From contig NZ_BAKX01000001.1 of the NCBI RefSeq assembly GCF_000614585.1, forward strand, positions 411,299 to 475,298: a stretch of DNA of 64,000 nt, read 5' to 3'. Positions 1-64,000 of the stretch are shown piece after piece. This stretch comes from Porphyromonas gingivicanis JCM 15907. Lineage in GTDB: Bacteria; Bacteroidota; Bacteroidia; Bacteroidales; Porphyromonadaceae. The stretch's first letter is position 1. Every line of letters begins with the position of its first letter. The notes under the pieces were generated by a model. It was not told the DNA's origin. It ran no database searches and saw nothing but the letters and a program-made list of their open reading frames with translations. The position numbers and the translations under genes are program-made.

Positions 1-950
1 TGAGGGAAGTTGTAGGTACGTATTTTAGCTGATCGATCCCCTGTCGAAACCATTGTTTTACGACGGGAAGCTACTTCGTCAATATATTTCTGATGCTCTT
101 GATTGTATATTCTACTACGGAGTTCGATCAAAGCCTTTGCCTTGTTCTTGATCTGAGACTTTTGGTCCTGACATTGTACCATAATCCCAGTAGGAATATG
201 CACTAATCGAACAGCTGAATAAGTAGTATTTACCGACTGCCCTCCAGCTCCACTTGAGCAGTATGTATCAACCCTGATATCAGACTCTTTTATCTCGACA
301 TCGAATTCATCAGCCTCAGGCAGTACTGCTACGGTTGCAGCAGAAGTATGTACACGTCCCTGAGTTTCTGTTTCTGGTACTCTTTGTACTCGATGTACTC
401 CGGACTCATATTTCAAAATCCCATAAACAGACTCTCCAGAAACAGTAAAGATAATCTCTTTATATCCCCCAAGACTGCCCTCCGTGAAGGAACTTATCTC
501 TACGCGCCACTTTCTACCTTCACAGTAACGAGAGTACATTTTGAATAAATCTCTTGCAAATAGAGCAGCTTCATCTCCCCCTGTCCCTGCACGAATTTCG
601 ACAATTGCATTTTTTGCATCCTCAGGGTCGTCGGGAAGTAGTAAGAGAGCTATGGCTCTCTGTCTTTCTGGAAGCGCTTCTTCTATTTGGGTCAACTCTT
701 CTTTGGCCAAAGCTTTTAATTCCTCATCTTCTGAAGAGTGAAGTACCTCTTGCGCTTCTTTTCGAGTCTCGCATAAGGTAATATATCTTTTATGTGCCTC
801 ATGGAGTTCCTCTAACCTGCGATACTCTTTGCTAAGACGTATAAATCGCTTATCATCAGCTATAACAGAAGGATCCGTTATAAGTAAACGCACCTCTTCG
901 AAGCGATCTTCTAAACTATTTAAGTGTTGTAATAGTTTTTCCTCGTTCAT
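1..950 (-). CDS. prfA: Peptide chain release factor 1, 3' end cut by window
   Basis: Class I release factor that reads UAA/UAG stop codons and triggers peptidyl-tRNA hydrolysis on the ribosome. My minus-strand translation from the ATG at 950-948 gives about 316 residues with no stop before the window edge; the family is usually about 360-370, so the C-terminal ~50 residues are missing. The catalytic GGQ lies at residues 236-238 in the context [11 protein letters not shown], and the conserved [20 protein letters not shown] block falls just before the edge. The start overlaps the purM stop by one base (TAATG), implying translational coupling with purM. Function is certain from the motifs; only the C-terminus is unseen. 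Confidence 0.95.
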
Positions 951-2119
951 TAGTAGTAAAGTTGTCCGTATGGAGTATCTAACATAAGGCTATTTTTGCC
1001 TTCCCCTTCTTCCACATGGCCTATAATTTGGGCTTCTACTCCAAAGCTATTACTTATTTCTATAATACGTTGGGCATATTCCTCAGTAACATAAAACTCC
1101 ATACGATGCCCCATATTAAAAACTTTGTATAGTTCTTTAGGATCTGCTCCACTCTCTGTAGCAATAAGTCTAAATAGAGGGGGAACAGGAAGCAGATTAT
1201 CTTTTACAATATGTTTATTCTCAACGAAGTGGAGTACTTTTGTTTGGGCACCTCCTGTACAATGGACCATACCATGAATAGCAGAACGCATCTCCTTGAA
1301 AATAGTGCCTACAATGGGAGCATAGGTTCGTGTAGGAGAAAGAATCAACTGCCCTGCATTGAAAGAGGTTCCTTCAACAGTGTCTAATAATTTACAAGAA
1401 CCGCTGTAAACCAAATCGGAGGGAATTGCTGAGTCAAAACTCTCGGGATACAATTTAGCAAGGTAGTTGTTCAATACATCGTGGCGTGCAGAAGTCAGTC
1501 CATTACTGCCCATACCTCCGTTATAGCAGTGTTCATAGGTTGCTTGACCATAAGAGGCGAGCCCCACAATAACATCTCCTGCTTGAATGCGGGCATTGTC
1601 TATTATATCGCTCCGTTTCATACGACAAGCTACTGTACTATCCACAATGATAGTACGTACCAAGTCTCCTACATCAGCAGTTTCGCCCCCCGAAGAAGTA
1701 ATACCAATGCCTAAACTACGCAGCTCCTCTAATAACTCTTCTGTTCCATTAATTATAGCAGCAATAACTTCACCGGGAATTAATGCTTTGTTACGCCCGA
1801 TTGTGGAAGAGACTAAAATATTGTCTGTTGCTCCTACACAAAGCAAGTCATCCAAATTCATTACCAAAGCATCTTGGGCAATCCCTTTCCAAACAGAGAG
1901 GTCTCCTGTTTCTTTCCAATATATATAAGCCAGAGAGGATTTGGTGCCAGCTCCATCGGCATGCATCAAGTTGCAATATTCTTTATCTCCTCCCAATAAG
2001 TCGGGTAAGACTTTACAAAATGCCTTAGGGTAAAGACCTTTGTCCACATGTTTTATTGCATTGTGTACATCTTCTTTTGCAGCAGAAACACCTCGCTGCA
2101 TATAACGCTCTTGGGTCAT
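950..2119 (-). CDS. purM: Phosphoribosylformylglycinamidine cyclo-ligase (AIR synthase)
   Basis: Cytosolic ATP-dependent enzyme of de novo purine synthesis that closes the imidazole ring of FGAM to give AIR. The 389-residue protein has the AIR synthase N-terminal half with [13 protein letters not shown] (about 53-65) and the metal/nucleotide-binding segments [11 protein letters not shown] (about 88-98) and [13 protein letters not shown] (about 142-154), followed by the C-terminal AIRS domain. It is somewhat longer than the ~345-residue E. coli enzyme, as is common for the Bacteroidota form. It follows the glucosaminidase gene by 26 bp and overlaps prfA by one base, so the three probably form one transcript. 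The ATG at 2119 gives the expected N-terminus. Confidence 0.93.
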
Positions 2120-2145
2120 ACTATGTATTAACGTGTCTTTGGTTC

Positions 2146-3126
2146 TTATCGAGAGTTGCGTAGTAGGAGTACATCTCCCTCCTCTGGAACATAGGTTTCT
2201 GGATCTAATTGGTTTATTCGGTAAAGGTAATCTATACGTATACCATATTTTTGAGCTATGCTGTGCATGGACTCTCCTATATTCACCACATGATCGGGAT
2301 ATTCTTCTGTAGCTTGTTTATTCTTTTTTTGTAGATAAACCACATCGCCTTCCTGCAAAGGGAAGTCTAATGGAACATCGTTATACTCTGCTAAAGTTTT
2401 ATGTTTGATATCCATTTCATTGGCTATAGAAGCATAAGAGTCTCCCTCTTGGGCTATTACATAAAGCAAACCATAGCTGATAAATCCTTCATGCTTTACA
2501 GTAGAAACCAATTTCTTATCTTTTTTGATCTTGTTATGTTTATGTTTTTGCGAAGAGGTCTCCTCCATCCAATAAGGATAAGACTCAGAGTCCAATTCAT
2601 ACAAACCATATAGCTCAATAAGGGAAATTAGTTTATTGGCATAACCTTTATCAGTAGCATATCCAGCTGTTTGAAGCCCTTTCGCCCATCCCATATAGTC
2701 TGTTTTTTTGAGGCTATACAATCTCTGATAGCGAGGTTGCTTTAAGAAATAAGAGTGATCTCTAAAAGAGTCTAAATCCTCTTCATAAGTGCGGAAGCAT
2801 TCATTAGCTTCATCGTCATCTCTATAAGTACGTCCTCCTTGCCAAGAGCGGTGGCATTTGATACCAAAATGGTTGTTGTGTACAGCCGCAAGCGTACTGC
2901 GCCCGGCATTGGACTCCAATAATCCTTGTGCCATAGTGATGCTGGCGGGTATATCATGAGTCCGCATTTGCTGAATACATTCAAAAGCATATTTACGGAT
3001 GTATTCCTTATAGGCCTCATTCATCTTTTGTGCGCTGGCAGAAGTTGCTACAAATAGCACAATGACTATGTTTATCAATAGTCTTTGTATTATAATGCTA
3101 CCTATTTTATTCTTTACCTGCATCAT
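2146..3126 (-). CDS. Secreted LysM N-acetylglucosaminidase (FlgJ-type cell-wall hydrolase)
   Basis: Predicted exported hydrolase of the peptidoglycan glycan chain. After a hydrophobic signal segment ending near ATSASAQ comes a glucosaminidase domain with ITMAQGLLESNAGRSTLA, where the Glu of LLES is the likely catalytic acid, and HNNHFGIKCH. The C-terminal third holds two LysM-like segments (about residues 218-262 and 275-322) that would bind peptidoglycan. I chose the ATG at 3126 (or the adjacent 3123) over an in-frame TTG 21 bp upstream because it puts the signal peptide near the N-terminus. A TATATTTG -7 box lies 77 bp upstream. The Bacteroidota family is usually annotated as mannosyl-glycoprotein endo-beta-N-acetylglucosaminidase; the exact substrate is not shown by sequence. 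Confidence 0.87.
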   Translation of the reverse strand: MMQVKNKIGSIIIQRLLINIVIVLFVATSASAQKMNEAYKEYIRKYAFECIQQMRTHDIPASITMAQGLLESNAGRSTLAAVHNNHFGIKCHRSWQGGRTYRDDDEANECFRTYEEDLDSFRDHSYFLKQPRYQRLYSLKKTDYMGWAKGLQTAGYATDKGYANKLISLIELYGLYELDSESYPYWMEETSSQKHKHNKIKKDKKLVSTVKHEGFISYGLLYVIAQEGDSYASIANEMDIKHKTLAEYNDVPLDFPLQEGDVVYLQKKNKQATEEYPDHVVNIGESMHSIAQKYGIRIDYLYRINQLDPETYVPEEGDVLLLRNSR

Positions 3127-3202
3127 TGACTCAAATAATTCTTCCAAAAGAATCTCTTGGTAAACACTACACCAAGAACCTCTTCACTGGATATATTCTT
3201 TG

Positions 3203-3210
3203 CAAATATA
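3203..3210 (-). promoter_or_regulatory. Bacteroidota -7 box for the glucosaminidase-purM-prfA unit
   Basis: On the minus strand this reads TATATTTG, matching the Bacteroidota primary sigma consensus TAnnTTTG. The expected start site is near 3196, giving a leader of about 70 nt to the glucosaminidase ATG. No clean TTTG -33 element lies at the usual 19-21 bp spacing. The same extended sequence (TTGTATATTTGCAA-like) recurs at the XRE gene promoter near 36713. Confidence 0.5.
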
Positions 3211-3253
3211 CAACTATTATAGTAGAGTTTAGATGCAATAGAGATTGACCATC

Positions 3254-3278
3254 TTCATTTAGAAGTCTGTTAAATGAA
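3254..3278. repeat. AT-rich inverted repeat downstream of uvrA
   Basis: TTCATTTA and TAAATGAA form a perfect 8-bp stem with a 9-nt loop, 50-75 bp beyond the uvrA stop. There is no following T-run on the minus strand, so it is at best a weak terminator or an mRNA 3'-end hairpin. Confidence 0.35.
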
Positions 3279-3329
3279 TCCGTCCAAATCGTTGTATAAA
3301 GTTTATAATCGCTATAGGAATATCTTCGA

Positions 3330-6188
3330 CTAATTCATTCGTTGTTTTAGGAAGCGTGCTGTAGTTGTAAGAGACTTTTGTTTAATCATGTCTTCAGGGG
3401 TGCCTGCAAAAAGTATTTTACCTCCATTACGACCACCTTCGGGTCCCATATCTATAACATAATCAGCACTTTTTATTACATCAAGGTCATGCTCTATAAT
3501 GAGGACAGTATTACCTTTATCAACCAATTGCTGAACTAAAGAGAGTAGTACTCTTATGTCTTCAAAGTGTAGTCCCGTGGTGGGTTCATCCAAAATATAG
3601 AGAGTGCGTCCAGTATCTTTTTTTGAGAGTTCTTCTGCTAACTTTACACGTTGACTCTCTCCTCCCGATAGCGTAGTAGAGGGTTGTCCCAGTTTGACGT
3701 ATCCCAAACCGACTTTACGAATCATCTCTAAACGATTATGTAATTTAGGCATGTTTTCGAAGAATTCGGCAGCTTGGTTAAAGGTCATATCCAATACATC
3801 TGCAATAGACTTGCCCTTGTAACGCACCTCTAACGTCTCTCGCGAATAACGCTTACCGTGACACACTTCACAAGGAATGGTAACATCAGGTAAAAAGTTC
3901 ATAGCTAAAGTACGATAGCCATTTCCTTTACACTCTTCACATCGTCCTCCCGATACATTAAAAGAGAAGCGACCCGCTTTATAGCCTCTTGCTTTACTCT
4001 CGGGTAGGGAGACAAAAAGTTGACGAATTTCTGTGAAAAGTCCTGTGTAGGTAGCAGGGTTACTGCGTGGAGTACGTCCCAAGGGAGATTGATCTACAAC
4101 AGCTAACTTGTCTATATGCTCTAATCCTTCTATCTTTTTATAAAGCAAAGGAGTAGCTAAAGAACCATACAAAGATTTAGCTATGGCAGGAACGAGAGTT
4201 CCGTTGATAAGAGATGATTTACCACTACCAGAGACCCCAGTAACACATATAAAAGTTCCCAAAGGAAGAGAGAGTTTGACATTTTTGAGATTATTGCCCA
4301 CAGCACCCGAAAGAGTTAGAAAATTGCCATTGCCTTGACGTCTTTTGTTGGGTATGATGATATTTCTAATACCATTGAGATAGTCCGCTGTTATGGTATG
4401 GGTTGAAGGCAACTCTTTTGGTGCCCCTGCAAAAACGACCTTCCCGCCCAAACGACCTGCACCAGGCCCCATATCTATAATATAGTCAGCAGATAGCATC
4501 ATATCTTGGTCGTGTTCTACTACAACAATGGTGTTTTCTCCATCTCTTAGCTTCTGCAATGAGGCAATAAGTTTATTATTATCACTTGGATGCAATCCTA
4601 TTCCTGGCTCATCAAGTAGATAGAGCACCTCTACAAGTCCAGTTCCTATCTGTGTCGCTAAACGAATTCTCTGACTTTCTCCTCCAGATAGAGTGGAGGA
4701 GGCCCTTGACAGACTTAAATAGTAGAGACCCACATCAAGTAAAAATTGTAAGCGTGTTTTAATTTCCTTGATAATCTCAGCTCCTACAGGTCGTAAGTGA
4801 GGAGAGAGAGAGTTTTCTATTTCGGGCAATGTTCTATAAAGTTGCTCTAAATCGAGAGCTGCCAGTTCATGAATGCGCCACTTATCGATGAGATAGCTCT
4901 GTGCAATTTTATTCAGTCGAATTCCATTACAAGTTGGACAGATTTGTTCGGTGTGTAAATCTTGAAGCCACTCTTTGGTTTCTTCGTCCAAAAAACCCAT
5001 AAAGTTATCAATGTCCAAGTAATACATTATTCCTTTGAAACCCTCTGAATCTTCTCCGTCCAGAACCCCATAAAGAATGGTGTTTAGGACTTTTTCTGAA
5101 AGTAATCCTACGGGTGTGTCGGGAGTGTATCCATACCCTTCTAACAATTGTTTAATGTCGTCATAAATAGCTCCTTTACACCACTTCCCCAGCAGTTTCA
5201 ATCCTCCCTTCCGTAAAGAGAGTTTGGGATGTGTAATGAGCTTGTCTATGTTAATTCTATTGACAACACCCATTCCCCTGCAGTGCGGACAATACCCTTG
5301 AGGAGAATTAAATGAAAATGTAGAGGGAGAGACTTCTGGATAAGCTAATCCATTCTCAGCATCCATTAGCTTAGAAGAGAGGTGCCGTAGTTTACTATCG
5401 TTTCGTTTTCGTACATCCAGCATACCGTCGCCATAGTGAAGAGCAAGAGTTATGCTCTGTTGGAGACGTTCTTTCATTTCGTCCTTTACAATCAATTTGT
5501 CTATGACAACAGCAATGTAGTGTTTTACATACCTATCGACCATCAACCCCGGACGTAACTCCTCGATAGTTCCATCTATGTAAACAGAGGTAAAGCCTTT
5601 TTTGCGCAAAGTCTCAAAAAGTTCTCTGTAGTGTCCTTTTCTATCTCGAATAACAGGAGCTAATAGCTCTATGCCTTGCAGATTATAATCTCGCTCTATC
5701 AGTTCGAATAGCTCTTGTTCGGTATATTTACGCATCTCTTTTCCCGTGATATAGGAGTGAGGAACCCCGACACGAGCATAGAGAAGCCGCAAGAAGTCGT
5801 AAATCTCTGTTACTGTTCCTACGGTAGAACGAGTATTGTTAGATGCTGTTTTCTGTTCGATAGCCACAACGGGACTAAGTCCCTCTATCGACTCTACATC
5901 GGGACGAGTATTATTGCCGATAAAGCTCCTTGCATAGGTAGAAAAGGTTTCGATATAACGTCGCTGTCCTTCTGCCAACAGCACATCGAAGACCAGAGAG
6001 GATTTCCCACTACCACTTAGACCTGTTACAACGGTCAATTTGTGTCGAGGAATAGATACATCTATATTCTTAAGGTTGTGTACCTTGGCTCCACGCACCT
6101 CTATGGCTCCTGAAGAGAAGAGATTTCTTTCTTCAGACTGTTTTTCTTGTACTATTTCTTTTTTATTCATAGGGCTATATTCGGGCAT
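3330..6188 (-). CDS. uvrA: UvrABC excinuclease subunit A
   Basis: DNA-damage recognition ATPase of nucleotide excision repair; it loads UvrB at lesions. The 952-residue protein has tandem ABC ATPase modules: first Walker A GLSGSGKSS at 56-64, first signature LSGGESQRIRLA, second Walker A GVSGSGKSS and second signature LSGGESQRVKLAEEL followed by LYILDEPTTGLH. Zinc-binding pairs are visible as CPHC, CPTC, and CEEC with CEVC in the second half. Length is normal for the family. It is followed by a 200-bp gap to the glucosaminidase gene. An alternative ATG at residue 7 (6170) cannot be excluded. Confidence 0.96.
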   Translation of the reverse strand: MPEYSPMNKKEIVQEKQSEERNLFSSGAIEVRGAKVHNLKNIDVSIPRHKLTVVTGLSGSGKSSLVFDVLLAEGQRRYIETFSTYARSFIGNNTRPDVESIEGLSPVVAIEQKTASNNTRSTVGTVTEIYDFLRLLYARVGVPHSYITGKEMRKYTEQELFELIERDYNLQGIELLAPVIRDRKGHYRELFETLRKKGFTSVYIDGTIEELRPGLMVDRYVKHYIAVVIDKLIVKDEMKERLQQSITLALHYGDGMLDVRKRNDSKLRHLSSKLMDAENGLAYPEVSPSTFSFNSPQGYCPHCRGMGVVNRINIDKLITHPKLSLRKGGLKLLGKWCKGAIYDDIKQLLEGYGYTPDTPVGLLSEKVLNTILYGVLDGEDSEGFKGIMYYLDIDNFMGFLDEETKEWLQDLHTEQICPTCNGIRLNKIAQSYLIDKWRIHELAALDLEQLYRTLPEIENSLSPHLRPVGAEIIKEIKTRLQFLLDVGLYYLSLSRASSTLSGGESQRIRLATQIGTGLVEVLYLLDEPGIGLHPSDNNKLIASLQKLRDGENTIVVVEHDQDMMLSADYIIDMGPGAGRLGGKVVFAGAPKELPSTHTITADYLNGIRNIIIPNKRRQGNGNFLTLSGAVGNNLKNVKLSLPLGTFICVTGVSGSGKSSLINGTLVPAIAKSLYGSLATPLLYKKIEGLEHIDKLAVVDQSPLGRTPRSNPATYTGLFTEIRQLFVSLPESKARGYKAGRFSFNVSGGRCEECKGNGYRTLAMNFLPDVTIPCEVCHGKRYSRETLEVRYKGKSIADVLDMTFNQAAEFFENMPKLHNRLEMIRKVGLGYVKLGQPSTTLSGGESQRVKLAEELSKKDTGRTLYILDEPTTGLHFEDIRVLLSLVQQLVDKGNTVLIIEHDLDVIKSADYVIDMGPEGGRNGGKILFAGTPEDMIKQKSLTTTARFLKQRMN

Positions 6189-6536
6189 TCAAAATTAGAG
6201 ATAGTTGTAGTGTGTGGGGGAGAGTGGATGGATAGAGTCTGTTGGAAATCTCTTTTGTGCCACAAGACACTTTTCTTTTCTCTTCAAAATCAACTTCTGA
6301 GAATCCCTATCTTTTTAAGTCTCATGAAAACTTACCCAACTTTTCAATAGCTTCCACAACTACGTCGGTCGGGTAAAAGTACAATATTTTCTTCATCCTA
6401 CTTTCAGACTTATGCCATAAAATCTATTTGAAATCCTTGCATGATAGCTCGTTTACTGCGCTTCTTTCGTGACTTGGACGTGTTCATATACATTCATAGA
6501 CGTGCACAGTTTTCACTCCATACGCCTCCAGTTCTT
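6189..6536. other. Gene-free stretch upstream of uvrA
   Basis: This AT-rich sequence lies between the uvrA start and the 21-bp repeat array. I find no convincing reading frame, no clear TAnnTTTG box for uvrA and no stable hairpin. It should contain the uvrA promoter by position only. Confidence 0.5.
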
Positions 6537-6620
6537 TATATTCAATCTGCGTGTAATTATATTCAATCTACGTATGGATATATTTAATCTTGGTGTAATT
6601 ATATTCAATCTACGTATAAA
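6537..6620. repeat. Four-copy 21-bp tandem repeat
   Basis: Four contiguous 21-bp units begin at 6537, 6558, 6579 and 6600, all built on TATATTYAATCT followed by a variable 9-bp tail. Copies 1 and 3 end in GTGTAAT; copies 2 and 4 share ACGTAT, giving a 42-bp higher-order pattern. The period is exactly two helical turns. It ends 13 bp before the ATG of a 48-codon open frame. The unit differs from the 22-bp motif family seen elsewhere in the window. Confidence 0.9.
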
Positions 6621-6632
6621 GAATTCTACACT

Positions 6633-6779
6633 ATGAAAAAAGAAAGTAGTGGCGTACAAACAGTAAAATATACTCGTGTGTACGAACAAATTAGAGCCTC
6701 AAAAGGAAGGCGAGAGGAGCTATTATGTGAAGGGTTCTATCTGTCTTTTTCCAAAAGGCTTCAGAATAGATTCGTGTAG
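6633..6779 (+). CDS. Possible small protein of 48 residues, unrecognised
   Basis: An ATG-TAG frame starts 13 bp after the 21-bp repeat array and ends 11 bp before a hairpin. The peptide is basic (begins MKKESSGVQTVKYTRVYEQ) with no recognisable motif, no signal sequence and no Shine-Dalgarno match. The only support is its position and a plausible amino-acid mix; it may be chance. Confidence 0.2.
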   Translation: MKKESSGVQTVKYTRVYEQIRASKGRREELLCEGFYLSFSKRLQNRFV

Positions 6780-6789
6780 GAGAATAAAA

Positions 6790-6824
6790 AACACCTCCTG
6801 ATTCAATACTACTCAGGAGGTGTT
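6790..6824 (-). terminator. Rho-independent terminator downstream of the C10 protease gene
   Basis: Perfect 12-bp stem (AACACCTCCTGA at 6790-6801, TCAGGAGGTGTT at 6813-6824) with an 11-nt loop. On the minus strand the stem is followed by a run of six T, so it ends minus-strand transcription coming from the protease gene about 250 bp upstream. On the plus strand there is no T-run. Confidence 0.85.
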
Positions 6825-7070
6825 GGCTATGGGATAGTGTTGTATACTACCTAATTCGATGCATCATTTTCGGCATTCAGCCTCAGTCATATCTTTAATT
6901 GTATGCTTCCTTCATTTTTCATCTCAATGCCCTCTGATTCATAATTGCTTGCCTCTGCGTAGCCTGTAAACTTGCTCTGCTTTCGTCCTATGTAATCACT
7001 ATGATTACAGCATGCTGCAAGGCCTCATGAAAAACTGGGCAATGGTGTCTTTTGTAAAGAATGAAGTGTA
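6825..7070. other. Gene-free spacer between the protease gene and its terminator
   Basis: This 246-bp stretch contains an 8-bp inverted repeat (TGTAATCA/TGATTACA near 6990-7010) and a minus-strand open frame without a start codon. It would form a long 3' untranslated region if the terminator at 6790-6824 serves the protease gene. A decayed small gene is possible but not supported. Confidence 0.4.
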
Positions 7071-9746
7071 CTATTTAATAACCCGCTTTATTAGTTTTTT
7101 ATGATCTGCTGTTTGTATGTGGAATATGTAAGAGCCAGAGGGGAGATTAGAAACATCTATAGTTTCATGGTTATTCAGCCCTTGGAATATGTACTCTTGT
7201 AACCGAACCCCTTTTATGCTCCATACTTCGATAGCATAGATTTTGCTCAATGCTTGAATTTCAACTCTATCTGCTATCGGGTTAGGGTATATGCTAATCT
7301 CATTGGCAGAAGTTGTAGGAGTTTCAATGCCAGTAGTATGGTCGGTGTAGTAAGAAACCTTGGTCAGAGGAGTTCCAAACAAGGGTTCACGTTTATCTGC
7401 ATAGCCCACAGGAACTCCCTCTTGTGTTACATAGAGAGTTCTTAGCTTAACTATTCCATCCTTACCTGTTGCTTGCTTGAAACGAGGGTTAAAAGGACCT
7501 GTGCTGAATATAGGTCTGAACTCAACCTTAGTATTAGAAGCAATGGGGTCAGAGTAGTATTCTGAAGAAACAGCCACCAAGCGATCTGTTCCTCCATCTG
7601 ACGCATAGGCTACACCAACTATACCTATTACAATACCATTAGGGAGCATTGCGCTAAATCGAGTGCCCTTGTTTTCAATTTGAAATTTGGGACCTTTTAC
7701 ATTGTCATTAGCCAAGTTCATACGTATATCTTCTTCCAAAGGGCTAATGAGAAGTACAGGATCGGTATAAGCAGTAGGTGTTTTTACTTTTTGAAGCATA
7801 GCTACAGAGTTAGCCCATGACACAGTACTACGATCAGATAGATAGATAAAATCTTCTGTGGGTACTTTCAAATCAATATCGGCAAAACGGATGTAAAGAT
7901 TCATCTTTGTGCCTTCTTTTTCATTGATGAAAAAATTATCGAAAGTAAGGGTCGTCTCTTCATTGGGCTTCAGGACGGCTATCTTAGACTCTGCTATGGG
8001 GTCTGCATCTCGAGGCACAAAGGCTGCATTACCCTGATACTTATCTCTTAGACAGTAGAGATAGGCAGGTCCATAGTACTCTCTTGTACTATTGTTTTTG
8101 ACCTTGAAAGATACTTTGCTACGCGCATAGGCAAAGAGGTCGCATGTCGTGCTATTCTTTATAATCTCTATTTTACCAGCACCTATGTCATATGAAACAG
8201 AGGTGAATTTTCCATTCTTAACAGTGAAGTAGAGTTCGGAGGGTTCGTCATAAAATAGTAAGCATTTTTCAAAAGAGCTTGCTCCGTTGTGTTTCCATTC
8301 AAATCTACCGACATAGTCTCCATCTTCCAACTGTATGCCTTGGCTGGTTACATTCTTGAAATCGCCCTTAAGACTCATCGGATTCCCTCTCGTTAGTTTA
8401 AGGTCAAGAGCCTCTACACCAGAAGCAAGTTGATTGTTTTTGTAGAAGGCAAAGCGCACCTTGCCAAAAGCCTCATAGATAAAGCGTTGATAGAGATAAC
8501 CATGTAGTTTAATGGTCGTTTTGTCTTCTGAAATGACCCCTCTTATAGTCGAGGTTGGTTGCTCCAAGGCTGGAGCTAATCCCGGATTATTATCCCTATC
8601 GGGAATGATGTTAATGATTATAGATTGACCATAATTATAACCTCCGAGTCCCGCACCTGTACCCAATTGAGCTGGGTCTAAAGCTGTGATGCGAAAGTAC
8701 CCATTAGCTATACCAGACCACCCCCAGTTAATATGGAAAAAGCCCTCTTTATTGTAACCATCGCAAACGAAGGCATGACCTCCTCCTTCTCCATACCCCG
8801 AGAGAAGCACTGGGCGTTCGGCATCTAACTCTTCACGAATCAAGTTTTCCCATTCCGTTGCCGTATAGTTATATCGGAAAAGGGTCGTCACGCTCTTTTT
8901 GTACTTAAAATGTTCCCTAAGTGCTCGCACCACACCTGTTTCAAACGCTCCGCTACCCGAGGCTCCATAAGACATATCAACCCCAAAACCAACATCTTTC
9001 ATAAAGCGAGATAGCTCTTTGGCATGCTTTTCGGCATCGGGATGCGTTTTAGAAAATGTGCCTGGCATATCTGCCCAATTATACTCATGCCCGTATTGCA
9101 CTGAACGAGATATGCCGTTATCTGTATAGCTGTGAGAACCGACAGCAGCATTTGGCCACTCGTGAAAACGAAGTATTTGTGCCATTGCAGTAGCTACACA
9201 ACCTGTTGGGCATTGGATATTACCTTCAAAGGGGCATTGTAGATTGTAAGGATACTCTTGGTCCCACAAAATCTTCTTTTTATCCAAAAGGGGAAGTACC
9301 TCTTTAGTTCCTCTTGAAGGAGAAGCTCCGATGGGAACTATTTCAGGTTGGGATAGCATTTGAAGAATACTCTGCTCGTAACCAGCCATCCAATAGCGGA
9401 TTTGTTCGGGAGCATTCTCCAAATCAAAATAACCACTATCTGAGTAAGCTAACAGAGGATATAAGCGATCGTCTCCTGCAACAATGGCAAACCCTTCTCG
9501 TTCGCCTCTGTTGAAGATATAGTAGCCTACAAGATTGTTCTCTTGTAAAGCTCCATTTCTGAGTCTATTTTCACCTTTTAGGTAGTGGGTGTAAGTCAAA
9601 CGAATGGGAAGATTGCTTCTCAAACCATTTTGAGAAAAATAAATCTTCGCAATTGCTTCCGCCTCAAGAGGCGTAATGGGGGCGGCATTACCTGTTGTTA
9701 TCCAACCCATAAGAAGCAATAGAATAGAAAATAAAAGTCTTTTCAT
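7071..9746 (-). CDS. Secreted C10-family (streptopain-like) cysteine protease with T9SS type A tail
   Basis: Predicted surface or extracellular endopeptidase of about 891 residues. A signal peptide (MKRLLFSILLLLMGWITTGNA) is followed by a propeptide and the C10 catalytic domain, with nucleophile Cys183 in PTGCVATAMAQ, His324 in GGGHAFVCDGY and the conserved Trp loop INWGWSG. Beta-rich domains of unclear role follow. The last ~75 residues (ISIYPNPIADRVEI ... LPSGSYIFHI) form a por-secretion tail for outer-membrane transit by T9SS. The upstream in-frame ATG at 9857 lies before the predicted -7 box, so it cannot be the start. ATG 9746 sits 9 bp after a GGAG Shine-Dalgarno; ATG 9752 is the alternative. 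Related to Porphyromonas PrtT-type proteins; substrate unknown. Confidence 0.93.
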   Translation of the reverse strand: MKRLLFSILLLLMGWITTGNAAPITPLEAEAIAKIYFSQNGLRSNLPIRLTYTHYLKGENRLRNGALQENNLVGYYIFNRGEREGFAIVAGDDRLYPLLAYSDSGYFDLENAPEQIRYWMAGYEQSILQMLSQPEIVPIGASPSRGTKEVLPLLDKKKILWDQEYPYNLQCPFEGNIQCPTGCVATAMAQILRFHEWPNAAVGSHSYTDNGISRSVQYGHEYNWADMPGTFSKTHPDAEKHAKELSRFMKDVGFGVDMSYGASGSGAFETGVVRALREHFKYKKSVTTLFRYNYTATEWENLIREELDAERPVLLSGYGEGGGHAFVCDGYNKEGFFHINWGWSGIANGYFRITALDPAQLGTGAGLGGYNYGQSIIINIIPDRDNNPGLAPALEQPTSTIRGVISEDKTTIKLHGYLYQRFIYEAFGKVRFAFYKNNQLASGVEALDLKLTRGNPMSLKGDFKNVTSQGIQLEDGDYVGRFEWKHNGASSFEKCLLFYDEPSELYFTVKNGKFTSVSYDIGAGKIEIIKNSTTCDLFAYARSKVSFKVKNNSTREYYGPAYLYCLRDKYQGNAAFVPRDADPIAESKIAVLKPNEETTLTFDNFFINEKEGTKMNLYIRFADIDLKVPTEDFIYLSDRSTVSWANSVAMLQKVKTPTAYTDPVLLISPLEEDIRMNLANDNVKGPKFQIENKGTRFSAMLPNGIVIGIVGVAYASDGGTDRLVAVSSEYYSDPIASNTKVEFRPIFSTGPFNPRFKQATGKDGIVKLRTLYVTQEGVPVGYADKREPLFGTPLTKVSYYTDHTTGIETPTTSANEISIYPNPIADRVEIQALSKIYAIEVWSIKGVRLQEYIFQGLNNHETIDVSNLPSGSYIFHIQTADHKKLIKRVIK

Positions 9747-9826
9747 ATACATTTTCTCCCTATATTTTTTTTGTTTTATTGGTACGATTTTGTTTTTGTT
9801 TTGTGTGAATATAAGATGACTATGTA

Positions 9827-9834
9827 CAAAGATA
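9827..9834 (-). promoter_or_regulatory. -7 box (TATCTTTG) for the C10 protease gene
   Basis: The minus strand reads TATCTTTG with a TTG 20 bp upstream, matching the Bacteroidota -33/-7 arrangement. The start site should be near 9820, giving a ~70-nt leader. This decides the start codon, because the longest open frame would begin upstream of the promoter. Confidence 0.65.
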
Positions 9835-10043
9835 AGGATATTAGATGTATATATCAACTACTTCCAAGATAGCATATCTTGTATTTCTTTTCTGTAGATA
9901 TAGGTGTTAAGAAAGGAGTATGAAAGTAAATTGGTTTGTATTTCATTTAGATATACTTTTTTAGTACAGATTATAACAAATAAAATTGTTAAAAATAGAA
10001 GTGGGGTATCCTCTCCAACTAATAACTATTTTCAGTATATGTC

Positions 10044-10131
10044 AAAGGTATAATGGGTAGATTCAAAAGGTCTATAGGTTTCATTCAAAACCATTAATCG
10101 TTTTCCTGAAAACCATTATACCTTTGCTTCT
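10044..10131. repeat. 22-bp-period motif array B, upstream of ftsK
   Basis: Four motif copies occur at GG/CC anchor positions 10047, 10069, 10090 and 10112 (spacings 22, 21, 22). The first two read AAAGGTATAATGG and AAAGGTCTATAGG, the last two AAACCATTAATCG and AAACCATTATACC, so the orientation flips mid-array. The outer units are exact complements over 14 bp (CAAAGGTATAATGG and CCATTATACCTTTG), which allows a large hairpin. The last unit contains a TACCTTTG that could also act as a -7 box. Confidence 0.85.
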
Positions 10132-10186
10132 ATTGCGTAAGGGGTTATATCATAAGTTTAAGTGATAAACATTAGTAAAGTAGTAG

Positions 10187-10194
10187 TATCTTTG
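10187..10194 (+). promoter_or_regulatory. ftsK: -7 box (TATCTTTG) abutting the ftsK start
   Basis: A perfect TAnnTTTG followed by C ends only 7 bp before the first ftsK ATG at 10202. The expected start site falls at or next to that ATG, so the message would be nearly leaderless unless translation begins at the downstream ATG at 10280. Confidence 0.6.
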
Positions 10195-10201
10195 CACAGC
10201 T

Positions 10202-12721
10202 ATGAGTTCACAAAAGGGTAGACATCCCTCCTCACAAGGAGGTAAAAGAGTTAGAACCTCTCCTACGACTAAAGGAAATATGGATGCAAAAAGGGGGAAA
10301 AAGGAAGTTAAGAAGTCTCTTTTTGCCTCTTTTTCTACAAGTAAGTATGCACCTCTTTATCGCTTTTTAGGAGGGCTTGTGCTACTTTTTGTTACACTTT
10401 TCTTACTGATTTCTTCCTTCTCCTACCTGCTCACAGCCTCAAAAGACCAAAGTGTCCTTTCTAATCATGAAACATTTTTTTCCGCTATAAGAGAGACCAA
10501 TAAAATCAGTAATATCGGAGGATTGCTTGGAGCTTACGTTTCGGATTGGCTTGTTAATCGCTTTTTGGGAATAGGAAGCATCGTTTTACTTTTCTTCCCT
10601 TTATGCTATGCTCTTCGTGTTTTTAACCTGCCCAAGAGTTATAAAATATCTGTGGTGAAAATCTTTTTTATCACCGCTTTTTCTTCTATTTGGTTAGCTA
10701 TTTTATCTACCTACGTCACCATTCTTTTCGATATAACTTTACCATTTCAAATAGGAGGTAGTCAAGGGGTACATTTAACTCTCTTTTTGCTTACCCATTT
10801 GGGGCATGCGGGCATTGTCTCATCGATACTCTTTGCTCTCATTGTGATTGTCGTTTCTGTTAGCCAACAGTCTGCTCTTTGGCTACAAAACTTTCTCTCT
10901 TTTTCCTGGCTGAATATACGTATTAAACGTAAAGCTTTTCCTTCTGATAGGGAAGTTGCAATGGAAGAAGTGGCACAAGTATCAGTGGGAGAGGATAGGG
11001 TAGAGCAAGCCATGGAGGAGGAAGCTAAAACAAACTTACAAGAGGAGAGGCAAGAAACTGTTGTTGAGCTGGGACACTCTATGCCTCATGCTCAGATTGC
11101 AACAAAGCCAGAAGAAGAGCAGCAAGACTCTATGACGGCAACTGCTACCTCTTCTCTCATTATAGAGATTCCTCAAGAGGAAGAACAGCAGGAGTATGCC
11201 CCTCAATCAGCAACCTCCTCACGAGGTGATTTAGAACTACCTAACTATGTTTTTCCCTCTTTAGATTTGTTGGAGATTTATGAAAGGGGTGATAATACTC
11301 CCGACTACGAGGAAATTGCCAGCAATGAGCGCCAAATCATTGAAACTCTTGAGAGTTTCAAGATAAAGGCTCGTCCTACAAAAGCAACTGTCGGACCTAC
11401 GGTAACACTTTATGAGATAGAACCCGATGCCGGCATAAAAATATCTCGTATCCGTAATTTGGATGATGATATTGCTCTTAGCTTAAAGTCAGAAGGAGGA
11501 ATACGTATTATAGCTCCTATACCAGGCAAGGGTACTATAGGCATAGAGGTTCCTAACAAGCGCCCACAAATAGTTTCATTCCACTCGTTGCTCTCTTCTC
11601 GCAAATTTGCAGAGAACAAAATGGAGCTACCCATTGCTATAGGTAAGACCATTACTAATGAGGTTTTCATGTTTGATCTTACCAAGATGCCACACCTTCT
11701 TATTGCAGGTGCTACGGGGCAAGGAAAGAGTGTGGGACTGAATGTTATGATATCCTCTCTGCTATATAGCAAACATCCTTCGGAGTTGAAGTTTGTGATG
11801 ATAGACCCCAAAATGTTGGAGTTTTCTGTCTACGAAATGCTGGAAAGACACTATTTAGCTAAACTGCCCGAAGAGGATAAGTGTATCATTACGGATATGT
11901 CTAAGGTAGTACCCACTCTCAATTCTCTTTGTGTAGAGATGGACAATAGATATCGGCTACTTACTGAGGCTCGTGTACGTAATATTGCCGAATATAATAA
12001 ACGTGTTCAGAGCGGGGAGCTTGCCTTTTCAGAACATCATAAGTTCTTGCCTTACATCGTATTGATTATTGATGAGTTTGCCGATCTTATTATGACTTCG
12101 GGAAAAGAGGTTGAACGTCCTATAACACGTATTGCGCAAAAAGCACGTGCTGCGGGTATTCATATGGTGTTGGCCACGCAGCGCCCCACAACGGATATTA
12201 TAACGGGAACTATTAAAGCCAACTTTCCTGCTCGTATCGCTTTCAAGGTCTTTTCAGCAACCGATTCTCGTACCATTTTGGATGGTCCTGGGGCAAACCA
12301 CTTGGTGGGACGTGGAGATATGCTTTTCTATCAGGGTAAGGATATGCTCCGCCTACAATGTGCATTGATAGATACCCCAGAAACCCAACGAATAGTGGAT
12401 ACTATATCGAGCCAAGCCTCTTTTACGACTCCTTATAATCTTCCCGAGGCTCCTGTAGAAGAGACAGATGAGGGGCGTGTAGTTTCTCTTGATCGTAAAG
12501 ATGCCCTTTTTGAAGAGGTGGCTCGTATGGTGGTAGAAACTCAACAAGGCTCTACATCTAAAATTCAAAGGCATTTTGAAATTGGATTCAATAGAGCAGG
12601 ACGCATAATGGACCAATTGGAAGCTGCTGGTATTGTGGCTGCTCAACAAGGGAGTAAGTCTCGAGAAGTTTTAATTCCTGACCTCTATGCTTTACAAAAT
12701 CTATTGGACTCTCTGAAATGA
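10202..12721 (+). CDS. ftsK: DNA translocase FtsK
   Basis: Septum-anchored ATP-dependent DNA pump for chromosome segregation at division. The 839-residue protein has a basic N-terminus, four to five membrane segments (about 55-235), an acidic Glu/Gln-rich linker (about 250-345), and a RecA-like motor with Walker A GATGQGKS at 503-510 and Walker B LIIDEFADL near 624. A C-terminal winged-helix gamma domain (STSKIQRHFEIGFNRAGRI) would read KOPS-type sites. The second ATG at 10280 has an AAGGA element five bases upstream and may be the true start given the promoter at 10187. It overlaps lolA by 4 bp (ATGA), so the two are coupled. Confidence 0.96.
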   Translation: MSSQKGRHPSSQGGKRVRTSPTTKGNMDAKRGKKEVKKSLFASFSTSKYAPLYRFLGGLVLLFVTLFLLISSFSYLLTASKDQSVLSNHETFFSAIRETNKISNIGGLLGAYVSDWLVNRFLGIGSIVLLFFPLCYALRVFNLPKSYKISVVKIFFITAFSSIWLAILSTYVTILFDITLPFQIGGSQGVHLTLFLLTHLGHAGIVSSILFALIVIVVSVSQQSALWLQNFLSFSWLNIRIKRKAFPSDREVAMEEVAQVSVGEDRVEQAMEEEAKTNLQEERQETVVELGHSMPHAQIATKPEEEQQDSMTATATSSLIIEIPQEEEQQEYAPQSATSSRGDLELPNYVFPSLDLLEIYERGDNTPDYEEIASNERQIIETLESFKIKARPTKATVGPTVTLYEIEPDAGIKISRIRNLDDDIALSLKSEGGIRIIAPIPGKGTIGIEVPNKRPQIVSFHSLLSSRKFAENKMELPIAIGKTITNEVFMFDLTKMPHLLIAGATGQGKSVGLNVMISSLLYSKHPSELKFVMIDPKMLEFSVYEMLERHYLAKLPEEDKCIITDMSKVVPTLNSLCVEMDNRYRLLTEARVRNIAEYNKRVQSGELAFSEHHKFLPYIVLIIDEFADLIMTSGKEVERPITRIAQKARAAGIHMVLATQRPTTDIITGTIKANFPARIAFKVFSATDSRTILDGPGANHLVGRGDMLFYQGKDMLRLQCALIDTPETQRIVDTISSQASFTTPYNLPEAPVEETDEGRVVSLDRKDALFEEVARMVVETQQGSTSKIQRHFEIGFNRAGRIMDQLEAAGIVAAQQGSKSREVLIPDLYALQNLLDSLK

Positions 12722-13353
12722 AAAAGTTTTTTCTTCACTCGTTAGCCCTTATTTTTCTCTTCGTTAGTTTCCCCCCAATCTATGCCCAGAGAAGTCTTGG
12801 CTCTCAACAAATGCTCAGTCTTAAAAAGAGATTAGAGCAAGGGGCAGAGATTACTTTTAGCTCCAAAACTTATGCTGCTTCGGGGGAGTTGCTTTCGGAT
12901 GATAGAGGGCAGCTACTTACCCATCAGGATAAGTTTAGGTTGACTTATTCTATATTTACGTCTACCTACAATGGAAATCTTTTCTCCTACTATAACAAGG
13001 CTGAGAAAACATTTACCGTTATGCATCCAACTAAAGAAGACTTGGCAACCCTTAATCCTTTAGCTTATCTTTCCACATCACAAGAAATGTATACAGTGAG
13101 AGAGCTCCCCGAAAGTAAAAAAGGTAAAGTCTTTGTGTTCACTCCCAAAAAGAATTCGATGAATATACAGCATATAGAACTCTGCTTTAGTAGAAAAACA
13201 GAGCTCCCCACAGAGCTTATGACTCTTTTTAGCGATGGTACACGTGTGGTAATGTATATAGAATCGTTGATCTCTAAGAAAAATATTTCGAGTCATCTCT
13301 TCTCTCAAAAGCACACAGATTATCCTGGTAGCGAGTTGGTGGACTTACGATGA
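12718..13353 (+). CDS. lolA: LolA-like outer-membrane lipoprotein carrier
   Basis: Periplasmic chaperone-like protein expected to shuttle lipoproteins from the inner to the outer membrane. The 211-residue product has a clear signal peptide (about residues 1-23, ending PPIYAQ) and an internal beta-rich body typical of the Bacteroidota LolA group. The residues [13 protein letters not shown] and [15 protein letters not shown] fit the alternating strand pattern of the half-barrel fold. The ATGA overlap with ftsK is the order usually seen in Bacteroidota and supports the assignment, since LolA sequences are poorly conserved. Confidence 0.78.
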
Positions 13354-13390
13354 AATACGAATCAAGGAAACAAAAAAAGAAAAAGAGAAT

Positions 13391-13743
13391 ATGTTAGTAC
13401 AGGTACTAAAGTCTAAACTACACTGTGTACATGTTACCGAGGCCAATCTAAACTATGTAGGCAGCGTAACCATAGATAAAACTTTGATGGAGCTGTAAAC
13501 ATACTGCCAGGAGAGAGAGTACAAATTGTAAACAATAATAATGGCGAACGTTTCGAGACTTACGTTATAGAGGGCCCTGCAGATACTGGTGTGATTTGTC
13601 TCAATGGGGCTGCTGCTCGCTTATGTCAGCAGGGTGATGTGGTGATTATTATGGCTTATGCTTGGATGGACATGGAAGAGGCACGTACTTTTCGCCCCGC
13701 TCTCGCTTTTCCTGACCAAAACAATAGAATTACGAAAGAATAA
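13391..13743 (+). CDS. panD: Aspartate 1-decarboxylase, interrupted by a one-base deletion
   Basis: Pyruvoyl enzyme that makes beta-alanine for pantothenate and CoA. Frame 1 gives [20 protein letters not shown] and the self-cleavage Gly-Ser in NYVGSVTID, then stops at 13496. The frame entered by adding one base near 13489-13492 (GATGGAGCTG read as GATGGAGGCTG) continues [27 protein letters not shown] and PDQNNRI to TAA 13743. The repaired product is 117 residues, the family length. All catalytic features remain, so sequencing error or very recent loss is likelier than an old pseudogene. It follows lolA by 37 bp and precedes ffh. Confidence 0.88.
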
Positions 13744-13777
13744 TATCAATAACAAAGACTCTTGAACACTATACAAT

Positions 13778-15106
13778 ATGTTTGAAAATCTTAGTGAACG
13801 CTTAGAACGCTCTTTTAAAAAGCTAAAAGGCGAAGGGCAAATAACCGACATAAACGTCGCAGAGACCCTAAAAGATGTGCGCCGAGCCCTTATAGAGGCA
13901 GACGTAAACTATAATGTAGCGAAGAAGTTTACTGACAATGTTAAAGAAATAGCACTTGGCCGTAATGTATTAACGGCGGTACGCCCCAGCGAGATGATGG
14001 TTAAAATCGTACACGACGAGTTAGCCAAGTTAATGGGGAGCGAAGCTGTAGACCTAAATCTTAAAGGAGAGCCGACTATAATTTTGATGTCCGGTCTTCA
14101 GGGGTCGGGTAAAACGACTTTTTCTGGGAAACTGGCAAATCTTCTTAAAAACAAACGCTCTAAAAATCCTCTATTGGTAGCCTGTGACGTGTATCGTCCT
14201 GCAGCTATAGATCAGCTTAAGGTATTGGGAGAGCAATTATCTATTCCTGTTTATGCAGAGTTAGGGAGCAAGAATCCTGTGGAAATAGCTCTCCACGCTA
14301 TCGAAGAAGCTAAGGCAAAGAATCACGATGTGATTATTGTAGATACCGCTGGTCGCCTTGCTATTGATGAGGAAATGATGAATGAGATAGCTGCTATTAA
14401 GCAAGCTATTAAACCTCACGAAATCCTTTTCGTAGTTGATGCTATGACGGGGCAAGATGCTGTTAATACAGCTAAAGAGTTCAATGAACGGCTTGATTTC
14501 GACGGAGTTATCCTAACCAAATTGGATGGAGATACTCGAGGTGGAGCTGCACTTTCTATCCGAACGGTGGTAGACAAGCCTATAAAGTTTGTTGGTACGG
14601 GCGAAGGGATGGAGGCTTTGGATGTTTTCCATCCTGAGCGTATGGCAGATCGCATCTTGGGGATGGGAGATATTGTTTCTCTCGTAGAGCGTGCTCAACA
14701 GCAGTATGATGAGCGAGAAGCACGTCGTTTGGAAGAGCGTATTGCTAAGAATCAGTTCGACTTTAATGACTTCCTGAAACAGATTCACCAAATCAAAAAG
14801 ATGGGAAATATCAAAGACCTTATAGGAATGATTCCAGGTGTAGGCAAAGCCATTAAAGATATGGATATTGATGATGATGCTTTCAAGGGGATAGAAGCTA
14901 TAATATATTCTATGACACCTGAAGAGCGTTCTCATCCCGGTCTTCTGAATGGTTCGCGTCGTAAGAGAATTGCGGATGGTAGCGGTACCTCTGTACAAGA
15001 GGTAAATCGCCTTATTCAGCAGTTCGATCAAGCACGCAAGATGATGAAAACAATACAAACTATGGGTAAGAACCCTAAAAAAATGGCTCGTTTGCGCCAC
15101 AAATAA
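13778..15106 (+). CDS. ffh: Signal recognition particle GTPase Ffh
   Basis: SRP54 homologue that binds 4.5S RNA and signal sequences and delivers ribosomes to FtsY at the membrane. The 442-residue protein has an N-terminal helical bundle, the G domain with GLQGSGKTTF (about 108-117), DTAGRL and TKLDGDTRGG, and the Met-rich M domain ending MGKNPKKMARLRHK. Length is typical. It lies 34 bp after panD and 9 bp before folD, suggesting a shared transcript. Confidence 0.97.
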   Translation: MFENLSERLERSFKKLKGEGQITDINVAETLKDVRRALIEADVNYNVAKKFTDNVKEIALGRNVLTAVRPSEMMVKIVHDELAKLMGSEAVDLNLKGEPTIILMSGLQGSGKTTFSGKLANLLKNKRSKNPLLVACDVYRPAAIDQLKVLGEQLSIPVYAELGSKNPVEIALHAIEEAKAKNHDVIIVDTAGRLAIDEEMMNEIAAIKQAIKPHEILFVVDAMTGQDAVNTAKEFNERLDFDGVILTKLDGDTRGGAALSIRTVVDKPIKFVGTGEGMEALDVFHPERMADRILGMGDIVSLVERAQQQYDEREARRLEERIAKNQFDFNDFLKQIHQIKKMGNIKDLIGMIPGVGKAIKDMDIDDDAFKGIEAIIYSMTPEERSHPGLLNGSRRKRIADGSGTSVQEVNRLIQQFDQARKMMKTIQTMGKNPKKMARLRHK

Positions 15107-15115
15107 TATAGCAAT

Positions 15116-16006
15116 ATGGAATACAAAATATTAGATGGAAAGAAAATTTCCGAAGAGATAAAGAAAGAAATTGCTTCGGAAGTAGAAAATATAGTTCGCA
15201 ATGGAGGTAAGCGCCCTCATTTGGCTGCTATTTTGGTAGGACATGACGGAGGGAGCGAAACCTATGTAGCTTCTAAAGTAAAGTCTTGTGAAGAGGTAGG
15301 CTTTGCCTCTTCTTTGATACGTTTTGAGAGCGATGTTACAGAAGAACAATTATTGTCAGCTATTGATAAACTTAATAAAGATCCAGAGGTAGATGGATTT
15401 ATTGTACAACTTCCTTTGCCTAAACATATCGATGAGCAAAAGATTATCGAAAGAGTGGATTACAGAAAAGATGTCGATGGTTTTCATCCTATCAACGTCG
15501 GGCGTATGAGTATTGGGCTTCCCTGTTTCATATCGGCTACTCCTCAGGGCATTGTGGAGCTTCTTCGTCGTTATGAAATACCGACCTCTGGCAAACATTG
15601 TGTTGTTTTAGGGCGGAGCAATATTGTGGGCAAGCCTATCGCACAATTAATGTCTCACAAAACCTATCCAGGCGACTGTACCGTAACTATTTGTCATAGC
15701 CGTACGCAAGGCTTAAAAGAGATTTGTCAGACGGCTGATATTATTATAGCAGCTTTAGGAAGTCCTGAGTTTCTCACCAAAGATATGGTTAAAGAGGGAG
15801 CTGTTGTTGTAGATGTTGGTACTACCAGAGTACCAGATACTACCCGTAAGAGTGGATTTCGCCTAACGGGAGATGTTAAGTTTGAGGAGGTTGCCCCTCT
15901 CTGTTCTTACATCACGCCTGTGCCTGGAGGGGTAGGGCCTATGACGATTGTCTCTCTTATGATGAATACATTGAAAGCTGGACAGAAGAATTTGTTCAAC
16001 GATTAA
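15116..16006 (+). CDS. folD: Bifunctional methylene-THF dehydrogenase/cyclohydrolase
   Basis: Interconverts 5,10-methylene- and 10-formyl-tetrahydrofolate with NADP, feeding purine synthesis and Fmt. The 296-residue protein shows the catalytic [14 protein letters not shown] (about 42-55, with the active Lys), QLPLPKHID, the Rossmann segment [12 protein letters not shown] and the C-terminal [10 protein letters not shown]. Length and motif order are standard. A stem-loop follows 6 bp after the stop, so this is probably the last gene of the ffh transcript. Confidence 0.97.
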
Positions 16007-16012
16007 AATTTT

Positions 16013-16053
16013 AATCCCTTTGCCCTTTCCGTTGTCGAAAGGTCAGAGGGGTT
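16013..16053 (+). terminator. Hairpin after folD
   Basis: Arms at 16013-16029 and 16037-16053 pair over 17 positions with two G-U pairs and one mismatch, around a 7-nt loop. The T-run is short (three T), so this is a moderate terminator for the ffh-folD transcript. Confidence 0.55.
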
Positions 16054-16107
16054 TGTAGATGCTTTCGGAGATAATTGATGGGTAGTTTATACTAAAGAGT
16101 AAAGTCT

Positions 16108-16992
16108 ATGGCGAACGTTCTTATTGTTCAACCAGCATCTCTTGGGGATATTTGTTTGTCTCTCCGTTTGGTTTATTCTGTAGCAACAAGTTCCCCTCAA
16201 CACCAATTTACCTATCTCCTTAAACCCTCTATTACGGGTATAGCGGTAACACCTCCTTCTAACTTGGAGCCTATGACAATAGACCTCAAGAAAAAAGATG
16301 GGACACTAAGAGGATTATTGGCACTTGGTCGTAAACTTCTTTATGAAAGATTTGACTATGTCTTTGATTTGTACAATAGCCGTCATACAAATTTTTTAGG
16401 GAACTACCTTCGTCTCTTTGGTGGGACAAAATATTATTCAGTACCGAAAAGATATTCTGTTCGCTCCTCTTTTTTCGAAGATCATATCCCCTATACCAAG
16501 GGGGAAGAGTATCTAAGGGTTTATAAAGAGCTTTTCATCAAGGGAGGATTAGGACCGAATAAACCGTTGTCAGAAATAGGTATCAATCTAAAAAGTATAA
16601 TCTCTTTTCCTTCGAAGGCCGTAGGATTTTCACCTCAGACTAAACGAGATGAGTTTTTGTCGTGGGAGGATTTGTATCGTTCTGCTAATTATATCATTGA
16701 CCTCTTTTCAAAACCCGTGCTTATTTTTGGCTGTAATAGGAAGGATGCTACAATACCACCAGAGGAGCTGAGGGCTAAGCATAAAAACGTATACTTTGTA
16801 TCCAATCTTTCTTTCTCTCAAGAGCTATCTGTATTAGCTTCTTTAGAACTGTTTATTGGGGTAGATTGTTCCTCTATCAGAATGGCAGAATTAATGAATA
16901 TACCGATATTTTATCTTGAAGACTTCTCCAGTATGGAAGACAAGATATTTTCAGCAAAAGAGCAATTAATAGAGATTATAACTCAGCAATAG
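16108..16992 (+). CDS. Family 9 glycosyltransferase (heptosyltransferase-like)
   Basis: Cytosolic-face transferase probably adding a sugar to a lipopolysaccharide core or similar glycan. The 294-residue protein opens with VLIVQPASLGDICLSLRLVYS, the GT9 start motif, has the central FDLYNSRHTNFLG region, and a C-terminal nucleotide-sugar half with VLIFGCNRKDA and LFIGVDCSSIRMAELMNIP, which corresponds to the GT9 D-S/P-H block. It is about 40-50 residues shorter than many WaaF/WaaC enzymes. No LPS genes are adjacent; the S4 gene starts 10 bp downstream. Donor and acceptor cannot be inferred. Confidence 0.85.
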   Translation: MANVLIVQPASLGDICLSLRLVYSVATSSPQHQFTYLLKPSITGIAVTPPSNLEPMTIDLKKKDGTLRGLLALGRKLLYERFDYVFDLYNSRHTNFLGNYLRLFGGTKYYSVPKRYSVRSSFFEDHIPYTKGEEYLRVYKELFIKGGLGPNKPLSEIGINLKSIISFPSKAVGFSPQTKRDEFLSWEDLYRSANYIIDLFSKPVLIFGCNRKDATIPPEELRAKHKNVYFVSNLSFSQELSVLASLELFIGVDCSSIRMAELMNIPIFYLEDFSSMEDKIFSAKEQLIEIITQQ

Positions 16993-17002
16993 AATACACT
17001 CC

Positions 17003-17507
17003 ATGAACATGAGAATTAACAAACTTCTAAGTGAGACAGGATTAGGGTCTCGAAGAGAAGTTGAGCAATTAATAATAGAAGGTCGAGTAACCGTAAACGG
17101 AGTTTTGGCGGAGCTCACAGACATTATTGAAGAGGAAGATGTTGTAACCCTTGATGCGAAGAATTGCCTGTACGAGACTTAATTAGAGAGTTTGCTGCTG
17201 AGCAAAAAATGCTTTTGGCTCAAAAGGCATCTGTTCGTATAGGGACAGAATATATCGATTGGGAGGATGACCAAACTCCTCGTCGTAAAAATACTTCTGG
17301 ACGAAGTAATAAACAATCCTCCAAAGAGAGCAAGGGGGGACGATCTAAACCATCAAATAATAAACCCTCAAAGTTCAGAAAACACTGGAGGATGATGAGC
17401 AAGAGCAACCCTCTTTTAAGAGACACTTTTCCAATAGTAAACCCATACCAAGAAATAACAGACAGGAAAAGTCATTCAATCCTTCTAAAAAAAAGGGTAG
17501 ATTCTAA
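17003..17507 (+). CDS. S4-domain RNA-binding protein with basic tail, two one-base deletions
   Basis: Residues 1-52 form an S4 fold (MRINKLLSETGLGSRREVEQ, GRVTVNG) like the N-terminus of RluB/RsuA pseudouridine synthases. Reading frame is lost near 17160-17164 and again at the A-run 17379-17382. Adding one base at each gives a continuous 168-residue protein with a Lys/Ser/Asn-rich tail ending KKKGRF at TAA 17507. No pseudouridine synthase catalytic domain follows, unlike RluB, so it may only bind rRNA. The tail in the uncorrected frame runs on to 17523. It follows the GT9 gene by 10 bp. Confidence 0.7.
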
Positions 17508-17511
17508 TGAA

Positions 17512-17519
17512 TACTTTTG
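17512..17519 (+). promoter_or_regulatory. -7 box (TACTTTTG) for the phosphatase gene
   Basis: A TAnnTTTG match followed by C, 47 bp before the ATG at 17567 and just after the S4 gene. No strong -33 partner is evident. Confidence 0.4.
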
Positions 17520-17566
17520 CTAATTGTACATTAGGGACTTGTCTCAAAAAGAAGTTTTAACCTCCT

Positions 17567-18103
17567 ATGAAAGTCAGTTTAATACGTCATACATCAGTCC
17601 TTTTAAACGGTAACGAGTTTTGTTATGGAGTTACGGATGTAGATGTTATTCCAGAAAATTTTGAGCGTGAAGCACAAATGGCGAAAAGGGAAATAATAGA
17701 ACTTTCTCCCGATGCTGTATTTACCAGTCCCCTGCAAAGAGCTGTAAGGCTGGCTTCCTACTGTGGCTATCCCCAAGCGCAAAGAGACGATCGACTCAAA
17801 GAAATGAACTTTGGAGACTGGGAGGGAAAACCGTGGGCTGAAATTCTTACTACGGAAGATATCCCTAACTTCTTCTCTTACTATATTAATAACCCTACTC
17901 CTAATGGAGAGTCTTTGCAAGATCAACTCAATCGAGTACAACACTTTTTTGAGGAGAAGAAGAGAGAAAACTATCGTCATATATTGTTGTTTTGTCATGG
18001 AGGAGTTATAAACTGTGCTCGTACTATTGTAGGGCAAGCAACCATAGAAACTGCTTTTGCCTCTCTCCCTGGTTTTGCTTCTCACACTTTATTAGAGTTT
18101 TGA
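17567..18103 (+). CDS. Histidine phosphatase, alpha-ribazole phosphatase-like
   Basis: Phosphoglycerate-mutase-fold phosphatase of 178 residues. The catalytic RHT of VSLIRHTSVLL (His8), the SPLQRAVRLA block, the acid-containing LKEMNFGDWEGKPW and the second catalytic His in FCHGGVIN are all present. Bacteroidota members are usually named CobC (alpha-ribazole phosphatase of cobalamin synthesis), but no cobalamin genes are nearby, so the substrate is open. It is 60 bp upstream of ruvX. Confidence 0.82.
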   Translation: MKVSLIRHTSVLLNGNEFCYGVTDVDVIPENFEREAQMAKREIIELSPDAVFTSPLQRAVRLASYCGYPQAQRDDRLKEMNFGDWEGKPWAEILTTEDIPNFFSYYINNPTPNGESLQDQLNRVQHFFEEKKRENYRHILLFCHGGVINCARTIVGQATIETAFASLPGFASHTLLEF

Positions 18104-18163
18104 AGAGAAGAGAATTATTAGTCTTAAAAGAGTTATACTAAAAACACGACTTTCATTTCCACT

Positions 18164-18595
18164 ATGGGAAGGATATTAGCTATTGATTATGGAGTAAAGC
18201 GGACAGGGCTGGCAGTTACAGACCCTTTGAGGATTGTGCCAGGAGGACTCTCTACTGTGCCAACAGCGCAACTGCTTACCTTTCTTTCGGAATATATAGC
18301 TTCGGAAAAAGTAGACCTAATCGTTGTTGGGCATCCTACCCAAATGAATGCGGAAGAGAGCCAGACGATGCAAAAAATACGCCCCTTAGTAACGCAAATA
18401 GAAAAGAAATTCCCAGATATCAAGGTGGTTCTGTACGACGAACGTTTTACTTCCAAATTGGCTCAAAGAGCTATCTTGGAGAGTGGTATGGGGAAAATGA
18501 AAAGAAGAAATAAAGCACTGGTCGATGAGGTTAGTGCCATTATCATACTTCAGTCCTATATGGACTCTCTTGAGTATCAACAGTTAAATCAATAA
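18164..18595 (+). CDS. ruvX: Putative Holliday junction resolvase YqgF/RuvX
   Basis: RNase H-fold nuclease linked to 16S rRNA 5'-end processing and possibly recombination. The 143-residue protein has the catalytic Asp in [28 protein letters not shown], and the second acidic motif [11 protein letters not shown], with a final Asp in [13 protein letters not shown]. Length is normal. The def gene follows after 5 bp, a conserved pairing in Bacteroidota. Confidence 0.93.
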
Positions 18596-18600
18596 ATAAT

Positions 18601-19173
18601 ATGTTACCAGTATACTTATATGGTCACCCTGTTTTAAGAGAGATGGCCCAAGATATAACTCCAGAATATCCTGGACTTAAGGAACTTATAGAGTCTATGT
18701 GGGTTTCTATGTATGAGTCCGATGGAATAGGTTTAGCAGCTCCCCAGATAGGAAAGTCTATTCGTCTTTTGGTGATTGATGCAACTCCTATGGGTGATGT
18801 TTTCCCAGAATGTAAAGATTTCAAGACAGTGATGATTAATGCTCACATAACGGAGCGTAGTGAAGATACCTTGTCTGAAGAGGAGGGATGTCTCAGTTTA
18901 CCTGGTATACATGAGAAAGTAATTCGTCCCAAGAGTATCACTATTGAATATGTAGATGAGAACTTTGAACCCCGAACTCAAACATTCTCGGGTTTTGCTG
19001 CACGAGTTATACAACACGAATATGACCACTTAGATGGAGTCCTTTTTACCGATCATATTAGTCCACTGCGCAAGAGGCTGATTAAGAATAAACTTTCTAA
19101 CATAGAGAGTGGACGTATTCGCCCTCACTATCCTGTGGTTGTAGCTCCTCCTAAGAAGAAAAGCATAAGATAG
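18601..19173 (+). CDS. def: Peptide deformylase
   Basis: Metallo-hydrolase removing the formyl group from nascent proteins, the partner activity of Fmt found elsewhere in the window. The 190-residue protein has all three motifs: [10 protein letters not shown] (motif 1), EEGCLSLPG with the metal-ligand Cys (motif 2), and QHEYDHLDG (motif 3). It follows ruvX by 5 bp and precedes a TPR gene by 19 bp. Confidence 0.97.
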
Positions 19174-19192
19174 TACTCTTATTTCTGTTTTA

Positions 19193-21232
19193 ATGAAAGC
19201 TATTCTCTCTTTTTGCATGGCTCTATTGTTGTCGTTATCTGCAAGTCTTGCGCAGATTGACGTAAATAGGGTAATGACTATTGGGCAGAATGCTCTCTTT
19301 TTCAATGATTATTTAGTCTCAATAGGCTATTTTAATCAAGTTATAGAGCTTCGACCTTGGATGGCGGAACCTTATTACTTCAGAGCTTTGTCTAAGTTTA
19401 TGTTGGAAGATTATAAGGGGGCTGAAGAAGATGCAAGATTAGCTATCGAACGCAATGCATTTATAGCTAAAGCTTACTTTCTTCAGGGGTTGGCACAACG
19501 AGCTCTGAAAAGTAATAAAGAAGCTGTGCTTAACCTAAAAAAAGCATCTGAATTCCTTCCAGACGATACTGAGGTTACCCTAAGTCTTGCCGAGGCGCAA
19601 TTTAGTAACAAGCACTACAAAGAGAGTCGAGAGACTATCGAAAAACTATTACAAAAGGATAAAAAGAATAAGTATGCTTATTGGCTAAAAGGAGATATAT
19701 TGTTGCAGGAGAGAGATACCTTGGCTGCGATAAAAGCTCTAAACCAGTCTCTTACAATAGATTCTACTCAGGCACAAGTCTATGCTTCTCTTTCCTACCT
19801 CTCTATTCAAAAGAAAGAGTACAAAGAGGCTTTGGCTCTTCTTGATAAAGCCATTCAATACGAGTCTAACGAAAAAGCTTTTTTCATTAATCGTGGGTTA
19901 GTAAAATACCATTCTAATGATTATGAGGGAGCCATTGATGATTATTCCCAAGCCATTCTTATAGCCCCTAACGACATAACTGCTCTTTACAATAGAGCTC
20001 TGTTGCGAGCCTCTTTGGGAGATGCTAATAACGCTTTAGAAGATTTCAACAAGGTCCTCAAATTACACCCCAATAATTATATGGCTCTTTATAACCAAGG
20101 ATTATTGAGTATGGATATTGGCGATTATAAAACAGCTCTTAAGAGTTTGGATAGAGTTTTGAAACGCTATCCCTCCTTTCAATTGGGACTTTTGGCAAGG
20201 GCAGAAACGAAACGAGCTCTCGGGGATCTTGCAGGGGCAGATAGAGATCTTTGGCAAGCAGAGCGCCAACAAAAGCAGAAAAGGGGAAGGAAGAAAACTT
20301 CTACTTCAAATACTAACAAAGAGACACGAAAAGAAGAAGATGAGAGTATAGACTCATATAACCAATTGATTGAAACCTCGGCATCCTCTCTTACTGAAAC
20401 ATCGGTACATTTACCACAGTCATTGCGAGGGAAAATACAGAATAGAGAAATCGTTGTAGAGGCTTTAGATTTCTTTGTTTTAAGCTATTTTCCATCGATT
20501 TCTAAAGCAGGACTTACTCCTCGTCTTTATTATAGTCCTATTGCAGAGGAGATGAATAACAAGTACAATCTACCCAAACGCCTCTCTTTTGTGCCCTCGG
20601 GACAGATTATAGATACCTTAGATATTGTTTTTCTGCAAGAGGAACTTAGGTTTCTTAATGCTATTAGTAACAAAAAAGAGGAAGATTTTTTCCGATTGGG
20701 AATAGCTTCTTTTCTTTTGCAGGACTTGGAATTAGCAGAATATTCCTTATCTGAAGCCATTAAACAAAATAACCAACAGCCCCTATTCTATTTATTGCGT
20801 GCCGTGGTGCGCAAACGTAGCTTAGAACTTATAAAAGGGGAGTCTTATAAGGAAGCTCCTTTCGAAGAACGTACTAATAGAATTATGGGGTATTCCTCTC
20901 TATCTAACCCACTTTCTCCTAAAAGTAAGGATTCGCCGCTGAGCTACGAACGTATTCGTATGGACTTAGACAAAGCTCTATCAATAGCTCCTAAACTCTA
21001 TTACGCTTACTACAATAGGGCGATAATTTGGGAGAAGATGGGGCAAAAAGCTCTTGCTTTGGAGGATTATAATCATGCCTTAGAGGGATTAGAACACCCT
21101 GAAATCTATTTTAACAGAGGACTGTTACTCCTTTCTTTAGGAAAAAAAGAAGAGGCGATTAATGATTTGAGCAAGGCTGGAGAAGGAGGTATATATCAAG
21201 CATATAGTATCATCAAAAAGACTCGACAATGA
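19193..21232 (+). CDS. Exported tetratricopeptide-repeat protein
   Basis: A 679-residue protein with a signal peptide (ends ASLAQIDV) and at least eight TPR units between about residues 30 and 365, visible as repeats such as YYFRALSKFMLEDYKGAEEDA and LYNRALLRASLGDANNALEDF. A Lys/Thr/Glu-rich linker (about 360-385) separates these from a second set of TPRs at about 480-670. It probably acts as a periplasmic or outer-membrane scaffold. Its stop overlaps the ABC-F start by 4 bp (ATGA), and the def-TPR-ABC-F spacing implies co-transcription. No enzymatic function can be assigned. Confidence 0.85.
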   Translation: MKAILSFCMALLLSLSASLAQIDVNRVMTIGQNALFFNDYLVSIGYFNQVIELRPWMAEPYYFRALSKFMLEDYKGAEEDARLAIERNAFIAKAYFLQGLAQRALKSNKEAVLNLKKASEFLPDDTEVTLSLAEAQFSNKHYKESRETIEKLLQKDKKNKYAYWLKGDILLQERDTLAAIKALNQSLTIDSTQAQVYASLSYLSIQKKEYKEALALLDKAIQYESNEKAFFINRGLVKYHSNDYEGAIDDYSQAILIAPNDITALYNRALLRASLGDANNALEDFNKVLKLHPNNYMALYNQGLLSMDIGDYKTALKSLDRVLKRYPSFQLGLLARAETKRALGDLAGADRDLWQAERQQKQKRGRKKTSTSNTNKETRKEEDESIDSYNQLIETSASSLTETSVHLPQSLRGKIQNREIVVEALDFFVLSYFPSISKAGLTPRLYYSPIAEEMNNKYNLPKRLSFVPSGQIIDTLDIVFLQEELRFLNAISNKKEEDFFRLGIASFLLQDLELAEYSLSEAIKQNNQQPLFYLLRAVVRKRSLELIKGESYKEAPFEERTNRIMGYSSLSNPLSPKSKDSPLSYERIRMDLDKALSIAPKLYYAYYNRAIIWEKMGQKALALEDYNHALEGLEHPEIYFNRGLLLLSLGKKEEAINDLSKAGEGGIYQAYSIIKKTRQ

Positions 21233-23147
21233 TTGCTGTCAATCATCTTACTGTAGACTTTGGAAAGCAACTACTCTTCAACGATGTAACATTTGTAATT
21301 TCTACTAAAGAGCGTGTAGCTCTTGTTGGAAAAAATGGTGCAGGAAAGTCGACACTACTAAAACTAATCGCAGGCAAAGAGGAACCTTCCAGTGGTTCCA
21401 TAGCTCGTCAAAAAGACTTGACCATTGGCTATCTTCCTCAGGTAATGTCTTTGGTAGACGGATGTACGGTGCTGGAAGAAGCTGAAAAAGTATTTGCCTC
21501 CATACAACATTTGCGCAAAGAGGTGGAGCGTTTGAGCTTAGAGATGGAGCAGCGTACAGATTACGATACAACAGGATACAAGGAGTTGATAGAGCATTTC
21601 TCCCATCAGAGCGAAAAACTACACCTCTTGGAGCAGGGAAACTATAAGGCAGAAGTAGAGCGAACGCTTTTAGGTTTGGGCTTTGAGCGTTCTGATTTCG
21701 AAAGACCCACCCGAGAATTTAGCGGAGGGTGGCGTATGCGTATTGAATTAGCAAAGATTTTACTCCAAAAGCCAGATCTCCTTTTGTTAGATGAACCTAC
21801 TAATCATCTTGATATTGAGTCTATTGAATGGCTGGAGCAATTTATCAAAACCTCCGGAGTTACTTTGCTTTTAGTTTCTCATGACCGTGCCTTTTTGGAC
21901 GCCACTACCACACGAACCATAGAAATAGAGTTAGGGCGTATCTACGATTACAAAACACATTATTCCCACTATGTAACCTTACGACAGGAACGCTTAGAAC
22001 AACAGCGTAGAGCCTATGAAAATCAATCTAAGATGATTGAAGAGACAGAAGCCTTCATTGAGCGTTTTCGTTATAAGGCGACCAAATCTGTTCAGGTACA
22101 GAGTCGTATAAAACAACTCGAGAAGGTGGAGCGTATCGAGCTTGATACTATGGATCAGAGTGCTATGCATTTTTGCTTTCCCCCTGCCGAACGCTCAGGA
22201 GATTTTCCCCTAATTATAGAAGACTTGTCTAAGAGTTATGGTGAACAAGAAGTTTTTTCTAAGGTTGAAATGACACTTCGTCGAGGTGATAAGGTGGCTT
22301 TTGTTGGTAAAAATGGAGCAGGAAAATCTACTTTGGTCAAATGTATTATGCACCAGATAGAGGATTATACGGGACACCTCAAATTGGGGCATAATATCCG
22401 TGTAGCCTATTTCTCCCAAAACCGAGCGCAAGAGTTAAACCCGCATCTTTCCATACGAGACACTGTAGATAGAGTGGCTCGAGGTCCTGTGAGAGAACAA
22501 ATAAATAATTTATTAGGAGCTTTTATGTTTGGGGGAGAGATAGCTGATAAACCGTTTCCGTGCTTAGTGGGGGCGAGCGAGCTCGATTGGCTATTTTGAT
22601 ACTGCTACTCGAACCAGCTAATTTGCTGATTTTAGATGAGCCGACCAATCACTTAGATATGCGCTCGAAGGATGTTTTGAAAGAGGCAATTCGAAACTTT
22701 GAAGGTACTGTTATTGTGGTTTCTCATGATAGAGACTTTCTTGATGGCTTGGTAACTCAAGTCTTTGAATTTTCTCATGGAAGGGTAGCTCCACATTTAG
22801 GAGGTATTTATGACTACTTGCAAAAACGTCGCATAGAGACGCTTGCCCAGTTAGAAGAAAAATCATCCCAACCTCCCACAATAGACAAAGAAGTCAATAA
22901 CGTACAGCGAGAGAACTATCAAGCCCAAAAAGAGAAGGCACGCCAACAAAGAAATATAGAGCGAGCTATCGAGAAAGCAGAGGCTAAAATTGCCGATTTG
23001 GAGAATACATTAAAGGCGATTGAGGAGGCTATCGCTAAAGGGGATGGAACTTCTGACCCTAAACTTTTCTCTCGTTACGAGGCTGTACAAAAAGAGTTAC
23101 ACCAGACTATGCAAGAGTGGGAAAAAACAATGCTCCAATTAGAATAG
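21229..23147 (+). CDS. ABC-F ATPase (ribosome-associated), one-base deletion
   Basis: Soluble tandem ABC ATPase of the ABC-F translation-factor class. Module 1 has GKNGAGKSTLLK, signature FSGGWRMRIELA and LLLDEPTNHLD; the charged linker (about 240-305) is the P-site tRNA interaction motif region. Module 2 has GKNGAGKSTLVK, signature LSGGERARLA and LLILDEPTNHLD, followed by a C-terminal coiled coil (about 550-639). The frame breaks at the CC of 22552-22553, just before the second signature; one added base gives DKPVSVLSGGERARLA and a 639-residue protein. The in-frame start at 22560 is an artefact of the break. Closest in layout to Uup/EttA-like proteins; subfamily not resolved. Confidence 0.92.
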
Positions 23148-23344
23148 AGAGTGTATAGTAGCCCCCTCTTCGATATGTTGGAAAGAGAGGTAGAGTTTCT
23201 ATAAATCTCTCAACAAGAATTTGGAAGTTCTTTCTTCAAAACACTTTGCCTTCTTATGAAGTTTCTATTTATCTCTCTTTTGTACAATGTTTTGCTGAAA
23301 AAGGTGTGATAAAGTACGAAGACAGACTTTTTTCACTACCTTAG

Positions 23345-23361
23345 TGTTGGATTAACCAACA
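23345..23361. repeat. Short inverted repeat before the T9SS cargo gene
   Basis: TGTTGG and CCAACA form a 6-bp palindrome with a 5-bp spacer, 15 bp upstream of the ATG at 23376. It could be an operator or an mRNA stem near the ribosome site. The surrounding 228-bp gap (23148-23375) shows nothing else clear except an imperfect direct repeat (AGTTTCTATAAATCTCTC, AGTTTCTATTTATCTCTC). Confidence 0.35.
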
Positions 23362-23375
23362 TAATACAGATTGTT

Positions 23376-24551
23376 ATGAAAAAAACATTTACACTTTTAT
23401 TGACCCTTGTTGCAAGTTATTGCTTAGGTACAGCGCAACACACAAAAAATACGCCCCGAGAGGCAACAGAGAAGTATTTCTTAACCTCTATTGTCAGTTC
23501 GGACAACTTCGAAGACTTCCATTTTCGTTATGACGAAAATAATCAATTTTTTGCGAGAGATCGCTTCTTGAATGGTCAGAGAAATACGACCGATTCTCTA
23601 TTCTACAATGATAAAGGACAATTGGTTCGTATGGATCGTTGGGCTAGCTTTGGTTCTACAGCAGGTGAACCTATTTTTGAAATTCGCTTTCAATACGAAT
23701 ACGATCAAGATGGAAGGCTCAGTAAACGTACTCTCTTTATGAGACCTACATTTCAAACCCCTACGACCATCACAACCTTTCACTACAGACCAGATGGTAA
23801 GCTTGATTATTCCAATGAGATATCGGAAATAATCGGATTAGACTCAAAAACAGTTTACTCCTACAATGAGAATGGAACAATCAGCAAATCTTCTTTGCAA
23901 GAAAAAAGTGGAGATGCTTATGTAGAAAAAGCTTTTACCCAATTTGACTATCCCGAAGGTAAACTACTTCCTTCTGAAATTCTTTATTCTGTTATTAGTG
24001 CGAGTACTGGAAAATTTAAGATACTTAAGATAGATAAGTATACCTACTTGGGTAACTCGACTCTCTCTTACATAGCAGTTAATGGAGTTGATACAAAAGT
24101 ATATCGTATTGATTATAACCTCAAAAATACGGAGGAGGAGAATAGAGATATTGTTGCTCCACTAACTCCAGAAGACGACTATACTTTCTATCGCCATGGA
24201 TTTGATGGAGATCGCATCTCGGAAAAGTATAGTTCCTATCAAGGAGACGCTACTACTTATATAAGAGATAAGACATATACTTACGAAAAAAAGGTACTTG
24301 CTATAGAAACTCCAGAGTCTGTAAAGACCTCTATAAAAGTATATCCCAATCCAGCTACTGAAGGAGTATTTATTGAGGGGGTAGACCTTAAACAAATCTC
24401 TCTCTTCAATGCTAAGGGTGAAATGGTTAGAAATCTCTTTGTCGAGGCGGATTTGGTAAATATGGGGGTTGCATCTTTACCACGAGGAACTTATTTTGTA
24501 CAAGTGAAAAGTGCCTCTGGAGTGGCGTCTTATCCTGTGCTACTGCGCTAA
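23376..24551 (+). CDS. Exported protein with T9SS type A sorting tail
   Basis: A 391-residue secreted protein. The signal peptide (MKKTFTLLLTLVASYCLGTAQ) is followed by a body with YD/RHS-like beta repeats, such as YNDKGQLVRMDRW, YEYDQDGRLSKRT and YSYNENGTISKSS, roughly every 40-50 residues. The last ~75 residues (SIKVYPNPATEGVFIEG ... LPRGTYFVQV) form a type A sorting domain. It is expected to be exported by T9SS and possibly anchored on the surface. A strong terminator follows. The function is unknown and no enzymatic motif is visible. Confidence 0.85.
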   Translation: MKKTFTLLLTLVASYCLGTAQHTKNTPREATEKYFLTSIVSSDNFEDFHFRYDENNQFFARDRFLNGQRNTTDSLFYNDKGQLVRMDRWASFGSTAGEPIFEIRFQYEYDQDGRLSKRTLFMRPTFQTPTTITTFHYRPDGKLDYSNEISEIIGLDSKTVYSYNENGTISKSSLQEKSGDAYVEKAFTQFDYPEGKLLPSEILYSVISASTGKFKILKIDKYTYLGNSTLSYIAVNGVDTKVYRIDYNLKNTEEENRDIVAPLTPEDDYTFYRHGFDGDRISEKYSSYQGDATTYIRDKTYTYEKKVLAIETPESVKTSIKVYPNPATEGVFIEGVDLKQISLFNAKGEMVRNLFVEADLVNMGVASLPRGTYFVQVKSASGVASYPVLLR

Positions 24552-24609
24552 GAAAATATTATGAAACAAGAAGAGTACAAATAAATCGATATCTTGTTTG
24601 AAAGCATTG

Positions 24610-24653
24610 AAGCGCACCCCAAAAGTTGTGTAATCGACTTTTGGGGTGCGCTT
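24610..24653. terminator. Strong bidirectional-type terminator
   Basis: A perfect 17-bp stem (arms 24610-24626 and 24637-24653) with a 10-nt loop lies between the convergent T9SS cargo gene and miaA1. The plus-strand 3' side reads CTTTATT, a short T-run. It probably serves the plus-strand gene and may act on both. Confidence 0.85.
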
Positions 24654-24753
24654 TATTATCTGTTCAAATGAGTTTTTTAGCAGAGAGAGTAGAGTCTTTC
24701 CTTTTTGGGTATCTTGTGCTGTTTATGTCATAATCGCATTAATAATCTGGCGA

Positions 24754-25692
24754 CTATCTGGGCAAATAGGAGCAGATTTGTTCAAGAATTGTCTCTTGAG
24801 GTAAAGTAGCATCCAAGAAAATAGGGGTAAAACCTCTGCGTTTCATTCCTCTGAACCATGTCATTTGACGTTTGGCGAACTGACGAATAGCAATCTCTAA
24901 CTCTGAAATCATTGTATCTAAGTCGAGTTTCCCCAATAAGTAGTAGGTTATGTATTTATACTCCAAACCATACTGAATGAGAATTTCGGCAGATACTCCC
25001 TCATTAAGTAAAGCTCGCACTTCTTCTATCATACCCTCGTCAAGCCGACTGCGGAGACGTTTCCCAATACGCTCCCATCGCTCTGGGGCTTCCATGGAAA
25101 GGGTGAATAGGTAGTGAGGAATTGACATCTCATTTTTTTGAGATATTGCTATGGGTAGTTTGTCTGTATAGCGTTCGTAGTAGGAAGCTATTTCGATGGC
25201 GCGAATTGTACGGCGCACCGAAGAAGTGTCAGTTTGTGGTATTCCCTTAAAGCGCCGCAAGACTTCTAAAAGATCCCTATGAGAAAGATGAGAGAGCTCA
25301 TTTCGCAAAGCGATATTTTTAGGAGCTTCTGTCAGAGAGCGTCCCCCCAGAGCTGTTTCCACATACAAGCCCGAACCGCCCACCAAAATAGGAGTATTAT
25401 CCCTTTCTTGAATAGCAAGAAGGGCTTTATTAAAAGATTTTTGCCACTGATAAAGGTCGTATACCTCTCCAGGCTCTACAATATCAATCAAATGATAGGG
25501 GATAGTAGTACCATCGGGGAGAGTATATTCATTTAAATCCTTACCTGTACCGATATTCATTCGACGGTACACCTGACGGCTGTCAGCACTTAAAATCTCT
25601 CCTGATACAAGAGAGGCAAGACGTACCCCAAGGGAAGTCTTGCCTGATGCGGTTGGACCAACAATCGCTATTAGAGGACGGTCATTAGTCAT
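24754..25692 (-). CDS. miaA: tRNA dimethylallyltransferase, paralogue 1
   Basis: Transfers a dimethylallyl group to A37 of UNN-decoding tRNAs, the first step of ms2i6A. The 312-residue protein has the P-loop GPTASGKTSLGVRLA (about 11-25), DSRQVYRRMNIGT, LVGGSGLYVE and the C-terminal QFAKRQMTWFRGM. A second, clearly divergent miaA lies at 54139-55044. This copy is 37 bp downstream of guaB and probably shares its transcript. Which paralogue carries the main activity cannot be told from sequence. Confidence 0.9.
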   Translation of the reverse strand: MTNDRPLIAIVGPTASGKTSLGVRLASLVSGEILSADSRQVYRRMNIGTGKDLNEYTLPDGTTIPYHLIDIVEPGEVYDLYQWQKSFNKALLAIQERDNTPILVGGSGLYVETALGGRSLTEAPKNIALRNELSHLSHRDLLEVLRRFKGIPQTDTSSVRRTIRAIEIASYYERYTDKLPIAISQKNEMSIPHYLFTLSMEAPERWERIGKRLRSRLDEGMIEEVRALLNEGVSAEILIQYGLEYKYITYYLLGKLDLDTMISELEIAIRQFAKRQMTWFRGMKRRGFTPIFLDATLPQETILEQICSYLPR

Positions 25693-25729
25693 TTAGAAAT
25701 ATCTCTCGATAAAATGGAAAAAAGGTAGA

Positions 25730-27230
25730 TTAGTTGTGCTCCTTCAATATTACATCATGAGCTCCTCCCTCAACAATACTAGTAGCAGAGACGAGTGTTA
25801 TCTTGGCATTGTTACGTAGTTCGTTCAAATTAGCAGTACCACAACTAGACATAGTAGCTTTTATTTTCATCAGAGTCTGATCTAAATTGTCCTTCATTGG
25901 ACCTGCATACGTTACATAGCTATCTACCCCTTCTTCGAACTTCATACCTTTAGGGTCAGCATCTCCACTATCATAGCGTTGCCAATTTTGGGCGCGATTT
26001 GAACCCTCGCCCCAGTATTCTTTTACGATATTAGGACCTATTTTGAGCTTACGTGTAGGCGACTCGTCGAAACGAGCAAAGTAGCGGCCCATCATAAGGA
26101 AGTCCGCACCCATAGCTAAGGCCAAGACCATATGATAATCATGTACGATACCACCATCACTACAGATAGGGATGTAAATACCCGTCTCTTTGTAGTACAA
26201 ATCACGCTCACGGGCTACATCAATAACTGCAGTTGCTTGACCTCGACCGATACCTTTTTGTTCTCGCGTGATACATATAGAACCACCTCCAATACCAACT
26301 TTTACAAAATCGGCACCTGCTTCGACCAAGTAGCGGAAACCTTCTCCGTCTACAACATTACCAGCTCCAACCACAATGCGGTCACCATACTGTTGTTTAA
26401 TCCACTGCAAGGTCTCTGCTTGCCAGATGGAGTAGCCATCTGAAGAGTCTATACACAAAGCATCTGCACCAGCTTCAATAAGTGCAGGAACACGTTCCTT
26501 ATAGTCACGAGAGTTTATACCTGCTCCGACCAATAAAGTTTTGCTTACAGGGTCTAAAAGTTCATAAGGGTTTTCTTTGTGGCTATCATAGTCTTTTCTG
26601 AAAACAAAAGAGAGTAAGCGTCCCTCTTCATCAATGATAGGGAGCGTGTTGAGTTTGTATTTCCAGATAAGGTCATTCGCTTCACTGAGCGTTAAGCCTT
26701 AGTGCCTACGTGAAGTTTCTCTAAAGGAGTCATGAACTCCGATATTTTTCTATCCAAAGGTCGGTACTCAAACGATAGTCTCTTCCTGTAACAATCCCCT
26801 TTAAAAAGCCATTAGGACTACCATCATGAGTAATACCTATTGTAGAGTGCCCTGTCTTTTTGGTCAATGCTATAACATCGCTAAGAGTCTGATCTGGGTT
26901 CAGATTAGAGTCGCTGGTAACGAACCCAGCTTTAAATTTCTTAACTCGGCGCACCATTTCAGCCTCTTCTTCAATAGGTTGGGAACCATAGATAAAAGAG
27001 AGTCCTCCATTGCGAGCCAACTCTATAGCCAGCGTGTCGTTAGAAACAGACTGCATGATGGCAGAGACAAAGGGAATGTTAAGACTAATCTTTGGCTGTT
27101 CTCCACGCTTGAAGCGAGAAAGTGGTGTACGCAATACTATTTTGTCTGGGGTGGTTGCGTGGGTTGTTAAGCCTGGTACAAGAAGATATTCACCAAACGT
27201 ATGCGAGGTTTCTTTTAGAAAAATAGCCAT
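25730..27230 (-). CDS. guaB: IMP dehydrogenase, two one-base deletions
   Basis: NAD-dependent oxidation of IMP to XMP, the committed step of GMP synthesis. The N-terminal half ([33 protein letters not shown]) loses frame at the A-run 26756-26758. Adding a base gives [12 protein letters not shown], then a second break at 26697-26698 is repaired to KGLTLSEAN. The frame then enters the C-terminal barrel with [17 protein letters not shown], catalytic-loop [11 protein letters not shown] (Cys nucleophile) and [13 protein letters not shown]. The CBS pair spans both breaks. The repaired protein is 500 residues, the family size. All catalytic motifs intact argue for sequencing error in an essential gene. 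It precedes miaA1. Confidence 0.92.
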
Positions 27231-27312
27231 AGATATGAGAATGCTTTTTAATAGTCAAATAGTGTAAGAAAAACTAACGCAAAGAGAGCTTCATAACATG
27301 ATAATACTCCTT

Positions 27313-27780
27313 TTAGCGGATGCGATTACTGATACGTACCAAGATATAATCTTTGCGAATGCCTTGATACGCCAAGAAAAGCAGAATGGGGGTTATAATT
27401 GGAAGGGCAATAGCGAACTTAAAGCTAAATGAAGCCTCTAAACTGCTTACAAAGCCAAAGGCTAAAAACGCTGCATAACCGATAAACCCAATAGAAAGAA
27501 GCAGGGTAAACATACAAACTCTCATTTGCAACTTTCTGTTTTTGAAGAGGAAAATAGTCAGAAAAGAGAAAACGACAATCAATACGTCCAGGGCAAACAA
27601 TCCCCAAAGTATTGTCTCTTTTTGCCCTGTAAAGATGTTACGAAGCCATATACTGGTCATCTCAAAGTTTTCACTTCCGATAAGCCCACTTTTGGTAAAT
27701 AGTGCCATTGGATATACGAGTACCAATGTCATAGCAACCCCTGCGAGGAGTAGCCAAAGAGTCTGTATTCTCTGCCACAT
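27313..27780 (-). CDS. DUF4293 small membrane protein
   Basis: A 155-residue protein with four predicted membrane helices (about 8-28, 52-75, 82-103 and 110-130) beginning MWQRIQTLWLLLAGVAM, the typical N-terminus of the Bacteroidota DUF4293 family. Its function is unknown. It lies 38 bp downstream of rpoZ, a neighbour relationship conserved in Bacteroidota, so it is probably the last gene of the bamD-rpoZ transcript. Confidence 0.82.
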   Translation of the reverse strand: MWQRIQTLWLLLAGVAMTLVLVYPMALFTKSGLIGSENFEMTSIWLRNIFTGQKETILWGLFALDVLIVVFSFLTIFLFKNRKLQMRVCMFTLLLSIGFIGYAAFLAFGFVSSLEASFSFKFAIALPIITPILLFLAYQGIRKDYILVRISNRIR

Positions 27781-27818
27781 AAACTCTCTAAATTTAAATT
27801 AAAGGAAAATCCGATGAA

Positions 27819-28151
27819 TTATTTCTCTTTACGCTCTTCTTGCAAGCGATGGTAAATCTCGCCCTGATCATACTCATAGGTGGCAACAAGGGTAGGCTTA
27901 GGTAAGCGTTCGTAGTAACTGGAGAGTTCTATTTGTTCCTTATTTTCTTGTCTTTCCTCAAGATTATCCACACCTACACTCACTTCTTCCAATTTAGCCT
28001 TTAGCTCTTCTTGTTGCTCTCGAGCTATTTGGTTGGCTCGCTTGGCAATAACTACAACTGTTTCGTATAGGTTGCCTGTAGCTTCTGACATCTGAGAAGT
28101 AGAACGTGTTATAGCCTCCGTAGGAATGGCATTTTTCTTCTTGCTATTCAT
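27819..28151 (-). CDS. rpoZ: RNA polymerase omega subunit (Rpb6 family)
   Basis: Small RNA polymerase assembly subunit. The 110-residue protein has the Rpb6/omega core, SEATGNLYETVVVIAKRANQI at about 22-42, followed by a Glu-rich helix and the Bacteroidota-type C-terminal extension with PKPTLVATYEYDQGEIY. The bamD-rpoZ-DUF4293 order supports the call. Confidence 0.85.
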   Translation of the reverse strand: MNSKKKNAIPTEAITRSTSQMSEATGNLYETVVVIAKRANQIAREQQEELKAKLEEVSVGVDNLEERQENKEQIELSSYYERLPKPTLVATYEYDQGEIYHRLQEERKEK

Positions 28152-28225
28152 GTATATGTATAATCTTAGTTTTAATCAATTGGAATGTAGGGATAGGGCC
28201 GGGGCAAGCGTGTAATTATTTATGT

Positions 28226-29050
28226 TTACAAGTCGTTATTTATTAAACTTGAAACCTTTTGGTAAATCTGCTCTGCCTCTTTTTTATACTTTCCCTCGGG
28301 GAACTCGTTGATATAAGTAAAGTATCTATCTGACACATTACGTAAGCGAGCTTGCATACGAGACTCAACACTATTCAGAGCCTCCTTGTAAGAAGCTCTT
28401 AATATCAATATTTGTAAGTCTTCTCTGTATTTGGTGTAGGGAAAGTCTTTCAACGCATTGTTGGCTGTAACAATGGCGGACTGATAGTTATTGCCCAAGT
28501 ACATCCCCATATCGTAATAGAGTTTTGCAGCGAGGTATTCCTTGTAAGAGAGTTTGTCTTGAAGATCAAAGAGCATAACCTCTACCTCCTTACGAAACTT
28601 GCTATTGGGGTAGTATTCGATAAAGTTTTGTAGCTCTTGAATAGCCACATAGGTGGCGTTTTGGTCAAGCTTTGCTTCGGGAGAAATGTTGTACATAGCT
28701 ACTCCAGCTTTATAGCGAGCCTCTTCTGCTTGAGGTCCTTTGGGGTAAGTGTTGTAATAACGACGAAAACACTCGGCAGCCGTCTCTCCTTGATTTTGTT
28801 TTAGAGAGGCATCTCCTAACATAAAAAGAGCCTGCGCCCCTTCATTAGTACCATCATAAGCCGATACTACATCGACTAAAAGGTCTGCAGCACGAGACCA
28901 CTTCTTTTGGTTGTAGTATTTCTTAGCGTAGTCGTATTTTAGGGCTGTATTGGTAGATTTCTGCACTCGGGTAAACTCTCCACAACTTGGAAGAGAAAGC
29001 ATCATCAGAGGAAGCAACACTCCGAGGCACAATTTATTAAGTCTTTTCAT
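28226..29050 (-). CDS. bamD: Outer membrane assembly lipoprotein BamD
   Basis: Essential lipoprotein partner of BamA in outer-membrane beta-barrel assembly. The 274-residue protein has a lipoprotein signal with lipobox LPSC (Cys23) and TPR units (KYDYAKKYYNQKKWSRAADLL, ALFMLGDASLKQNQGETAAECF, AKLYYDMGMYLGNNYQSAI). Length matches YfiO/BamD of Bacteroidota. Its own -7 box lies 50 bp upstream, and a 22-bp-period repeat array sits further upstream at 29220-29300. Confidence 0.93.
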   Translation of the reverse strand: MKRLNKLCLGVLLPLMMLSLPSCGEFTRVQKSTNTALKYDYAKKYYNQKKWSRAADLLVDVVSAYDGTNEGAQALFMLGDASLKQNQGETAAECFRRYYNTYPKGPQAEEARYKAGVAMYNISPEAKLDQNATYVAIQELQNFIEYYPNSKFRKEVEVMLFDLQDKLSYKEYLAAKLYYDMGMYLGNNYQSAIVTANNALKDFPYTKYREDLQILILRASYKEALNSVESRMQARLRNVSDRYFTYINEFPEGKYKKEAEQIYQKVSSLINNDL

Positions 29051-29099
29051 ACTTCGTACATTAATTTCCCAAAACGGACTTCCGCCCAGTATTGGTTTA

Positions 29100-29107
29100 C
29101 AAAGGTA
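29100..29107 (-). promoter_or_regulatory. bamD: -7 box (TACCTTTG) for bamD-rpoZ-DUF4293
   Basis: The minus strand reads TACCTTTG, a full TAnnTTTG match; the predicted start near 29093 gives a ~40-nt leader. No clear -33 element is seen. Confidence 0.55.
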
Positions 29108-29219
29108 GGGAAATTTAGATAAATAGTAACAGCCCCTCTCTGCAAGCAGTATCTATTCTGTAAAAAGGGCCTTGTATGTATGCTTCGAAAAATTACGACA
29201 GAGCTTCTATCCCCCATAC

Positions 29220-29302
29220 CTATATCCCTTTTCAGAAAAAGCATTATAGGTTTTCTTGCAGAGCACTATACCTTTTGAAACGAACCTATATAGTGCACAT
29301 TT
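29220..29302. repeat. 22-bp-period motif array C, upstream of bamD
   Basis: Units CTATATCCCTTTTC, CATTATAGGTTTTC and CACTATACCTTTTG have their CC/GG anchors at 29227, 29249 and 29271, exactly 22 bp apart. A fourth, inverted copy (CCTATATAGTGC) follows, so GCACTATA and TATAGTGC form an inverted pair. The array fills the gap between the fmt 3' end and the bamD promoter. Confidence 0.8.
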
Positions 29303-29320
29303 ATCCTCTCATTAATACAC

Positions 29321-30310
29321 TTATTCAAAGTAAGCTCCTTCGGAAATGGGGGAGCCATTCAAGAAAGCAGAAATGGGTAATCTCTTTTTGCCAGGAGCTT
29401 GTAGGGAGAGTATTGAAAGGGCACCTTCGCCCGTTGCAATATACAAATGTCCTTTGGGAGCAGGAAGAATAGTGCCCGGACGAGGCGTTTTTTTGAAAGT
29501 AGAGAAGTTATAGTCCTTAACGACCTCTGTCTCAAAAATCTTGTATACAGAGGGTGGAGTAGAGGCATTCCTTTCAATCAGCGTAGTCCAAGCGGTAGGT
29601 ATTGGCGATAGCCCTCGCACCAAATTGTGAATTGCTGTAGCAGATTTGTTCCATAGGACGCGAGTATTTTCTTTGGTGAGTTTATGCGCATAGAGAGGTT
29701 CTCCCTCCACCAACTGCTGTGTCCCCTTGGGCAAGCTCCCCTTTGATACGGTTTCTTCCAGTACCTCTTTAAGCAAAAAGACTCCTTCGTGAGCCAAAAG
29801 GTCGTGCGTCTCTCCGAAGCAAGCCGTCTCGGATAAGGCAATGGAGCGCATACCTATGACGTCTCCTTCATCTAAGCACTCGGTAAGAGAGAATAGAGAG
29901 ACTCCCGTTTTAGTATCTCCAGCCATCAAAGCATGATTGATAGGGGCAGCTCCCCTCCAGCGAGGAAGGAGAGATCCATGCACATTCACAGTTCCCATAG
30001 TGGGAAGTTGCCATACTTGCTTGGGGAGCATACGAAAAGCAATCACAATACCCAAAGTCGGATTTAATGCTCTAATTGATTCTAAAAACAATTCATCTCG
30101 GAGCTTTTCGGGCTGAAAAATAGGAATACCTAAATCTATGGCAAACTCTTTAACGGGAGACCCTTTCAACTTATGTCCTCTTCCTGCAGGCTTGTCGGGT
30201 GTTGTAACAATGCCTACCACGTGATAAGCCTCCTCTACTAAGAAACGGAGATGTTCAACGGCAAAAGATGTAGTACCTAAAAAAAGTATTCGTAAATCCT
30301 CTTTCTTCAT
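29321..30310 (-). CDS. fmt: Methionyl-tRNA formyltransferase
   Basis: Formylates initiator Met-tRNA using 10-formyl-THF. The 329-residue protein has the N-terminal formyltransferase fold with LFLGTTSFAVEHL, the TTPDKPAGRG motif and HGSLLPRWRGAAPI (SLLP loop with the catalytic His/Asn region), and the C-terminal OB domain. It follows the ClC gene by 12 bp at the end of the tsaC transcript. Confidence 0.95.
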   Translation of the reverse strand: MKKEDLRILFLGTTSFAVEHLRFLVEEAYHVVGIVTTPDKPAGRGHKLKGSPVKEFAIDLGIPIFQPEKLRDELFLESIRALNPTLGIVIAFRMLPKQVWQLPTMGTVNVHGSLLPRWRGAAPINHALMAGDTKTGVSLFSLTECLDEGDVIGMRSIALSETACFGETHDLLAHEGVFLLKEVLEETVSKGSLPKGTQQLVEGEPLYAHKLTKENTRVLWNKSATAIHNLVRGLSPIPTAWTTLIERNASTPPSVYKIFETEVVKDYNFSTFKKTPRPGTILPAPKGHLYIATGEGALSILSLQAPGKKRLPISAFLNGSPISEGAYFE

Positions 30311-30322
30311 ATCAATCTGTGT

Positions 30323-32125
30323 TTAATCTCCCTGAGAGAGCTGTGTGAGTACTTCTCTGTAGGTGTTGAAAATTTTCGACTTAGAAACGAAGCCTAAGTA
30401 GCATCCATTCTCGTCTATAACAGGCAAGTTCCACGCTTTGGTCTCATCGAATAGTTGCATAATAACATCCATAGTCATAGTAGAAACTATTTTTCCAGGA
30501 GGAGAGACCATAAATTTAGAAACATGCATCCGGTCGTACAGTTCGGGACGGAACATGATGTTCCTAATATTGTCCAAAAGTACAATACCTTGAAGGACAT
30601 TATTAGTATCCACGACAGGGAAAACATTGCGCTTACTATTGCCTATTACTTGAACGACATCTCCTAAGCTCATTTCAGGGTTTACGGTTCTAAACTCCGT
30701 CTCTATAACACTATCTAAATTCATAAGCGTTAAAACTGCTTTGTCCTTTTGGTGTGTTACCAACTTACCCTGCTCGGCAAGGCGGAGAGAGTAGATACTA
30801 TGAGGCATAAAGATGCGAATTGTAAGATAGGAACTTAGAGAGACGAGCATAAAGGGTAAAAAGAGATTATACCCTCCTGTCAGTTCGGCTATGAGAAATA
30901 CCCCTGTTAGAGGAGCGTGCATGACGGCGGACATCATACCTGCCATACCCATAAGCGTGAAATTCTTTTGAGGAAGATATTCTTTGATGAAAGAAAAGTA
31001 GTTGAGTACATACGAAAAGACAAATCCGCTCAACGCCCCAACAAAGAGGGTAGGAGCAAAGAGCCCGCCACATCCTCCTCCTGAGTTAGTCGCCACAGAG
31101 GCAAATACTTTGAATAGAAGAATAAGAGCAAGAAAGGCAAAGACTGCCCAATAAGAATCGCTCCAAGAAGAGAAGAAGCTACCATCCAATATAGCTGGAT
31201 ATTGCCCAGAGAGAAGAGAGTTAATTGTATTATAACCCTCTCCATAGAGAGGGGGAAAAAGAACAATTAAAAGACTTAATATAATGGCGGACACCAAGAA
31301 TCGATAGCCGTATAATTTGACCTGTTTTAGGCGTCGCTCAAGATAAAACATGAGCTTGGAAAAGTAGAGAGCTATTAATCCACAAAAGATACCCAAAAGG
31401 ATAGCATAAGGTATACGAGAAGATACGAAAGGATCACTCTGGTAAAAGCTAAACATTGCTTTGGAACCTGTCATGATATACGCCAATGAAGCAGATGTAA
31501 CAGAGGCTGTAAGCAGAGGTAATACACTGGTTAGTGTTAAGTCTAAAAGTAGTACTTCGACAACGAACACCAGCCCTGTAATAGGAGCTTTGAAAATACC
31601 AGCAATGGCTCCGGCAGCACCACAGCCAATTAAAAGCATTAGATTGCGTTGTTCCAAACGAAACAATCTTCCCAAATTGGAACCTATTGCTGCCCCTGTA
31701 AGTACGATAGGAGACTCCGCTCCGACTGACCCCCCTAGCCCAATAGTAATAGAACTGGAGAGAATAGAAGACCACATATTATGGGGCTTGATACGACTCT
31801 TTCGTTGAGATATAGCTATCAATATTTTAGTAACTCCATGACTAATATCGTCACGCACCACATAGCGCACAATCATAGCTGTAACCAAAATCCCGATAGG
31901 AGGGAATATGAGATAGAGATAGTTGCGCTCAATGGCCGCGTTTGTTACTTGATGCTGTAAGAAGTGTACTAACTCTTTGAGTAGGGTAGCGGCAAGAGCT
32001 GTGGCAACTCCTACTATGAAACTAACTATAAGAACAAAGTAACGCTCTTTTATGGTGCGTTCTCTCCAAAAAATAAAACGCATCAACAAAGAAGAGAGCT
32101 GTTGCATAATCTTCTTTTTCTTCAT
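30323..32125 (-). CDS. ClC-family chloride channel/antiporter with CBS pair
   Basis: Inner-membrane anion transporter of 600 residues with about ten helices. The selectivity and gating segments are GGSVGAESPIV (the Glu corresponds to the gating glutamate, with AES in place of the common REG) and GGCGGLFAPTLFVGA. Two CBS domains occupy about 465-595 and may sense nucleotides. Whether it is a channel or an H+/Cl- exchanger cannot be told. It overlaps the sugar transferase gene by 4 bp and leads into fmt after 12 bp. Confidence 0.92.
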   Translation of the reverse strand: MKKKKIMQQLSSLLMRFIFWRERTIKERYFVLIVSFIVGVATALAATLLKELVHFLQHQVTNAAIERNYLYLIFPPIGILVTAMIVRYVVRDDISHGVTKILIAISQRKSRIKPHNMWSSILSSSITIGLGGSVGAESPIVLTGAAIGSNLGRLFRLEQRNLMLLIGCGAAGAIAGIFKAPITGLVFVVEVLLLDLTLTSVLPLLTASVTSASLAYIMTGSKAMFSFYQSDPFVSSRIPYAILLGIFCGLIALYFSKLMFYLERRLKQVKLYGYRFLVSAIILSLLIVLFPPLYGEGYNTINSLLSGQYPAILDGSFFSSWSDSYWAVFAFLALILLFKVFASVATNSGGGCGGLFAPTLFVGALSGFVFSYVLNYFSFIKEYLPQKNFTLMGMAGMMSAVMHAPLTGVFLIAELTGGYNLFLPFMLVSLSSYLTIRIFMPHSIYSLRLAEQGKLVTHQKDKAVLTLMNLDSVIETEFRTVNPEMSLGDVVQVIGNSKRNVFPVVDTNNVLQGIVLLDNIRNIMFRPELYDRMHVSKFMVSPPGKIVSTMTMDVIMQLFDETKAWNLPVIDENGCYLGFVSKSKIFNTYREVLTQLSQGD

Positions 32126-33525
32126 TTACCCGCTCCTTTTAGTAAAACACTTATTGTGTAAAAAAGTACCGTTAAGTCCATTTTTAACGACATATTTCCA
32201 TAGTATAACCAATCGTATCTAAGTCTCTCGGTCATCTCATCTAAATTAGAGGCATACCCATAGCGTACCATCCCCCATGAAGTAATCCCCGGGAGTACAT
32301 TGTGCAGCAGATAGTAATAGGGGGCTTTATCTACTAATAAATCAATATAAAATTGCCGTTCTGGCCGAGGTCCTACAAAGCTCATATCCCCTTTTAGGAC
32401 ATTAAAAAGTTGAGGCAACTCGTCCAAACGATATTTTCTCAGCACACGTCCAATGGGGGTAATGCGTCTATCTCCATCATAACTTAACTGAGGTCCATTC
32501 TTTTCGCTATCTACATACATAGTACGAAACTTATAAATCTTAAAAGGCTTACCTCTCTTGCCAATGCGTTCTTGAGCAAAGAATACAGGTCCTTTAGAAG
32601 ACTTACGTACAAGAATGGAAAGAAATAGAAACAATGGACTTAGTACCATTAAAAGAAGGAAAGAGACCACTCGATCCCAACACCATTTTATATTTTTTGC
32701 CCCCTCGCTCATTTTGGTTTCCGTAACATCTACGAGAGGGATGCCTTGCAAAAAAGTAGTTTCGATAAAAGGCAAAGGCATCATACCTTCTGCTGTAATC
32801 TTAATAGGGGTGCGATAGGGATAGAGTTTGTAAAGAAGATGTCCTACATTGGAACTTTCTTCTTGGGTAGAAGCTAAGTATATTTCGGAGGGTGGGGCAC
32901 TCTTGAAGATTAAGGCAACAGCTTTGTCAATTTCCTCTAAGGACAATGTTTTCCCATCTTCTCGGTAATAATCTTCAAAGAAGAGCTGTTGCTGGACAAT
33001 AAAACGCATTTCGTGCGAGGCTTCAGCCACTTTTTCTACCTGCTCTCTCGTTCCTACGAGGAGTACTTTAGGCCAAAATTCTTTTCTCCCTCTCTGGTGG
33101 ATGGCGTAACGTGTTACCCCAAAACGAAAGAGGTACACTAAAAAGAATGTACTAAGTAAGAGTAGAAGGTAGAGTTGTAGATAGACTCGGGTATCGTGTA
33201 CCTGATCGTCTACTACCAGAAGCAAAAATTCGACTCCTGTACCTAAAAGTACTGTTGAAAAAGTTGTCCACACATCTTCGATACGACTCTTATTTAGAGG
33301 CTTGTTATAGTAGCCTGATAGAGTGAATAGGAGTAGCCAAAAAAGCCAAAGGGAAAAATATACGAGGTAACTTTTTGTATTAAACAGGTAACTTCCCAAG
33401 GTCGCCCAAACACCATTAGGATCTTCCCAATAGAATCGAATCATATTGAGAAGTAGGGTACCTATCAGTATAGAAAAGGTATCTGCTATAAGATAAAAAA
33501 GCCGAAACTTGCTTTTACGAGTCAT
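32122..33525 (-). CDS. Polyprenyl-phosphate sugar-phosphate transferase (WbaP/WcaJ type)
   Basis: Membrane enzyme that starts glycan assembly by putting a sugar-1-phosphate on undecaprenyl phosphate. The 467-residue protein has about five membrane segments (12-28, 50-68, 83-101, 117-136 and ~280-300), a Rossmann-like middle region and a C-terminal catalytic domain with FAQERIGKRGKPFKIYKFRTM, YRLDELPQLFNVLKGDMS and FVGPRPE. It overlaps both tsaC and the ClC gene by 4 bp, so it is embedded in a translation-gene operon away from other polysaccharide genes. Sugar specificity is unknown. Confidence 0.9.
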   Translation of the reverse strand: MTRKSKFRLFYLIADTFSILIGTLLLNMIRFYWEDPNGVWATLGSYLFNTKSYLVYFSLWLFWLLLFTLSGYYNKPLNKSRIEDVWTTFSTVLLGTGVEFLLLVVDDQVHDTRVYLQLYLLLLLSTFFLVYLFRFGVTRYAIHQRGRKEFWPKVLLVGTREQVEKVAEASHEMRFIVQQQLFFEDYYREDGKTLSLEEIDKAVALIFKSAPPSEIYLASTQEESSNVGHLLYKLYPYRTPIKITAEGMMPLPFIETTFLQGIPLVDVTETKMSEGAKNIKWCWDRVVSFLLLMVLSPLFLFLSILVRKSSKGPVFFAQERIGKRGKPFKIYKFRTMYVDSEKNGPQLSYDGDRRITPIGRVLRKYRLDELPQLFNVLKGDMSFVGPRPERQFYIDLLVDKAPYYYLLHNVLPGITSWGMVRYGYASNLDEMTERLRYDWLYYGNMSLKMDLTVLFYTISVLLKGAGK

Positions 33526-34105
33526 GAACGAATGATTTTAACTTCGCCATGTATGCCTAAGGCAATTATTTCACTCGCCTTGGCAGGTTCTGTTTCCTGC
33601 TGACGTATAGGTACGACGTAATCTACAGCCTCCTTTATTTCGTCCGAAATCTCAGAAAAAGTAGTAGGAGAGGGATCGCCTGAAATGTTAGCAGAGGTAG
33701 AAACTAAGGGAACTCGTATAGCCTTACAGAGAGCTTGTGAAAAAGTTTCTTGTGTGATACGAATACCTATTGTACGCTCCTCTGGGAGCAAAGAGGGTGC
33801 TACGTTGCGCCCTTTGGGATAGATAATAGTCAGAGGTTTGATGGCTGCATCTATGAGGTCGTAAGCTATAAAAGGCACCTCCTCCATTAAGCCTGGAAGT
33901 TTTGCATCGGTATCAATCAAAATTAGCATTGATTTACTCTCTGCTCGCTTTTTTATCTGATAAATTCTCTGTACAGCTTGCTCGTTAGTAGCATCACAAC
34001 CTAAGCCCCAAATTGTGTCGGTAGGTAGAGAATTACACCTCCTTTTTTTATAATCTCGGCAGCCTTTCGCACCGCATCTTTGTAATCTTTGGGTAAAGAT
34101 TCCAT
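33522..34105 (-). CDS. tsaC: Threonylcarbamoyl-AMP synthase, one-base deletion
   Basis: Makes threonylcarbamoyl-adenylate for t6A37 in ANN-decoding tRNAs (Sua5/YrdC family). The start region MESLPKDYKDAVRKAAEIIKKGGVILY stops prematurely. One base added at the GG of 34024-34025 (plus strand) restores YPTDTIWGLGCDATNEQAV, the conserved YrdC nucleotide-binding block, and joins the downstream frame with KSMLILID, TIGIRI and VPLVSTSANISGDPSPT. The repaired length is 194 residues. It heads a minus-strand operon with the sugar transferase, ClC and fmt genes and has a -7 box 33 bp upstream. Confidence 0.9.
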
Positions 34106-34422
34106 CTCTTTTTAGCTAATTAGAAAATCTATGTGTACAAAAATACTCTTTTTATAAACTATAATAAATAGGTCGTGTGTACCTATTAGAACTAGAACTC
34201 CGAATAATATCTGTGTCCAACTTTATTCCCAACCCAATCTTCTTTGCATTGATAAAAACTTTGTGGGATTTCCTATCATGTAATAGGGAGGGGGTAAATC
34301 ATAAAAAGAGGCTTTTTGTTAGAACTGAAGAATCCTCTCTCTTATTTATTATTAAACATAATACTCATTATAGATATGTGTGCATAGAAATACTCATAAG
34401 GAGGTTTTATCTCATGTTTTGG
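34106..34422. other. Gene-free stretch between pyrD and tsaC
   Basis: About 317 bp. It contains the tsaC -7 box (34138-34145) and a weak CCTAT/ATAGG inverted repeat near 34272-34288. I see no convincing terminator for pyrD and no credible open frame. Confidence 0.5.
34138..34145 (-). promoter_or_regulatory. tsaC: -7 box (TATTTTTG) for tsaC operon
   Basis: The minus strand reads TATTTTTG, matching TAnnTTTG. The expected start site near 34131 gives a leader of about 26 nt. Confidence 0.45.
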
Positions 34423-35343
34423 TTAGGAGGTCTCAAGAGCTCCGATAAGTTGGTCAATAGAATTTATATGGTGCCTATTCATATAAGTCTTTAGTTCGTG
34501 TACCAAAGCTCCTGATATAGATGGATCAATAAAATTGTAGCAACCTACTTGTACAGCCGAAGCTCCAGCTAAAAGAAACTCTACAACATCAGATATAGTC
34601 GCAATACCACCCATACCCACCACAGGTACTTTAACTTTTTGAGCCACTTGCCAAACCATACGCAGAGCTATTGGCTTGACACATGGACCCGATAAACCTC
34701 CCGTTATAGTAGAGAGAATAGGACGCCTGGTCTCGGCATCAATAGCCATCCCCAATAATGTATTAATGAGGGAGATACTATCAGCTCCAGCCTCTTCAAC
34801 AGCAAGGGCAATCTCTGTTATGTCTGTAACATTGGGAGAAAGCTTTACCATCAAGTGCTTAGAGTAAACTTCTCGCACATTTTTTACTACTTCGTACGCT
34901 CCTTTGGCAGTAACACCAAAAGCCATCCCTCCCTCTTTGACATTGGGACAAGATATATTGAGTTCTATCCCAGGAATTGATTCTAAAGCATCTATTTTGT
35001 GCGCTGTCTCTCTGTAATCTTCTATTTGAGAACCACTTACGTTAACTAAAACGGCTGTTTTATAATCTTTTATCCGAGGATAGATATGTGATACAAAATA
35101 GTCAACGCCTTTGTTTTGAAGTCCTACGGCATTGAGCATTCCTGACGGAGTTTCTGCCATACGAGGATAAGGATTACCCTCTCTGGGTAAAAGCGTTGTA
35201 CCCTTTACGACAATCCCGCCTAACTCATTAATATCTAAAAAGTCGGCATACTCTTCTCCATAACCAAAAGTACCCGAAGCAGTCATTATGGGATTATTGA
35301 GGTATAATCCCTTACCTAAATTAACAGATGTCTTTAGTTCCAT
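34423..35343 (-). CDS. pyrD: Dihydroorotate dehydrogenase, class 1B catalytic subunit
   Basis: FMN enzyme of pyrimidine synthesis oxidising dihydroorotate to orotate with NAD via PyrK. The 306-residue protein shows the class 1 motifs [36 protein letters not shown] with the catalytic Cys, and [25 protein letters not shown]. It overlaps pyrK by 10 bp, the expected class 1B partner arrangement. Confidence 0.96.
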
Positions 35344-36116
35344 AATAACTTTTCTCTATTGAATACAGGTCCTTCTGTACAAGCGCATAGATGCCCTTCT
35401 GTGGTCTTTTCTACACAGCACAGACAAGCTCCTATACCACAAGCCATTCTATTTTCCAAAGAGACTTCACAAGGATAATCATCTTTCTTAGCAAGTGCAA
35501 CTACAGCCTTCATCATAGGTAGTGGACCACAGGTGAAAATAGATGAATGTTTACATTGCCAAACAGAGTGATTGGTAACAAAACCTCGCTCTCCCTTGGA
35601 ACCATCTTCTGTTGTATAGAAAAGACGACCATATTGGGCAAACTCTTCTTCCAATACAATCAAATCGCTTGTTCGCGCCCCCAATAGTATATTGGGAGTT
35701 ATCCCCTGCTGAGAAAGTCGTTTAGAGAGATACAATAAAGGGGCTATCCCAACACCACCTCCCACCAATAAAGGAGAAGTGCCTACCCATCCAGACTCCA
35801 AAGTAAAACCTTTACCTAAGGGGGCAATCAAATCTATTGATGCGCCCTGCCCGTAATCTGCCCATTGATGAGTAGCAATACCGACTTTTTGCACAAGGAG
35901 GTCTAAGAGTCCTTTATGCTCGTTAAAGTCACATACTGATATCGGTCTCCGTAGAAAAGCCCCCGATACATCTGCCTCCACCTGTACAAATTGCCCAGGC
36001 AAGGGTAAAAAGCCCTGTTTTAATACCTCTGGGGCAATAACGACTCTAAGAAGATAGTAACTATCATTGAGAGATCTATTCTCTACGACGGTTCCCTTTA
36101 GGATAAACTTTTTCAT
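35334..36116 (-). CDS. pyrK: Dihydroorotate dehydrogenase electron transfer subunit
   Basis: FAD and [2Fe-2S] subunit passing electrons from PyrD to NAD. The 260-residue protein has the FAD-binding RRPISVCDF, the NAD-binding [12 protein letters not shown] and the C-terminal iron-sulfur cysteines in CGIGACLCC and [11 protein letters not shown]. It is first in the pyrK-pyrD operon, with its -7 box 31 bp upstream. Confidence 0.96.
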
Positions 36117-36146
36117 CTGAAATACAAATTCCCTTTTCGTGTACTA

Positions 36147-36154
36147 CAAAGGTA
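36147..36154 (-). promoter_or_regulatory. pyrK: -7 box (TACCTTTG) for pyrK-pyrD
   Basis: The minus strand reads TACCTTTG followed by T; the predicted start site is near 36141, leader about 25 nt. It lies between the XRE gene stop and pyrK, showing pyrKD has its own promoter. Confidence 0.6.
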
Positions 36155-36174
36155 CAATAAGGTTTCCGTTAGGG

Positions 36175-36678
36175 TTATTCTTTCCTAACAAAAGATTCAA
36201 AACTTCCGTCTGTATAGAAAATTTTTATTTCTTCTATCTTCCGTTGATTCTCTTCTGTGGTAGCTTTGAGAGTATCCCTTACAAGGAGGGAGAGTTGTTC
36301 CGAAGTTACTAAAGAGTACTCTTCTTTGGGAAACATCTTGTGCGATCGGTTTACTTCGCCACTGAATTGAGAGCTTAAAGAAGTGTCTGTCGTATCAAAG
36401 GAGTCGGAAGAGAATAAACTATCTGAAAAATCGTTTTTTGGGGATGAAGAGTTTATTTCACCAAAAAAAAGCCAAATTCGGTCGTATTCGGGAAAAGCTA
36501 CAGAGATACGGTTCAATATCTCTAAAGAGGGCTTCACTTTACCTGAGAGTATCTGGCTCAATGTGCTTCGCTGAATATTTGCCTTATCCGCAAAGGTTGC
36601 AGGGGTAATATCTAACTTTTCAATCATTGTCTTTATTCGAAGAGTAATCTCATCAAATTGAGTAATAAAATCTGCCAT
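36175..36678 (-). CDS. XRE-type helix-turn-helix regulator
   Basis: A 167-residue DNA-binding protein. Residues about 12-55 form a Cro/C1 helix-turn-helix (TFADKANIQRSTLSQILSGKVKPSLEILNRI). The middle is Ser/Asp-rich and disordered (about 75-110), and the C-terminus ends IKIFYTDGSFESFVRKE. An inverted repeat covers its own -7 box, suggesting autorepression. It is co-directional with pyrKD but separated by the pyrK promoter. Target genes are unknown. Confidence 0.85.
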   Translation of the reverse strand: MADFITQFDEITLRIKTMIEKLDITPATFADKANIQRSTLSQILSGKVKPSLEILNRISVAFPEYDRIWLFFGEINSSSPKNDFSDSLFSSDSFDTTDTSLSSQFSGEVNRSHKMFPKEEYSLVTSEQLSLLVRDTLKATTEENQRKIEEIKIFYTDGSFESFVRKE

Positions 36679-36708
36679 AATGTCATTCTCTAAAAAGCCT
36701 TTTTTCTA

Positions 36709-36731
36709 ATTGCAAATATACAATTTGTAAT
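36709..36731 (-). promoter_or_regulatory. -7 box with overlapping operator-like inverted repeat, XRE gene
   Basis: The minus strand has TATATTTG (36713-36720). It lies within the imperfect palindrome ATTGCAAAT, 5 bp, ATTTGTAAT (one mismatch). A regulator binding here would block the -7 box. Related sequences occur further upstream at 37048-37063 (ATTCGTAATTGCGAAT). Confidence 0.45.
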
Positions 36732-37358
36732 CATGAATGAAAATAGTAGAGATGAAAATATATAAAGGAGGAATAGTAGAAAAACTGAATTTAGACTCTC
36801 GAAATATTGTAGTTTTCTCGCAAATAATTCTTTAGCGAATTCTTTGTTTGTAGCATAAGTTTTTGTTTATTAGTGTATTGTACCTAATAGTATAATTTGC
36901 TTATATCTTTTTGGATACAAATGCCCTACCCTATCCTCTATATCTATATTTTTCTTTTGTATTTATATGTAATTGTTTGTATTTCAAGGTTATTGTTGAA
37001 ACTAATAGTGTTGATTGTATTTTCGTTTGTTATTTGTGAAAATATTTATTCGTAATTGCGAATGAGAAATTCTACACCTTCATTGTGATAAATAAAATTG
37101 AATTTTCAAGAGGATTGATTACGATTTGTGAATCTAAATGGTGTGTGATATAGTAAAATGACCACTTTTTGTTTGTGAATTCAAATAGCCGTTTTGGGAA
37201 TAAATATTTGTAATTGGTAATTCTGTCACACATTATCTCAAGAGCATACATCCCACTACTAAAAAGTAATAAGAAGACCTTTTTACAAGACTTGGCAAAG
37301 CTCTCATCAAGCATCGCTCTCTATTACGGGCAGGAAGTCTCTCCCTATTCCTCAAAAC
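36732..37358. other. AT-rich gene-free stretch between the XRE gene and lptG
   Basis: Very AT-rich. It holds a near-palindrome ATTCGTAATTGCGAAT at 37048-37063 and further ATTTGTAAT-like words near 37117 and 37205. The only sizeable frame (37072-37314, minus) lacks coding character. The length and density of palindromic words suggest a regulatory region rather than a lost gene. Confidence 0.45.
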
Positions 37359-37446
37359 CATTAATGCTTTTTTCTCTATTCATTAACCCTTTGGGACAAA
37401 AGCATTAGTCCTTTATGGGCAAACCATTGACCCTTTTAGAAGCTAA
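37359..37446. repeat. 22-bp-period motif array D, upstream of lptG
   Basis: Four direct units start with CATT at 37359, 37381, 37403 and 37425, each exactly 22 bp apart. Cores are CATTAATGCTTTTTT, CATTAACCCTTTGGG, CATTAGTCCTTTATG and CATTGACCCTTTTAG, mostly preceded by CAAAA(C/G). Only the ~12-bp core is conserved; the spacers differ, so this is site repetition rather than a recent tandem duplication. It ends 83 bp before the lptG -7 box. Confidence 0.88.
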
Positions 37447-37529
37447 AGAGGAGAGGATTAACTCTTCCCTTTCTCGAAGAAATTGCCCTCCTCTCCTATA
37501 TAAGTAGAATCTATACGTGTGAAAACTGC

Positions 37530-37537
37530 TATCTTTG
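37530..37537 (+). promoter_or_regulatory. lptG: -7 box (TATCTTTG) for lptG
   Basis: A TAnnTTTG match followed by C, 32 bp upstream of the ATG at 37570. Predicted leader about 25 nt. Confidence 0.6.
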
Positions 37538-37569
37538 CTCTAGTAAGAAGTAGAGGTTAGTAAACAATA

Positions 37570-38655
37570 ATGAAACCCATATTTAACACGTTAGATCGCT
37601 ATATTATTAAGCAATTTCTGGGAACTTTCTTTTTTTCGATTTTACTAATTCTCTCTATTGCAGTAGTATTTGACATCAATGAAAAGATTTCTCATTTTCT
37701 AAAACCTGACTGTACGCTGTACGAAATCATTTTTCACTACTACATCAACTTTGTACCCTATTACGCCAATTTATTTAGCTCACTTTTTGTATTCTTGGCA
37801 GTAATCTTTTTTACGACCAAACTGGCAGAAAAGACAGAGATTATTGCTATGCTTTCGAGTGGAGTGAGTTTTAATCGACTACTGCGCCCCTATATGTTTT
37901 CGGCTGCTGTGATAGCTGTTTTCTCTTTTCTTCTTAGTAGTTTCATTATCCCCCCTGGTAATGCTGTACGTACTAAGTTTCAAGACAAATACATTAAAAA
38001 CAAATTGGTAAAAGAGGCTTCAAGCATCCAACTCGAAGTAGAACCTGACATTTATGCCTATATCCATTACTATAATAGTGATCGTAAGAAGGGCAATAAT
38101 CTCGTATTGGATTACTTTCAAGACAATACCCTACAAAGCCGACTCACAGCCAAGGAAATTGAATACGATACTCTCTACCAATGGCGTTTGAGTGATTATA
38201 CGATAACGCATTATGGTAGAGTACGTGACTCTTTAGAGAGAGGCTCTTCTCTTGACACCTTGATACATCTGCAACCGAGAGACTTTCTAATCTCTTCTAT
38301 TGGAGCAGAGACTTACACAACTCCCGAACTTCATAGTCACATTAAAGAACTAAAACAGCGAGGGGCCTCCAACATCAAGTTGTTAGAAATAGAGCTTCAC
38401 AAACGCTATGCCTCCATTCCCGCAGCCTTTATATTGACCCTAATAGGCGTGTCGCTTTCTTCACGCAAACGCAGAGGAGGCATGGGGCTCTCTTTGGCTT
38501 TGGGTATAGCCTTAAGTGTCTCTTACATATTGTTTATGACTATTGCCTCGACTTTCTCTGCATCAGGCTCTCTTTCCCCTATTGTTGCGGCTCAATTGCC
38601 CAATGCGATTTATGCCTTAATAGCTCTCTACTTGTATACAAAAGCTCCAAGGTGA
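37570..38655 (+). CDS. lptG: LPS export permease, LptF/LptG (YjgP/YjgQ) family
   Basis: Inner-membrane subunit of the LptBFG ABC transporter that extracts lipopolysaccharide. The 361-residue protein starts LDRYIIKQFLGTFFFSILL and has the typical layout: three N-terminal membrane segments (about 15-120), a periplasmic jellyroll domain (about 130-270) and three C-terminal segments (about 280-358), with FILTLIGVSLSSRKRRGG after the domain. LptF and LptG are hard to separate by sequence; the Bacteroidota protein is usually just called YjgP/YjgQ. It stands alone with its own promoter. Confidence 0.88.
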   Translation: MKPIFNTLDRYIIKQFLGTFFFSILLILSIAVVFDINEKISHFLKPDCTLYEIIFHYYINFVPYYANLFSSLFVFLAVIFFTTKLAEKTEIIAMLSSGVSFNRLLRPYMFSAAVIAVFSFLLSSFIIPPGNAVRTKFQDKYIKNKLVKEASSIQLEVEPDIYAYIHYYNSDRKKGNNLVLDYFQDNTLQSRLTAKEIEYDTLYQWRLSDYTITHYGRVRDSLERGSSLDTLIHLQPRDFLISSIGAETYTTPELHSHIKELKQRGASNIKLLEIELHKRYASIPAAFILTLIGVSLSSRKRRGGMGLSLALGIALSVSYILFMTIASTFSASGSLSPIVAAQLPNAIYALIALYLYTKAPR

Positions 38656-38734
38656 TTCGTTTCTTAAGGTAAGAAGATTTATACCATATATAATAGGAAT
38701 ACCTATCTCCACAAAATATTTATCACAAACATTT

Positions 38735-39508
38735 ATGAAGTACCGCGAATTAAAAGAAGTCAGCAGTTTTCTTGCAGAGTATGCCGCCTGTTTATTAGGC
38801 TCTGGGGTACATACCTCTCGTACAGAGCGTAATACTAAACGTATAGGACTCTCTTTGGGGACAGATGTTCACCTCAATCTATCAATGAAAACGATGACTC
38901 TCACCGTGCGCAATATAGAAACAGGAGAGTCTATAACCGAAGTTATAGATGTACCCCATAAACCAATCAAGTTCTTTCTGAACTCAGAGTTAAGTGCCCT
39001 TAGTTGGGAAGTACATGACCGCTCTTTGAACATAGATGAGACCAAACAGCGTTACGACGAGATACTCCTTCGCTCTAATCGACAACCTTTTTGGGTGGCT
39101 TGGTTGCTTATATCTCTTTCGAATGCGTGTTTTTGTAGACTCTTTGAGGGAGATTATCTTTCTATGTTAATTGTGGCTATTGCTACGGCCATGGGTTTCT
39201 ATACTCGTCACTTTGTCGTGAAAAAGCAAATCAACCTTTACATAGCTATTACACTTGCTGCCACGGTCTCTTCGGGGATGGCAGTCTTGGGAGGACATAT
39301 CTTGCCTACTTTGACAAGTGCTACAGCGGTGGCAACCTCAGTGCTTTACCTTATCCCGGGGGTACCTCTTATCAATGGGATTATTGATATTGTAGAGGGG
39401 CACACACTATCGGGAGTTTCTCGTCTCATACAAGGGGGACTTATCGTGTTAAGTATCTCTTCAGGTATGGCTATAACGTTACTATTAACTACTGGTTCCG
39501 TTTCTTAA
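38735..39508 (+). CDS. Threonine/serine exporter ThrE-like, large subunit (DUF1212)
   Basis: A 257-residue membrane protein of the ThrE N-terminal family. It begins with a soluble segment including LLGSGVHTSRTERNTKRIG, a DUF1212 hallmark, then about five membrane helices (about 115-255) with YLIPGVPLINGIIDIVEGHTLSGVSRL. With the following gene it makes a split ThrE, an inner-membrane exporter of Thr/Ser. Transport specificity is inferred from family only. Confidence 0.85.
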   Translation: MKYRELKEVSSFLAEYAACLLGSGVHTSRTERNTKRIGLSLGTDVHLNLSMKTMTLTVRNIETGESITEVIDVPHKPIKFFLNSELSALSWEVHDRSLNIDETKQRYDEILLRSNRQPFWVAWLLISLSNACFCRLFEGDYLSMLIVAIATAMGFYTRHFVVKKQINLYIAITLAATVSSGMAVLGGHILPTLTSATAVATSVLYLIPGVPLINGIIDIVEGHTLSGVSRLIQGGLIVLSISSGMAITLLLTTGSVS

Positions 39509-39534
39509 CATCTTTACCCTTAGCAAGTACAACT

Positions 39535-40035
39535 ATGGATACTTTAATAGGATTTCTCTCTGATGCTTTCTTTGCAGGCATGGCAGCCGTAGGATTTGCG
39601 GCGGTCTCGGTGCCTCCACGTCGAGCTTTTCCCCCGATTGTTGTTTTGGCAGCATTGGGGCACGCTATCCGTTGGTATATGATGCACCATCTTCATACTG
39701 ATATTGTTGGAGCCTCTCTTATAGCGGCTATTTTGATAGGCTTTGGTAGCTATATCTTTGGTCGATGGTGGGTACATTGTCCGATGACAGTACTCTACAT
39801 TCCCGCTCTACTTCCGATGATTCCTGGAATGTATGCCTACAATGCAGTGCTTAGCTTAGTACGCTTTGTCATTCATCATAAAGACCCTATCCTCTCGGTA
39901 CAGTATATGCAAGACTATCTTACCAACTTTACAATCGCAATTACTGTTCTATTGGTTTTGGGTATCGGGTCTATACTTCCTGTCTTTCTCTTGCACAAAT
40001 CCTCCTACACGCTTTCTCGAAGAAAGAAGTATTAA
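39535..40035 (+). CDS. Threonine/serine exporter ThrE-like, small subunit (DUF3815)
   Basis: A 166-residue protein with four to five membrane helices and the conserved FAAVSVPPRRAFPPIVVLAALGHAIRW near the N-terminus and IPALLPMIPGMYAYNAV in the middle. It corresponds to the C-terminal half of single-chain ThrE. It lies 26 bp after the large subunit and is followed by a terminator. Confidence 0.85.
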   Translation: MDTLIGFLSDAFFAGMAAVGFAAVSVPPRRAFPPIVVLAALGHAIRWYMMHHLHTDIVGASLIAAILIGFGSYIFGRWWVHCPMTVLYIPALLPMIPGMYAYNAVLSLVRFVIHHKDPILSVQYMQDYLTNFTIAITVLLVLGIGSILPVFLLHKSSYTLSRRKKY

Positions 40036-40050
40036 AGAACGATTGTGTAC

Positions 40051-40089
40051 GTCTCCCAAAAAGGTAATATTGAACCTCTTTTGGGAGAC
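40051..40089 (+). terminator. Terminator after the ThrE pair
   Basis: GTCTCCCAAAA and TTTTGGGAGAC form an 11-bp stem extended by AGGT/ACCT with one bulge. It lies 15 bp after the stop and is followed by CTTTAC. Confidence 0.75.
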
Positions 40090-40176
40090 TTTACGAAATA
40101 GGCTAAAGTATTCAGAATATACCTTCTATCACATAGAACTTCACTACAAAAACATTCTCTTAAGCACTCTATACAG

Positions 40177-41511
40177 ATGAAAAATTGGACTAAAACAGTT
40201 ATTATAGTTACCCTCTCCGTACTCTGGAGTAAAGGATATAGCAGTGCGCAGCTAACCTTTGAGGGTGCAGCTTCTACTAAGGTAGAAGTAGTCGCTCCTG
40301 GTGCTGGGATAAACGTCTATATGGTCTATCCTCAAGATGGCTCTTTTACCCTCCGTATAGAGGGCAAGAGTACTGATGTTATTAAAAGTTATAAGCAACA
40401 AGCCGACGAATATGAGGCAGTAATGGGTGCAACCTTCAGTAATGGAGTGTGGAATATACCTAATGCTCCCTTGGATAGAGGCTACATTGTAGAGCGTACT
40501 ACCCCATCGGAAGTCTTTTACTTTTGGTTGGTAGACTATCGACGCTACCCTATTCCCACAGAGGGATTATCAATTTTCTATGCTCCAGAGGCACCCTGTC
40601 AGCAAGTACAAATTACGGCTTCTACCCCTTTTCAAGATTTTTATTGCTTCTCTCCTAAGGGTGATTTGATACCTATAAAGCGCAAATTCATAGTTCATTT
40701 CGATGATTTACTCTACGATGCTACAGAGAAGAAGTTCATACCGAAAGAAACCACGCTTCAAGTAGAACAAAAAGAGGGAGGACTTTCTTTTATCTCTTCT
40801 CTAAAAAACACTACGTATAGCGTTAAAGGAGATGACTATACAGAGCTACTGGGAATACAGCAGAAAGTGGTTACGACTCCAACTCTTGCTCCCAATCGAC
40901 TGGAGATACACCCTCATTATAAGTTAAATGGAAAAGAAGTAGAGGGCTGGGGCAAAGAACTTTCTGCCCCTGTTGAACTTCAGATGGAAGCTATTGTTAA
41001 TGCGCCTTCTTCGACTTTAGTATCTTGGCGTATTGTGCAGGGCAATCAGGTGAGCAAAGATGCTCCTATTGTTATGCAGTATAATGGGCTTAGCACAGTG
41101 CATCGATTTGAGCAAGCTGGGGGATATACGGTGATTCTCGAAGCCTCTTCACAAACGGCTACCTGCCAAGTCGCTGCAGAGCCTGTAACACTTTATATAC
41201 AAACCTCTCAGCTGGAAGTTCCTAATGCGTTTAGTCCTAATTCTTCTCCTGGAGTAAACGATATTTTTCGAGTTGTACACAAGTCAATCGTTAAGTTCGA
41301 GGCGAGTATCTTCACCGAATGGGGCAATCTTCTCTACCGATGGAACGACCCAAATGAGGGCTGGGATGGCACTTATAATGGGCGTTGGGTAGAAGGTGGC
41401 GTTTACTACTATATAATTCGAGCCGAGGGAGCAGATGGAAAAAAGTATGACTTGAAAGGTCATATCAATATCTTACAAACTGATTTGCAGCAGCAAATGC
41501 CTACACTTTGA
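40177..41511 (+). CDS. T9SS type B cargo protein (gliding motility-associated C-terminal domain)
   Basis: A 444-residue exported protein. A signal peptide (ends GYSSAQ) precedes beta-rich segments including a PKD-like stretch (about 255-350). The C-terminal ~90 residues, VPNAFSPNSSPGVNDIFRV ... FTEWGNLLYRWNDPNEGWDG ... GVYYYIIRAEG, are the CHU_C/type B sorting domain used by T9SS. Homologues occur widely in Porphyromonas-like genomes as surface proteins of unknown role. No enzymatic motif is visible. Confidence 0.88.
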   Translation: MKNWTKTVIIVTLSVLWSKGYSSAQLTFEGAASTKVEVVAPGAGINVYMVYPQDGSFTLRIEGKSTDVIKSYKQQADEYEAVMGATFSNGVWNIPNAPLDRGYIVERTTPSEVFYFWLVDYRRYPIPTEGLSIFYAPEAPCQQVQITASTPFQDFYCFSPKGDLIPIKRKFIVHFDDLLYDATEKKFIPKETTLQVEQKEGGLSFISSLKNTTYSVKGDDYTELLGIQQKVVTTPTLAPNRLEIHPHYKLNGKEVEGWGKELSAPVELQMEAIVNAPSSTLVSWRIVQGNQVSKDAPIVMQYNGLSTVHRFEQAGGYTVILEASSQTATCQVAAEPVTLYIQTSQLEVPNAFSPNSSPGVNDIFRVVHKSIVKFEASIFTEWGNLLYRWNDPNEGWDGTYNGRWVEGGVYYYIIRAEGADGKKYDLKGHINILQTDLQQQMPTL

Positions 41512-41636
41512 TGGAAAAACATAGGAACTGCGAGTTAGTATCTGAAAATGAGTGCAAGATTAGTTCTTTCTTTTTTGGGGACACTACCGAATACTTTGAC
41601 TTTTACATATAAAACTCATTCCTCTGTCGATGAAAA

Positions 41637-41686
41637 AAGACCGCTACACGAGTTGCTCTGTTCTTTAGAGCTTGTGTAACGGTCTT
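41637..41686 (-). terminator. Terminator between the T9SS type B gene and tgt
   Basis: AAGACCG and CGGTCTT close a long stem that continues with ACACGAG/CTTGTGT. On the minus strand it is followed by a run of six T, so it mainly ends the tgt transcript, about 30 bp past the tgt stop. Confidence 0.8.
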
Positions 41687-41716
41687 CAGTCTACTTCTTT
41701 CCTCTCAAGCAATGTA

Positions 41717-42844
41717 TTATAAACGCTTTTGAAGTTGTGGTATCATAGAGGTTTTCCATTGGGTAAATTGCCCTTTTTTGATGGCTTCTCGAGCCTCTGC
41801 CATTAACTTGATATAAAAAGAGACATTGTGTATTGAAGCGAGTGTTAGCCCTGTTATCTCCTCTGCTTTGAAAAGGTGGTGCAAATAAGCAAGCGTATAA
41901 CGCTCATCAATAGAAGAGGCACCTCCCAACTCTATCGGTTCAAAGCAATCTTTCCATTTAGCATTCTTGATATTTATAATCCCATTGCGGGTAAACAGTT
42001 GACCATTACGACCATTGCGGGTAGGCATAATACAATCGAACATATCTACCCCTCGTTCTATAGCCTCTAATAGATTGACGGGAGTTCCTACTCCCATCAA
42101 GTAACGGGGTTTATCTTCGGGAAGTATCTCGTTGGTAACTTCTATCATTTCGTACATTTTCTCTGTTGGTTCTCCTACTGCCAAGCCTCCAATAGCATTG
42201 CCATCCGCTCCCAAACAAGCTATATTTTCTGCAGCTCTTCGACGCAAGTCTGGATAAACACAGCCCTGTACGATAGGGAAGAGAGATTGTTGATAGCCAT
42301 ACAGAGGCTCACTATGAGAGAAGGCCTCCCAGCATCGATTTAGCCATCGTTCCGTAATATTCAAAGAGTTTAGAGCATATTGGTACGAAGCATCGCCTGG
42401 GCAACATTCGTCAAATGCCATTACAATATCTGCCCCGATGATGCGCTCGATTTCCATAACTCTCTCTGGTGTAAAGAGATGACGAGAGCCGTCTATGTGC
42501 GAAGCAAATGTTACCCCCTCTTCCGTAATCTTACGACGATGTGCCAACGAATAGACCTGAAAACCGCCACTATCGGTAAGAATAGGTTTCTTCCAAGTGC
42601 CGAATTGATGTAATCCCCCTGCTTGGCGTAAAATATCCAAACCAGGGCGAAGGTATAAGTGATAGGTATTGCCTAATATGATTTGTGCTTGGGTAGCTTC
42701 TACCTGTTCCATAGTCAGAGCCTTCACGGCTCCAGCTGTGCCAACGGGCATAAATATGGGTGTTTCTATTGTGCCATGCTCTGTAGTAATAAGACCCGTT
42801 CGTGCCGAAGATAGAGGGTCTTTGGCTAATATCTCGTATTTCAT
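41717..42844 (-). CDS. tgt: tRNA-guanine transglycosylase
   Basis: Inserts the queuosine precursor preQ1 at the wobble position of GUN tRNAs. The 375-residue protein has ETPIFMPVGTAGAVKAL, the catalytic Asp region ILTDSGGFQVYSLA, GLAVGEPTEKM, the second catalytic Asp in RGVDMFDCIMPTRNGRNG. The zinc-site region near the C-terminus reads YTLAYLHHLFKAEEITGLTL, with HH conserved but lacking the usual CxCxxC cysteines just before it; the segment WKDCFEPIELGGAS shows only one Cys. The -7 box almost touches the ATG. Confidence 0.95.
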   Translation of the reverse strand: MKYEILAKDPLSSARTGLITTEHGTIETPIFMPVGTAGAVKALTMEQVEATQAQIILGNTYHLYLRPGLDILRQAGGLHQFGTWKKPILTDSGGFQVYSLAHRRKITEEGVTFASHIDGSRHLFTPERVMEIERIIGADIVMAFDECCPGDASYQYALNSLNITERWLNRCWEAFSHSEPLYGYQQSLFPIVQGCVYPDLRRRAAENIACLGADGNAIGGLAVGEPTEKMYEMIEVTNEILPEDKPRYLMGVGTPVNLLEAIERGVDMFDCIMPTRNGRNGQLFTRNGIINIKNAKWKDCFEPIELGGASSIDERYTLAYLHHLFKAEEITGLTLASIHNVSFYIKLMAEAREAIKKGQFTQWKTSMIPQLQKRL

Positions 42845-42849
42845 GAGCG

Positions 42850-42857
42850 CAAAGTTA
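42850..42857 (-). promoter_or_regulatory. tgt: -7 box (TAACTTTG) abutting tgt
   Basis: The minus strand reads TAACTTTG then C, ending only 5 bp before the tgt ATG at 42844. If used, the message would start at the AUG itself. The tgt N-terminus beginning MKYE matches the family, so a downstream start is unlikely. Confidence 0.5.
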
Positions 42858-42900
42858 CCCTTTTTTGCAGGAAATAGAGATAGAACTATACAGAGACAAA

Positions 42901-43080
42901 TTAGGGTTTCCTCCGTTGCTTATAAATAGGCACGAAGACCAAAATGCCCGATACGATAATTGAAAAGATAGTAAAGAAATTAAGTTGGGCATAGAAAAGT
43001 ACCATTAGTACGAGGATAACCCAACAGAAAGTGAGGGCTACAATTTGAGAGGTGGAGAGCTTTTTTCGAGGAGAACGCAT
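42901..43080 (-). CDS. Small two-helix membrane protein, function unknown
   Basis: From ATG 43080 it encodes 59 residues (MRSPRKKLSTSQIVALTF...) with two hydrophobic helices (about 12-32 and 35-53) and a basic C-terminus ending KQRRKP. A TTG start overlapping the nadD stop would add six residues. It lies 15 bp after nadD at the end of a long operon. I do not recognise a family. Confidence 0.6.
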   Translation of the reverse strand: MRSPRKKLSTSQIVALTFCWVILVLMVLFYAQLNFFTIFSIIVSGILVFVPIYKQRRKP

Positions 43081-43094
43081 ACAAAAAAGAGCTA

Positions 43095-43742
43095 TCAAAT
43101 AGATACTTTAGGCAACATATGCTTTTTGACCTCTTCAAAAAGTTCAGGACGAGGTAACCAATAGCGCAAATCTCTGCCTGCTAACAACGCTTCTCTTATT
43201 TTAGTAGAAGAGACTTCTATAAAAGGGGCATCTATGGCATAAACAACTTTTGAGGAAAGGGAAGCATCAAAACCAAAGCCATGGCGTGGGTAAACAACCA
43301 CGGGTAGCAGATCTAATAATGCCTCCCAACGATACCACTTATCAAAGCAAGCCCAGTTGTCCGCTCCGACAAGAAGAGTAAATCTGTGGTCGGGATACTG
43401 CTTTTGAAGAGCCAAAATAGTGTGAATAGTATAGTAAGGAGCTGGTAACGTCTCCTCTATAGGACAGCAACGAAAGCGAGTATCTCCCTTGATTGTGGCT
43501 TGTATCAATCGACATCGAGCATCGAAATCCAATAAAGAGTGATGTGCTTTCAACGGATTTTGCATAGCTGGTACGAACCAAAGTTCATCGAATCCGAAAT
43601 CTTCGGTTAATAGATAGTTAGCCAATGCTGTGTGTCCGATATGAATAGGGTCGAATGTACCTGCAAAAACGGCTACTGAAGTAAGATTTTCTTGAGCATA
43701 CATTCCTCTTGTAGAGGCTCTATTTATAGAATGAACTCCCAT
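43095..43742 (-). CDS. nadD: Nicotinate-nucleotide adenylyltransferase
   Basis: Adenylates NaMN to NaAD in NAD synthesis. The 215-residue frame contains the nucleotidyltransferase motif AVFAGTFDPIHIGHTALA (HIGH at about 36-39), LWFVPAMQNPLK, the substrate-binding GADNWACFDKWYRWE and the ISSTK-like VSSTKIRE. The N-terminal ~20 residues before VAVFAGTFDP are longer than usual, so a later start (Met14 at 43703) is possible. It lies 4 bp after pncB, which makes the NaMN it uses. Confidence 0.93.
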   Translation of the reverse strand: MGVHSINRASTRGMYAQENLTSVAVFAGTFDPIHIGHTALANYLLTEDFGFDELWFVPAMQNPLKAHHSLLDFDARCRLIQATIKGDTRFRCCPIEETLPAPYYTIHTILALQKQYPDHRFTLLVGADNWACFDKWYRWEALLDLLPVVVYPRHGFGFDASLSSKVVYAIDAPFIEVSSTKIREALLAGRDLRYWLPRPELFEEVKKHMLPKVSI

Positions 43743-43746
43743 TCTG

Positions 43747-44925
43747 TCAATCCTTCGTATTAATGTCCAATGTACGACAAGCTAAATCTATCTCACTACC
43801 CTCTCCTGTATACTTTCCCTTGGCATCGCTAAGTTTAACACACTGTCTCCAAGGCTCTTTTTCGGTCATCTTACAGCGCCATAGTTTCATAACGATATTA
43901 GAAGGTTCCGCACCCGTATCATTCGTTAAATTAGTCCCTATTCCAAACGAACAACGAATACGGTCTGCACAATAGTTCTTGATTTCAACCGCTCTATCGA
44001 CATTAAGTCCATCCGAAAAGATTATATACTTAATCTTAGGGTCTACCCTTAGTTCTTTGTAGCGAGCAATAGCTTTTTCAACAAACTGAAAAGGATCTCC
44101 ACTATCGTGCCGTAAACTAGTATATAAGAGTGCGTGTTTTTTACTAAAGTTGCTCAGAAAAACATCGGTCGTATAGGTGTCGGTCAGAACTGTTCCCAAA
44201 TCTCCATCATATACGTTAATCCAATTTTCCATTGCCATGTAATTGGCCATTTTATACCCATAAGTCGCACCGTGAAACTGTATCCATTCATGAGGATGGG
44301 TCCCCGATACATTCAACCCATACTTATGAGCAAAATGGACATTACTTGTGCCAAAAAAATGATTGGGGGCATACTCTTTCATGATACGGGTAACTTCGTC
44401 TTCAACTTCATAACTAAAGCGACGACGCATACCAAAAAGCGAGAAATCCAAATGTTCTACTTCCAATTTCTTTGCTTTTTCAATAGCTCTATTTCGAGTT
44501 TCGGTATCAGGCTCTATGCCCAACTGCTCATAATACAGCTGGCTAACTAAAGCGAGAATTGGAGTTTCCCAAAGCGTTACTCTGTAAAGAGGACCAATGG
44601 CATCTATCTCCAAATGTCCCTCTTTGTCCAACCTAATTGACAATTCTTCCGCATTAAAGCGAAATCCTCGTAGCATATCAATGTGAGTGGGTGGTATATA
44701 GGGCATACGAGAAGAGATAAAGGTAGCCTCTTCTTCCGATAAAACAATTTGAGACATAGCCTCTACTTCTCGACGCAATAGGCTATCAAACCCCTTGGGA
44801 TAAACACGATTGTTACGATCTATAAACTTAAAATGCCCAAAAGCATAAGGGAATAACTTGGCATAAGCATATCCCGTTGTAAACTTATAGAGATCCGTAT
44901 CAAGAAGGCTATTAATAATGGGCAT
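43747..44925 (-). CDS. pncB: Nicotinate phosphoribosyltransferase
   Basis: Converts nicotinate and PRPP to NaMN in the NAD salvage pathway. The 392-residue protein begins INSLLDTDLYKFTTGYAYAKLFP and shows EFxxRR-like features, GTSNVHFAHKYGLNVSGTHPHEW (with the phosphorylated-His region), SLRHDSGDPF and IIFSDGLNVDRA. It sits 14 bp after the wzz gene and 4 bp before nadD: two consecutive NAD steps side by side. Confidence 0.95.
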   Translation of the reverse strand: MPIINSLLDTDLYKFTTGYAYAKLFPYAFGHFKFIDRNNRVYPKGFDSLLRREVEAMSQIVLSEEEATFISSRMPYIPPTHIDMLRGFRFNAEELSIRLDKEGHLEIDAIGPLYRVTLWETPILALVSQLYYEQLGIEPDTETRNRAIEKAKKLEVEHLDFSLFGMRRRFSYEVEDEVTRIMKEYAPNHFFGTSNVHFAHKYGLNVSGTHPHEWIQFHGATYGYKMANYMAMENWINVYDGDLGTVLTDTYTTDVFLSNFSKKHALLYTSLRHDSGDPFQFVEKAIARYKELRVDPKIKYIIFSDGLNVDRAVEIKNYCADRIRCSFGIGTNLTNDTGAEPSNIVMKLWRCKMTEKEPWRQCVKLSDAKGKYTGEGSEIDLACRTLDINTKD

Positions 44926-44939
44926 GGTTGTAGATAGAT

Positions 44940-46647
44940 TTAGAAATATAATCGTTTTTCAATCCACATTGTATGTATAGAATTGAGAGACGAAGAGGTG
45001 TTTACAATTTCTTCTTCTAATGCACACAAATCTTCCATTTTAGTCTTTTCTGCAATCAAGAGTACAATAGTCGTACTTGCTTCTTTCTGTAACAAAGCCA
45101 CTTTATCAGAAGGTACGATAAACAGAGAGATGACTTCTTTCGCCTTTTCTTCAGCTAAGAGAGACACATCCTGTACAAAAGCATCAGACATTAAATATCC
45201 TGTTCTTAACATTATAGTGTGGCTGTTAGGATAAGTCTTTGTACTGTCTGAATTTTGTAATTCTATAACGCGCACTGTTCGTTCTGTTGATTGGAAGGCT
45301 TCTACAATTTTTTCAATCCAATAGTTTGCCTCCTTGGTTGGGGTAGGAGTGGTCAAAATAATACTTTTATTGGGTAATCGGTACTCCTCTAAAGAAGACG
45401 TTTTTAATTTGAAGTCTTCATTAATGCGATACAAAAGAGTATCTATGGTCGAGTCTGTACAAGCTCCTCCCTTAGATGTAAAGGAGAGAGGCATGGTCTT
45501 TTTCCAGAACTTTGAAAGCTGAGTTTTTTCCAGTATAGTATTTCGATAGCTCCATATTAAGTATATAATTCCTATTGGAATTACAATGGCGAGAAGTAGT
45601 AGTATTAGTTTTACATAAAAATTTCCCGGAGGAGCTGGTTGTATCATAGGAGGGTCGGTAACCTCTATCATACGCTCATACATAGCAATTCCTTGATTGG
45701 CAATATTTTGAGCCAAATATTCTTCAAATATTTTTTTCTGTTCTCTCTTGACTTCTGGAGAAAGAGAGGTCGTAAAGGGAGAAGCAATTGAATCAATGGA
45801 AGCCTGTAAAAGTTGATGTTCTTTGGTTAAATCTTCCATGATATGACGACGTACTACCTCGTTGCACTCTTCCAACATAGCTGATAATACTTGATAAGAG
45901 CGACGTTGAGAGCCCGATGTTTTAATTTTTAGGGTAAATACGGTACCATGATGCAAGGAGAGGTTCATATCCCAGTCATACTTAGCCCTTATATCAATTC
46001 CTCTTAGGCGATGTACATTAATTGTTTGAGCTAAGTTAAGAGGTGTTCTATCGTACTCGTCACTACCAGGATTATCTGCCATAAGCACGCGACCAAAAGG
46101 GGTATCAGCGATTTGTCCAACCCCCTCTATTGTACACTCATGCGCAATATTTATTTCTTGCCCCCTGAAGGTTCCTCTAAAGTTGGACAATTTAGCCTTT
46201 CCCTCAGAAAGAAGAAGGTCTAAGGAAAAAGTATCCATATCCTTGGCATCGAGGAAGAAAAGGCGAATAGGCATATTGTTATACACGTCAAATCTCCCCC
46301 AAAAATTCTTTTGTGAATATTCGACATCGAACCCCTCTTTCAATCCTGAACGATATATGATATCTGCCGATACCAACCAGCCATATATTTGAGAAGGAGT
46401 ATAGGCGGGTTTCATACGCCAAAGCAACAGAGCTGATTCTTTTCTGTCAAGATTTTATCTTCCGAAGCCTCGGAAAAGCGAACCATCAAACCAACCTTAT
46501 ACTCCGAGTTTCCAATAACAGTTCTCTTTCCTAAAACGAATATAACTCCTAAAAAGAAGATTATAGAACATAAAAACAGAGGCCATCTATGGAGCATTAG
46601 TCTCACAAAAGCCAATAAAGATATCTGTGGGGGGTATTTCTTTTCAT
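44940..46647 (-). CDS. Wzz/WzzP-like polysaccharide chain-length regulator, two likely one-base deletions
   Basis: Inner-membrane protein setting O-antigen or A-LPS glycan length. An N-terminal membrane helix (PLFLCSIIFFLGVIFVLG) and a C-terminal one (KLILLLLAIVIPIGIIYLIW) flank a periplasmic, partly coiled domain, with a ~180-residue cytoplasmic tail. Frame is lost at the plus-strand AA of 46449-46450; repair joins SEASEDKI to DRKESALLLWRMKPAY. A second loss at the G-run 46629-46634 hides the ATG at 46647, which follows an AAGGA element. The repaired protein is 569 residues. It resembles Porphyromonas WzzP in topology; position beside GDP-fucose genes fits. The second repair is less certain than the first. 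Confidence 0.78.
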
Positions 46648-46686
46648 CTATTTTCCTTTTAGAAAGTAACGTTGGTTATGAATCTA

Positions 46687-47988
46687 TTATTGTTGTTTTT
46701 TGGTCATTATATCTAAAACGAGTCGATCTGTTTCGTTCATTCCTACTCTTCCAATCCCTGTAAGGTTCTCAATGGTACGGTCTACATCGTCATCAACAAT
46801 CCCCTCATTACTGGTTACCACCTTATGCTCCATTGCTAATAATGCAGAAAACATAGCTGTAGAAACACCACTGGAGACCTTCATACTACAACTTGGTTTG
46901 GCTCCATCACAAAGCATCCCTGTAATGTTACCCACCATATTCTTTATTGCAAAACCCACTTGCTCACGAGTGCCACCCATTAAATAGGTAAGTCCACAGC
47001 TCGAACCTGTTGCCGCTACCACGCATCCACAAAGAGCGGATAGACGTCCTAACTTTTGCTTTACATAGATAACCATTAAGTTGCTTAAAACCAGTGCTCG
47101 AACAGTTTCTTCGTGCGATTTATTCTCCTTACGAGCAAAGGTCAAAACAGGAAGAGTAGCTGTAATACCTTGATTTCCACTACCAGAATTACTCATAACG
47201 GTTACAGGCGCTCCATCCATACGAGCATCGCACGCTGCACTTGTATAGGTGAGCATTTCGGTAAGGGAAGAAGTGCCGAGGTAACGCTTACCAAGCTCTC
47301 CTTGTATCATTCTGCCCACAGCATGTCCATACTCGCTTTTTAGAGAGTATTCGCTTGCAGCCTGATTGAGGCGAGCAGCCTCCATAATGAACTCTATCTT
47401 CTCTAAAGGCGTTTTTGTGGCAAAGTCGTAAACAATACCAAAGGAGAGTTGCAATTCTTCTTTGTTGGACTCTTCTTTGTTAGATGCAGAAAGTAGCGTG
47501 GCTCTCTCTCCGAAAAGAGTTTTGTTATCCCTCTCCACAAAGATGATGTTCCTGTGGTTGGAAAGGATTATTACGGAAGAAGAGTGTTGCGCTCCCTTCA
47601 GATTGACTTCTATATAGAGCTTGTCTACCTCGCCCTCTTTGAGTTTAATAGCAATAATTTTCTTCTCTACCAAACGTTTAGCTGCCTCAAGTTGTTCTTT
47701 AGAGAAATCTTCCAAAACGGTCAACTCCTTTTCAGGTTCAGCAATTATAATGCCGAGAGCTATGGCAATAGGAAGCCCAATCATTCCCGTACCAGGGATG
47801 CCTACTCCCATCGCATTCTTTAGCATATTGGCACTAAGAAGCACCTCTATTTCTTTGGGCTCTTCTCCCAGTACTGCAGAGGCTTTAGCGGTGGCTAAGG
47901 CTACGGCAACGGGTTCAGTACATCCTGTTGCAGGTATAACTTCGCTCTTTATTAAGTCGATACACTGTTGTTCTATTGATATATCCAT
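46687..47988 (-). CDS. cyuA: L-cysteine desulfidase family protein (CyuA/UPF0597)
   Basis: Predicted iron-sulfur enzyme degrading L-cysteine to pyruvate, ammonia and sulfide, relevant in sulfide-producing oral anaerobes. About 433 residues from ATG 47988 (MDISIEQQCIDLI); an in-frame TTG 39 bp upstream is less likely. Cluster-ligand candidates are the Cys of IPATGCTEPVA, CGCVVAATGSSCG and the CDGAKPSC segment; MSNSGSGNQGITATLP is the serine-dehydratase-alpha-like block. It lies between fcl and wzz with close spacing. The family is often annotated only as UPF0597; substrate follows from the characterised archaeal and enterobacterial members. Confidence 0.85.
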   Translation of the reverse strand: MDISIEQQCIDLIKSEVIPATGCTEPVAVALATAKASAVLGEEPKEIEVLLSANMLKNAMGVGIPGTGMIGLPIAIALGIIIAEPEKELTVLEDFSKEQLEAAKRLVEKKIIAIKLKEGEVDKLYIEVNLKGAQHSSSVIILSNHRNIIFVERDNKTLFGERATLLSASNKEESNKEELQLSFGIVYDFATKTPLEKIEFIMEAARLNQAASEYSLKSEYGHAVGRMIQGELGKRYLGTSSLTEMLTYTSAACDARMDGAPVTVMSNSGSGNQGITATLPVLTFARKENKSHEETVRALVLSNLMVIYVKQKLGRLSALCGCVVAATGSSCGLTYLMGGTREQVGFAIKNMVGNITGMLCDGAKPSCSMKVSSGVSTAMFSALLAMEHKVVTSNEGIVDDDVDRTIENLTGIGRVGMNETDRLVLDIMTKKQQ

Positions 47989-48027
47989 TGCTTTATTTCT
48001 CAAAAAAGATCTTTTTTCTAACGTCAA

Positions 48028-49149
48028 TTAAGGTTTTGTTATTGTTGCTTTGTACCAGTTGTATAGGAGTGGTATGCCATCCTCTAAGCGAGTCTTGTAA
48101 GACCAACCCAAACTATCGAGTCTACTTGTATCGACACTTTTCCTTAAAGTACCATCGGGATGGATACCATCAAAGAGGATAGACCCTTTGAAACCTATTG
48201 TTTCGGCTATGATATGGGCAATATCTCTAATAGAATACTCCACTCCTGTAGCCACATTGATATGACAGTTGCGAACAGGTTCGGAGACATCTTTTGGGAC
48301 AAGGTCTTTGAAAGAAACCTCATTCATTACAAATAGAGAAACCTCGGCTAAGTCATCGCTCCACATAAAGTCTCTAAGTGCTTGCCCCGTGCCCCATAGC
48401 TCTACCCTATTAGGCGCAATTCCAAAAGGAGAAAGTAGTTGTACACAATCTTCGATAGAGGTTTTTGGCGTTACCTTAAAGTCCGAAACGGGTCTATAGG
48501 TTAAGTCTTTTCTCAAAGTATCTATTTCTCCATTATGTAGAAGATGTGCCAAGTATATTTTGCGCATAATAGCAGGAAGAACATGGCTATTCTCTAAATG
48601 GAAGTTGTCTCCCTCTCCATAGAGATTAGTAGGCATAACAGCTATATAGTTACACCCATATTGGAGATTAAAACTCTCACACATTTTTAGCCCTGCTATT
48701 TTGGCAATAGCATAGGGTTCATTGGTGTACTCTAAGCTGTCTGTCAATAAATATTCTTCTTTGATTGGTTGAGGGGATTCTTTCGGATAAATGCAGGTAC
48801 TTCCCAAGAAAAGGAGCTTTTTCACACCATGACGAAAGCTTTCTCCAATTACATTCTGTTGTATTCCTAAATTATTATAGATAAAATCCGCACGATAGCG
48901 ACTATTGGCACCAATACCACCCACAAAGGCAGCTGCTAAAAAGACATATTCGGGACGCTCTCGCTCAAAGAAGCAACGTACCGCTACACTATCCAACAAA
49001 TCTAACTCTTTATGCGATCGGGTGATGAGGTGTGTATACCCTTTCTTTTTAAGAAGCCTGTATATAGCACTGCCTACAAGCCCCGTATGACCTGCTATAT
49101 ATATGCGTGCATCTTGCTCCATTGCCATAGCTCCAAAACCTTTACTCAA
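48028..49149 (-). CDS. fcl: GDP-L-fucose synthase
   Basis: NADPH-dependent epimerase-reductase making GDP-L-fucose from the Gmd product. The 373-residue SDR protein has [12 protein letters not shown] (NADP Rossmann motif, about 19-30), GSTCIYP with the catalytic Ser, [15 protein letters not shown] with the YxxxK pair, and [13 protein letters not shown]. It overlaps gmd by 8 bp; the start might instead be Met8 or Met10. The C-terminal half has a ~30-residue insertion ([19 protein letters not shown] region) compared with E. coli WcaG. Confidence 0.93.
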
Positions 49150-50302
49150 AGAAGTTACATATTTTGAAACCTCCCTGCTGGAGGTAAGATTCTCGTTTCA
49201 TTAATTGGATATCGTGCGCCATCATATCGGCAACAATATCTTCCAAAGTATATTCTGGCTTCCATAAAAGTTTCTCTTTTGCCTTAGTAGCATCTCCGAG
49301 CAGGAGTTCTACCTCAGTGGGTCTAAAGTAAGCAGGGTCTACAAAAACCAATGCTTTGCCTAATAGAGAGTGTACTATCGAAAGATACTCCATACCCACT
49401 CGTTCTATAAAAAGGGTGTCATTGCAAGCGATAAGTATGCCTTGTTCTTCTAATCCCTTACCTCGAAACTCGATGGTCAACCCTATTTCGGCAAACGAAA
49501 GACGTACAAACTCACGCACTTCAGTTGTTTTTCCTGTGGCTATAACATAGTCATCAGGCTGCTCTTGCTGGAGGATTAAGTGCATTGATCGCACATAATC
49601 TTTAGCATGTCCCCAATCTCTCTGTGCCGAAAGATTGCCCAAAAAGAGTTTGTCTTGAAGCCCCGTAACGATACGACTCACAGAGCGTGTAATCTTGCGA
49701 GTAACGAAGGTCTCGCCTCGCATAGGAGACTCATGGTTGAAGAGAATGCCGTTACTCGCGTGTATTCCATATGCTTCACGATAATTGACCGTAATCCAGT
49801 AAGCAAATAGTTTTGCACAAGCATAAGGACTACGTGGATAAAAGGGAGTCGTTTCCTTTTGAGGTATTTCCTGCACCAAGCCGTATAATTCGCTGGTAGA
49901 GGCTTGATAGTAACGCACCTCCTTTTCCAACCCTAACAGGTGAATAGCTTCCAGCAAACGCAAGGCACCTAATCCAACTACATCTGCTGTATACTCGGGC
50001 AGTTCAAAGCTAACTTTTACATGACTTTGGGCACCCAGATTATAAATTTCCTGCGGTCTAATCTGATCTATCAAACGAACCAAACAGGAAGAATCGGTAA
50101 GGTCGGCATAGTGTAGATAGTAGTTTTGTTGCTCTACATGAGGGTCTTGGTAAAGATGATCTATGCGCTCGGTATTGAAAAGTGAAGAGCGACGCTTAAG
50201 ACCATGTACCTCATATCCTTTTTTGAGAAGATATTCACTTAAATAGGCTCCATCTTGCCCTGTAACTCCTGTAATAAGAGCTTTTTTTCGCAAACCATTC
50301 AT
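49142..50302 (-). CDS. gmd: GDP-mannose 4,6-dehydratase
   Basis: First step from GDP-mannose to GDP-fucose. The 386-residue protein has [15 protein letters not shown] (NADP site, about 12-26), [34 protein letters not shown] with catalytic Ser/Thr and Glu, and [15 protein letters not shown] with YxxxK. A segment around residues 265-315 is less conserved. It lies 12 bp after the FHA gene and overlaps fcl. The product could feed fucosylated surface glycans or T9SS cargo glycosylation. Confidence 0.95.
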
Positions 50303-50314
50303 CTCTTTGCAATA

Positions 50315-50847
50315 CTATTTTTGATAGTAGATTATAGAGGTCGCTCCAAGGGTTATAACATCTCCACTTACCAAAGTGTAGCGCTCTCCAGGATCCAATT
50401 CTCGGGTATTAACAAAGGTACCCGTCATACTATCATCATCCATAATAATCGCTTCTGTACCCTCTGGTGTGAGGGTTACTGTGATGAGCGTATGATTACG
50501 ATCCATACTGGGGTCTGAAGAGCGGATAGCTACCTCCAAATCGGTATGCTTATCATTGTATCTGCCCACCCTATTTAAGCCCTCAAAGAGGGGGTAAACA
50601 GCGGCATAGCCAAATATATTTTCGACCACGCGTAGCTCGGCTAAAACTTCCTGAGATGAAAGTTCACCCTCTTTTTCTGTCTTTGTCTCCTCTAATGCTT
50701 TGCCTTGTGCAGAAGGTAGAGAAAAAGCCAAACGCCTTTTGCATCCAGGACAGGGCATTTCGACATGCCCCCTTTTGTCCATAGCTGCACGAATCAGCCT
50801 AATTCTACCCTTTTCTTACAATAGGGACAAACTATATACTTTGCCAA
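50315..50847 (-). CDS. Zinc-ribbon plus FHA-domain protein, TTG start, one-base deletion
   Basis: Predicted phosphothreonine-binding protein. The C-terminal half is an FHA domain (NRVGRY, SSDPSMDRNHTLITV, DDDSMTGTFVNTRELDPGE). The ATG frame at 50782 starts mid-protein: upstream, a TTG at 50847 preceded by AGGAGG encodes AKYIVCPYCKKR, but the frame breaks within 50801-50812. One added base links it through RLIRAAMDKRGHVEMPCPGCKRR, pairing CPYC with CPGC as a zinc ribbon, 177 residues in all. The -7 box at 50902 supports the early start. It leads the gmd-fcl operon; its partner kinase is not in the window. Confidence 0.78.
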
Positions 50848-50901
50848 TTGAAAATCTCCTCCTCTTATAGTTCAAAATATGTAGAAACTCTTACAGCATA
50901 T

Positions 50902-50909
50902 CAAAAGTA
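50902..50909 (-). promoter_or_regulatory. -7 box (TACTTTTG) for the FHA-gmd-fcl operon
   Basis: The minus strand reads TACTTTTG, matching TAnnTTTG. The start near 50895 gives a ~48-nt leader to the TTG start at 50847, with AGGAGG in between. Confidence 0.5.
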
Positions 50910-50945
50910 GCTATTTTGGACGACATACCCTTACAGAAGCTATAT

Positions 50946-51578
50946 TTAGCTGTATCCTTGCTCGAAAAGAGTATTAAGGCTTTCCAATAGGTTACGTATT
51001 TGAGGCAGGAGCGGAGAGCAAGCCGAGTTGTTCACCTTAAATAGGGGGATAGATTGTTCTTTGGGAGAGATGCCCTCTTGCGCTTTTATGCGTTGTACAA
51101 TCTCCTCTTCGGTGGCTTTATCGCGTAGAGCGATACGCTTTATACGTTCTTCTAAAGGAGCCTCAATCCACACTACGGCATTGCAAAAAACATCCAATCC
51201 ACTGGGAAAAAGTATAGCACTCTCCAATCCTATCCATCTCTTTTGCTGCCTCTCTCGAAATAGTTCAAAACGTTTCTTAACAAGAGGATGTATAAAACTC
51301 TCGACTAAAGCACGAGCCTCGGGTCGAGAAAATATAAGTTGTGCAAACGCTTTGCGATTGAGAGAGCCATCTGAGGTGGCATAAAACTCTGTGCCAAAGT
51401 GTGTACTGACAAAATCCTTTACCTCTCCTTCCCCATATAATAACTTAGCTTCTCGGTCAGAGTCGAAAACGGGGATGTCGAAAAAGGACAATAGGCGAGA
51501 GAAGACCGATTTGCCACTACCAATACCTCCACTTATCCCCAACACTTGAGGAGTAGTTGTTCTTTGCCCTTCTTTCAT
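50946..51578 (-). CDS. coaE: Dephospho-CoA kinase
   Basis: Last step of CoA synthesis. The 210-residue protein has the P-loop GISGGIGSGKSVFS (about 14-27), VFDSDREAKLL and the LID segment RIALRDKATEEEIVQRI. Its ATG overlaps the ybbR-like stop by 4 bp (ATGA). yajC-ybbR-coaE is a usual Bacteroidota order. Confidence 0.95.
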   Translation of the reverse strand: MKEGQRTTTPQVLGISGGIGSGKSVFSRLLSFFDIPVFDSDREAKLLYGEGEVKDFVSTHFGTEFYATSDGSLNRKAFAQLIFSRPEARALVESFIHPLVKKRFELFRERQQKRWIGLESAILFPSGLDVFCNAVVWIEAPLEERIKRIALRDKATEEEIVQRIKAQEGISPKEQSIPLFKVNNSACSPLLPQIRNLLESLNTLFEQGYS

Positions 51579-52609
51579 TTCGCCTCTTTTTCTAATATAT
51601 ATTGTACCCGAGCTGGTGTTACAGCATATCTAGTAAGTCCTATGGGGGGCTCTTCTATAGAGATAGGCAATAATTGCTCTTGGGTGTTACCATTGCTATT
51701 TTGTAGCTGATTATAGTCTACGAAAAGCCTAAAATCTGCTTCCGAAATGGAAGTGTAAAGCGATTTAGGCAATGTAATACGAAGATTCGCTTTGGAGGGG
51801 AGCAAACGCAAACGATAGCCCGATGGAAGGTTTTTAACATTGATTGTCAGATCAAAATGCTTTTCTGTAAGCTCTTCAAAAGTAACATTGGTTTTAATCT
51901 GATGGGTAGAAAATCGGATATTGGGTATATCTACCAACCCCACGATCGCTTCTACACTGTTTTTTCCCTCTAATTGTTTTATCTCTATTTTTTGAGTTAA
52001 GACAGAGGTAATGCTATCGACACCTTGTTTGCTACCATATACTTTTACCATAGAAGGTTCTAATAGTACTTTGGTTATCAGAAATCCATTTTGAGGAGCA
52101 ATCTCTAAAGCAGATTTTATGGGTACTTCTTTGGTATGCAATCTTGCAAGCTCTACGGATATTTCTCTGGGGTATATAGTTTGTATCTTGGTACCCTGCT
52201 CTAATTGTTTCTGCACCCACTGTTCCAATGTGGCATACGACACATAAAAGCGATTTTTAGAGCCTCGTAAAGAGGGAGAAACCACCTTTATATCTATGGG
52301 TTGTATAGGGCGAAATGTATAGTCAAAAAGAAGTTCAAACCCCGTTCCCTCAATCTGTACATCAATAGCTTCGGGCAATACTCCCTGCACAGAAAACTCG
52401 TTTAGAGATGTGTAGTTTAGAGGTATTTTCAGACTTTTTGTATATGTCATCTGCAAGCTTGTTATGGACCACCAAATAGAAGAAATCAATAAAAAGAATA
52501 GGAAAGTCACAAATTTCTTACCCCTGGTTGTTTGTGGTTTTAGAGAAAAGGGGGTATTCTCTTTCTTTCTTTTTATCGTAGTCTTTTGGGTAAATAACTG
52601 TAGTTTCAT
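51575..52609 (-). CDS. YbbR-like (CdaR family) membrane-anchored protein
   Basis: A 344-residue protein with one N-terminal membrane helix (about 32-52) and several YbbR repeats of about 80-90 residues facing the periplasm, for example NEFSVQGVLPEAIDVQIEGTGFELL and NLPSGYRLRLLPSKANLRI. In Firmicutes CdaR regulates the c-di-AMP cyclase; whether that applies here is unknown. It lies between yajC and coaE and overlaps the latter. Confidence 0.85.
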   Translation of the reverse strand: MKLQLFTQKTTIKRKKENTPFSLKPQTTRGKKFVTFLFFLLISSIWWSITSLQMTYTKSLKIPLNYTSLNEFSVQGVLPEAIDVQIEGTGFELLFDYTFRPIQPIDIKVVSPSLRGSKNRFYVSYATLEQWVQKQLEQGTKIQTIYPREISVELARLHTKEVPIKSALEIAPQNGFLITKVLLEPSMVKVYGSKQGVDSITSVLTQKIEIKQLEGKNSVEAIVGLVDIPNIRFSTHQIKTNVTFEELTEKHFDLTINVKNLPSGYRLRLLPSKANLRITLPKSLYTSISEADFRLFVDYNQLQNSNGNTQEQLLPISIEEPPIGLTRYAVTPARVQYILEKEAK

Positions 52610-52701
52610 AGCAGATGCCTCTTATACTGGTGATATACTAACAAAAAAGAGTCTAAAATACTACAATGTACCTTAGACTCCTCTTTTTCTATAGTTGGTT
52701 A

Positions 52702-53031
52702 TTACTGCTTGGCTACATCTTCAATAGCAGCGTAAACCGATGTCTTTTCTACTCGAATGCGCACATCTTTCGCTATTTCTATAAGAAAATCACGCTCGTT
52801 TACTTCGCTAATCTTTCCATGTATTCCTCCTGCGGTAACCACCTTATCGCCAGGTTGCATAGCCTCACGCTTTTTTTGAAGCTCTTTTTGGCGCTTACTC
52901 TGAGGACGAATAAAGAACAACCAAAAGATAACAATAAGGACTACCATCATAATGATGGTACCGATGGAACCTCCAAACAAACCTCCCTGTGGAGTTCCTG
53001 CAGCTGCAGCGTCTAAGAAAAATAAATTCAT
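52702..53031 (-). CDS. yajC: Sec translocase accessory subunit YajC
   Basis: Small SecDF-associated inner-membrane protein. The 109-residue protein has one membrane helix (about 22-42, IGTIIMMVVLIVIFWLFFI) and the conserved RPQSKRQKELQKKREAMQPGDKV with GGIHGKI. It is first in the yajC-ybbR-coaE unit, and a -7 box lies 27 bp upstream. Confidence 0.95.
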   Translation of the reverse strand: MNLFFLDAAAAGTPQGGLFGGSIGTIIMMVVLIVIFWLFFIRPQSKRQKELQKKREAMQPGDKVVTAGGIHGKISEVNERDFLIEIAKDVRIRVEKTSVYAAIEDVAKQ

Positions 53032-53057
53032 CTTCTAAGTAATTAATAATTTCTTTT

Positions 53058-53065
53058 GCAAACTT
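53058..53065 (-). promoter_or_regulatory. yajC: -7 box (TAAGTTTG) for yajC-ybbR-coaE
   Basis: The minus strand reads TAAGTTTG followed by C; predicted leader about 20 nt. Confidence 0.5.
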
Positions 53066-53132
53066 ACGGAAAAAGTACAAGATAACATCGGATGTTTTGC
53101 AGAAAAATGGAGACTATGTGCTATACTCCATA

Positions 53133-53648
53133 TTAAGCTGCAAACATTCCTTTCATTGCCTTTTCCTCTTGACGGATGCGTACAATCAGCAGGGCAATAT
53201 ATATAGGAAGACCCACACAGAGCGTAATCCAAGCATTACAAAGCAAGGCAACACCGATAAGTTCGGGGATAATGTTTAGGTAATAGTTCGGATGACGTAC
53301 AGTTCTAAAGAGGAAACTCGTCTCTATACGCTGATTGGGTACGATATAGACCTTAAGGGTCCATACATCTCTCAACTTATAGATAACGTAGAATAGCATC
53401 ACATAGGCAAAGCCCATAAGAGCCGTCCCCCATAGAGAGAAAGAGTTGAACTCTTTGCCCAAAGCATACGCCTCATACAGAGCACTGAAATAAAAGGCAA
53501 TATGTGCCAATGCCAGGAAGAGGGAGTTTAACTTGCCGTGCTGAACGGCTCCCTTTTTCTGAATATGTTTTTCGTTGCGGATAGAGAACCCAAGAGATGC
53601 CAAACGCAAGGCGAAGAAGATAAAAAATGTGATTGTAATGAATTGCAT
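53133..53648 (-). CDS. Isoprenylcysteine carboxyl methyltransferase-like membrane protein
   Basis: A 171-residue protein with about five membrane helices and the ICMT/phospholipid-methyltransferase motif RTVRHPNYYLNIIPELIG (about 115-132), with C-terminal RIRQEEKAM holding the conserved EE. Such bacterial ICMT-fold enzymes use SAM to methylate unknown lipid or small-molecule acceptors; protein prenylation is not expected. It is preceded by a terminator-like hairpin 45 bp upstream of its ATG and stands apart from neighbouring operons. Confidence 0.78.
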   Translation of the reverse strand: MQFITITFFIFFALRLASLGFSIRNEKHIQKKGAVQHGKLNSLFLALAHIAFYFSALYEAYALGKEFNSFSLWGTALMGFAYVMLFYVIYKLRDVWTLKVYIVPNQRIETSFLFRTVRHPNYYLNIIPELIGVALLCNAWITLCVGLPIYIALLIVRIRQEEKAMKGMFAA

Positions 53649-53692
53649 ATTAGTTATTGGGTTAGGTTATTCTTGTGTTGTAGCCAAGTAAA

Positions 53693-53715
53693 AAGCAAGG
53701 AGCTTTCCCTTGCTT
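53693..53715 (-). terminator. Leader hairpin or attenuator upstream of the ICMT-like gene
   Basis: A perfect 8-bp stem (AAGCAAGG/CCTTGCTT) with a 7-nt loop; on the minus strand the stem runs into TTTAC. It ends 45 bp before the ICMT-like start codon and is separate from the miaA2 terminator at 54060-54099, so it would act on a transcript starting between them. Confidence 0.6.
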
Positions 53716-53723
53716 GGTGCAGG

Positions 53724-53831
53724 TTATGCAAATGCAAAATAAATGAATTCTCTAAAAATAGAGACCCTCCTTTCGCAATCTCCTAAAGAATAGAGCAACA
53801 AAATTGTACTCTGTACCTTCTCTCGAGCCAT
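53724..53831 (-). CDS. Possible leader peptide, 35 residues, aromatic-rich end
   Basis: An ATG-TAA frame stopping 8 bp before the leader hairpin. The last residues (SIFREFIYFAFA) hold five Phe/Tyr. This arrangement resembles a transcription-attenuation leader, but there is no good ribosome site and the downstream gene is not an aromatic amino-acid gene. Treat as a candidate only. Confidence 0.2.
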   Translation of the reverse strand: MAREKVQSTILLLYSLGDCERRVSIFREFIYFAFA

Positions 53832-53844
53832 CCGAACAAACTCT

Positions 53845-53905
53845 TCTAACCCTCCGTGCTAACTCTTAAAAGGCTTAATCGTTTTGCGCAAAAGGTACGA
53901 TGGTT
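53845..53905. repeat. 22-bp-period motif array E, upstream of the ICMT-like gene
   Basis: Motif copies are anchored at 53850 (CTAACCCTCC), 53872 (AAAAGGCTTAATCG) and 53894 (AAAAGGTACGATGG), 22 bp apart, with both orientations present. The word CTTAATCGTTTT is nearly identical to a unit of array B. It is the weakest of the four arrays. It lies within the otherwise gene-free interval 53649-54138. Confidence 0.55.
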
Positions 53906-54059
53906 GAGCTTGTGCTCTTCACTCTTCATAAACTTTGATTGTTAGGATGGTTATATCTGTTCTTGTACTATCTGATTTGTATCTTCGTACTCCACCAATC
54001 TCTTAAGCGTTCTAAAAGCATTCGTAATCAAAAATTCAAAAGGTACCACAGTCACATAA

Positions 54060-54099
54060 AAAAACAACTTGCCCTATACTAATAAAGCAAGTTGTTTTT
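54060..54099. terminator. Bidirectional terminator after miaA2
   Basis: A perfect 13-bp stem (AAAAACAACTTGC / GCAAGTTGTTTTT) with a 14-nt loop and A/T runs on both sides, 40 bp past the miaA2 stop. On the minus strand it ends miaA2 transcription. Confidence 0.85.
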
Positions 54100-54138
54100 C
54101 CTTTTTCGTTGATGCGTTACCTCTATCTCAACAACTAT

Positions 54139-55044
54139 TTAAGGGGCGACTAAGTAGGCTTGTAGTTCTTCGGCTGTAATGGAGGCAGGCACTTGGAGGT
54201 AAAAATCCGTTTTCTTGAACCATGTTATTTGCTTACGGGCATAGATGCGTGTGTTGCGTGCTATTTGATGTATGGCTTCGTCCAATGAGCAGCGTCCTCC
54301 AATATAGTTAAATAGCTCTTTATACCCGATGGTATTAAGGGCATTCAAATGACGATACGGATAGAGAGCCTCTGCCTCTGCCAACCAGCCCGCCTCTAAC
54401 ATTTGGACTACTCGGCGGTTAATGCGCTCGTAAAGCTCCTCACGGGGGCGTGTGAGCTCAAAACAGATTATATCAAAGGGGCGCTCCTTAATCTGATGGG
54501 TGTGAAACGAAGAGAAAGGTTGCCCCGAAGAGAGGAAAACCTCCAAACCATGGATAACGCGCTTATAATTTTTCTTGTCTACCCTATCGTAGTAGTCTGG
54601 ATCTGCCACTTTCAACTCTTCCAATAGAGGTTCTAAACCTTCGTCCGCCCAACGCTGGTAAAGGGTTTGACGGACATCTTCTGCAACATCGGGCACATTG
54701 TCAATTCCTTTTACAATGGCATCTATGTAAAGCATAGAACCGCCTACCAAAAGCACGTAGGGATGCTGTTCTAAAAGACTTTCGATAAGGGGGATAACTT
54801 CGGCTTCGTAACGTGCAGCACTATAATGTTCAGAGATAGAGGCTATCCCCACCATATAGTGTGGTACTCGCTTCTGCTCCTCCTCGGTAGGGGCAGCCGT
54901 ACCAATCGGTAGCTCTCGATACAATTGGCGAGAATCTGCCGAAATAATCGGAGCATCGAGTACCTCTGCCAAAGAGAGTGAAAGCTCGGTTTTTCCTATC
55001 CCCGTAGGGCCTACGAGGACAAGCAGTGTACCTTTTTTTGCCAT
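54139..55044 (-). CDS. miaA: tRNA dimethylallyltransferase, paralogue 2
   Basis: A 301-residue protein with P-loop GPTGIGKTELSLSLAE (about 12-27), SADSRQLYRELPIGTAAPT, GGSMLYIDAIVKGID, the zinc-finger-like insert region DPDYYDRVDKKNYKRVIHGLE and NTRIYARKQITWFKK. It looks closer to canonical MiaA than the shorter-insert paralogue at 24754-25692. It is alone between two terminators, so it should have its own promoter within 55045-55078, which I cannot identify. Confidence 0.93.
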   Translation of the reverse strand: MAKKGTLLVLVGPTGIGKTELSLSLAEVLDAPIISADSRQLYRELPIGTAAPTEEEQKRVPHYMVGIASISEHYSAARYEAEVIPLIESLLEQHPYVLLVGGSMLYIDAIVKGIDNVPDVAEDVRQTLYQRWADEGLEPLLEELKVADPDYYDRVDKKNYKRVIHGLEVFLSSGQPFSSFHTHQIKERPFDIICFELTRPREELYERINRRVVQMLEAGWLAEAEALYPYRHLNALNTIGYKELFNYIGGRCSLDEAIHQIARNTRIYARKQITWFKKTDFYLQVPASITAEELQAYLVAP

Positions 55045-55078
55045 ACTACTCCATCTTAATTAAAACTCTGTGTACAAA

Positions 55079-55133
55079 AAAGAAGTCCTTTCTCACTATC
55101 CCTTCAAAAGAATAAGTAAGAAAAAACTTCTTT
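55079..55133 (-). terminator. Terminator after the pRiA4b ORF-3-like gene
   Basis: Long stem: AAAGAAGT pairs with ACTTCTTT, extended by TTTCTTAC with GTGAGAAA through G-U pairs. On the minus strand it is followed by a run of six T. It closes the operon running from lon through folE. Confidence 0.75.
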
Positions 55134-55165
55134 GATTTTAATAGTTCGGAAGAGATAAAGAGCAA

Positions 55166-55681
55166 TTAATAGCCAAAGTCTTCATCTCCTTCAAAAGAAG
55201 GGTATTCGATATCTTCGTCGAAGTTTTCATCCTCGAGAAAAGCATCTTCGTTCATCTCAAAAGGAGTGCTTTCTTCCAGCAAGAAGGATTCGATCTCTTC
55301 GTTGGTCAATTGAGGAGAGGGAGCCTCACCCTTTTTCCGTATTAATAGAGCCTCCTTAATAGCAGTATTGTTTGTCTCCACCATTTTTACATAGAGGCAA
55401 CGCTCCAATAGAGTATCGAAAACGTATAGTAGGTCTCTCTCTTCATCTTCAAAGGCAGAGGCTACTGTTATTTGACGTTCACGAGCCTCCTCTAAAGTAA
55501 TCTCCTCCTGTACATTGAAACAAGCATCAGAGTAGATAAAAGAAGTAAAGAGGTCTTGAGGATACTCCAGCAATTTGAGGATAGAATAGTGCAAATCTTC
55601 CAATGTAGCTTGGGCGTCTATATCAAATACACACTCAAAATCTTCCTTTTCGGGAGAGAGCAAAATGAGACGATAGGTCAT
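55166..55681 (-). CDS. pRiA4b ORF-3-like (IS1096 TnpR-family) domain protein
   Basis: A 171-residue acidic protein. The N-terminal ~120 residues match the plasmid pRiA4b ORF-3 fold (DAQATLEDLHYSILKLLEYPQDLFTSFIYSD, DEERDLLYVFDTLLERCLYVKMVE). The C-terminus is Glu/Asp/Phe-rich and ends DEDFGY. Despite the family name it is not a transposase or resolvase, and no mobile-element ends are near. Its function is unknown. It follows folE by 22 bp. Confidence 0.75.
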   Translation of the reverse strand: MTYRLILLSPEKEDFECVFDIDAQATLEDLHYSILKLLEYPQDLFTSFIYSDACFNVQEEITLEEARERQITVASAFEDEERDLLYVFDTLLERCLYVKMVETNNTAIKEALLIRKKGEAPSPQLTNEEIESFLLEESTPFEMNEDAFLEDENFDEDIEYPSFEGDEDFGY

Positions 55682-55703
55682 AGTACTACGGATTGAGAGA
55701 TGG

Positions 55704-56305
55704 TTAATAACGGCGGATACCGATGAGGTTCATAAACTCTTCGCGTGTAGAAGCTTCTTCAAAGGCTCCCGTAAAATCGCTCGTTGTAGTTAGCGAGTTT
55801 TGCTTCTCTACCCCTCGCATCTGCATACACATATGTTGCGCTTCAATAACTACAATAGTACCCAACGGATTAAGAGTTTGCTGGATGCAATCTTTAATTT
55901 GAGTGGTAAGTCTCTCTTGCACTTGCAATCTTCGAGCAAACACATCTACCACTCTGGGTATTTTACTTAGCCCTGTAATGTATTTATTGGAATATAACCA
56001 ATGTGAGCCTTGCCGAAGAAAGGCAACATATGGTGCTCACAGAGAGAGAAAAAGTCGATATCCTTGACAATAACCATCTGCCGATACTCCTCACGAAACA
56101 TGGCAGAGCGAAGGATTTCTTCGGGATCTTCTCTATAGCCTTTGGTAAGGAAGCGGAGCGATTTGGTTACTCGTTCGGGAGTTTTTACAAGTCCTTCTCG
56201 AGCAGGATCTTCTCCCAATAATTCTATTATGCGACGATTTAAGTCTATCATCTCTCTCATTTCTTCTGGAGAGAGCTGAGGGTCAAAGGTAGATTGCTTA
56301 TTCAT
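55704..56305 (-). CDS. folE: GTP cyclohydrolase I, one-base deletion
   Basis: Opens GTP to dihydroneopterin triphosphate for folate. The N-terminal frame has [44 protein letters not shown] and the zinc ligands in [21 protein letters not shown]. It then breaks at the plus-strand TT 55987-55988; one added base gives [28 protein letters not shown] and joins [11 protein letters not shown] with the last zinc Cys. The repaired protein is 200 residues, the normal size. It sits directly after the SPOR gene (stop and ATG adjacent). Confidence 0.93.
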
Positions 56306-56817
56306 TTAGTATAAAGCACGTATTTTATCTCGAACAATATATAACTCCCCCGCTATTTGGGGTAGTAAACGTTTCATCTCGTGTAGCGAAGTCTGCGCCT
56401 CCTCGTATGTACGAAAGTCTCCCACTACTAAGCGCCAAAAAGGAGCTTTATAACTGACATAACAGGTTATATCAGGAAAAGTTTTATTTACCGTTTGAGC
56501 TCGGCGATAAGCTCCTGTTTGGACGAAGTTAGGTTGCCATTGAACACCTGAATACGGAAGCCCTGAACAATCGTTGCCGAAAGTTCCCCTTCGTCTACGA
56601 AAGCTCTCCTCTGAGAGGGACGAGCTACTTGTTTTTTGATGATATCGGGTTGATGGACAATAACCGTACCTAAGCCATTTTTTGAGAGTGAGAGTACCTC
56701 AAAAATATCATTCGAAGCACTTATGGGACGGTCTATAGTTTGCTGGGCATAAAGAGGATGCCAACCCAGCATCGCCAAGCAAAGCGTTAAACTCAAGTAT
56801 AAGAGACGGCAAGTCAT
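56306..56817 (-). CDS. Exported SPOR-domain protein, one-base deletion
   Basis: Signal peptide (ends HPLYAQQ) followed by a short linker and a C-terminal SPOR domain (GFRIQVFNGNLTSSKQE, then YVSYKAPFWRLVVGDFRTYEEAQTSL), which binds denuded glycan strands in peptidoglycan, often at the septum. The frame is broken near 56512; adding one base converts QELIAELKR-stop to QEAYRRAQTVNKTFPD and extends to TAA at 56308-56306. The repaired length is 170 residues. It lies between tpiA and folE, as in other Bacteroidota. Confidence 0.85.
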
Positions 56818-56878
56818 AAAACAATGGTGATAAAACGATTACTAAGGGTCTCTTCTCCTGTAATAGTGGAGTGTATAG

Positions 56879-57640
56879 TTACTCTGCAAAAGCTTCTATA
56901 ATGGGAAGGAATTTCGCTACTTCCAAAGATGCACCTCCAATTAATCCTCCATCGACATCGGGATTTGCAAAGAGTTCTTTAGCATTAGAAGCATTGCAAC
57001 TACCACCATAAAGAATAGAACAATTATCGGCGACCTCAGTGCCATACTTATTGGCAATAGTTTGGCGGATATGAGCATGCATAGCTTGTGCTTGCTGAGG
57101 AGTTGCCGTGCGTCCAGTACCAATAGCCCATACAGGTTCATAGGCGATGATAATACGTCCGAACTCTTCAGCAGAGAGAGAAAGTACAGATTGTTTCAAC
57201 TGCTCCTCAACTATTTCGAAATGGCGCTCTTTATCTCTATCTTCCAATTGCTCTCCCACACAGAAGATAGGGGTCAAACCATGCGCCATGGCCATTTTTA
57301 CTTTTTTAGCCAAAAGAGCTCCATCTTCATGGTAGTAAGCCCTGCGTTCAGAGTGTCCCAAAATTACGTGACTAACACCAGCCGAAGCCAACATTGCCGC
57401 CGAAACTTCTCCCGTATAAGCTCCACTCTCCTGATCGGCACAGTTCTGAGCTCCAAGAGCCACAGTTCCCTTATTCAATACCGATGCTACAGAAGCCAAG
57501 TGTAGATAAGAAGGAGCTACGATAACTTTACAAAAGAGTTTCTTCCCCTCCAAAGCCTCTTGTAGTTCTTTACATAGGGCGACTCCCTCTGCGAGAGTCT
57601 TGTTCATTTTCCAGTTTCCAGCAACAATTTTTGTTCTCAT
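56879..57640 (-). CDS. tpiA: Triosephosphate isomerase
   Basis: Glycolytic DHAP/GAP interconversion. The 253-residue barrel has the N-terminal [10 protein letters not shown] (catalytic Lys), [13 protein letters not shown] (His95-type), the active-site loop [20 protein letters not shown] with Glu, and the phosphate-binding [13 protein letters not shown] and [10 protein letters not shown]. It lies 8 bp after the DoxX/BT_3928 gene. Confidence 0.97.
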
Positions 57641-57648
57641 AGTAATGT

Positions 57649-58932
57649 TTATTTCTCTTCTAATTTAGTTTCCCGTTCAGTAGAACATTGTATCGCACTC
57701 TTTCTATTGGTAAACAAGATCAACGATATAATGGTATAGATAAACCAAACAACCAAGGGAAGAAGGCGCAATAGATAAGGCTCTTTGCGCAATCCTTGGG
57801 CGTAAATGCTATCTACTTGATCTCTTAGAGATTCTTCTCCCTGTTTGAGGTCTCTTGCATTCAGCTTGGCAGCGATGACCCCATCTTTAATAAAGAGAAC
57901 AGAGGGAATAGCCCTTGCAATAGTTTTGATTGTTGTAGCATCCAAGAAAATCAAAGGGTACTCTGTATTGGTACTATTACGCCATCTACCCTCTTCAGAT
58001 TTTGTAGAGCTAGATATACCATACAGTAATATGCCTTGGTTCTGTGCCACCGAATAAAGAGTATTCAAAGAGGGGGCAAAAGACTTGTTAACCTCTTCCC
58101 AATTAGGAGTTAGAATCCAAATCATCAACCCCGGAGTTTCAAGTATCTCCTTGGTTACATCAGATGTAGCTACAAAGAGAGAAAAGTCCGTAATAGGGGG
58201 CGTATAGCCCTTGGAAACCAACTTTTCGTATCGCTCTACATAAGTCCACGTTTCATCAGGGAGATTGTTCATGTCGAACGTTTTTCTCTCTCCATTTCGC
58301 TCATATACAAACTCATAGGTATATTGATCACTTGGAGCCCCTTCTGGAGTCAAAATCAATTCTGGGAGAGAACTCCCGACCTTATAAGGACGAAAATCCA
58401 ACATAGGCAAATGCCTATAGTTCATATAAGCGAAGAAAAGGAATCCTCCAATGGAAACGAAAAATGGTATAGAGGCTTGGGGGCAAGAAAAGGCAGAATT
58501 TGCTTTTCTCCTATTTATCAGAAAGATATAAGAAAGAATAATCAGAAAGACATTCTTGTAGAAAGACTCCCAATTGGTTAGCTTAACAGCTTCTCCAAAG
58601 CAACCACAATCGGAGATGGCGTTATACAAGGCCAAATAAAGAGTCAATGAAGTCATAAAGAGCATCGTGACGAATGTGAACCAAGCTGTCATCTTTCGCC
58701 AAAAGCCCATTAGTAACAGAGCTCCTAAAGAGAACTCAAAAGTTGCCATGGCAATAGCCAAAATCATAGATAGGAAGCTATCCACGGGCAACTGAAAAGT
58801 GTGAAGATACTCAGCCATTTTCAACCCTGCACCTACAGGGTCCACAGCTTTTATTCCACCAGAAAAAATAAAAACAGCGGAAAGAATAAAGCGAGAGGCC
58901 TCTACTAATATTCCACGAAAAGATGGTTTCAT
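57649..58932 (-). CDS. DoxX-like membrane protein, BT_3928 family
   Basis: A 427-residue protein with an N-terminal DoxX-like four-helix membrane domain (about 10-140, [30 protein letters not shown], then [20 protein letters not shown]), a further helix near 155 and 400, and a periplasmic thioredoxin-like region (about 255-370). CGCF is typical of DoxX-related methylamine-utilisation/redox membrane proteins. The family is restricted to Bacteroidota and uncharacterised. It overlaps the DUF1599 gene by 4 bp. Confidence 0.82.
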
Positions 58933-59477
58933 TCTGAGAGTCTTATGAGTGCGAAGATAGCATAATTTACCATATCCATATAATTAGCCTCTACACCTTC
59001 AGATACGATAGTTGCTCCTCTCTGACTTTCTATGTTCTTGGTACGTAAAACTTTCGTGAGAATTAAGTCCGTAAAAGAAGAAATTCTCATGCCTCGCCAA
59101 ACCTCGTCATAATCATGATTTTTATCCATCATTAATCGGAAAGTCTTTTCGGCTATGGCATCATAGTGCGCTAAAGCCTGCTCGGCGGATATATCTACAA
59201 TGTCAGAAAAGCCTAAAGCTAACTGTATTTGACCTATTATTGCGTAGTTAACGATACCAACAAATTCGGGCTGTATCCCCTCTTGTACACGAGCAGCACC
59301 TTTTGTCTCTAAGTTGCGAATACGCATTGCCTTGATATATATCTGATCTGTAAGAGACTCTGGACGTAAAATGCGCCATGCAGCACCATAATCGGACAGT
59401 TTCATCTCAAAGAGGGAACGACACTGGGTTATTACCTCTTTATATTGCATGGTAGTTAAATCCTTATCGTATTCCAT
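58929..59477 (-). CDS. DUF1599 protein (nucleotide-modification-associated domain)
   Basis: A 182-residue soluble protein containing two copies of one ~70-residue repeat: YGAAWRILRPESLTDQIYIKAMRIRNLETKGAARV and YDEVWRGMRISSFTDLILTKVLRTKNIESQRGATIV, with VNYAIIGQIQLAL and MVNYAIFALIRL following each. The function is unknown; the family occurs beside BT_3928 and tpiA in Bacteroidota. It follows lon by 36 bp. Confidence 0.85.
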   Translation of the reverse strand: MEYDKDLTTMQYKEVITQCRSLFEMKLSDYGAAWRILRPESLTDQIYIKAMRIRNLETKGAARVQEGIQPEFVGIVNYAIIGQIQLALGFSDIVDISAEQALAHYDAIAEKTFRLMMDKNHDYDEVWRGMRISSFTDLILTKVLRTKNIESQRGATIVSEGVEANYMDMVNYAIFALIRLSE

Positions 59478-59513
59478 AGCATTCTTAGGAGTTATTTGAT
59501 TTGCCTATAAATC

Positions 59514-61996
59514 TTACTTGTTTGCCAAAACCTCTTTAGGTAAAAGAGCCAATTCAAGCACCTCACTAACATCTTTCACATAATGAAAAGTGAGACCTTT
59601 CCTGTAGAGTTCATTTATCTCCTCAACATCTTTCTTATTTTCTTCTGAAAGGATAATCTCTTTAATCCCCGACCGCTTGGCAGCTAATATTTTTTCTTTA
59701 ATTCCTCCTACAGGTAGCACACGCCCTCTAAGCGTAATCTCTCCCGTCATAGCGATGCCCAGCTTTACCTTTCTTTTGGTAAAAGCAGAAACAAAAGAGG
59801 TAAGCATCGTAATACCAGCCGAAGGTCCATCCTTAGGGATAGCTCCTTCTGGAACGTGCAAATGCAAGTCTTGTTCAGCTAATTGCTCGGGTTCTATCCC
59901 TAAGTCTTGAGCATGAGCTTTTATGTAGTTTAGGGCTATGGTCGCAGACTCTTTCATAACATCGCCCAGGTTACCGGTCAGCGTAAGTCGGCAATCTTTC
60001 CCTTTATGTAGGCTAGATTCAATAAAGAGTATTTCGCCCCCTACACTGGTCCAAGCGAGACCTGTTACGACTCCGTAGTAGTCATTACCCTGATAGAGGT
60101 CTCGGGTATAAGTGGGTACTCCTAAGAAGTCCTTTAAGTCAGAAGGCTTAAGAGTTTGAGAATAAGTAGAGCTATTCTCTATGCGACGAGCAAACTTTCG
60201 CATTATACGAGCAATCTGCTTTTCTAAGCCACGCACTCCACTCTCTCGGGTATAAGACTCAATGATAATCTCCATTACAGCCTTAGGTATTTTTAGAGTA
60301 TAATCTTTTTGGTCTATACCATGCTCTTTCGATTGTTTGGGTACTAAGTGTTTGCGAGCAATTTCTAACTTCTCTTCCGTGATATATCCACTCACAGGGA
60401 TAAGTTCCATACGATCTAGCAGAGGTCGAGAGATTGTACTTAATGAATTGGCTGTGGCAATAAACATCACGTTGCTCAAGTCATAGTCTATGTCTATATA
60501 ATTGTCATGGAAACTTTTGTTCTGCTCGGGGTCTAAGACCTCTAATAGGGCAGCAGAGGGGTCTCCTTTGTGACTTGCATCTATCTTGTCAATCTCATCA
60601 AGAACAATTACAGGATTAGATGTTCCTGCCTTTTTGATAGCTTGAATAATACGCCCAGGCATAGCCCCTATATAGGTGCGTCTGTGACTCTTATTTCAGC
60701 CTCGTCGTGCAAACCTCCCAAGGAGATGCGTATGTATTTGCGTCCTAAGCTATCAGCAATGCTTTTTCCCAAAGAAGTTTTTCCTACTCCTGGAGACCCC
60801 CACAAACAGAGTATAGGGGATTTCATATCTTGTCGGAGACGTATAACAGCCATGTGCTCCAGGATACGCTCTTTTACTTTATCAAGTCCAAAGTGATCCT
60901 TATCTAAAACCTTTTCGGCATGAGAAAGACTGAAGTTATCCTTAGAGTAGACACCCCATGGCAATTCGAGTAAAGTTTCTAAATATTGGAATTGTACAGC
61001 AAAGTCTGGGCTATGAGGGTTCAGATTATCTAAACGTCTAAGCTCTTTATTGAACGTTTCTGCTACCGATTGAGGCCATAGCTTTGCAAGTGCCTTTTCT
61101 CGTAGTTCATCACTGGGTAGCTCCATTCCTCCACCTCCAAGCTCCTCTTGCATTACTCGTATTTGTTGTTGCAGGAAGTATTCTTTTTGTTGCTTATCCA
61201 TATCCTCACGAGCCTGCGAACGTATCTCATCTCGCATTGTAATTAGCTCTTGCTCTTGATATAGATAGCTCAATACCTCGGTAACTCTTTCCGATAATGT
61301 GTTAATCTCCAAAAGTTTTTGTTGTAAAGGAGTTTTTAGGGCACAGCAAACCGCAGCAAAATTGGTTACATAAGTAGTATCTTCACAACCCTTGATAGAG
61401 GAAAAAACCTCATTCGGTACACGATCGTAACGTCTGGATAGATTCTTTACGAGAAGCTCTTTGACCTCTGCAATTTTTAGAGCCAATTCTGCAGAAATTC
61501 CTTTCTCTTTGCGTCGTGTCTCTTTCTTTTCTTCTCGTGGTACAATTGTAACTTCTGGATAGATTCCATCCATTGTCGTCTTGGAGATAGCAACACGCAA
61601 CACGCCTATAACGAGAGCGGAAGACAAATCTTCCTCTACAGAAATAACCCTTGCCACTTGACAAAGTACAGCTACACGACCTTCTAAGTACTGTGTCAAT
61701 TCAAAGCCCTCTAAATGAGAGGGGGTGTAAACTGCTACAAAATAAGCACCATCGTCCTGTACCCTTTTAAGCAAAGCTTTCTCCTCAGAAGTGGTAAAAT
61801 CCATAGGAAGAGCAACCTTCGGAAAGGTAACTCGGTCTCTTAGAAGCAACAATGGCAATCTTTGCTCCAGAGCATCAGGGATATTTGTATTTTCCACATA
61901 CTCATCGACTATAACCGAGGGGAGTGGAAAAGGTACTGTTATATTAGCCGAAAGGTCAAAGTAATTAGACCACAGGTTATTTTTATTGTCACTCAT
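59514..61996 (-). CDS. lon: ATP-dependent Lon protease, one-base deletion
   Basis: Cytosolic AAA+ serine protease for misfolded and regulatory proteins. It has an N-terminal LON domain ([18 protein letters not shown]), coiled coil ([19 protein letters not shown]), Walker [14 protein letters not shown] and Walker [11 protein letters not shown]. The proteolytic domain has catalytic Ser in [11 protein letters not shown] and Lys in [15 protein letters not shown]. Frame is lost at plus-strand position 60688; one added base restores [19 protein letters not shown], so the two halves are one 827-residue protein. I chose ATG 61996 (MSDNKNN); ATG 62008 sits too close to the AGGAG. It heads the DUF1599-DoxX-tpiA-SPOR-folE run. 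Confidence 0.95.
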
Positions 61997-62155
61997 TTTA
62001 TGTTTCATCTCCTGTTTATTGAAAGAGCACTTATTTCTGAATATCGATAAAAAGCACTCCAACTTTTTATTCTATTTCCTCCTATTTACAAACACTTACA
62101 ACTCAAAAATGGTTCAGGATAATAGAACGTTTGTGTAGTATAATAAAAAGCAAAG

Positions 62156-62181
62156 ACCTACCTGCATAATAACAAGTAGGT
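62156..62181 (-). terminator. Terminator after the fimbrillin gene
   Basis: ACCTACTTG and CAGGTAGGT (minus strand) pair with one G-U and an 8-nt loop, followed by CTTTGCTTTTTATT. It ends the transcript of the fimbrillin gene 150-175 bp past its stop, or lies in the lon leader if the box at 62192 is the lon promoter. Confidence 0.65.
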
Positions 62182-62191
62182 TAATTCTGTG

Positions 62192-62199
62192 CAAAGTTA
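62192..62199 (-). promoter_or_regulatory. lon: Candidate -7 box (TAACTTTG) upstream of lon
   Basis: The minus strand reads TAACTTTGC. If active, transcription starts near 62185 and passes at once through the hairpin at 62156-62181 before reaching lon. No heat-shock-type element was recognised. Confidence 0.35.
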
Positions 62200-62329
62200 C
62201 TATTTGTACACGAAAGATATGCCACCCTACTCTATTCGTAGACTTCTCTTATTTACAAGTAACGGACTCGAGTGAGAGTTGTGTAATATTCAGTAAATCA
62301 AAGTTTCAAAGTCTCCTTGCCTCGACAAA

Positions 62330-63814
62330 TCAATATTCGACTTCTTGCTCTCGGTTGGATAGTTCCTTTACTTCGATTGATAGATTGATAGAAGACGACT
62401 CTGAAAGAGGAGAAAAATTATCTTTTAGATTAGGAAACATGTTGCTACCCAGCCAGGAGAGTTTTTTCACCCTGATTGTATACTGATTATTTCGCACCAA
62501 ACCATAACGACCAAAAGAATCATTTTTAGGAGCTTTACTATCATCAAAATGCCTCAATGGCCATGCATAGAAATTCAAAGATTTCCAATAAAAGTCAATC
62601 CCTTCTAACGAAAAAGGTTGATCCATTTTAGTGAGCAATTCATTTTCTTTTATTTTCCGAACAGCTATTGCAAACTCTTCTGGCATTCCCTCGGGGAGAG
62701 GAGGATTGGTATTTGCTCTTACCCCTGCAACATAATTCACAAAATCCTCTTCGGTTAAATATTTTCCCTCAAAAGCAATCCAACCTTTTCCTTGATTAAC
62801 TTTCAACTCGGAAGGATATATTGGATAAGCAACAATAATATGAGGAATAAATGCTGTAAGGTAATGTTGTGGGTCGATAGTTGTCTCTTTACAGTACAAT
62901 GAAGACTTCTTTAGATCCTGTTCGACAGAAGGGTCTGCCTCTATTGAATACTTCAAAAAATTATTAGCTGTAGAGTAAAAAGAACGATATTTCTCTATTA
63001 ATTCGTGGTACTTCTCTTTTCCTGTTTCCTTTGCAATCAATTCATATCCAGGGGAGTAGGCATATTCTTCTTCATGCTGTTGGGGAGCTGATTTATCCGA
63101 TTGCGAAAGTTTTATTTTACGTAGCCAATAAATTTCCTTGGAAAGACCTGTTATCAAATATCTTGGATGAACCCCTTCTTGCATCTTTAGAGAACTGTTC
63201 TCTATTTGTGGAAGAGAGGCATTCAATAAAACTCGGGCAGCAATTGATTCTAATATTAGACGTACAGGACGACTCTTTTTTTGTTCTGTTTCGTTTTTAA
63301 AATAATTGCTTTCATTTATGGGAACAAGCCCTTCTGCATTAGTCATCATAATAGCCCCTTTAAGCTCCTCAGAAGAGGGTTCTCTACTCATTCTTCTAGT
63401 TAATATGGGGAACTCTTTGTGAAGAAAGACTTCTGCTTTGCATCCTTTTCGTATAAGTTGCTTTACCTCTTTGGAGGCATTCGCAATACAAAGGAGGTAA
63501 TACTCCTCTTTTTGAGGTAATTTCACACAAATACCTTCGCTTGTATTGATGAACTCATTTATCTCTCTTATCTCTACCAATTGACTATCAGAAGAATTCC
63601 CATCGAAGAAAAGCATAGAAAGCGATTCAATGCTCCGCATAGGGTCGTCCATACTTTTCTCTCGCATGGTTTGTTGAAGAATAGGGATCTCTACTTGGAT
63701 GTATACTTCTTCCGAAGAACTAGGTAAAAACTGGGATTCTTTTTTCTTACAGCTCCCCAGAAACGAAATAAATAGTAGAATCGATATAAACCGATAAGCC
63801 AAAGATAAATTCAT
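62330..63814 (-). CDS. Mfa1/FimA-type fimbrillin lipoprotein
   Basis: Predicted surface fimbrial subunit of 494 residues. Signal peptide with lipobox LGSC (Cys22), then the fimbrillin N-terminal domain (YIQVEIPILQQ, SIESLSMLFFDG, EYYLLCIANAS) and a C-terminal domain ending RYGLVRNNQYTIRVKKLSWLG and SINLSIEVKEL, the Mfa-like pattern where a final strand is donated during polymerisation. In P. gingivalis the signal is cleaved and an Arg-gingipain matures the subunit; several Arg sites exist here. No FimB/Mfa2-type anchor or tip genes are in the window, though upstream genes lie outside. Its -7 box is 34 bp upstream. Confidence 0.82.
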   Translation of the reverse strand: MNLSLAYRFISILLFISFLGSCKKKESQFLPSSSEEVYIQVEIPILQQTMREKSMDDPMRSIESLSMLFFDGNSSDSQLVEIREINEFINTSEGICVKLPQKEEYYLLCIANASKEVKQLIRKGCKAEVFLHKEFPILTRRMSREPSSEELKGAIMMTNAEGLVPINESNYFKNETEQKKSRPVRLILESIAARVLLNASLPQIENSSLKMQEGVHPRYLITGLSKEIYWLRKIKLSQSDKSAPQQHEEEYAYSPGYELIAKETGKEKYHELIEKYRSFYSTANNFLKYSIEADPSVEQDLKKSSLYCKETTIDPQHYLTAFIPHIIVAYPIYPSELKVNQGKGWIAFEGKYLTEEDFVNYVAGVRANTNPPLPEGMPEEFAIAVRKIKENELLTKMDQPFSLEGIDFYWKSLNFYAWPLRHFDDSKAPKNDSFGRYGLVRNNQYTIRVKKLSWLGSNMFPNLKDNFSPLSESSSINLSIEVKELSNREQEVEY

Positions 63815-63847
63815 ATACTCGTACTTGATTTAGTTTTTAATGTGTGG

Positions 63848-63855
63848 CAAAATTA
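63848..63855 (-). promoter_or_regulatory. -7 box (TAATTTTG) for the fimbrillin gene
   Basis: The minus strand reads TAATTTTGCC, matching TAnnTTTG; predicted leader about 27 nt. Confidence 0.5.
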
Positions 63856-63952
63856 CAGAGAAAATAGAGCAAGGCAAAATTTAAGCTTTGGAGTATCTCT
63901 TGTAGATTGCGGTATCAAGTGCGAAGTTGTTACATAGTCGTCCCCTAAAAAG

Positions 63953-64000
63953 CCCTAATAAGCGAGATGCCATGGATGGATGACTTCCCGCTTATTAGGG
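63953..64000 (-). terminator. Terminator for a minus-strand gene beyond the right edge
   Basis: CCCTAATAAGCG (63953-63964) and CGCTTATTAGGG (63989-64000) form a perfect 12-bp stem, cut by the window end. On the minus strand the stem is followed by CTTTTTAG, a T-run, so it terminates a gene lying to the right. Confidence 0.75.

Follow-up and report, generated by a model that had tools for sequence, protein, structure and literature searches.

Evenly spaced four-unit arrays in the chromosome of Porphyromonas gingivicanis as candidate platforms for a cooperative DNA-binding protein

Introduction

Four intergenic regions in a 64-kb stretch of Porphyromonas gingivicanis DNA (the window, that is, the whole stretch analysed) carry several copies of one short motif at a fixed pitch, which raises the question of whether such arrays are operators of a regulon, copies of a mobile repeat or marks laid along the chromosome itself. 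The last reading would touch on how topological domain size is set in bacterial chromosomes, which is an open question. The original prediction took the arrays for repeated sites at 21-22 bp spacing upstream of envelope genes, possibly bound by a cooperative architectural protein.

Results

The window holds the following arrays.

Array 1, 10043..10126, no strand: four 18-bp units at 10043, 10065, 10087 and 10109 in a 22-bp register, in the divergent gap that separates ftsK from a C10 peptidase gene
Array 2, 29215..29276, no strand: three units at 29215, 29237 and 29259, with a degenerate fourth slot at 29281-29298 seen by eye; between two minus-strand genes, one bamD-like and one for a formyltransferase
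Array 3, 37354..37437, no strand: four units at 37354, 37376, 37398 and 37420, in the divergent gap that separates lptF/G from an HTH_3 gene
Array 4, 53824..53907, no strand: four units at 53824, 53846, 53868 and 53890, two of a second type and the other two of the AAAAGG type; flanked by genes for an ICMT-type methyltransferase and an IPP-transferase
21-bp-family array, 6536..6619, no strand: four units of the ATATTCAATCTACGTATA type, from Tandem Repeats Finder and the family scan

All four predicted arrays are present, with 4, 3, 4 and 4 units in the fitted model, and the fourth reaches further left than first drawn. The spacing proves to be exactly 22 bp at every step in all four, and the predicted core, 13 bp long, belongs to a larger 18-bp unit, which consists of two 9-bp half-sites head-to-head; a second unit type, for example CTAACCCTCCGTGCTAAC, also occurs in array 4. 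Pfam agrees with the predicted neighbours (ftsK, bamD (YfiO), lptF/G and an ICMT-type methyltransferase), and on the side of the facing gene the nearest TAnnTTTG box lies 60, 107 and 92 bp from arrays 1-3, as the predicted promoter distances had it.

The motif is real. The 261 intergenic regions examined (77,069 bp) contain 32 arrays of at least two units versus none in any of three shuffles, and the 385 kb called as coding contain two (one at higher score cut-offs). Genome-wide, the core gives 386 matches when two mismatches are allowed versus 150 for the reversed control, and CCATTAAYCCTTTTG with up to one mismatch gives 46 versus 0 for its control.

In 842 kb (41% of the P. gingivicanis genome) we found 58 arrays of at least three units and a score of at least 22, in which 183 of 196 unit spacings are exactly 22 bp; at this density the genome would carry about 140. 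Four units are the norm (35/58), giving eight half-sites per 88-bp block in a typical array, and 57 of the 58 are intergenic, one per gap. Occurrence is near all-or-none: there are 17 leftover weaker matches, one of which (two units) scores above 20 and the others 6-13. The second, 21-bp family contributes three arrays to the same 842 kb by family scan. Unit types are freely mixed within arrays, spacers vary, and similarity from array to array (10.6) is only slightly higher than in unit-permuted controls (8.5-8.8). Mosaic units, variable spacers and the 22-bp register bear out site repetition as opposed to simple duplication. Around the centres of 34 four-unit arrays the motif signal stops at about 44 bp, a sharp edge with unconserved flanks.

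A kinship with BrickBuilt-type MITEs had been raised. In the portion of Klein 2015 (PMC4596501) used here, the BrickBuilt MITE of P. gingivalis is one 23-nt repeat, AGAYCATARTATCCTCTCRTRTG, without spacers, with a leader, a tail, IS5-like ends and 19 copies; the P. gingivicanis arrays are likewise intergenic, made of units of about 22-23 bp and found in Porphyromonas, but, set against that description, they are mosaic, quasi-palindromic and evenly spaced, with no ends found. Their 18-bp units in a 22-bp register also have a different consensus. Around the P. gingivicanis arrays, neither terminal inverted repeats nor a conserved leader or tail were found; among 32 arrays with 400-bp flanks there are 108 alignments, and the 40 of them listed reach no more than a few bp beyond the arrays, and no flank word occurs in more than 13 of the 32, the commonest being A-rich. 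The relation is thus not supported in P. gingivicanis, where a MITE copy is rejected on flanks and edges. The BIME/REP elements of E. coli are mosaic, palindromic and intergenic, with units in both orientations, all of which the P. gingivicanis arrays share; the arrays differ in their two-turn register over four units and their even spacing, neither of which, to our knowledge, BIME/REP elements have.

We compared orthologous gaps with P. circumdentaria, the closest relative among the genomes compared. Ten of 15 mapped array-bearing gaps of P. gingivicanis also hold an array there, a figure obtained with a family set that was extended once the data had been inspected (the first pass, with 22-bp families only, gave 1/7; the 21-bp family, added when such arrays had been noticed beside ftsK and lptF/G of P. 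circumdentaria, gave 5/7; more P. gingivicanis sequence gave 10/15). Only 1 of 144 array-free mapped gaps has an array in P. circumdentaria. With overlapping or negative gaps and those below 120 bp set aside, Fisher P is 3e-6 for gaps of at least 120 bp in both species, 0.0005 at 200 and 0.006 at 300; since arrays sit in long gaps in both species, gap length accounts for part of this positional agreement, and a gap-length-stratified test gives P 0.0014. The units differ at all ten shared gaps. P. circumdentaria has the 21-bp family at six of the ten, including the gaps of array 1 (ftsK) and array 3 (lptF/G), and in two of the four pairs of 22-bp arrays the two species share a GTTTGC/GCAAAC-type half-site. 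Five of the 15 mapped arrays have no counterpart in P. circumdentaria; at array 2 its gap is shorter (118 bp) and the array is absent, and the array 4 gap lies outside the mapped pairs. On conservation at orthologous promoters, which the original prediction had proposed to check, the outcome is divided: the orthologous gaps lack an array of the same sequence but in most cases hold one of another sequence. The best reading of these sequence comparisons is that array position may be kept while its sequence is replaceable. In the gene-order comparison with a second genome, G001 (inferred P. asaccharolytica), the mapped gaps have no array in either species.

The genes next to the arrays do not form an envelope set. 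We scanned 20 of 31 listed facing genes outside the window: two match envelope-type families (Peripla_BP_2 and Peptidase_S49), ten match cytoplasmic or redox enzyme families (including RecJ, GyrA, ribosomal protein S16, PNPase, ribonucleotide reductase and fructose bisphosphatase), and eight have no informative match. Gaps of 29 arrays are tandem in 15, divergent in 11 and convergent in 3 cases versus 18.0, 7.9 and 3.1 expected, an orientation that follows gap length. The envelope regulon is rejected on its mixed gene content, on context and on array units that are not kept at orthologous promoters. It can be widened to ordinary operator arrays through which a global transcription regulator acts on neighbouring promoters, and the unit shape and spacing would suit cooperative dimers; moreover, 17 of 26 arrays lie 100-240 bp upstream of a start versus 40% expected (30-bp margin, P 0.0045). 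This excess weakens as the margin grows, however (P 0.045 with 60 bp and 0.19 with 80 bp), the median distance to the start matches expectation, arrays are present in convergent gaps too, and the neighbouring genes have no common theme. A regulon would not predict even spacing either, and we consider this explanation improbable.

Along the P. gingivicanis chromosome the mean distance between arrays is 14.3 kb (58 arrays, 842 kb), and the genome scan called for by the original prediction finds them other than randomly scattered: the coefficient of variation (CV) of spacing is 0.463 versus 0.866 for random length-weighted gaps, with none of 3000 draws as low. In 378 kb outside the data on which the hypothesis was formed, the CV is 0.446 versus 0.794 (P 0.0003). 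Intervals below 5 kb make up 3.6% versus 24% expected, and the evenness stands under seven nulls, including uniform choice among gaps of at least 400 bp (0/4000 each). Regular spacing, as a domain anchor would have, is thus found in P. gingivicanis, and in G001 after merging. Before merging, the 55 array pieces of G001 are not evenly spaced (CV 0.945 versus 0.744, P 0.99), because one element gives two pieces about 0.1 kb apart; once pieces within 500 bp are merged, as the even result requires, 35 loci in 440 kb have a CV of 0.451 versus 0.788 (0/5000). The G001 CACGTG family alone (26 loci) gives 0.529 versus 0.811 (P 0.008), and the nine loci without CACGTG are separated from the closest CACGTG locus by a median of 9.8 kb versus 2.2 kb expected, under a null that may also draw array-bearing gaps and so favours the result; the family labels are rough, as the three G001 models overlap and the TTTCC model also catches CACGTG arrays. 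In P. circumdentaria (G003, pieces of at least 60 kb), none of 33 intervals is below 5 kb versus 22.6% expected (0/4000). Its CV is not significant (0.739 versus 0.907, P 0.12) owing to two stretches, 66 and 72 kb long, in which our models recognise no array, and by CV each of the two families taken singly is also not evenly spaced (P 0.38 and 0.91).

The arrays of G006 (inferred P. gingivalis) have a similar architecture and sit inside dispersed repeats of hundreds of bp, two of them sharing 645 bp at 93%, and five of six examined have a flank match with up to two mismatches to GAGACCTTTGCA. At least two families look like fixed-layout dispersed copies: the CACGTG elements of G001, 16 of 26 being exactly 170 bp with the same layout, and the 21-bp elements of P. 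circumdentaria, with common ends like AATTCTYTATTTGCA. The arrays may be selfish MITE- or BIME-like repeats that spread by copying, with target immunity keeping them even and families succeeding one another. The P. gingivicanis arrays, however, mix unit types without a shared flank, and immunity acting across unrelated families is hard to explain; we regard this explanation as unlikely.

Two candidate binders were considered. For ParB, 25 of 26 genomes have a single match that passes the cut-off, and G019 has none. Its DNA-reading helix is near identical in ten aligned proteins while the arrays differ, and parS, TGTTNCACGTGNAACA, has no exact match in 255 loci searched; one match with one mismatch lies near parB of G003. 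The HTH_3 protein adjoining lptF/G is 66% identical overall in P. circumdentaria, with its HTH kept. Neither has support as the binder, since in both the HTH is conserved though the arrays changed.

The arrays might also be strong DNA gyrase sites. According to the part of PMC6379681 used here, E. coli gyrase prefers intergenic BIME-2 elements, and its motif is a centre with two periodic arms and a GC period of 10.75 bp; the 170-bp G001 element, with three units, a centre and three units, has a comparable layout. GC power at 10.5-11 bp, however, is at most 1.1 times the shuffled value in all five array sets. The 10.75-bp period was not found, gyrase wrapping gains no support from this test, and we hold the explanation to be very improbable.

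Discussion

We propose, tentatively, that the arrays may well be 88-bp assembly platforms for a candidate cooperative DNA-binding protein, anchoring or marking chromosome domains of about 13-14 kb. A dimeric protein would bind each unit; all sites would lie on one face of the helix, so that adjacent dimers could cooperate, and the outcome would be a loop or supercoil-domain anchor. Selection would act on the distance from platform to platform and not on array sequence or the neighbouring gene, and families with other letters would reflect different proteins, or one of shifting specificity, doing the same job. The architectural protein first suggested is compatible with these data, and the even spacing strengthens the suggestion, while the search for its binder was negative. 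A stricter version, a sequence-replaceable ruler with one four-dimer platform per about 13 kb, in which letters and helical period are exchangeable and selection keeps the distance, is possible, though we would sooner doubt it than assert it.

Even spacing has another potential source. Self-recognition sequences for DNA uptake or transfer could accumulate by biased uptake (molecular drive), and they would space themselves evenly if one array per incoming fragment suffices. One architecture in species-specific versions, mosaic units without copied flanks and the even spacing in P. gingivicanis all agree with this, and the part of PMC7811141 used here calls a relatively even distribution expected from uptake-driven accumulation in Haemophilus. 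Haemophilus uptake sequences, however, are short and about 1 kb apart in the same part of that source, not phased four-site blocks at 14 kb, and drive alone is not obviously able to keep array position while swapping the family. The arrays thus resemble Haemophilus and Neisseria uptake sequences in their species-specific versions and relatively even distribution and differ from those short, closely set sequences in being 88 bp long. Judged by title and abstract, none of the four papers found in a search on P. gingivalis, natural competence and uptake sequences deals with one of this kind, and we think this origin rather unlikely.

To return to the platform reading, Noc-binding sites, matS, SlmA-binding sites and parS are all short palindromes present in many copies across the chromosome and read by one protein. 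The arrays are likewise many and dispersed, and the G001 CACGTG family has the CACGTG centre of parS; unlike these single conserved palindromes, they consist of four phased units, which are swapped for others at the same place from one species to the next. If the ruler version is right, they would represent a bacterial loop or domain-anchor system whose binders diversify like centromere proteins. A near-regular element every 13-14 kb, with an array kept in its gap while the sequence is exchanged, would provide candidate anchors that form a definite set and can be deleted, and would offer a route to the binding proteins; it would also be a clear instance of rapid co-evolution of dispersed sites with their presumed binders. 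The 14-kb scale in P. gingivicanis is near that of supercoil domains in E. coli and Salmonella, estimated at roughly 10 kbp in the portion of PMC3820752 used here.

Phased arrays in the intergenic gaps

The original prediction held that four intergenic gaps carry three to four copies of a ~12-bp core at 21-22 bp spacing, and inspection of the sequence found the tandem sites in all four as described. An array model, consisting of a two-component 18-bp weight matrix and a 22-bp chaining rule, was fitted on 464 kb made up of the window and twenty 20-kb stretches, whose 261 gaps total 77,069 bp. It returned 32 arrays of at least two units in these gaps, none in three shuffles of the gap sequence, and two within called coding sequence (385 kb; one at higher score cut-offs). 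A second family has a 21-bp period; 842 kb of this genome holds three of its arrays, and 876 kb of P. circumdentaria holds 27 of a like family.

Arrays in the window
6536-6619, 21-bp family, four units
10043-10126, weight-matrix model, at ftsK
29215-29276, weight-matrix model, at a bamD-like gene
37354-37437, weight-matrix model, at lptF/G
53824-53907, weight-matrix model, at an ICMT-type methyltransferase gene

Separately, the gene at 7071-9857, divergent from ftsK, encodes a C10 (streptopain-like) peptidase with a Spi inhibitor domain and a Por secretion tail.

The 18-bp unit is composed of two ~9-bp half-sites arranged head to head, which fall by their first six letters into the classes AAAACC, AAAAGG, AAAAGC and GTTTGC, with 140 of 508 half-sites outside all four; a unit with two AAAACC halves was not seen among 254. 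Both unit orientations occur within a single 22-bp frame (125 adjacent pairs in the same orientation, 71 in opposite). Two complete contigs, C35 and C34 (842 kb, 41% of the genome), hold 58 arrays of at least three units: 35 with four, 13 with five, five with six, one with seven and four with three. Spacing is exactly 22 bp in 183 of 196 cases, and 57 arrays occupy 57 different gaps, the remaining one fitting no called gap. Because the signal of 34 four-unit arrays drops to near background beyond ~44 bp from the centre, the object is an array of 88 bp without a conserved flank. Outside the arrays 17 leftover hits remain: a two-unit hit scoring above 20, and the others at 6-13.

The main rival explanations are that the arrays are mobile repeats or uptake sequences. 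Comparison of arrays with 400-bp flanks gave 108 alignments, and the 40 listed extend past the arrays by a few bp at most; at most 13 of 32 arrays share any one flank word, and the commonest words are A-rich; and mean similarity among 30 arrays is 10.6, against 8.5-8.8 in five unit/spacer permutations. On these grounds the arrays combine their units almost freely and did not arise by recent copying of a single element. In the inferred P. gingivalis (genome G006), 3-4-unit arrays of TTTCCAC-N2-GTGGAAA type lie inside dispersed repeats, and five of the six arrays inspected have a match resembling GAGACCTTTGCA in the flank. Klein 2015 (PMC4596501) refers to tandem repeats of 22 nt in P. gingivalis W83, giving no locations, and these may be related to the arrays.

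Even spacing along the chromosome

The idea of even spacing came from the first 400 kb, where the coefficient of variation of array intervals (CV) was 0.50 vs 0.86 (P 0.001). Over the whole 842 kb, intervals average 14.3 kb with a CV of 0.463 vs 0.866 for random placement in gaps (SD 0.105; 0/3000 draws as low), and 3.6% of them are below 5 kb vs 24%. The 378 kb unused in forming the idea gave a CV of 0.446 vs 0.794 (P 0.0003); an excess of 8-14.5 kb intervals was not significant there (40% vs 28%, P 0.12). The CV result is unchanged under seven nulls, one of which picks uniformly from gaps 400 bp or longer (0/4000 each). Gap orientation for 29 arrays matches the expectation from length (tandem 15 vs 18.0, divergent 11 vs 7.9, convergent 3 vs 3.1), and a weak excess at 100-240 bp upstream of a start (17/26 arrays) hinges on the margin chosen (P 0.0045 at 30 bp, 0.045 at 60, 0.19 at 80).

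In the inferred P. asaccharolytica (G001), a single model over 440 kb gave 55 array pieces that are not even as such (CV 0.945 vs 0.744, P 0.99), because one element often splits into two pieces 0.1 kb apart. When pieces within 500 bp were joined over three overlapping family models, 35 array loci remained with a mean interval of 12.7 kb, a CV of 0.451 vs 0.788 (0/5000) and 11.8% of intervals below 5 kb vs 23.5% (P 0.037). Its CACGTG family alone (26 loci) has a CV of 0.529 vs 0.811 (P 0.008), and 16 of the 26 elements are exactly 170 bp, laid out as three units, a centre and three units. For the nine loci without this family, the median distance to the closest CACGTG locus is 9.8 kb vs 2.2 kb expected (0/5000), under a null that may pick array-bearing gaps and so favours the result.

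Replacement of arrays in place

P. circumdentaria is the closest of 25 other genus genomes by FtsK and LptF/G (LptF/G 95% identical; reciprocal best hits, median 87%). At the ftsK and lptF/G gaps the core promoters of the two species align and the remainder of the gaps does not. P. circumdentaria has 22-bp arrays of GTTTCC/GTTTGC half-sites, some of them own-type, and also a 21-bp AT-rich family. Among gaps flanked on either side by orthologous genes, 10 of 15 with an array here also have one in P. circumdentaria, against 1 of 144 array-free gaps (Fisher P 3e-6, 0.0005 and 0.006 at minimum gap lengths in both species of 120, 200 and 300 bp; with stratification for gap length, 10 shared vs 5.7 expected, P 0.0014). 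Six of the ten, including the ftsK and lptF/G gaps of the window, have a 21-bp array in P. circumdentaria, and four have a 22-bp array of other units, two of these with a GTTTGC/GCAAAC-type half-site common to both species. The bamD gap, 118 bp in P. circumdentaria, is among the five without an array there; the fourth window array is outside the mapped gap pairs. A family-free scan of the ftsK region in 14 named loci (8-14 kb), P. circumdentaria included, found no such array; the 21-bp array of P. circumdentaria at ftsK falls outside the pattern of that scan.

A stretch of ~1.9 kb (about L059:16130-18230, and L180 on the small P. circumdentaria contig C4) is 98.8% identical between the two genomes and has an array inside, which itself shows a few differences; other shared gap flanks are 72-92% identical. 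It is likely a recent transfer or a shared contaminant, and the L059 array was left out of the in-place replacement table.

For 40 P. circumdentaria arrays of all families on seven pieces of at least 60 kb, 0 of 33 intervals are below 5 kb vs 22.6% (0/4000 draws). The CV is not significant (0.739 vs 0.907, P 0.12) owing to two stretches of contig C25 that hold no recognised array, and single families are not even by CV (22-bp 0.722 vs 0.798, P 0.38; 21-bp 1.097 vs 0.868, P 0.91). On C25, ~23.5-161 kb holds one recognised array in ~138 kb, with parB at 97 kb inside; this region perhaps carries an unrecognised family or is an origin-near zone.

Possible role and candidate binders

We propose that the phasing and half-site structure would seat cooperating dimers on one face of the DNA. 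Selection may favour platforms kept some way apart from one another, as suggested by the even spacing, the independence from gene function and orientation, the mutual spacing of unrelated families and the in-place replacement. PMC3820752 reports supercoil domains of roughly 10 kbp, a scale close to the array spacing. From phasing, spacing, replacement and this scale, we therefore favour the arrays as a candidate chromosome-domain anchor or mark. Among the papers listed in the literature searched, where coverage of subscription papers is poor, none describes such arrays by title or abstract.

Checks of three candidate binders gave no support for any of them. ParB shows a single above-threshold match in 25 of 26 genomes, and the HTH is conserved among 10 aligned ParB proteins; parS and the CACGTG family of G001 have the CACGTG centre in common. 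The HTH of the HTH_3 gene beside lptF/G is kept in P. circumdentaria. The 10.75-bp GC period given for the E. coli gyrase motif in PMC6379681 is absent from all five array sets tested.

Distribution across genomes

Two adjacent AAASS-N6-SSTTT units in a 22-bp frame, at no more than two mismatches, match 155 times in this genome vs 7 for the control and 83 vs 13 in another Porphyromonas (G004), and 26 of the family's 38 genomes have at least one match. Several relatives have the excess instead in the reversed form TTTSS-N6-SSAAA, and 10 genomes were followed further. The own unit sequence is almost confined to this genome, with 46 matches here against 0-4 in the 37 others, and the second unit type has 83 matches here, 11 in P. 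circumdentaria and 0-2 elsewhere. In an order-level draw, 69 of 393 genomes have at least one match at no more than one mismatch and a few have tens; the single matches are likely mostly chance. Elsewhere in the order, quasi-palindromes repeated in 22-bp phase occur in G048, G066, G078, G119, G310, G337 and G340. Very long arrays, mostly of AAAGCAACTAAGCTTT type, occur in G004, with 15 and 18 units at L091:9617-9940 and L094:10055-10444.
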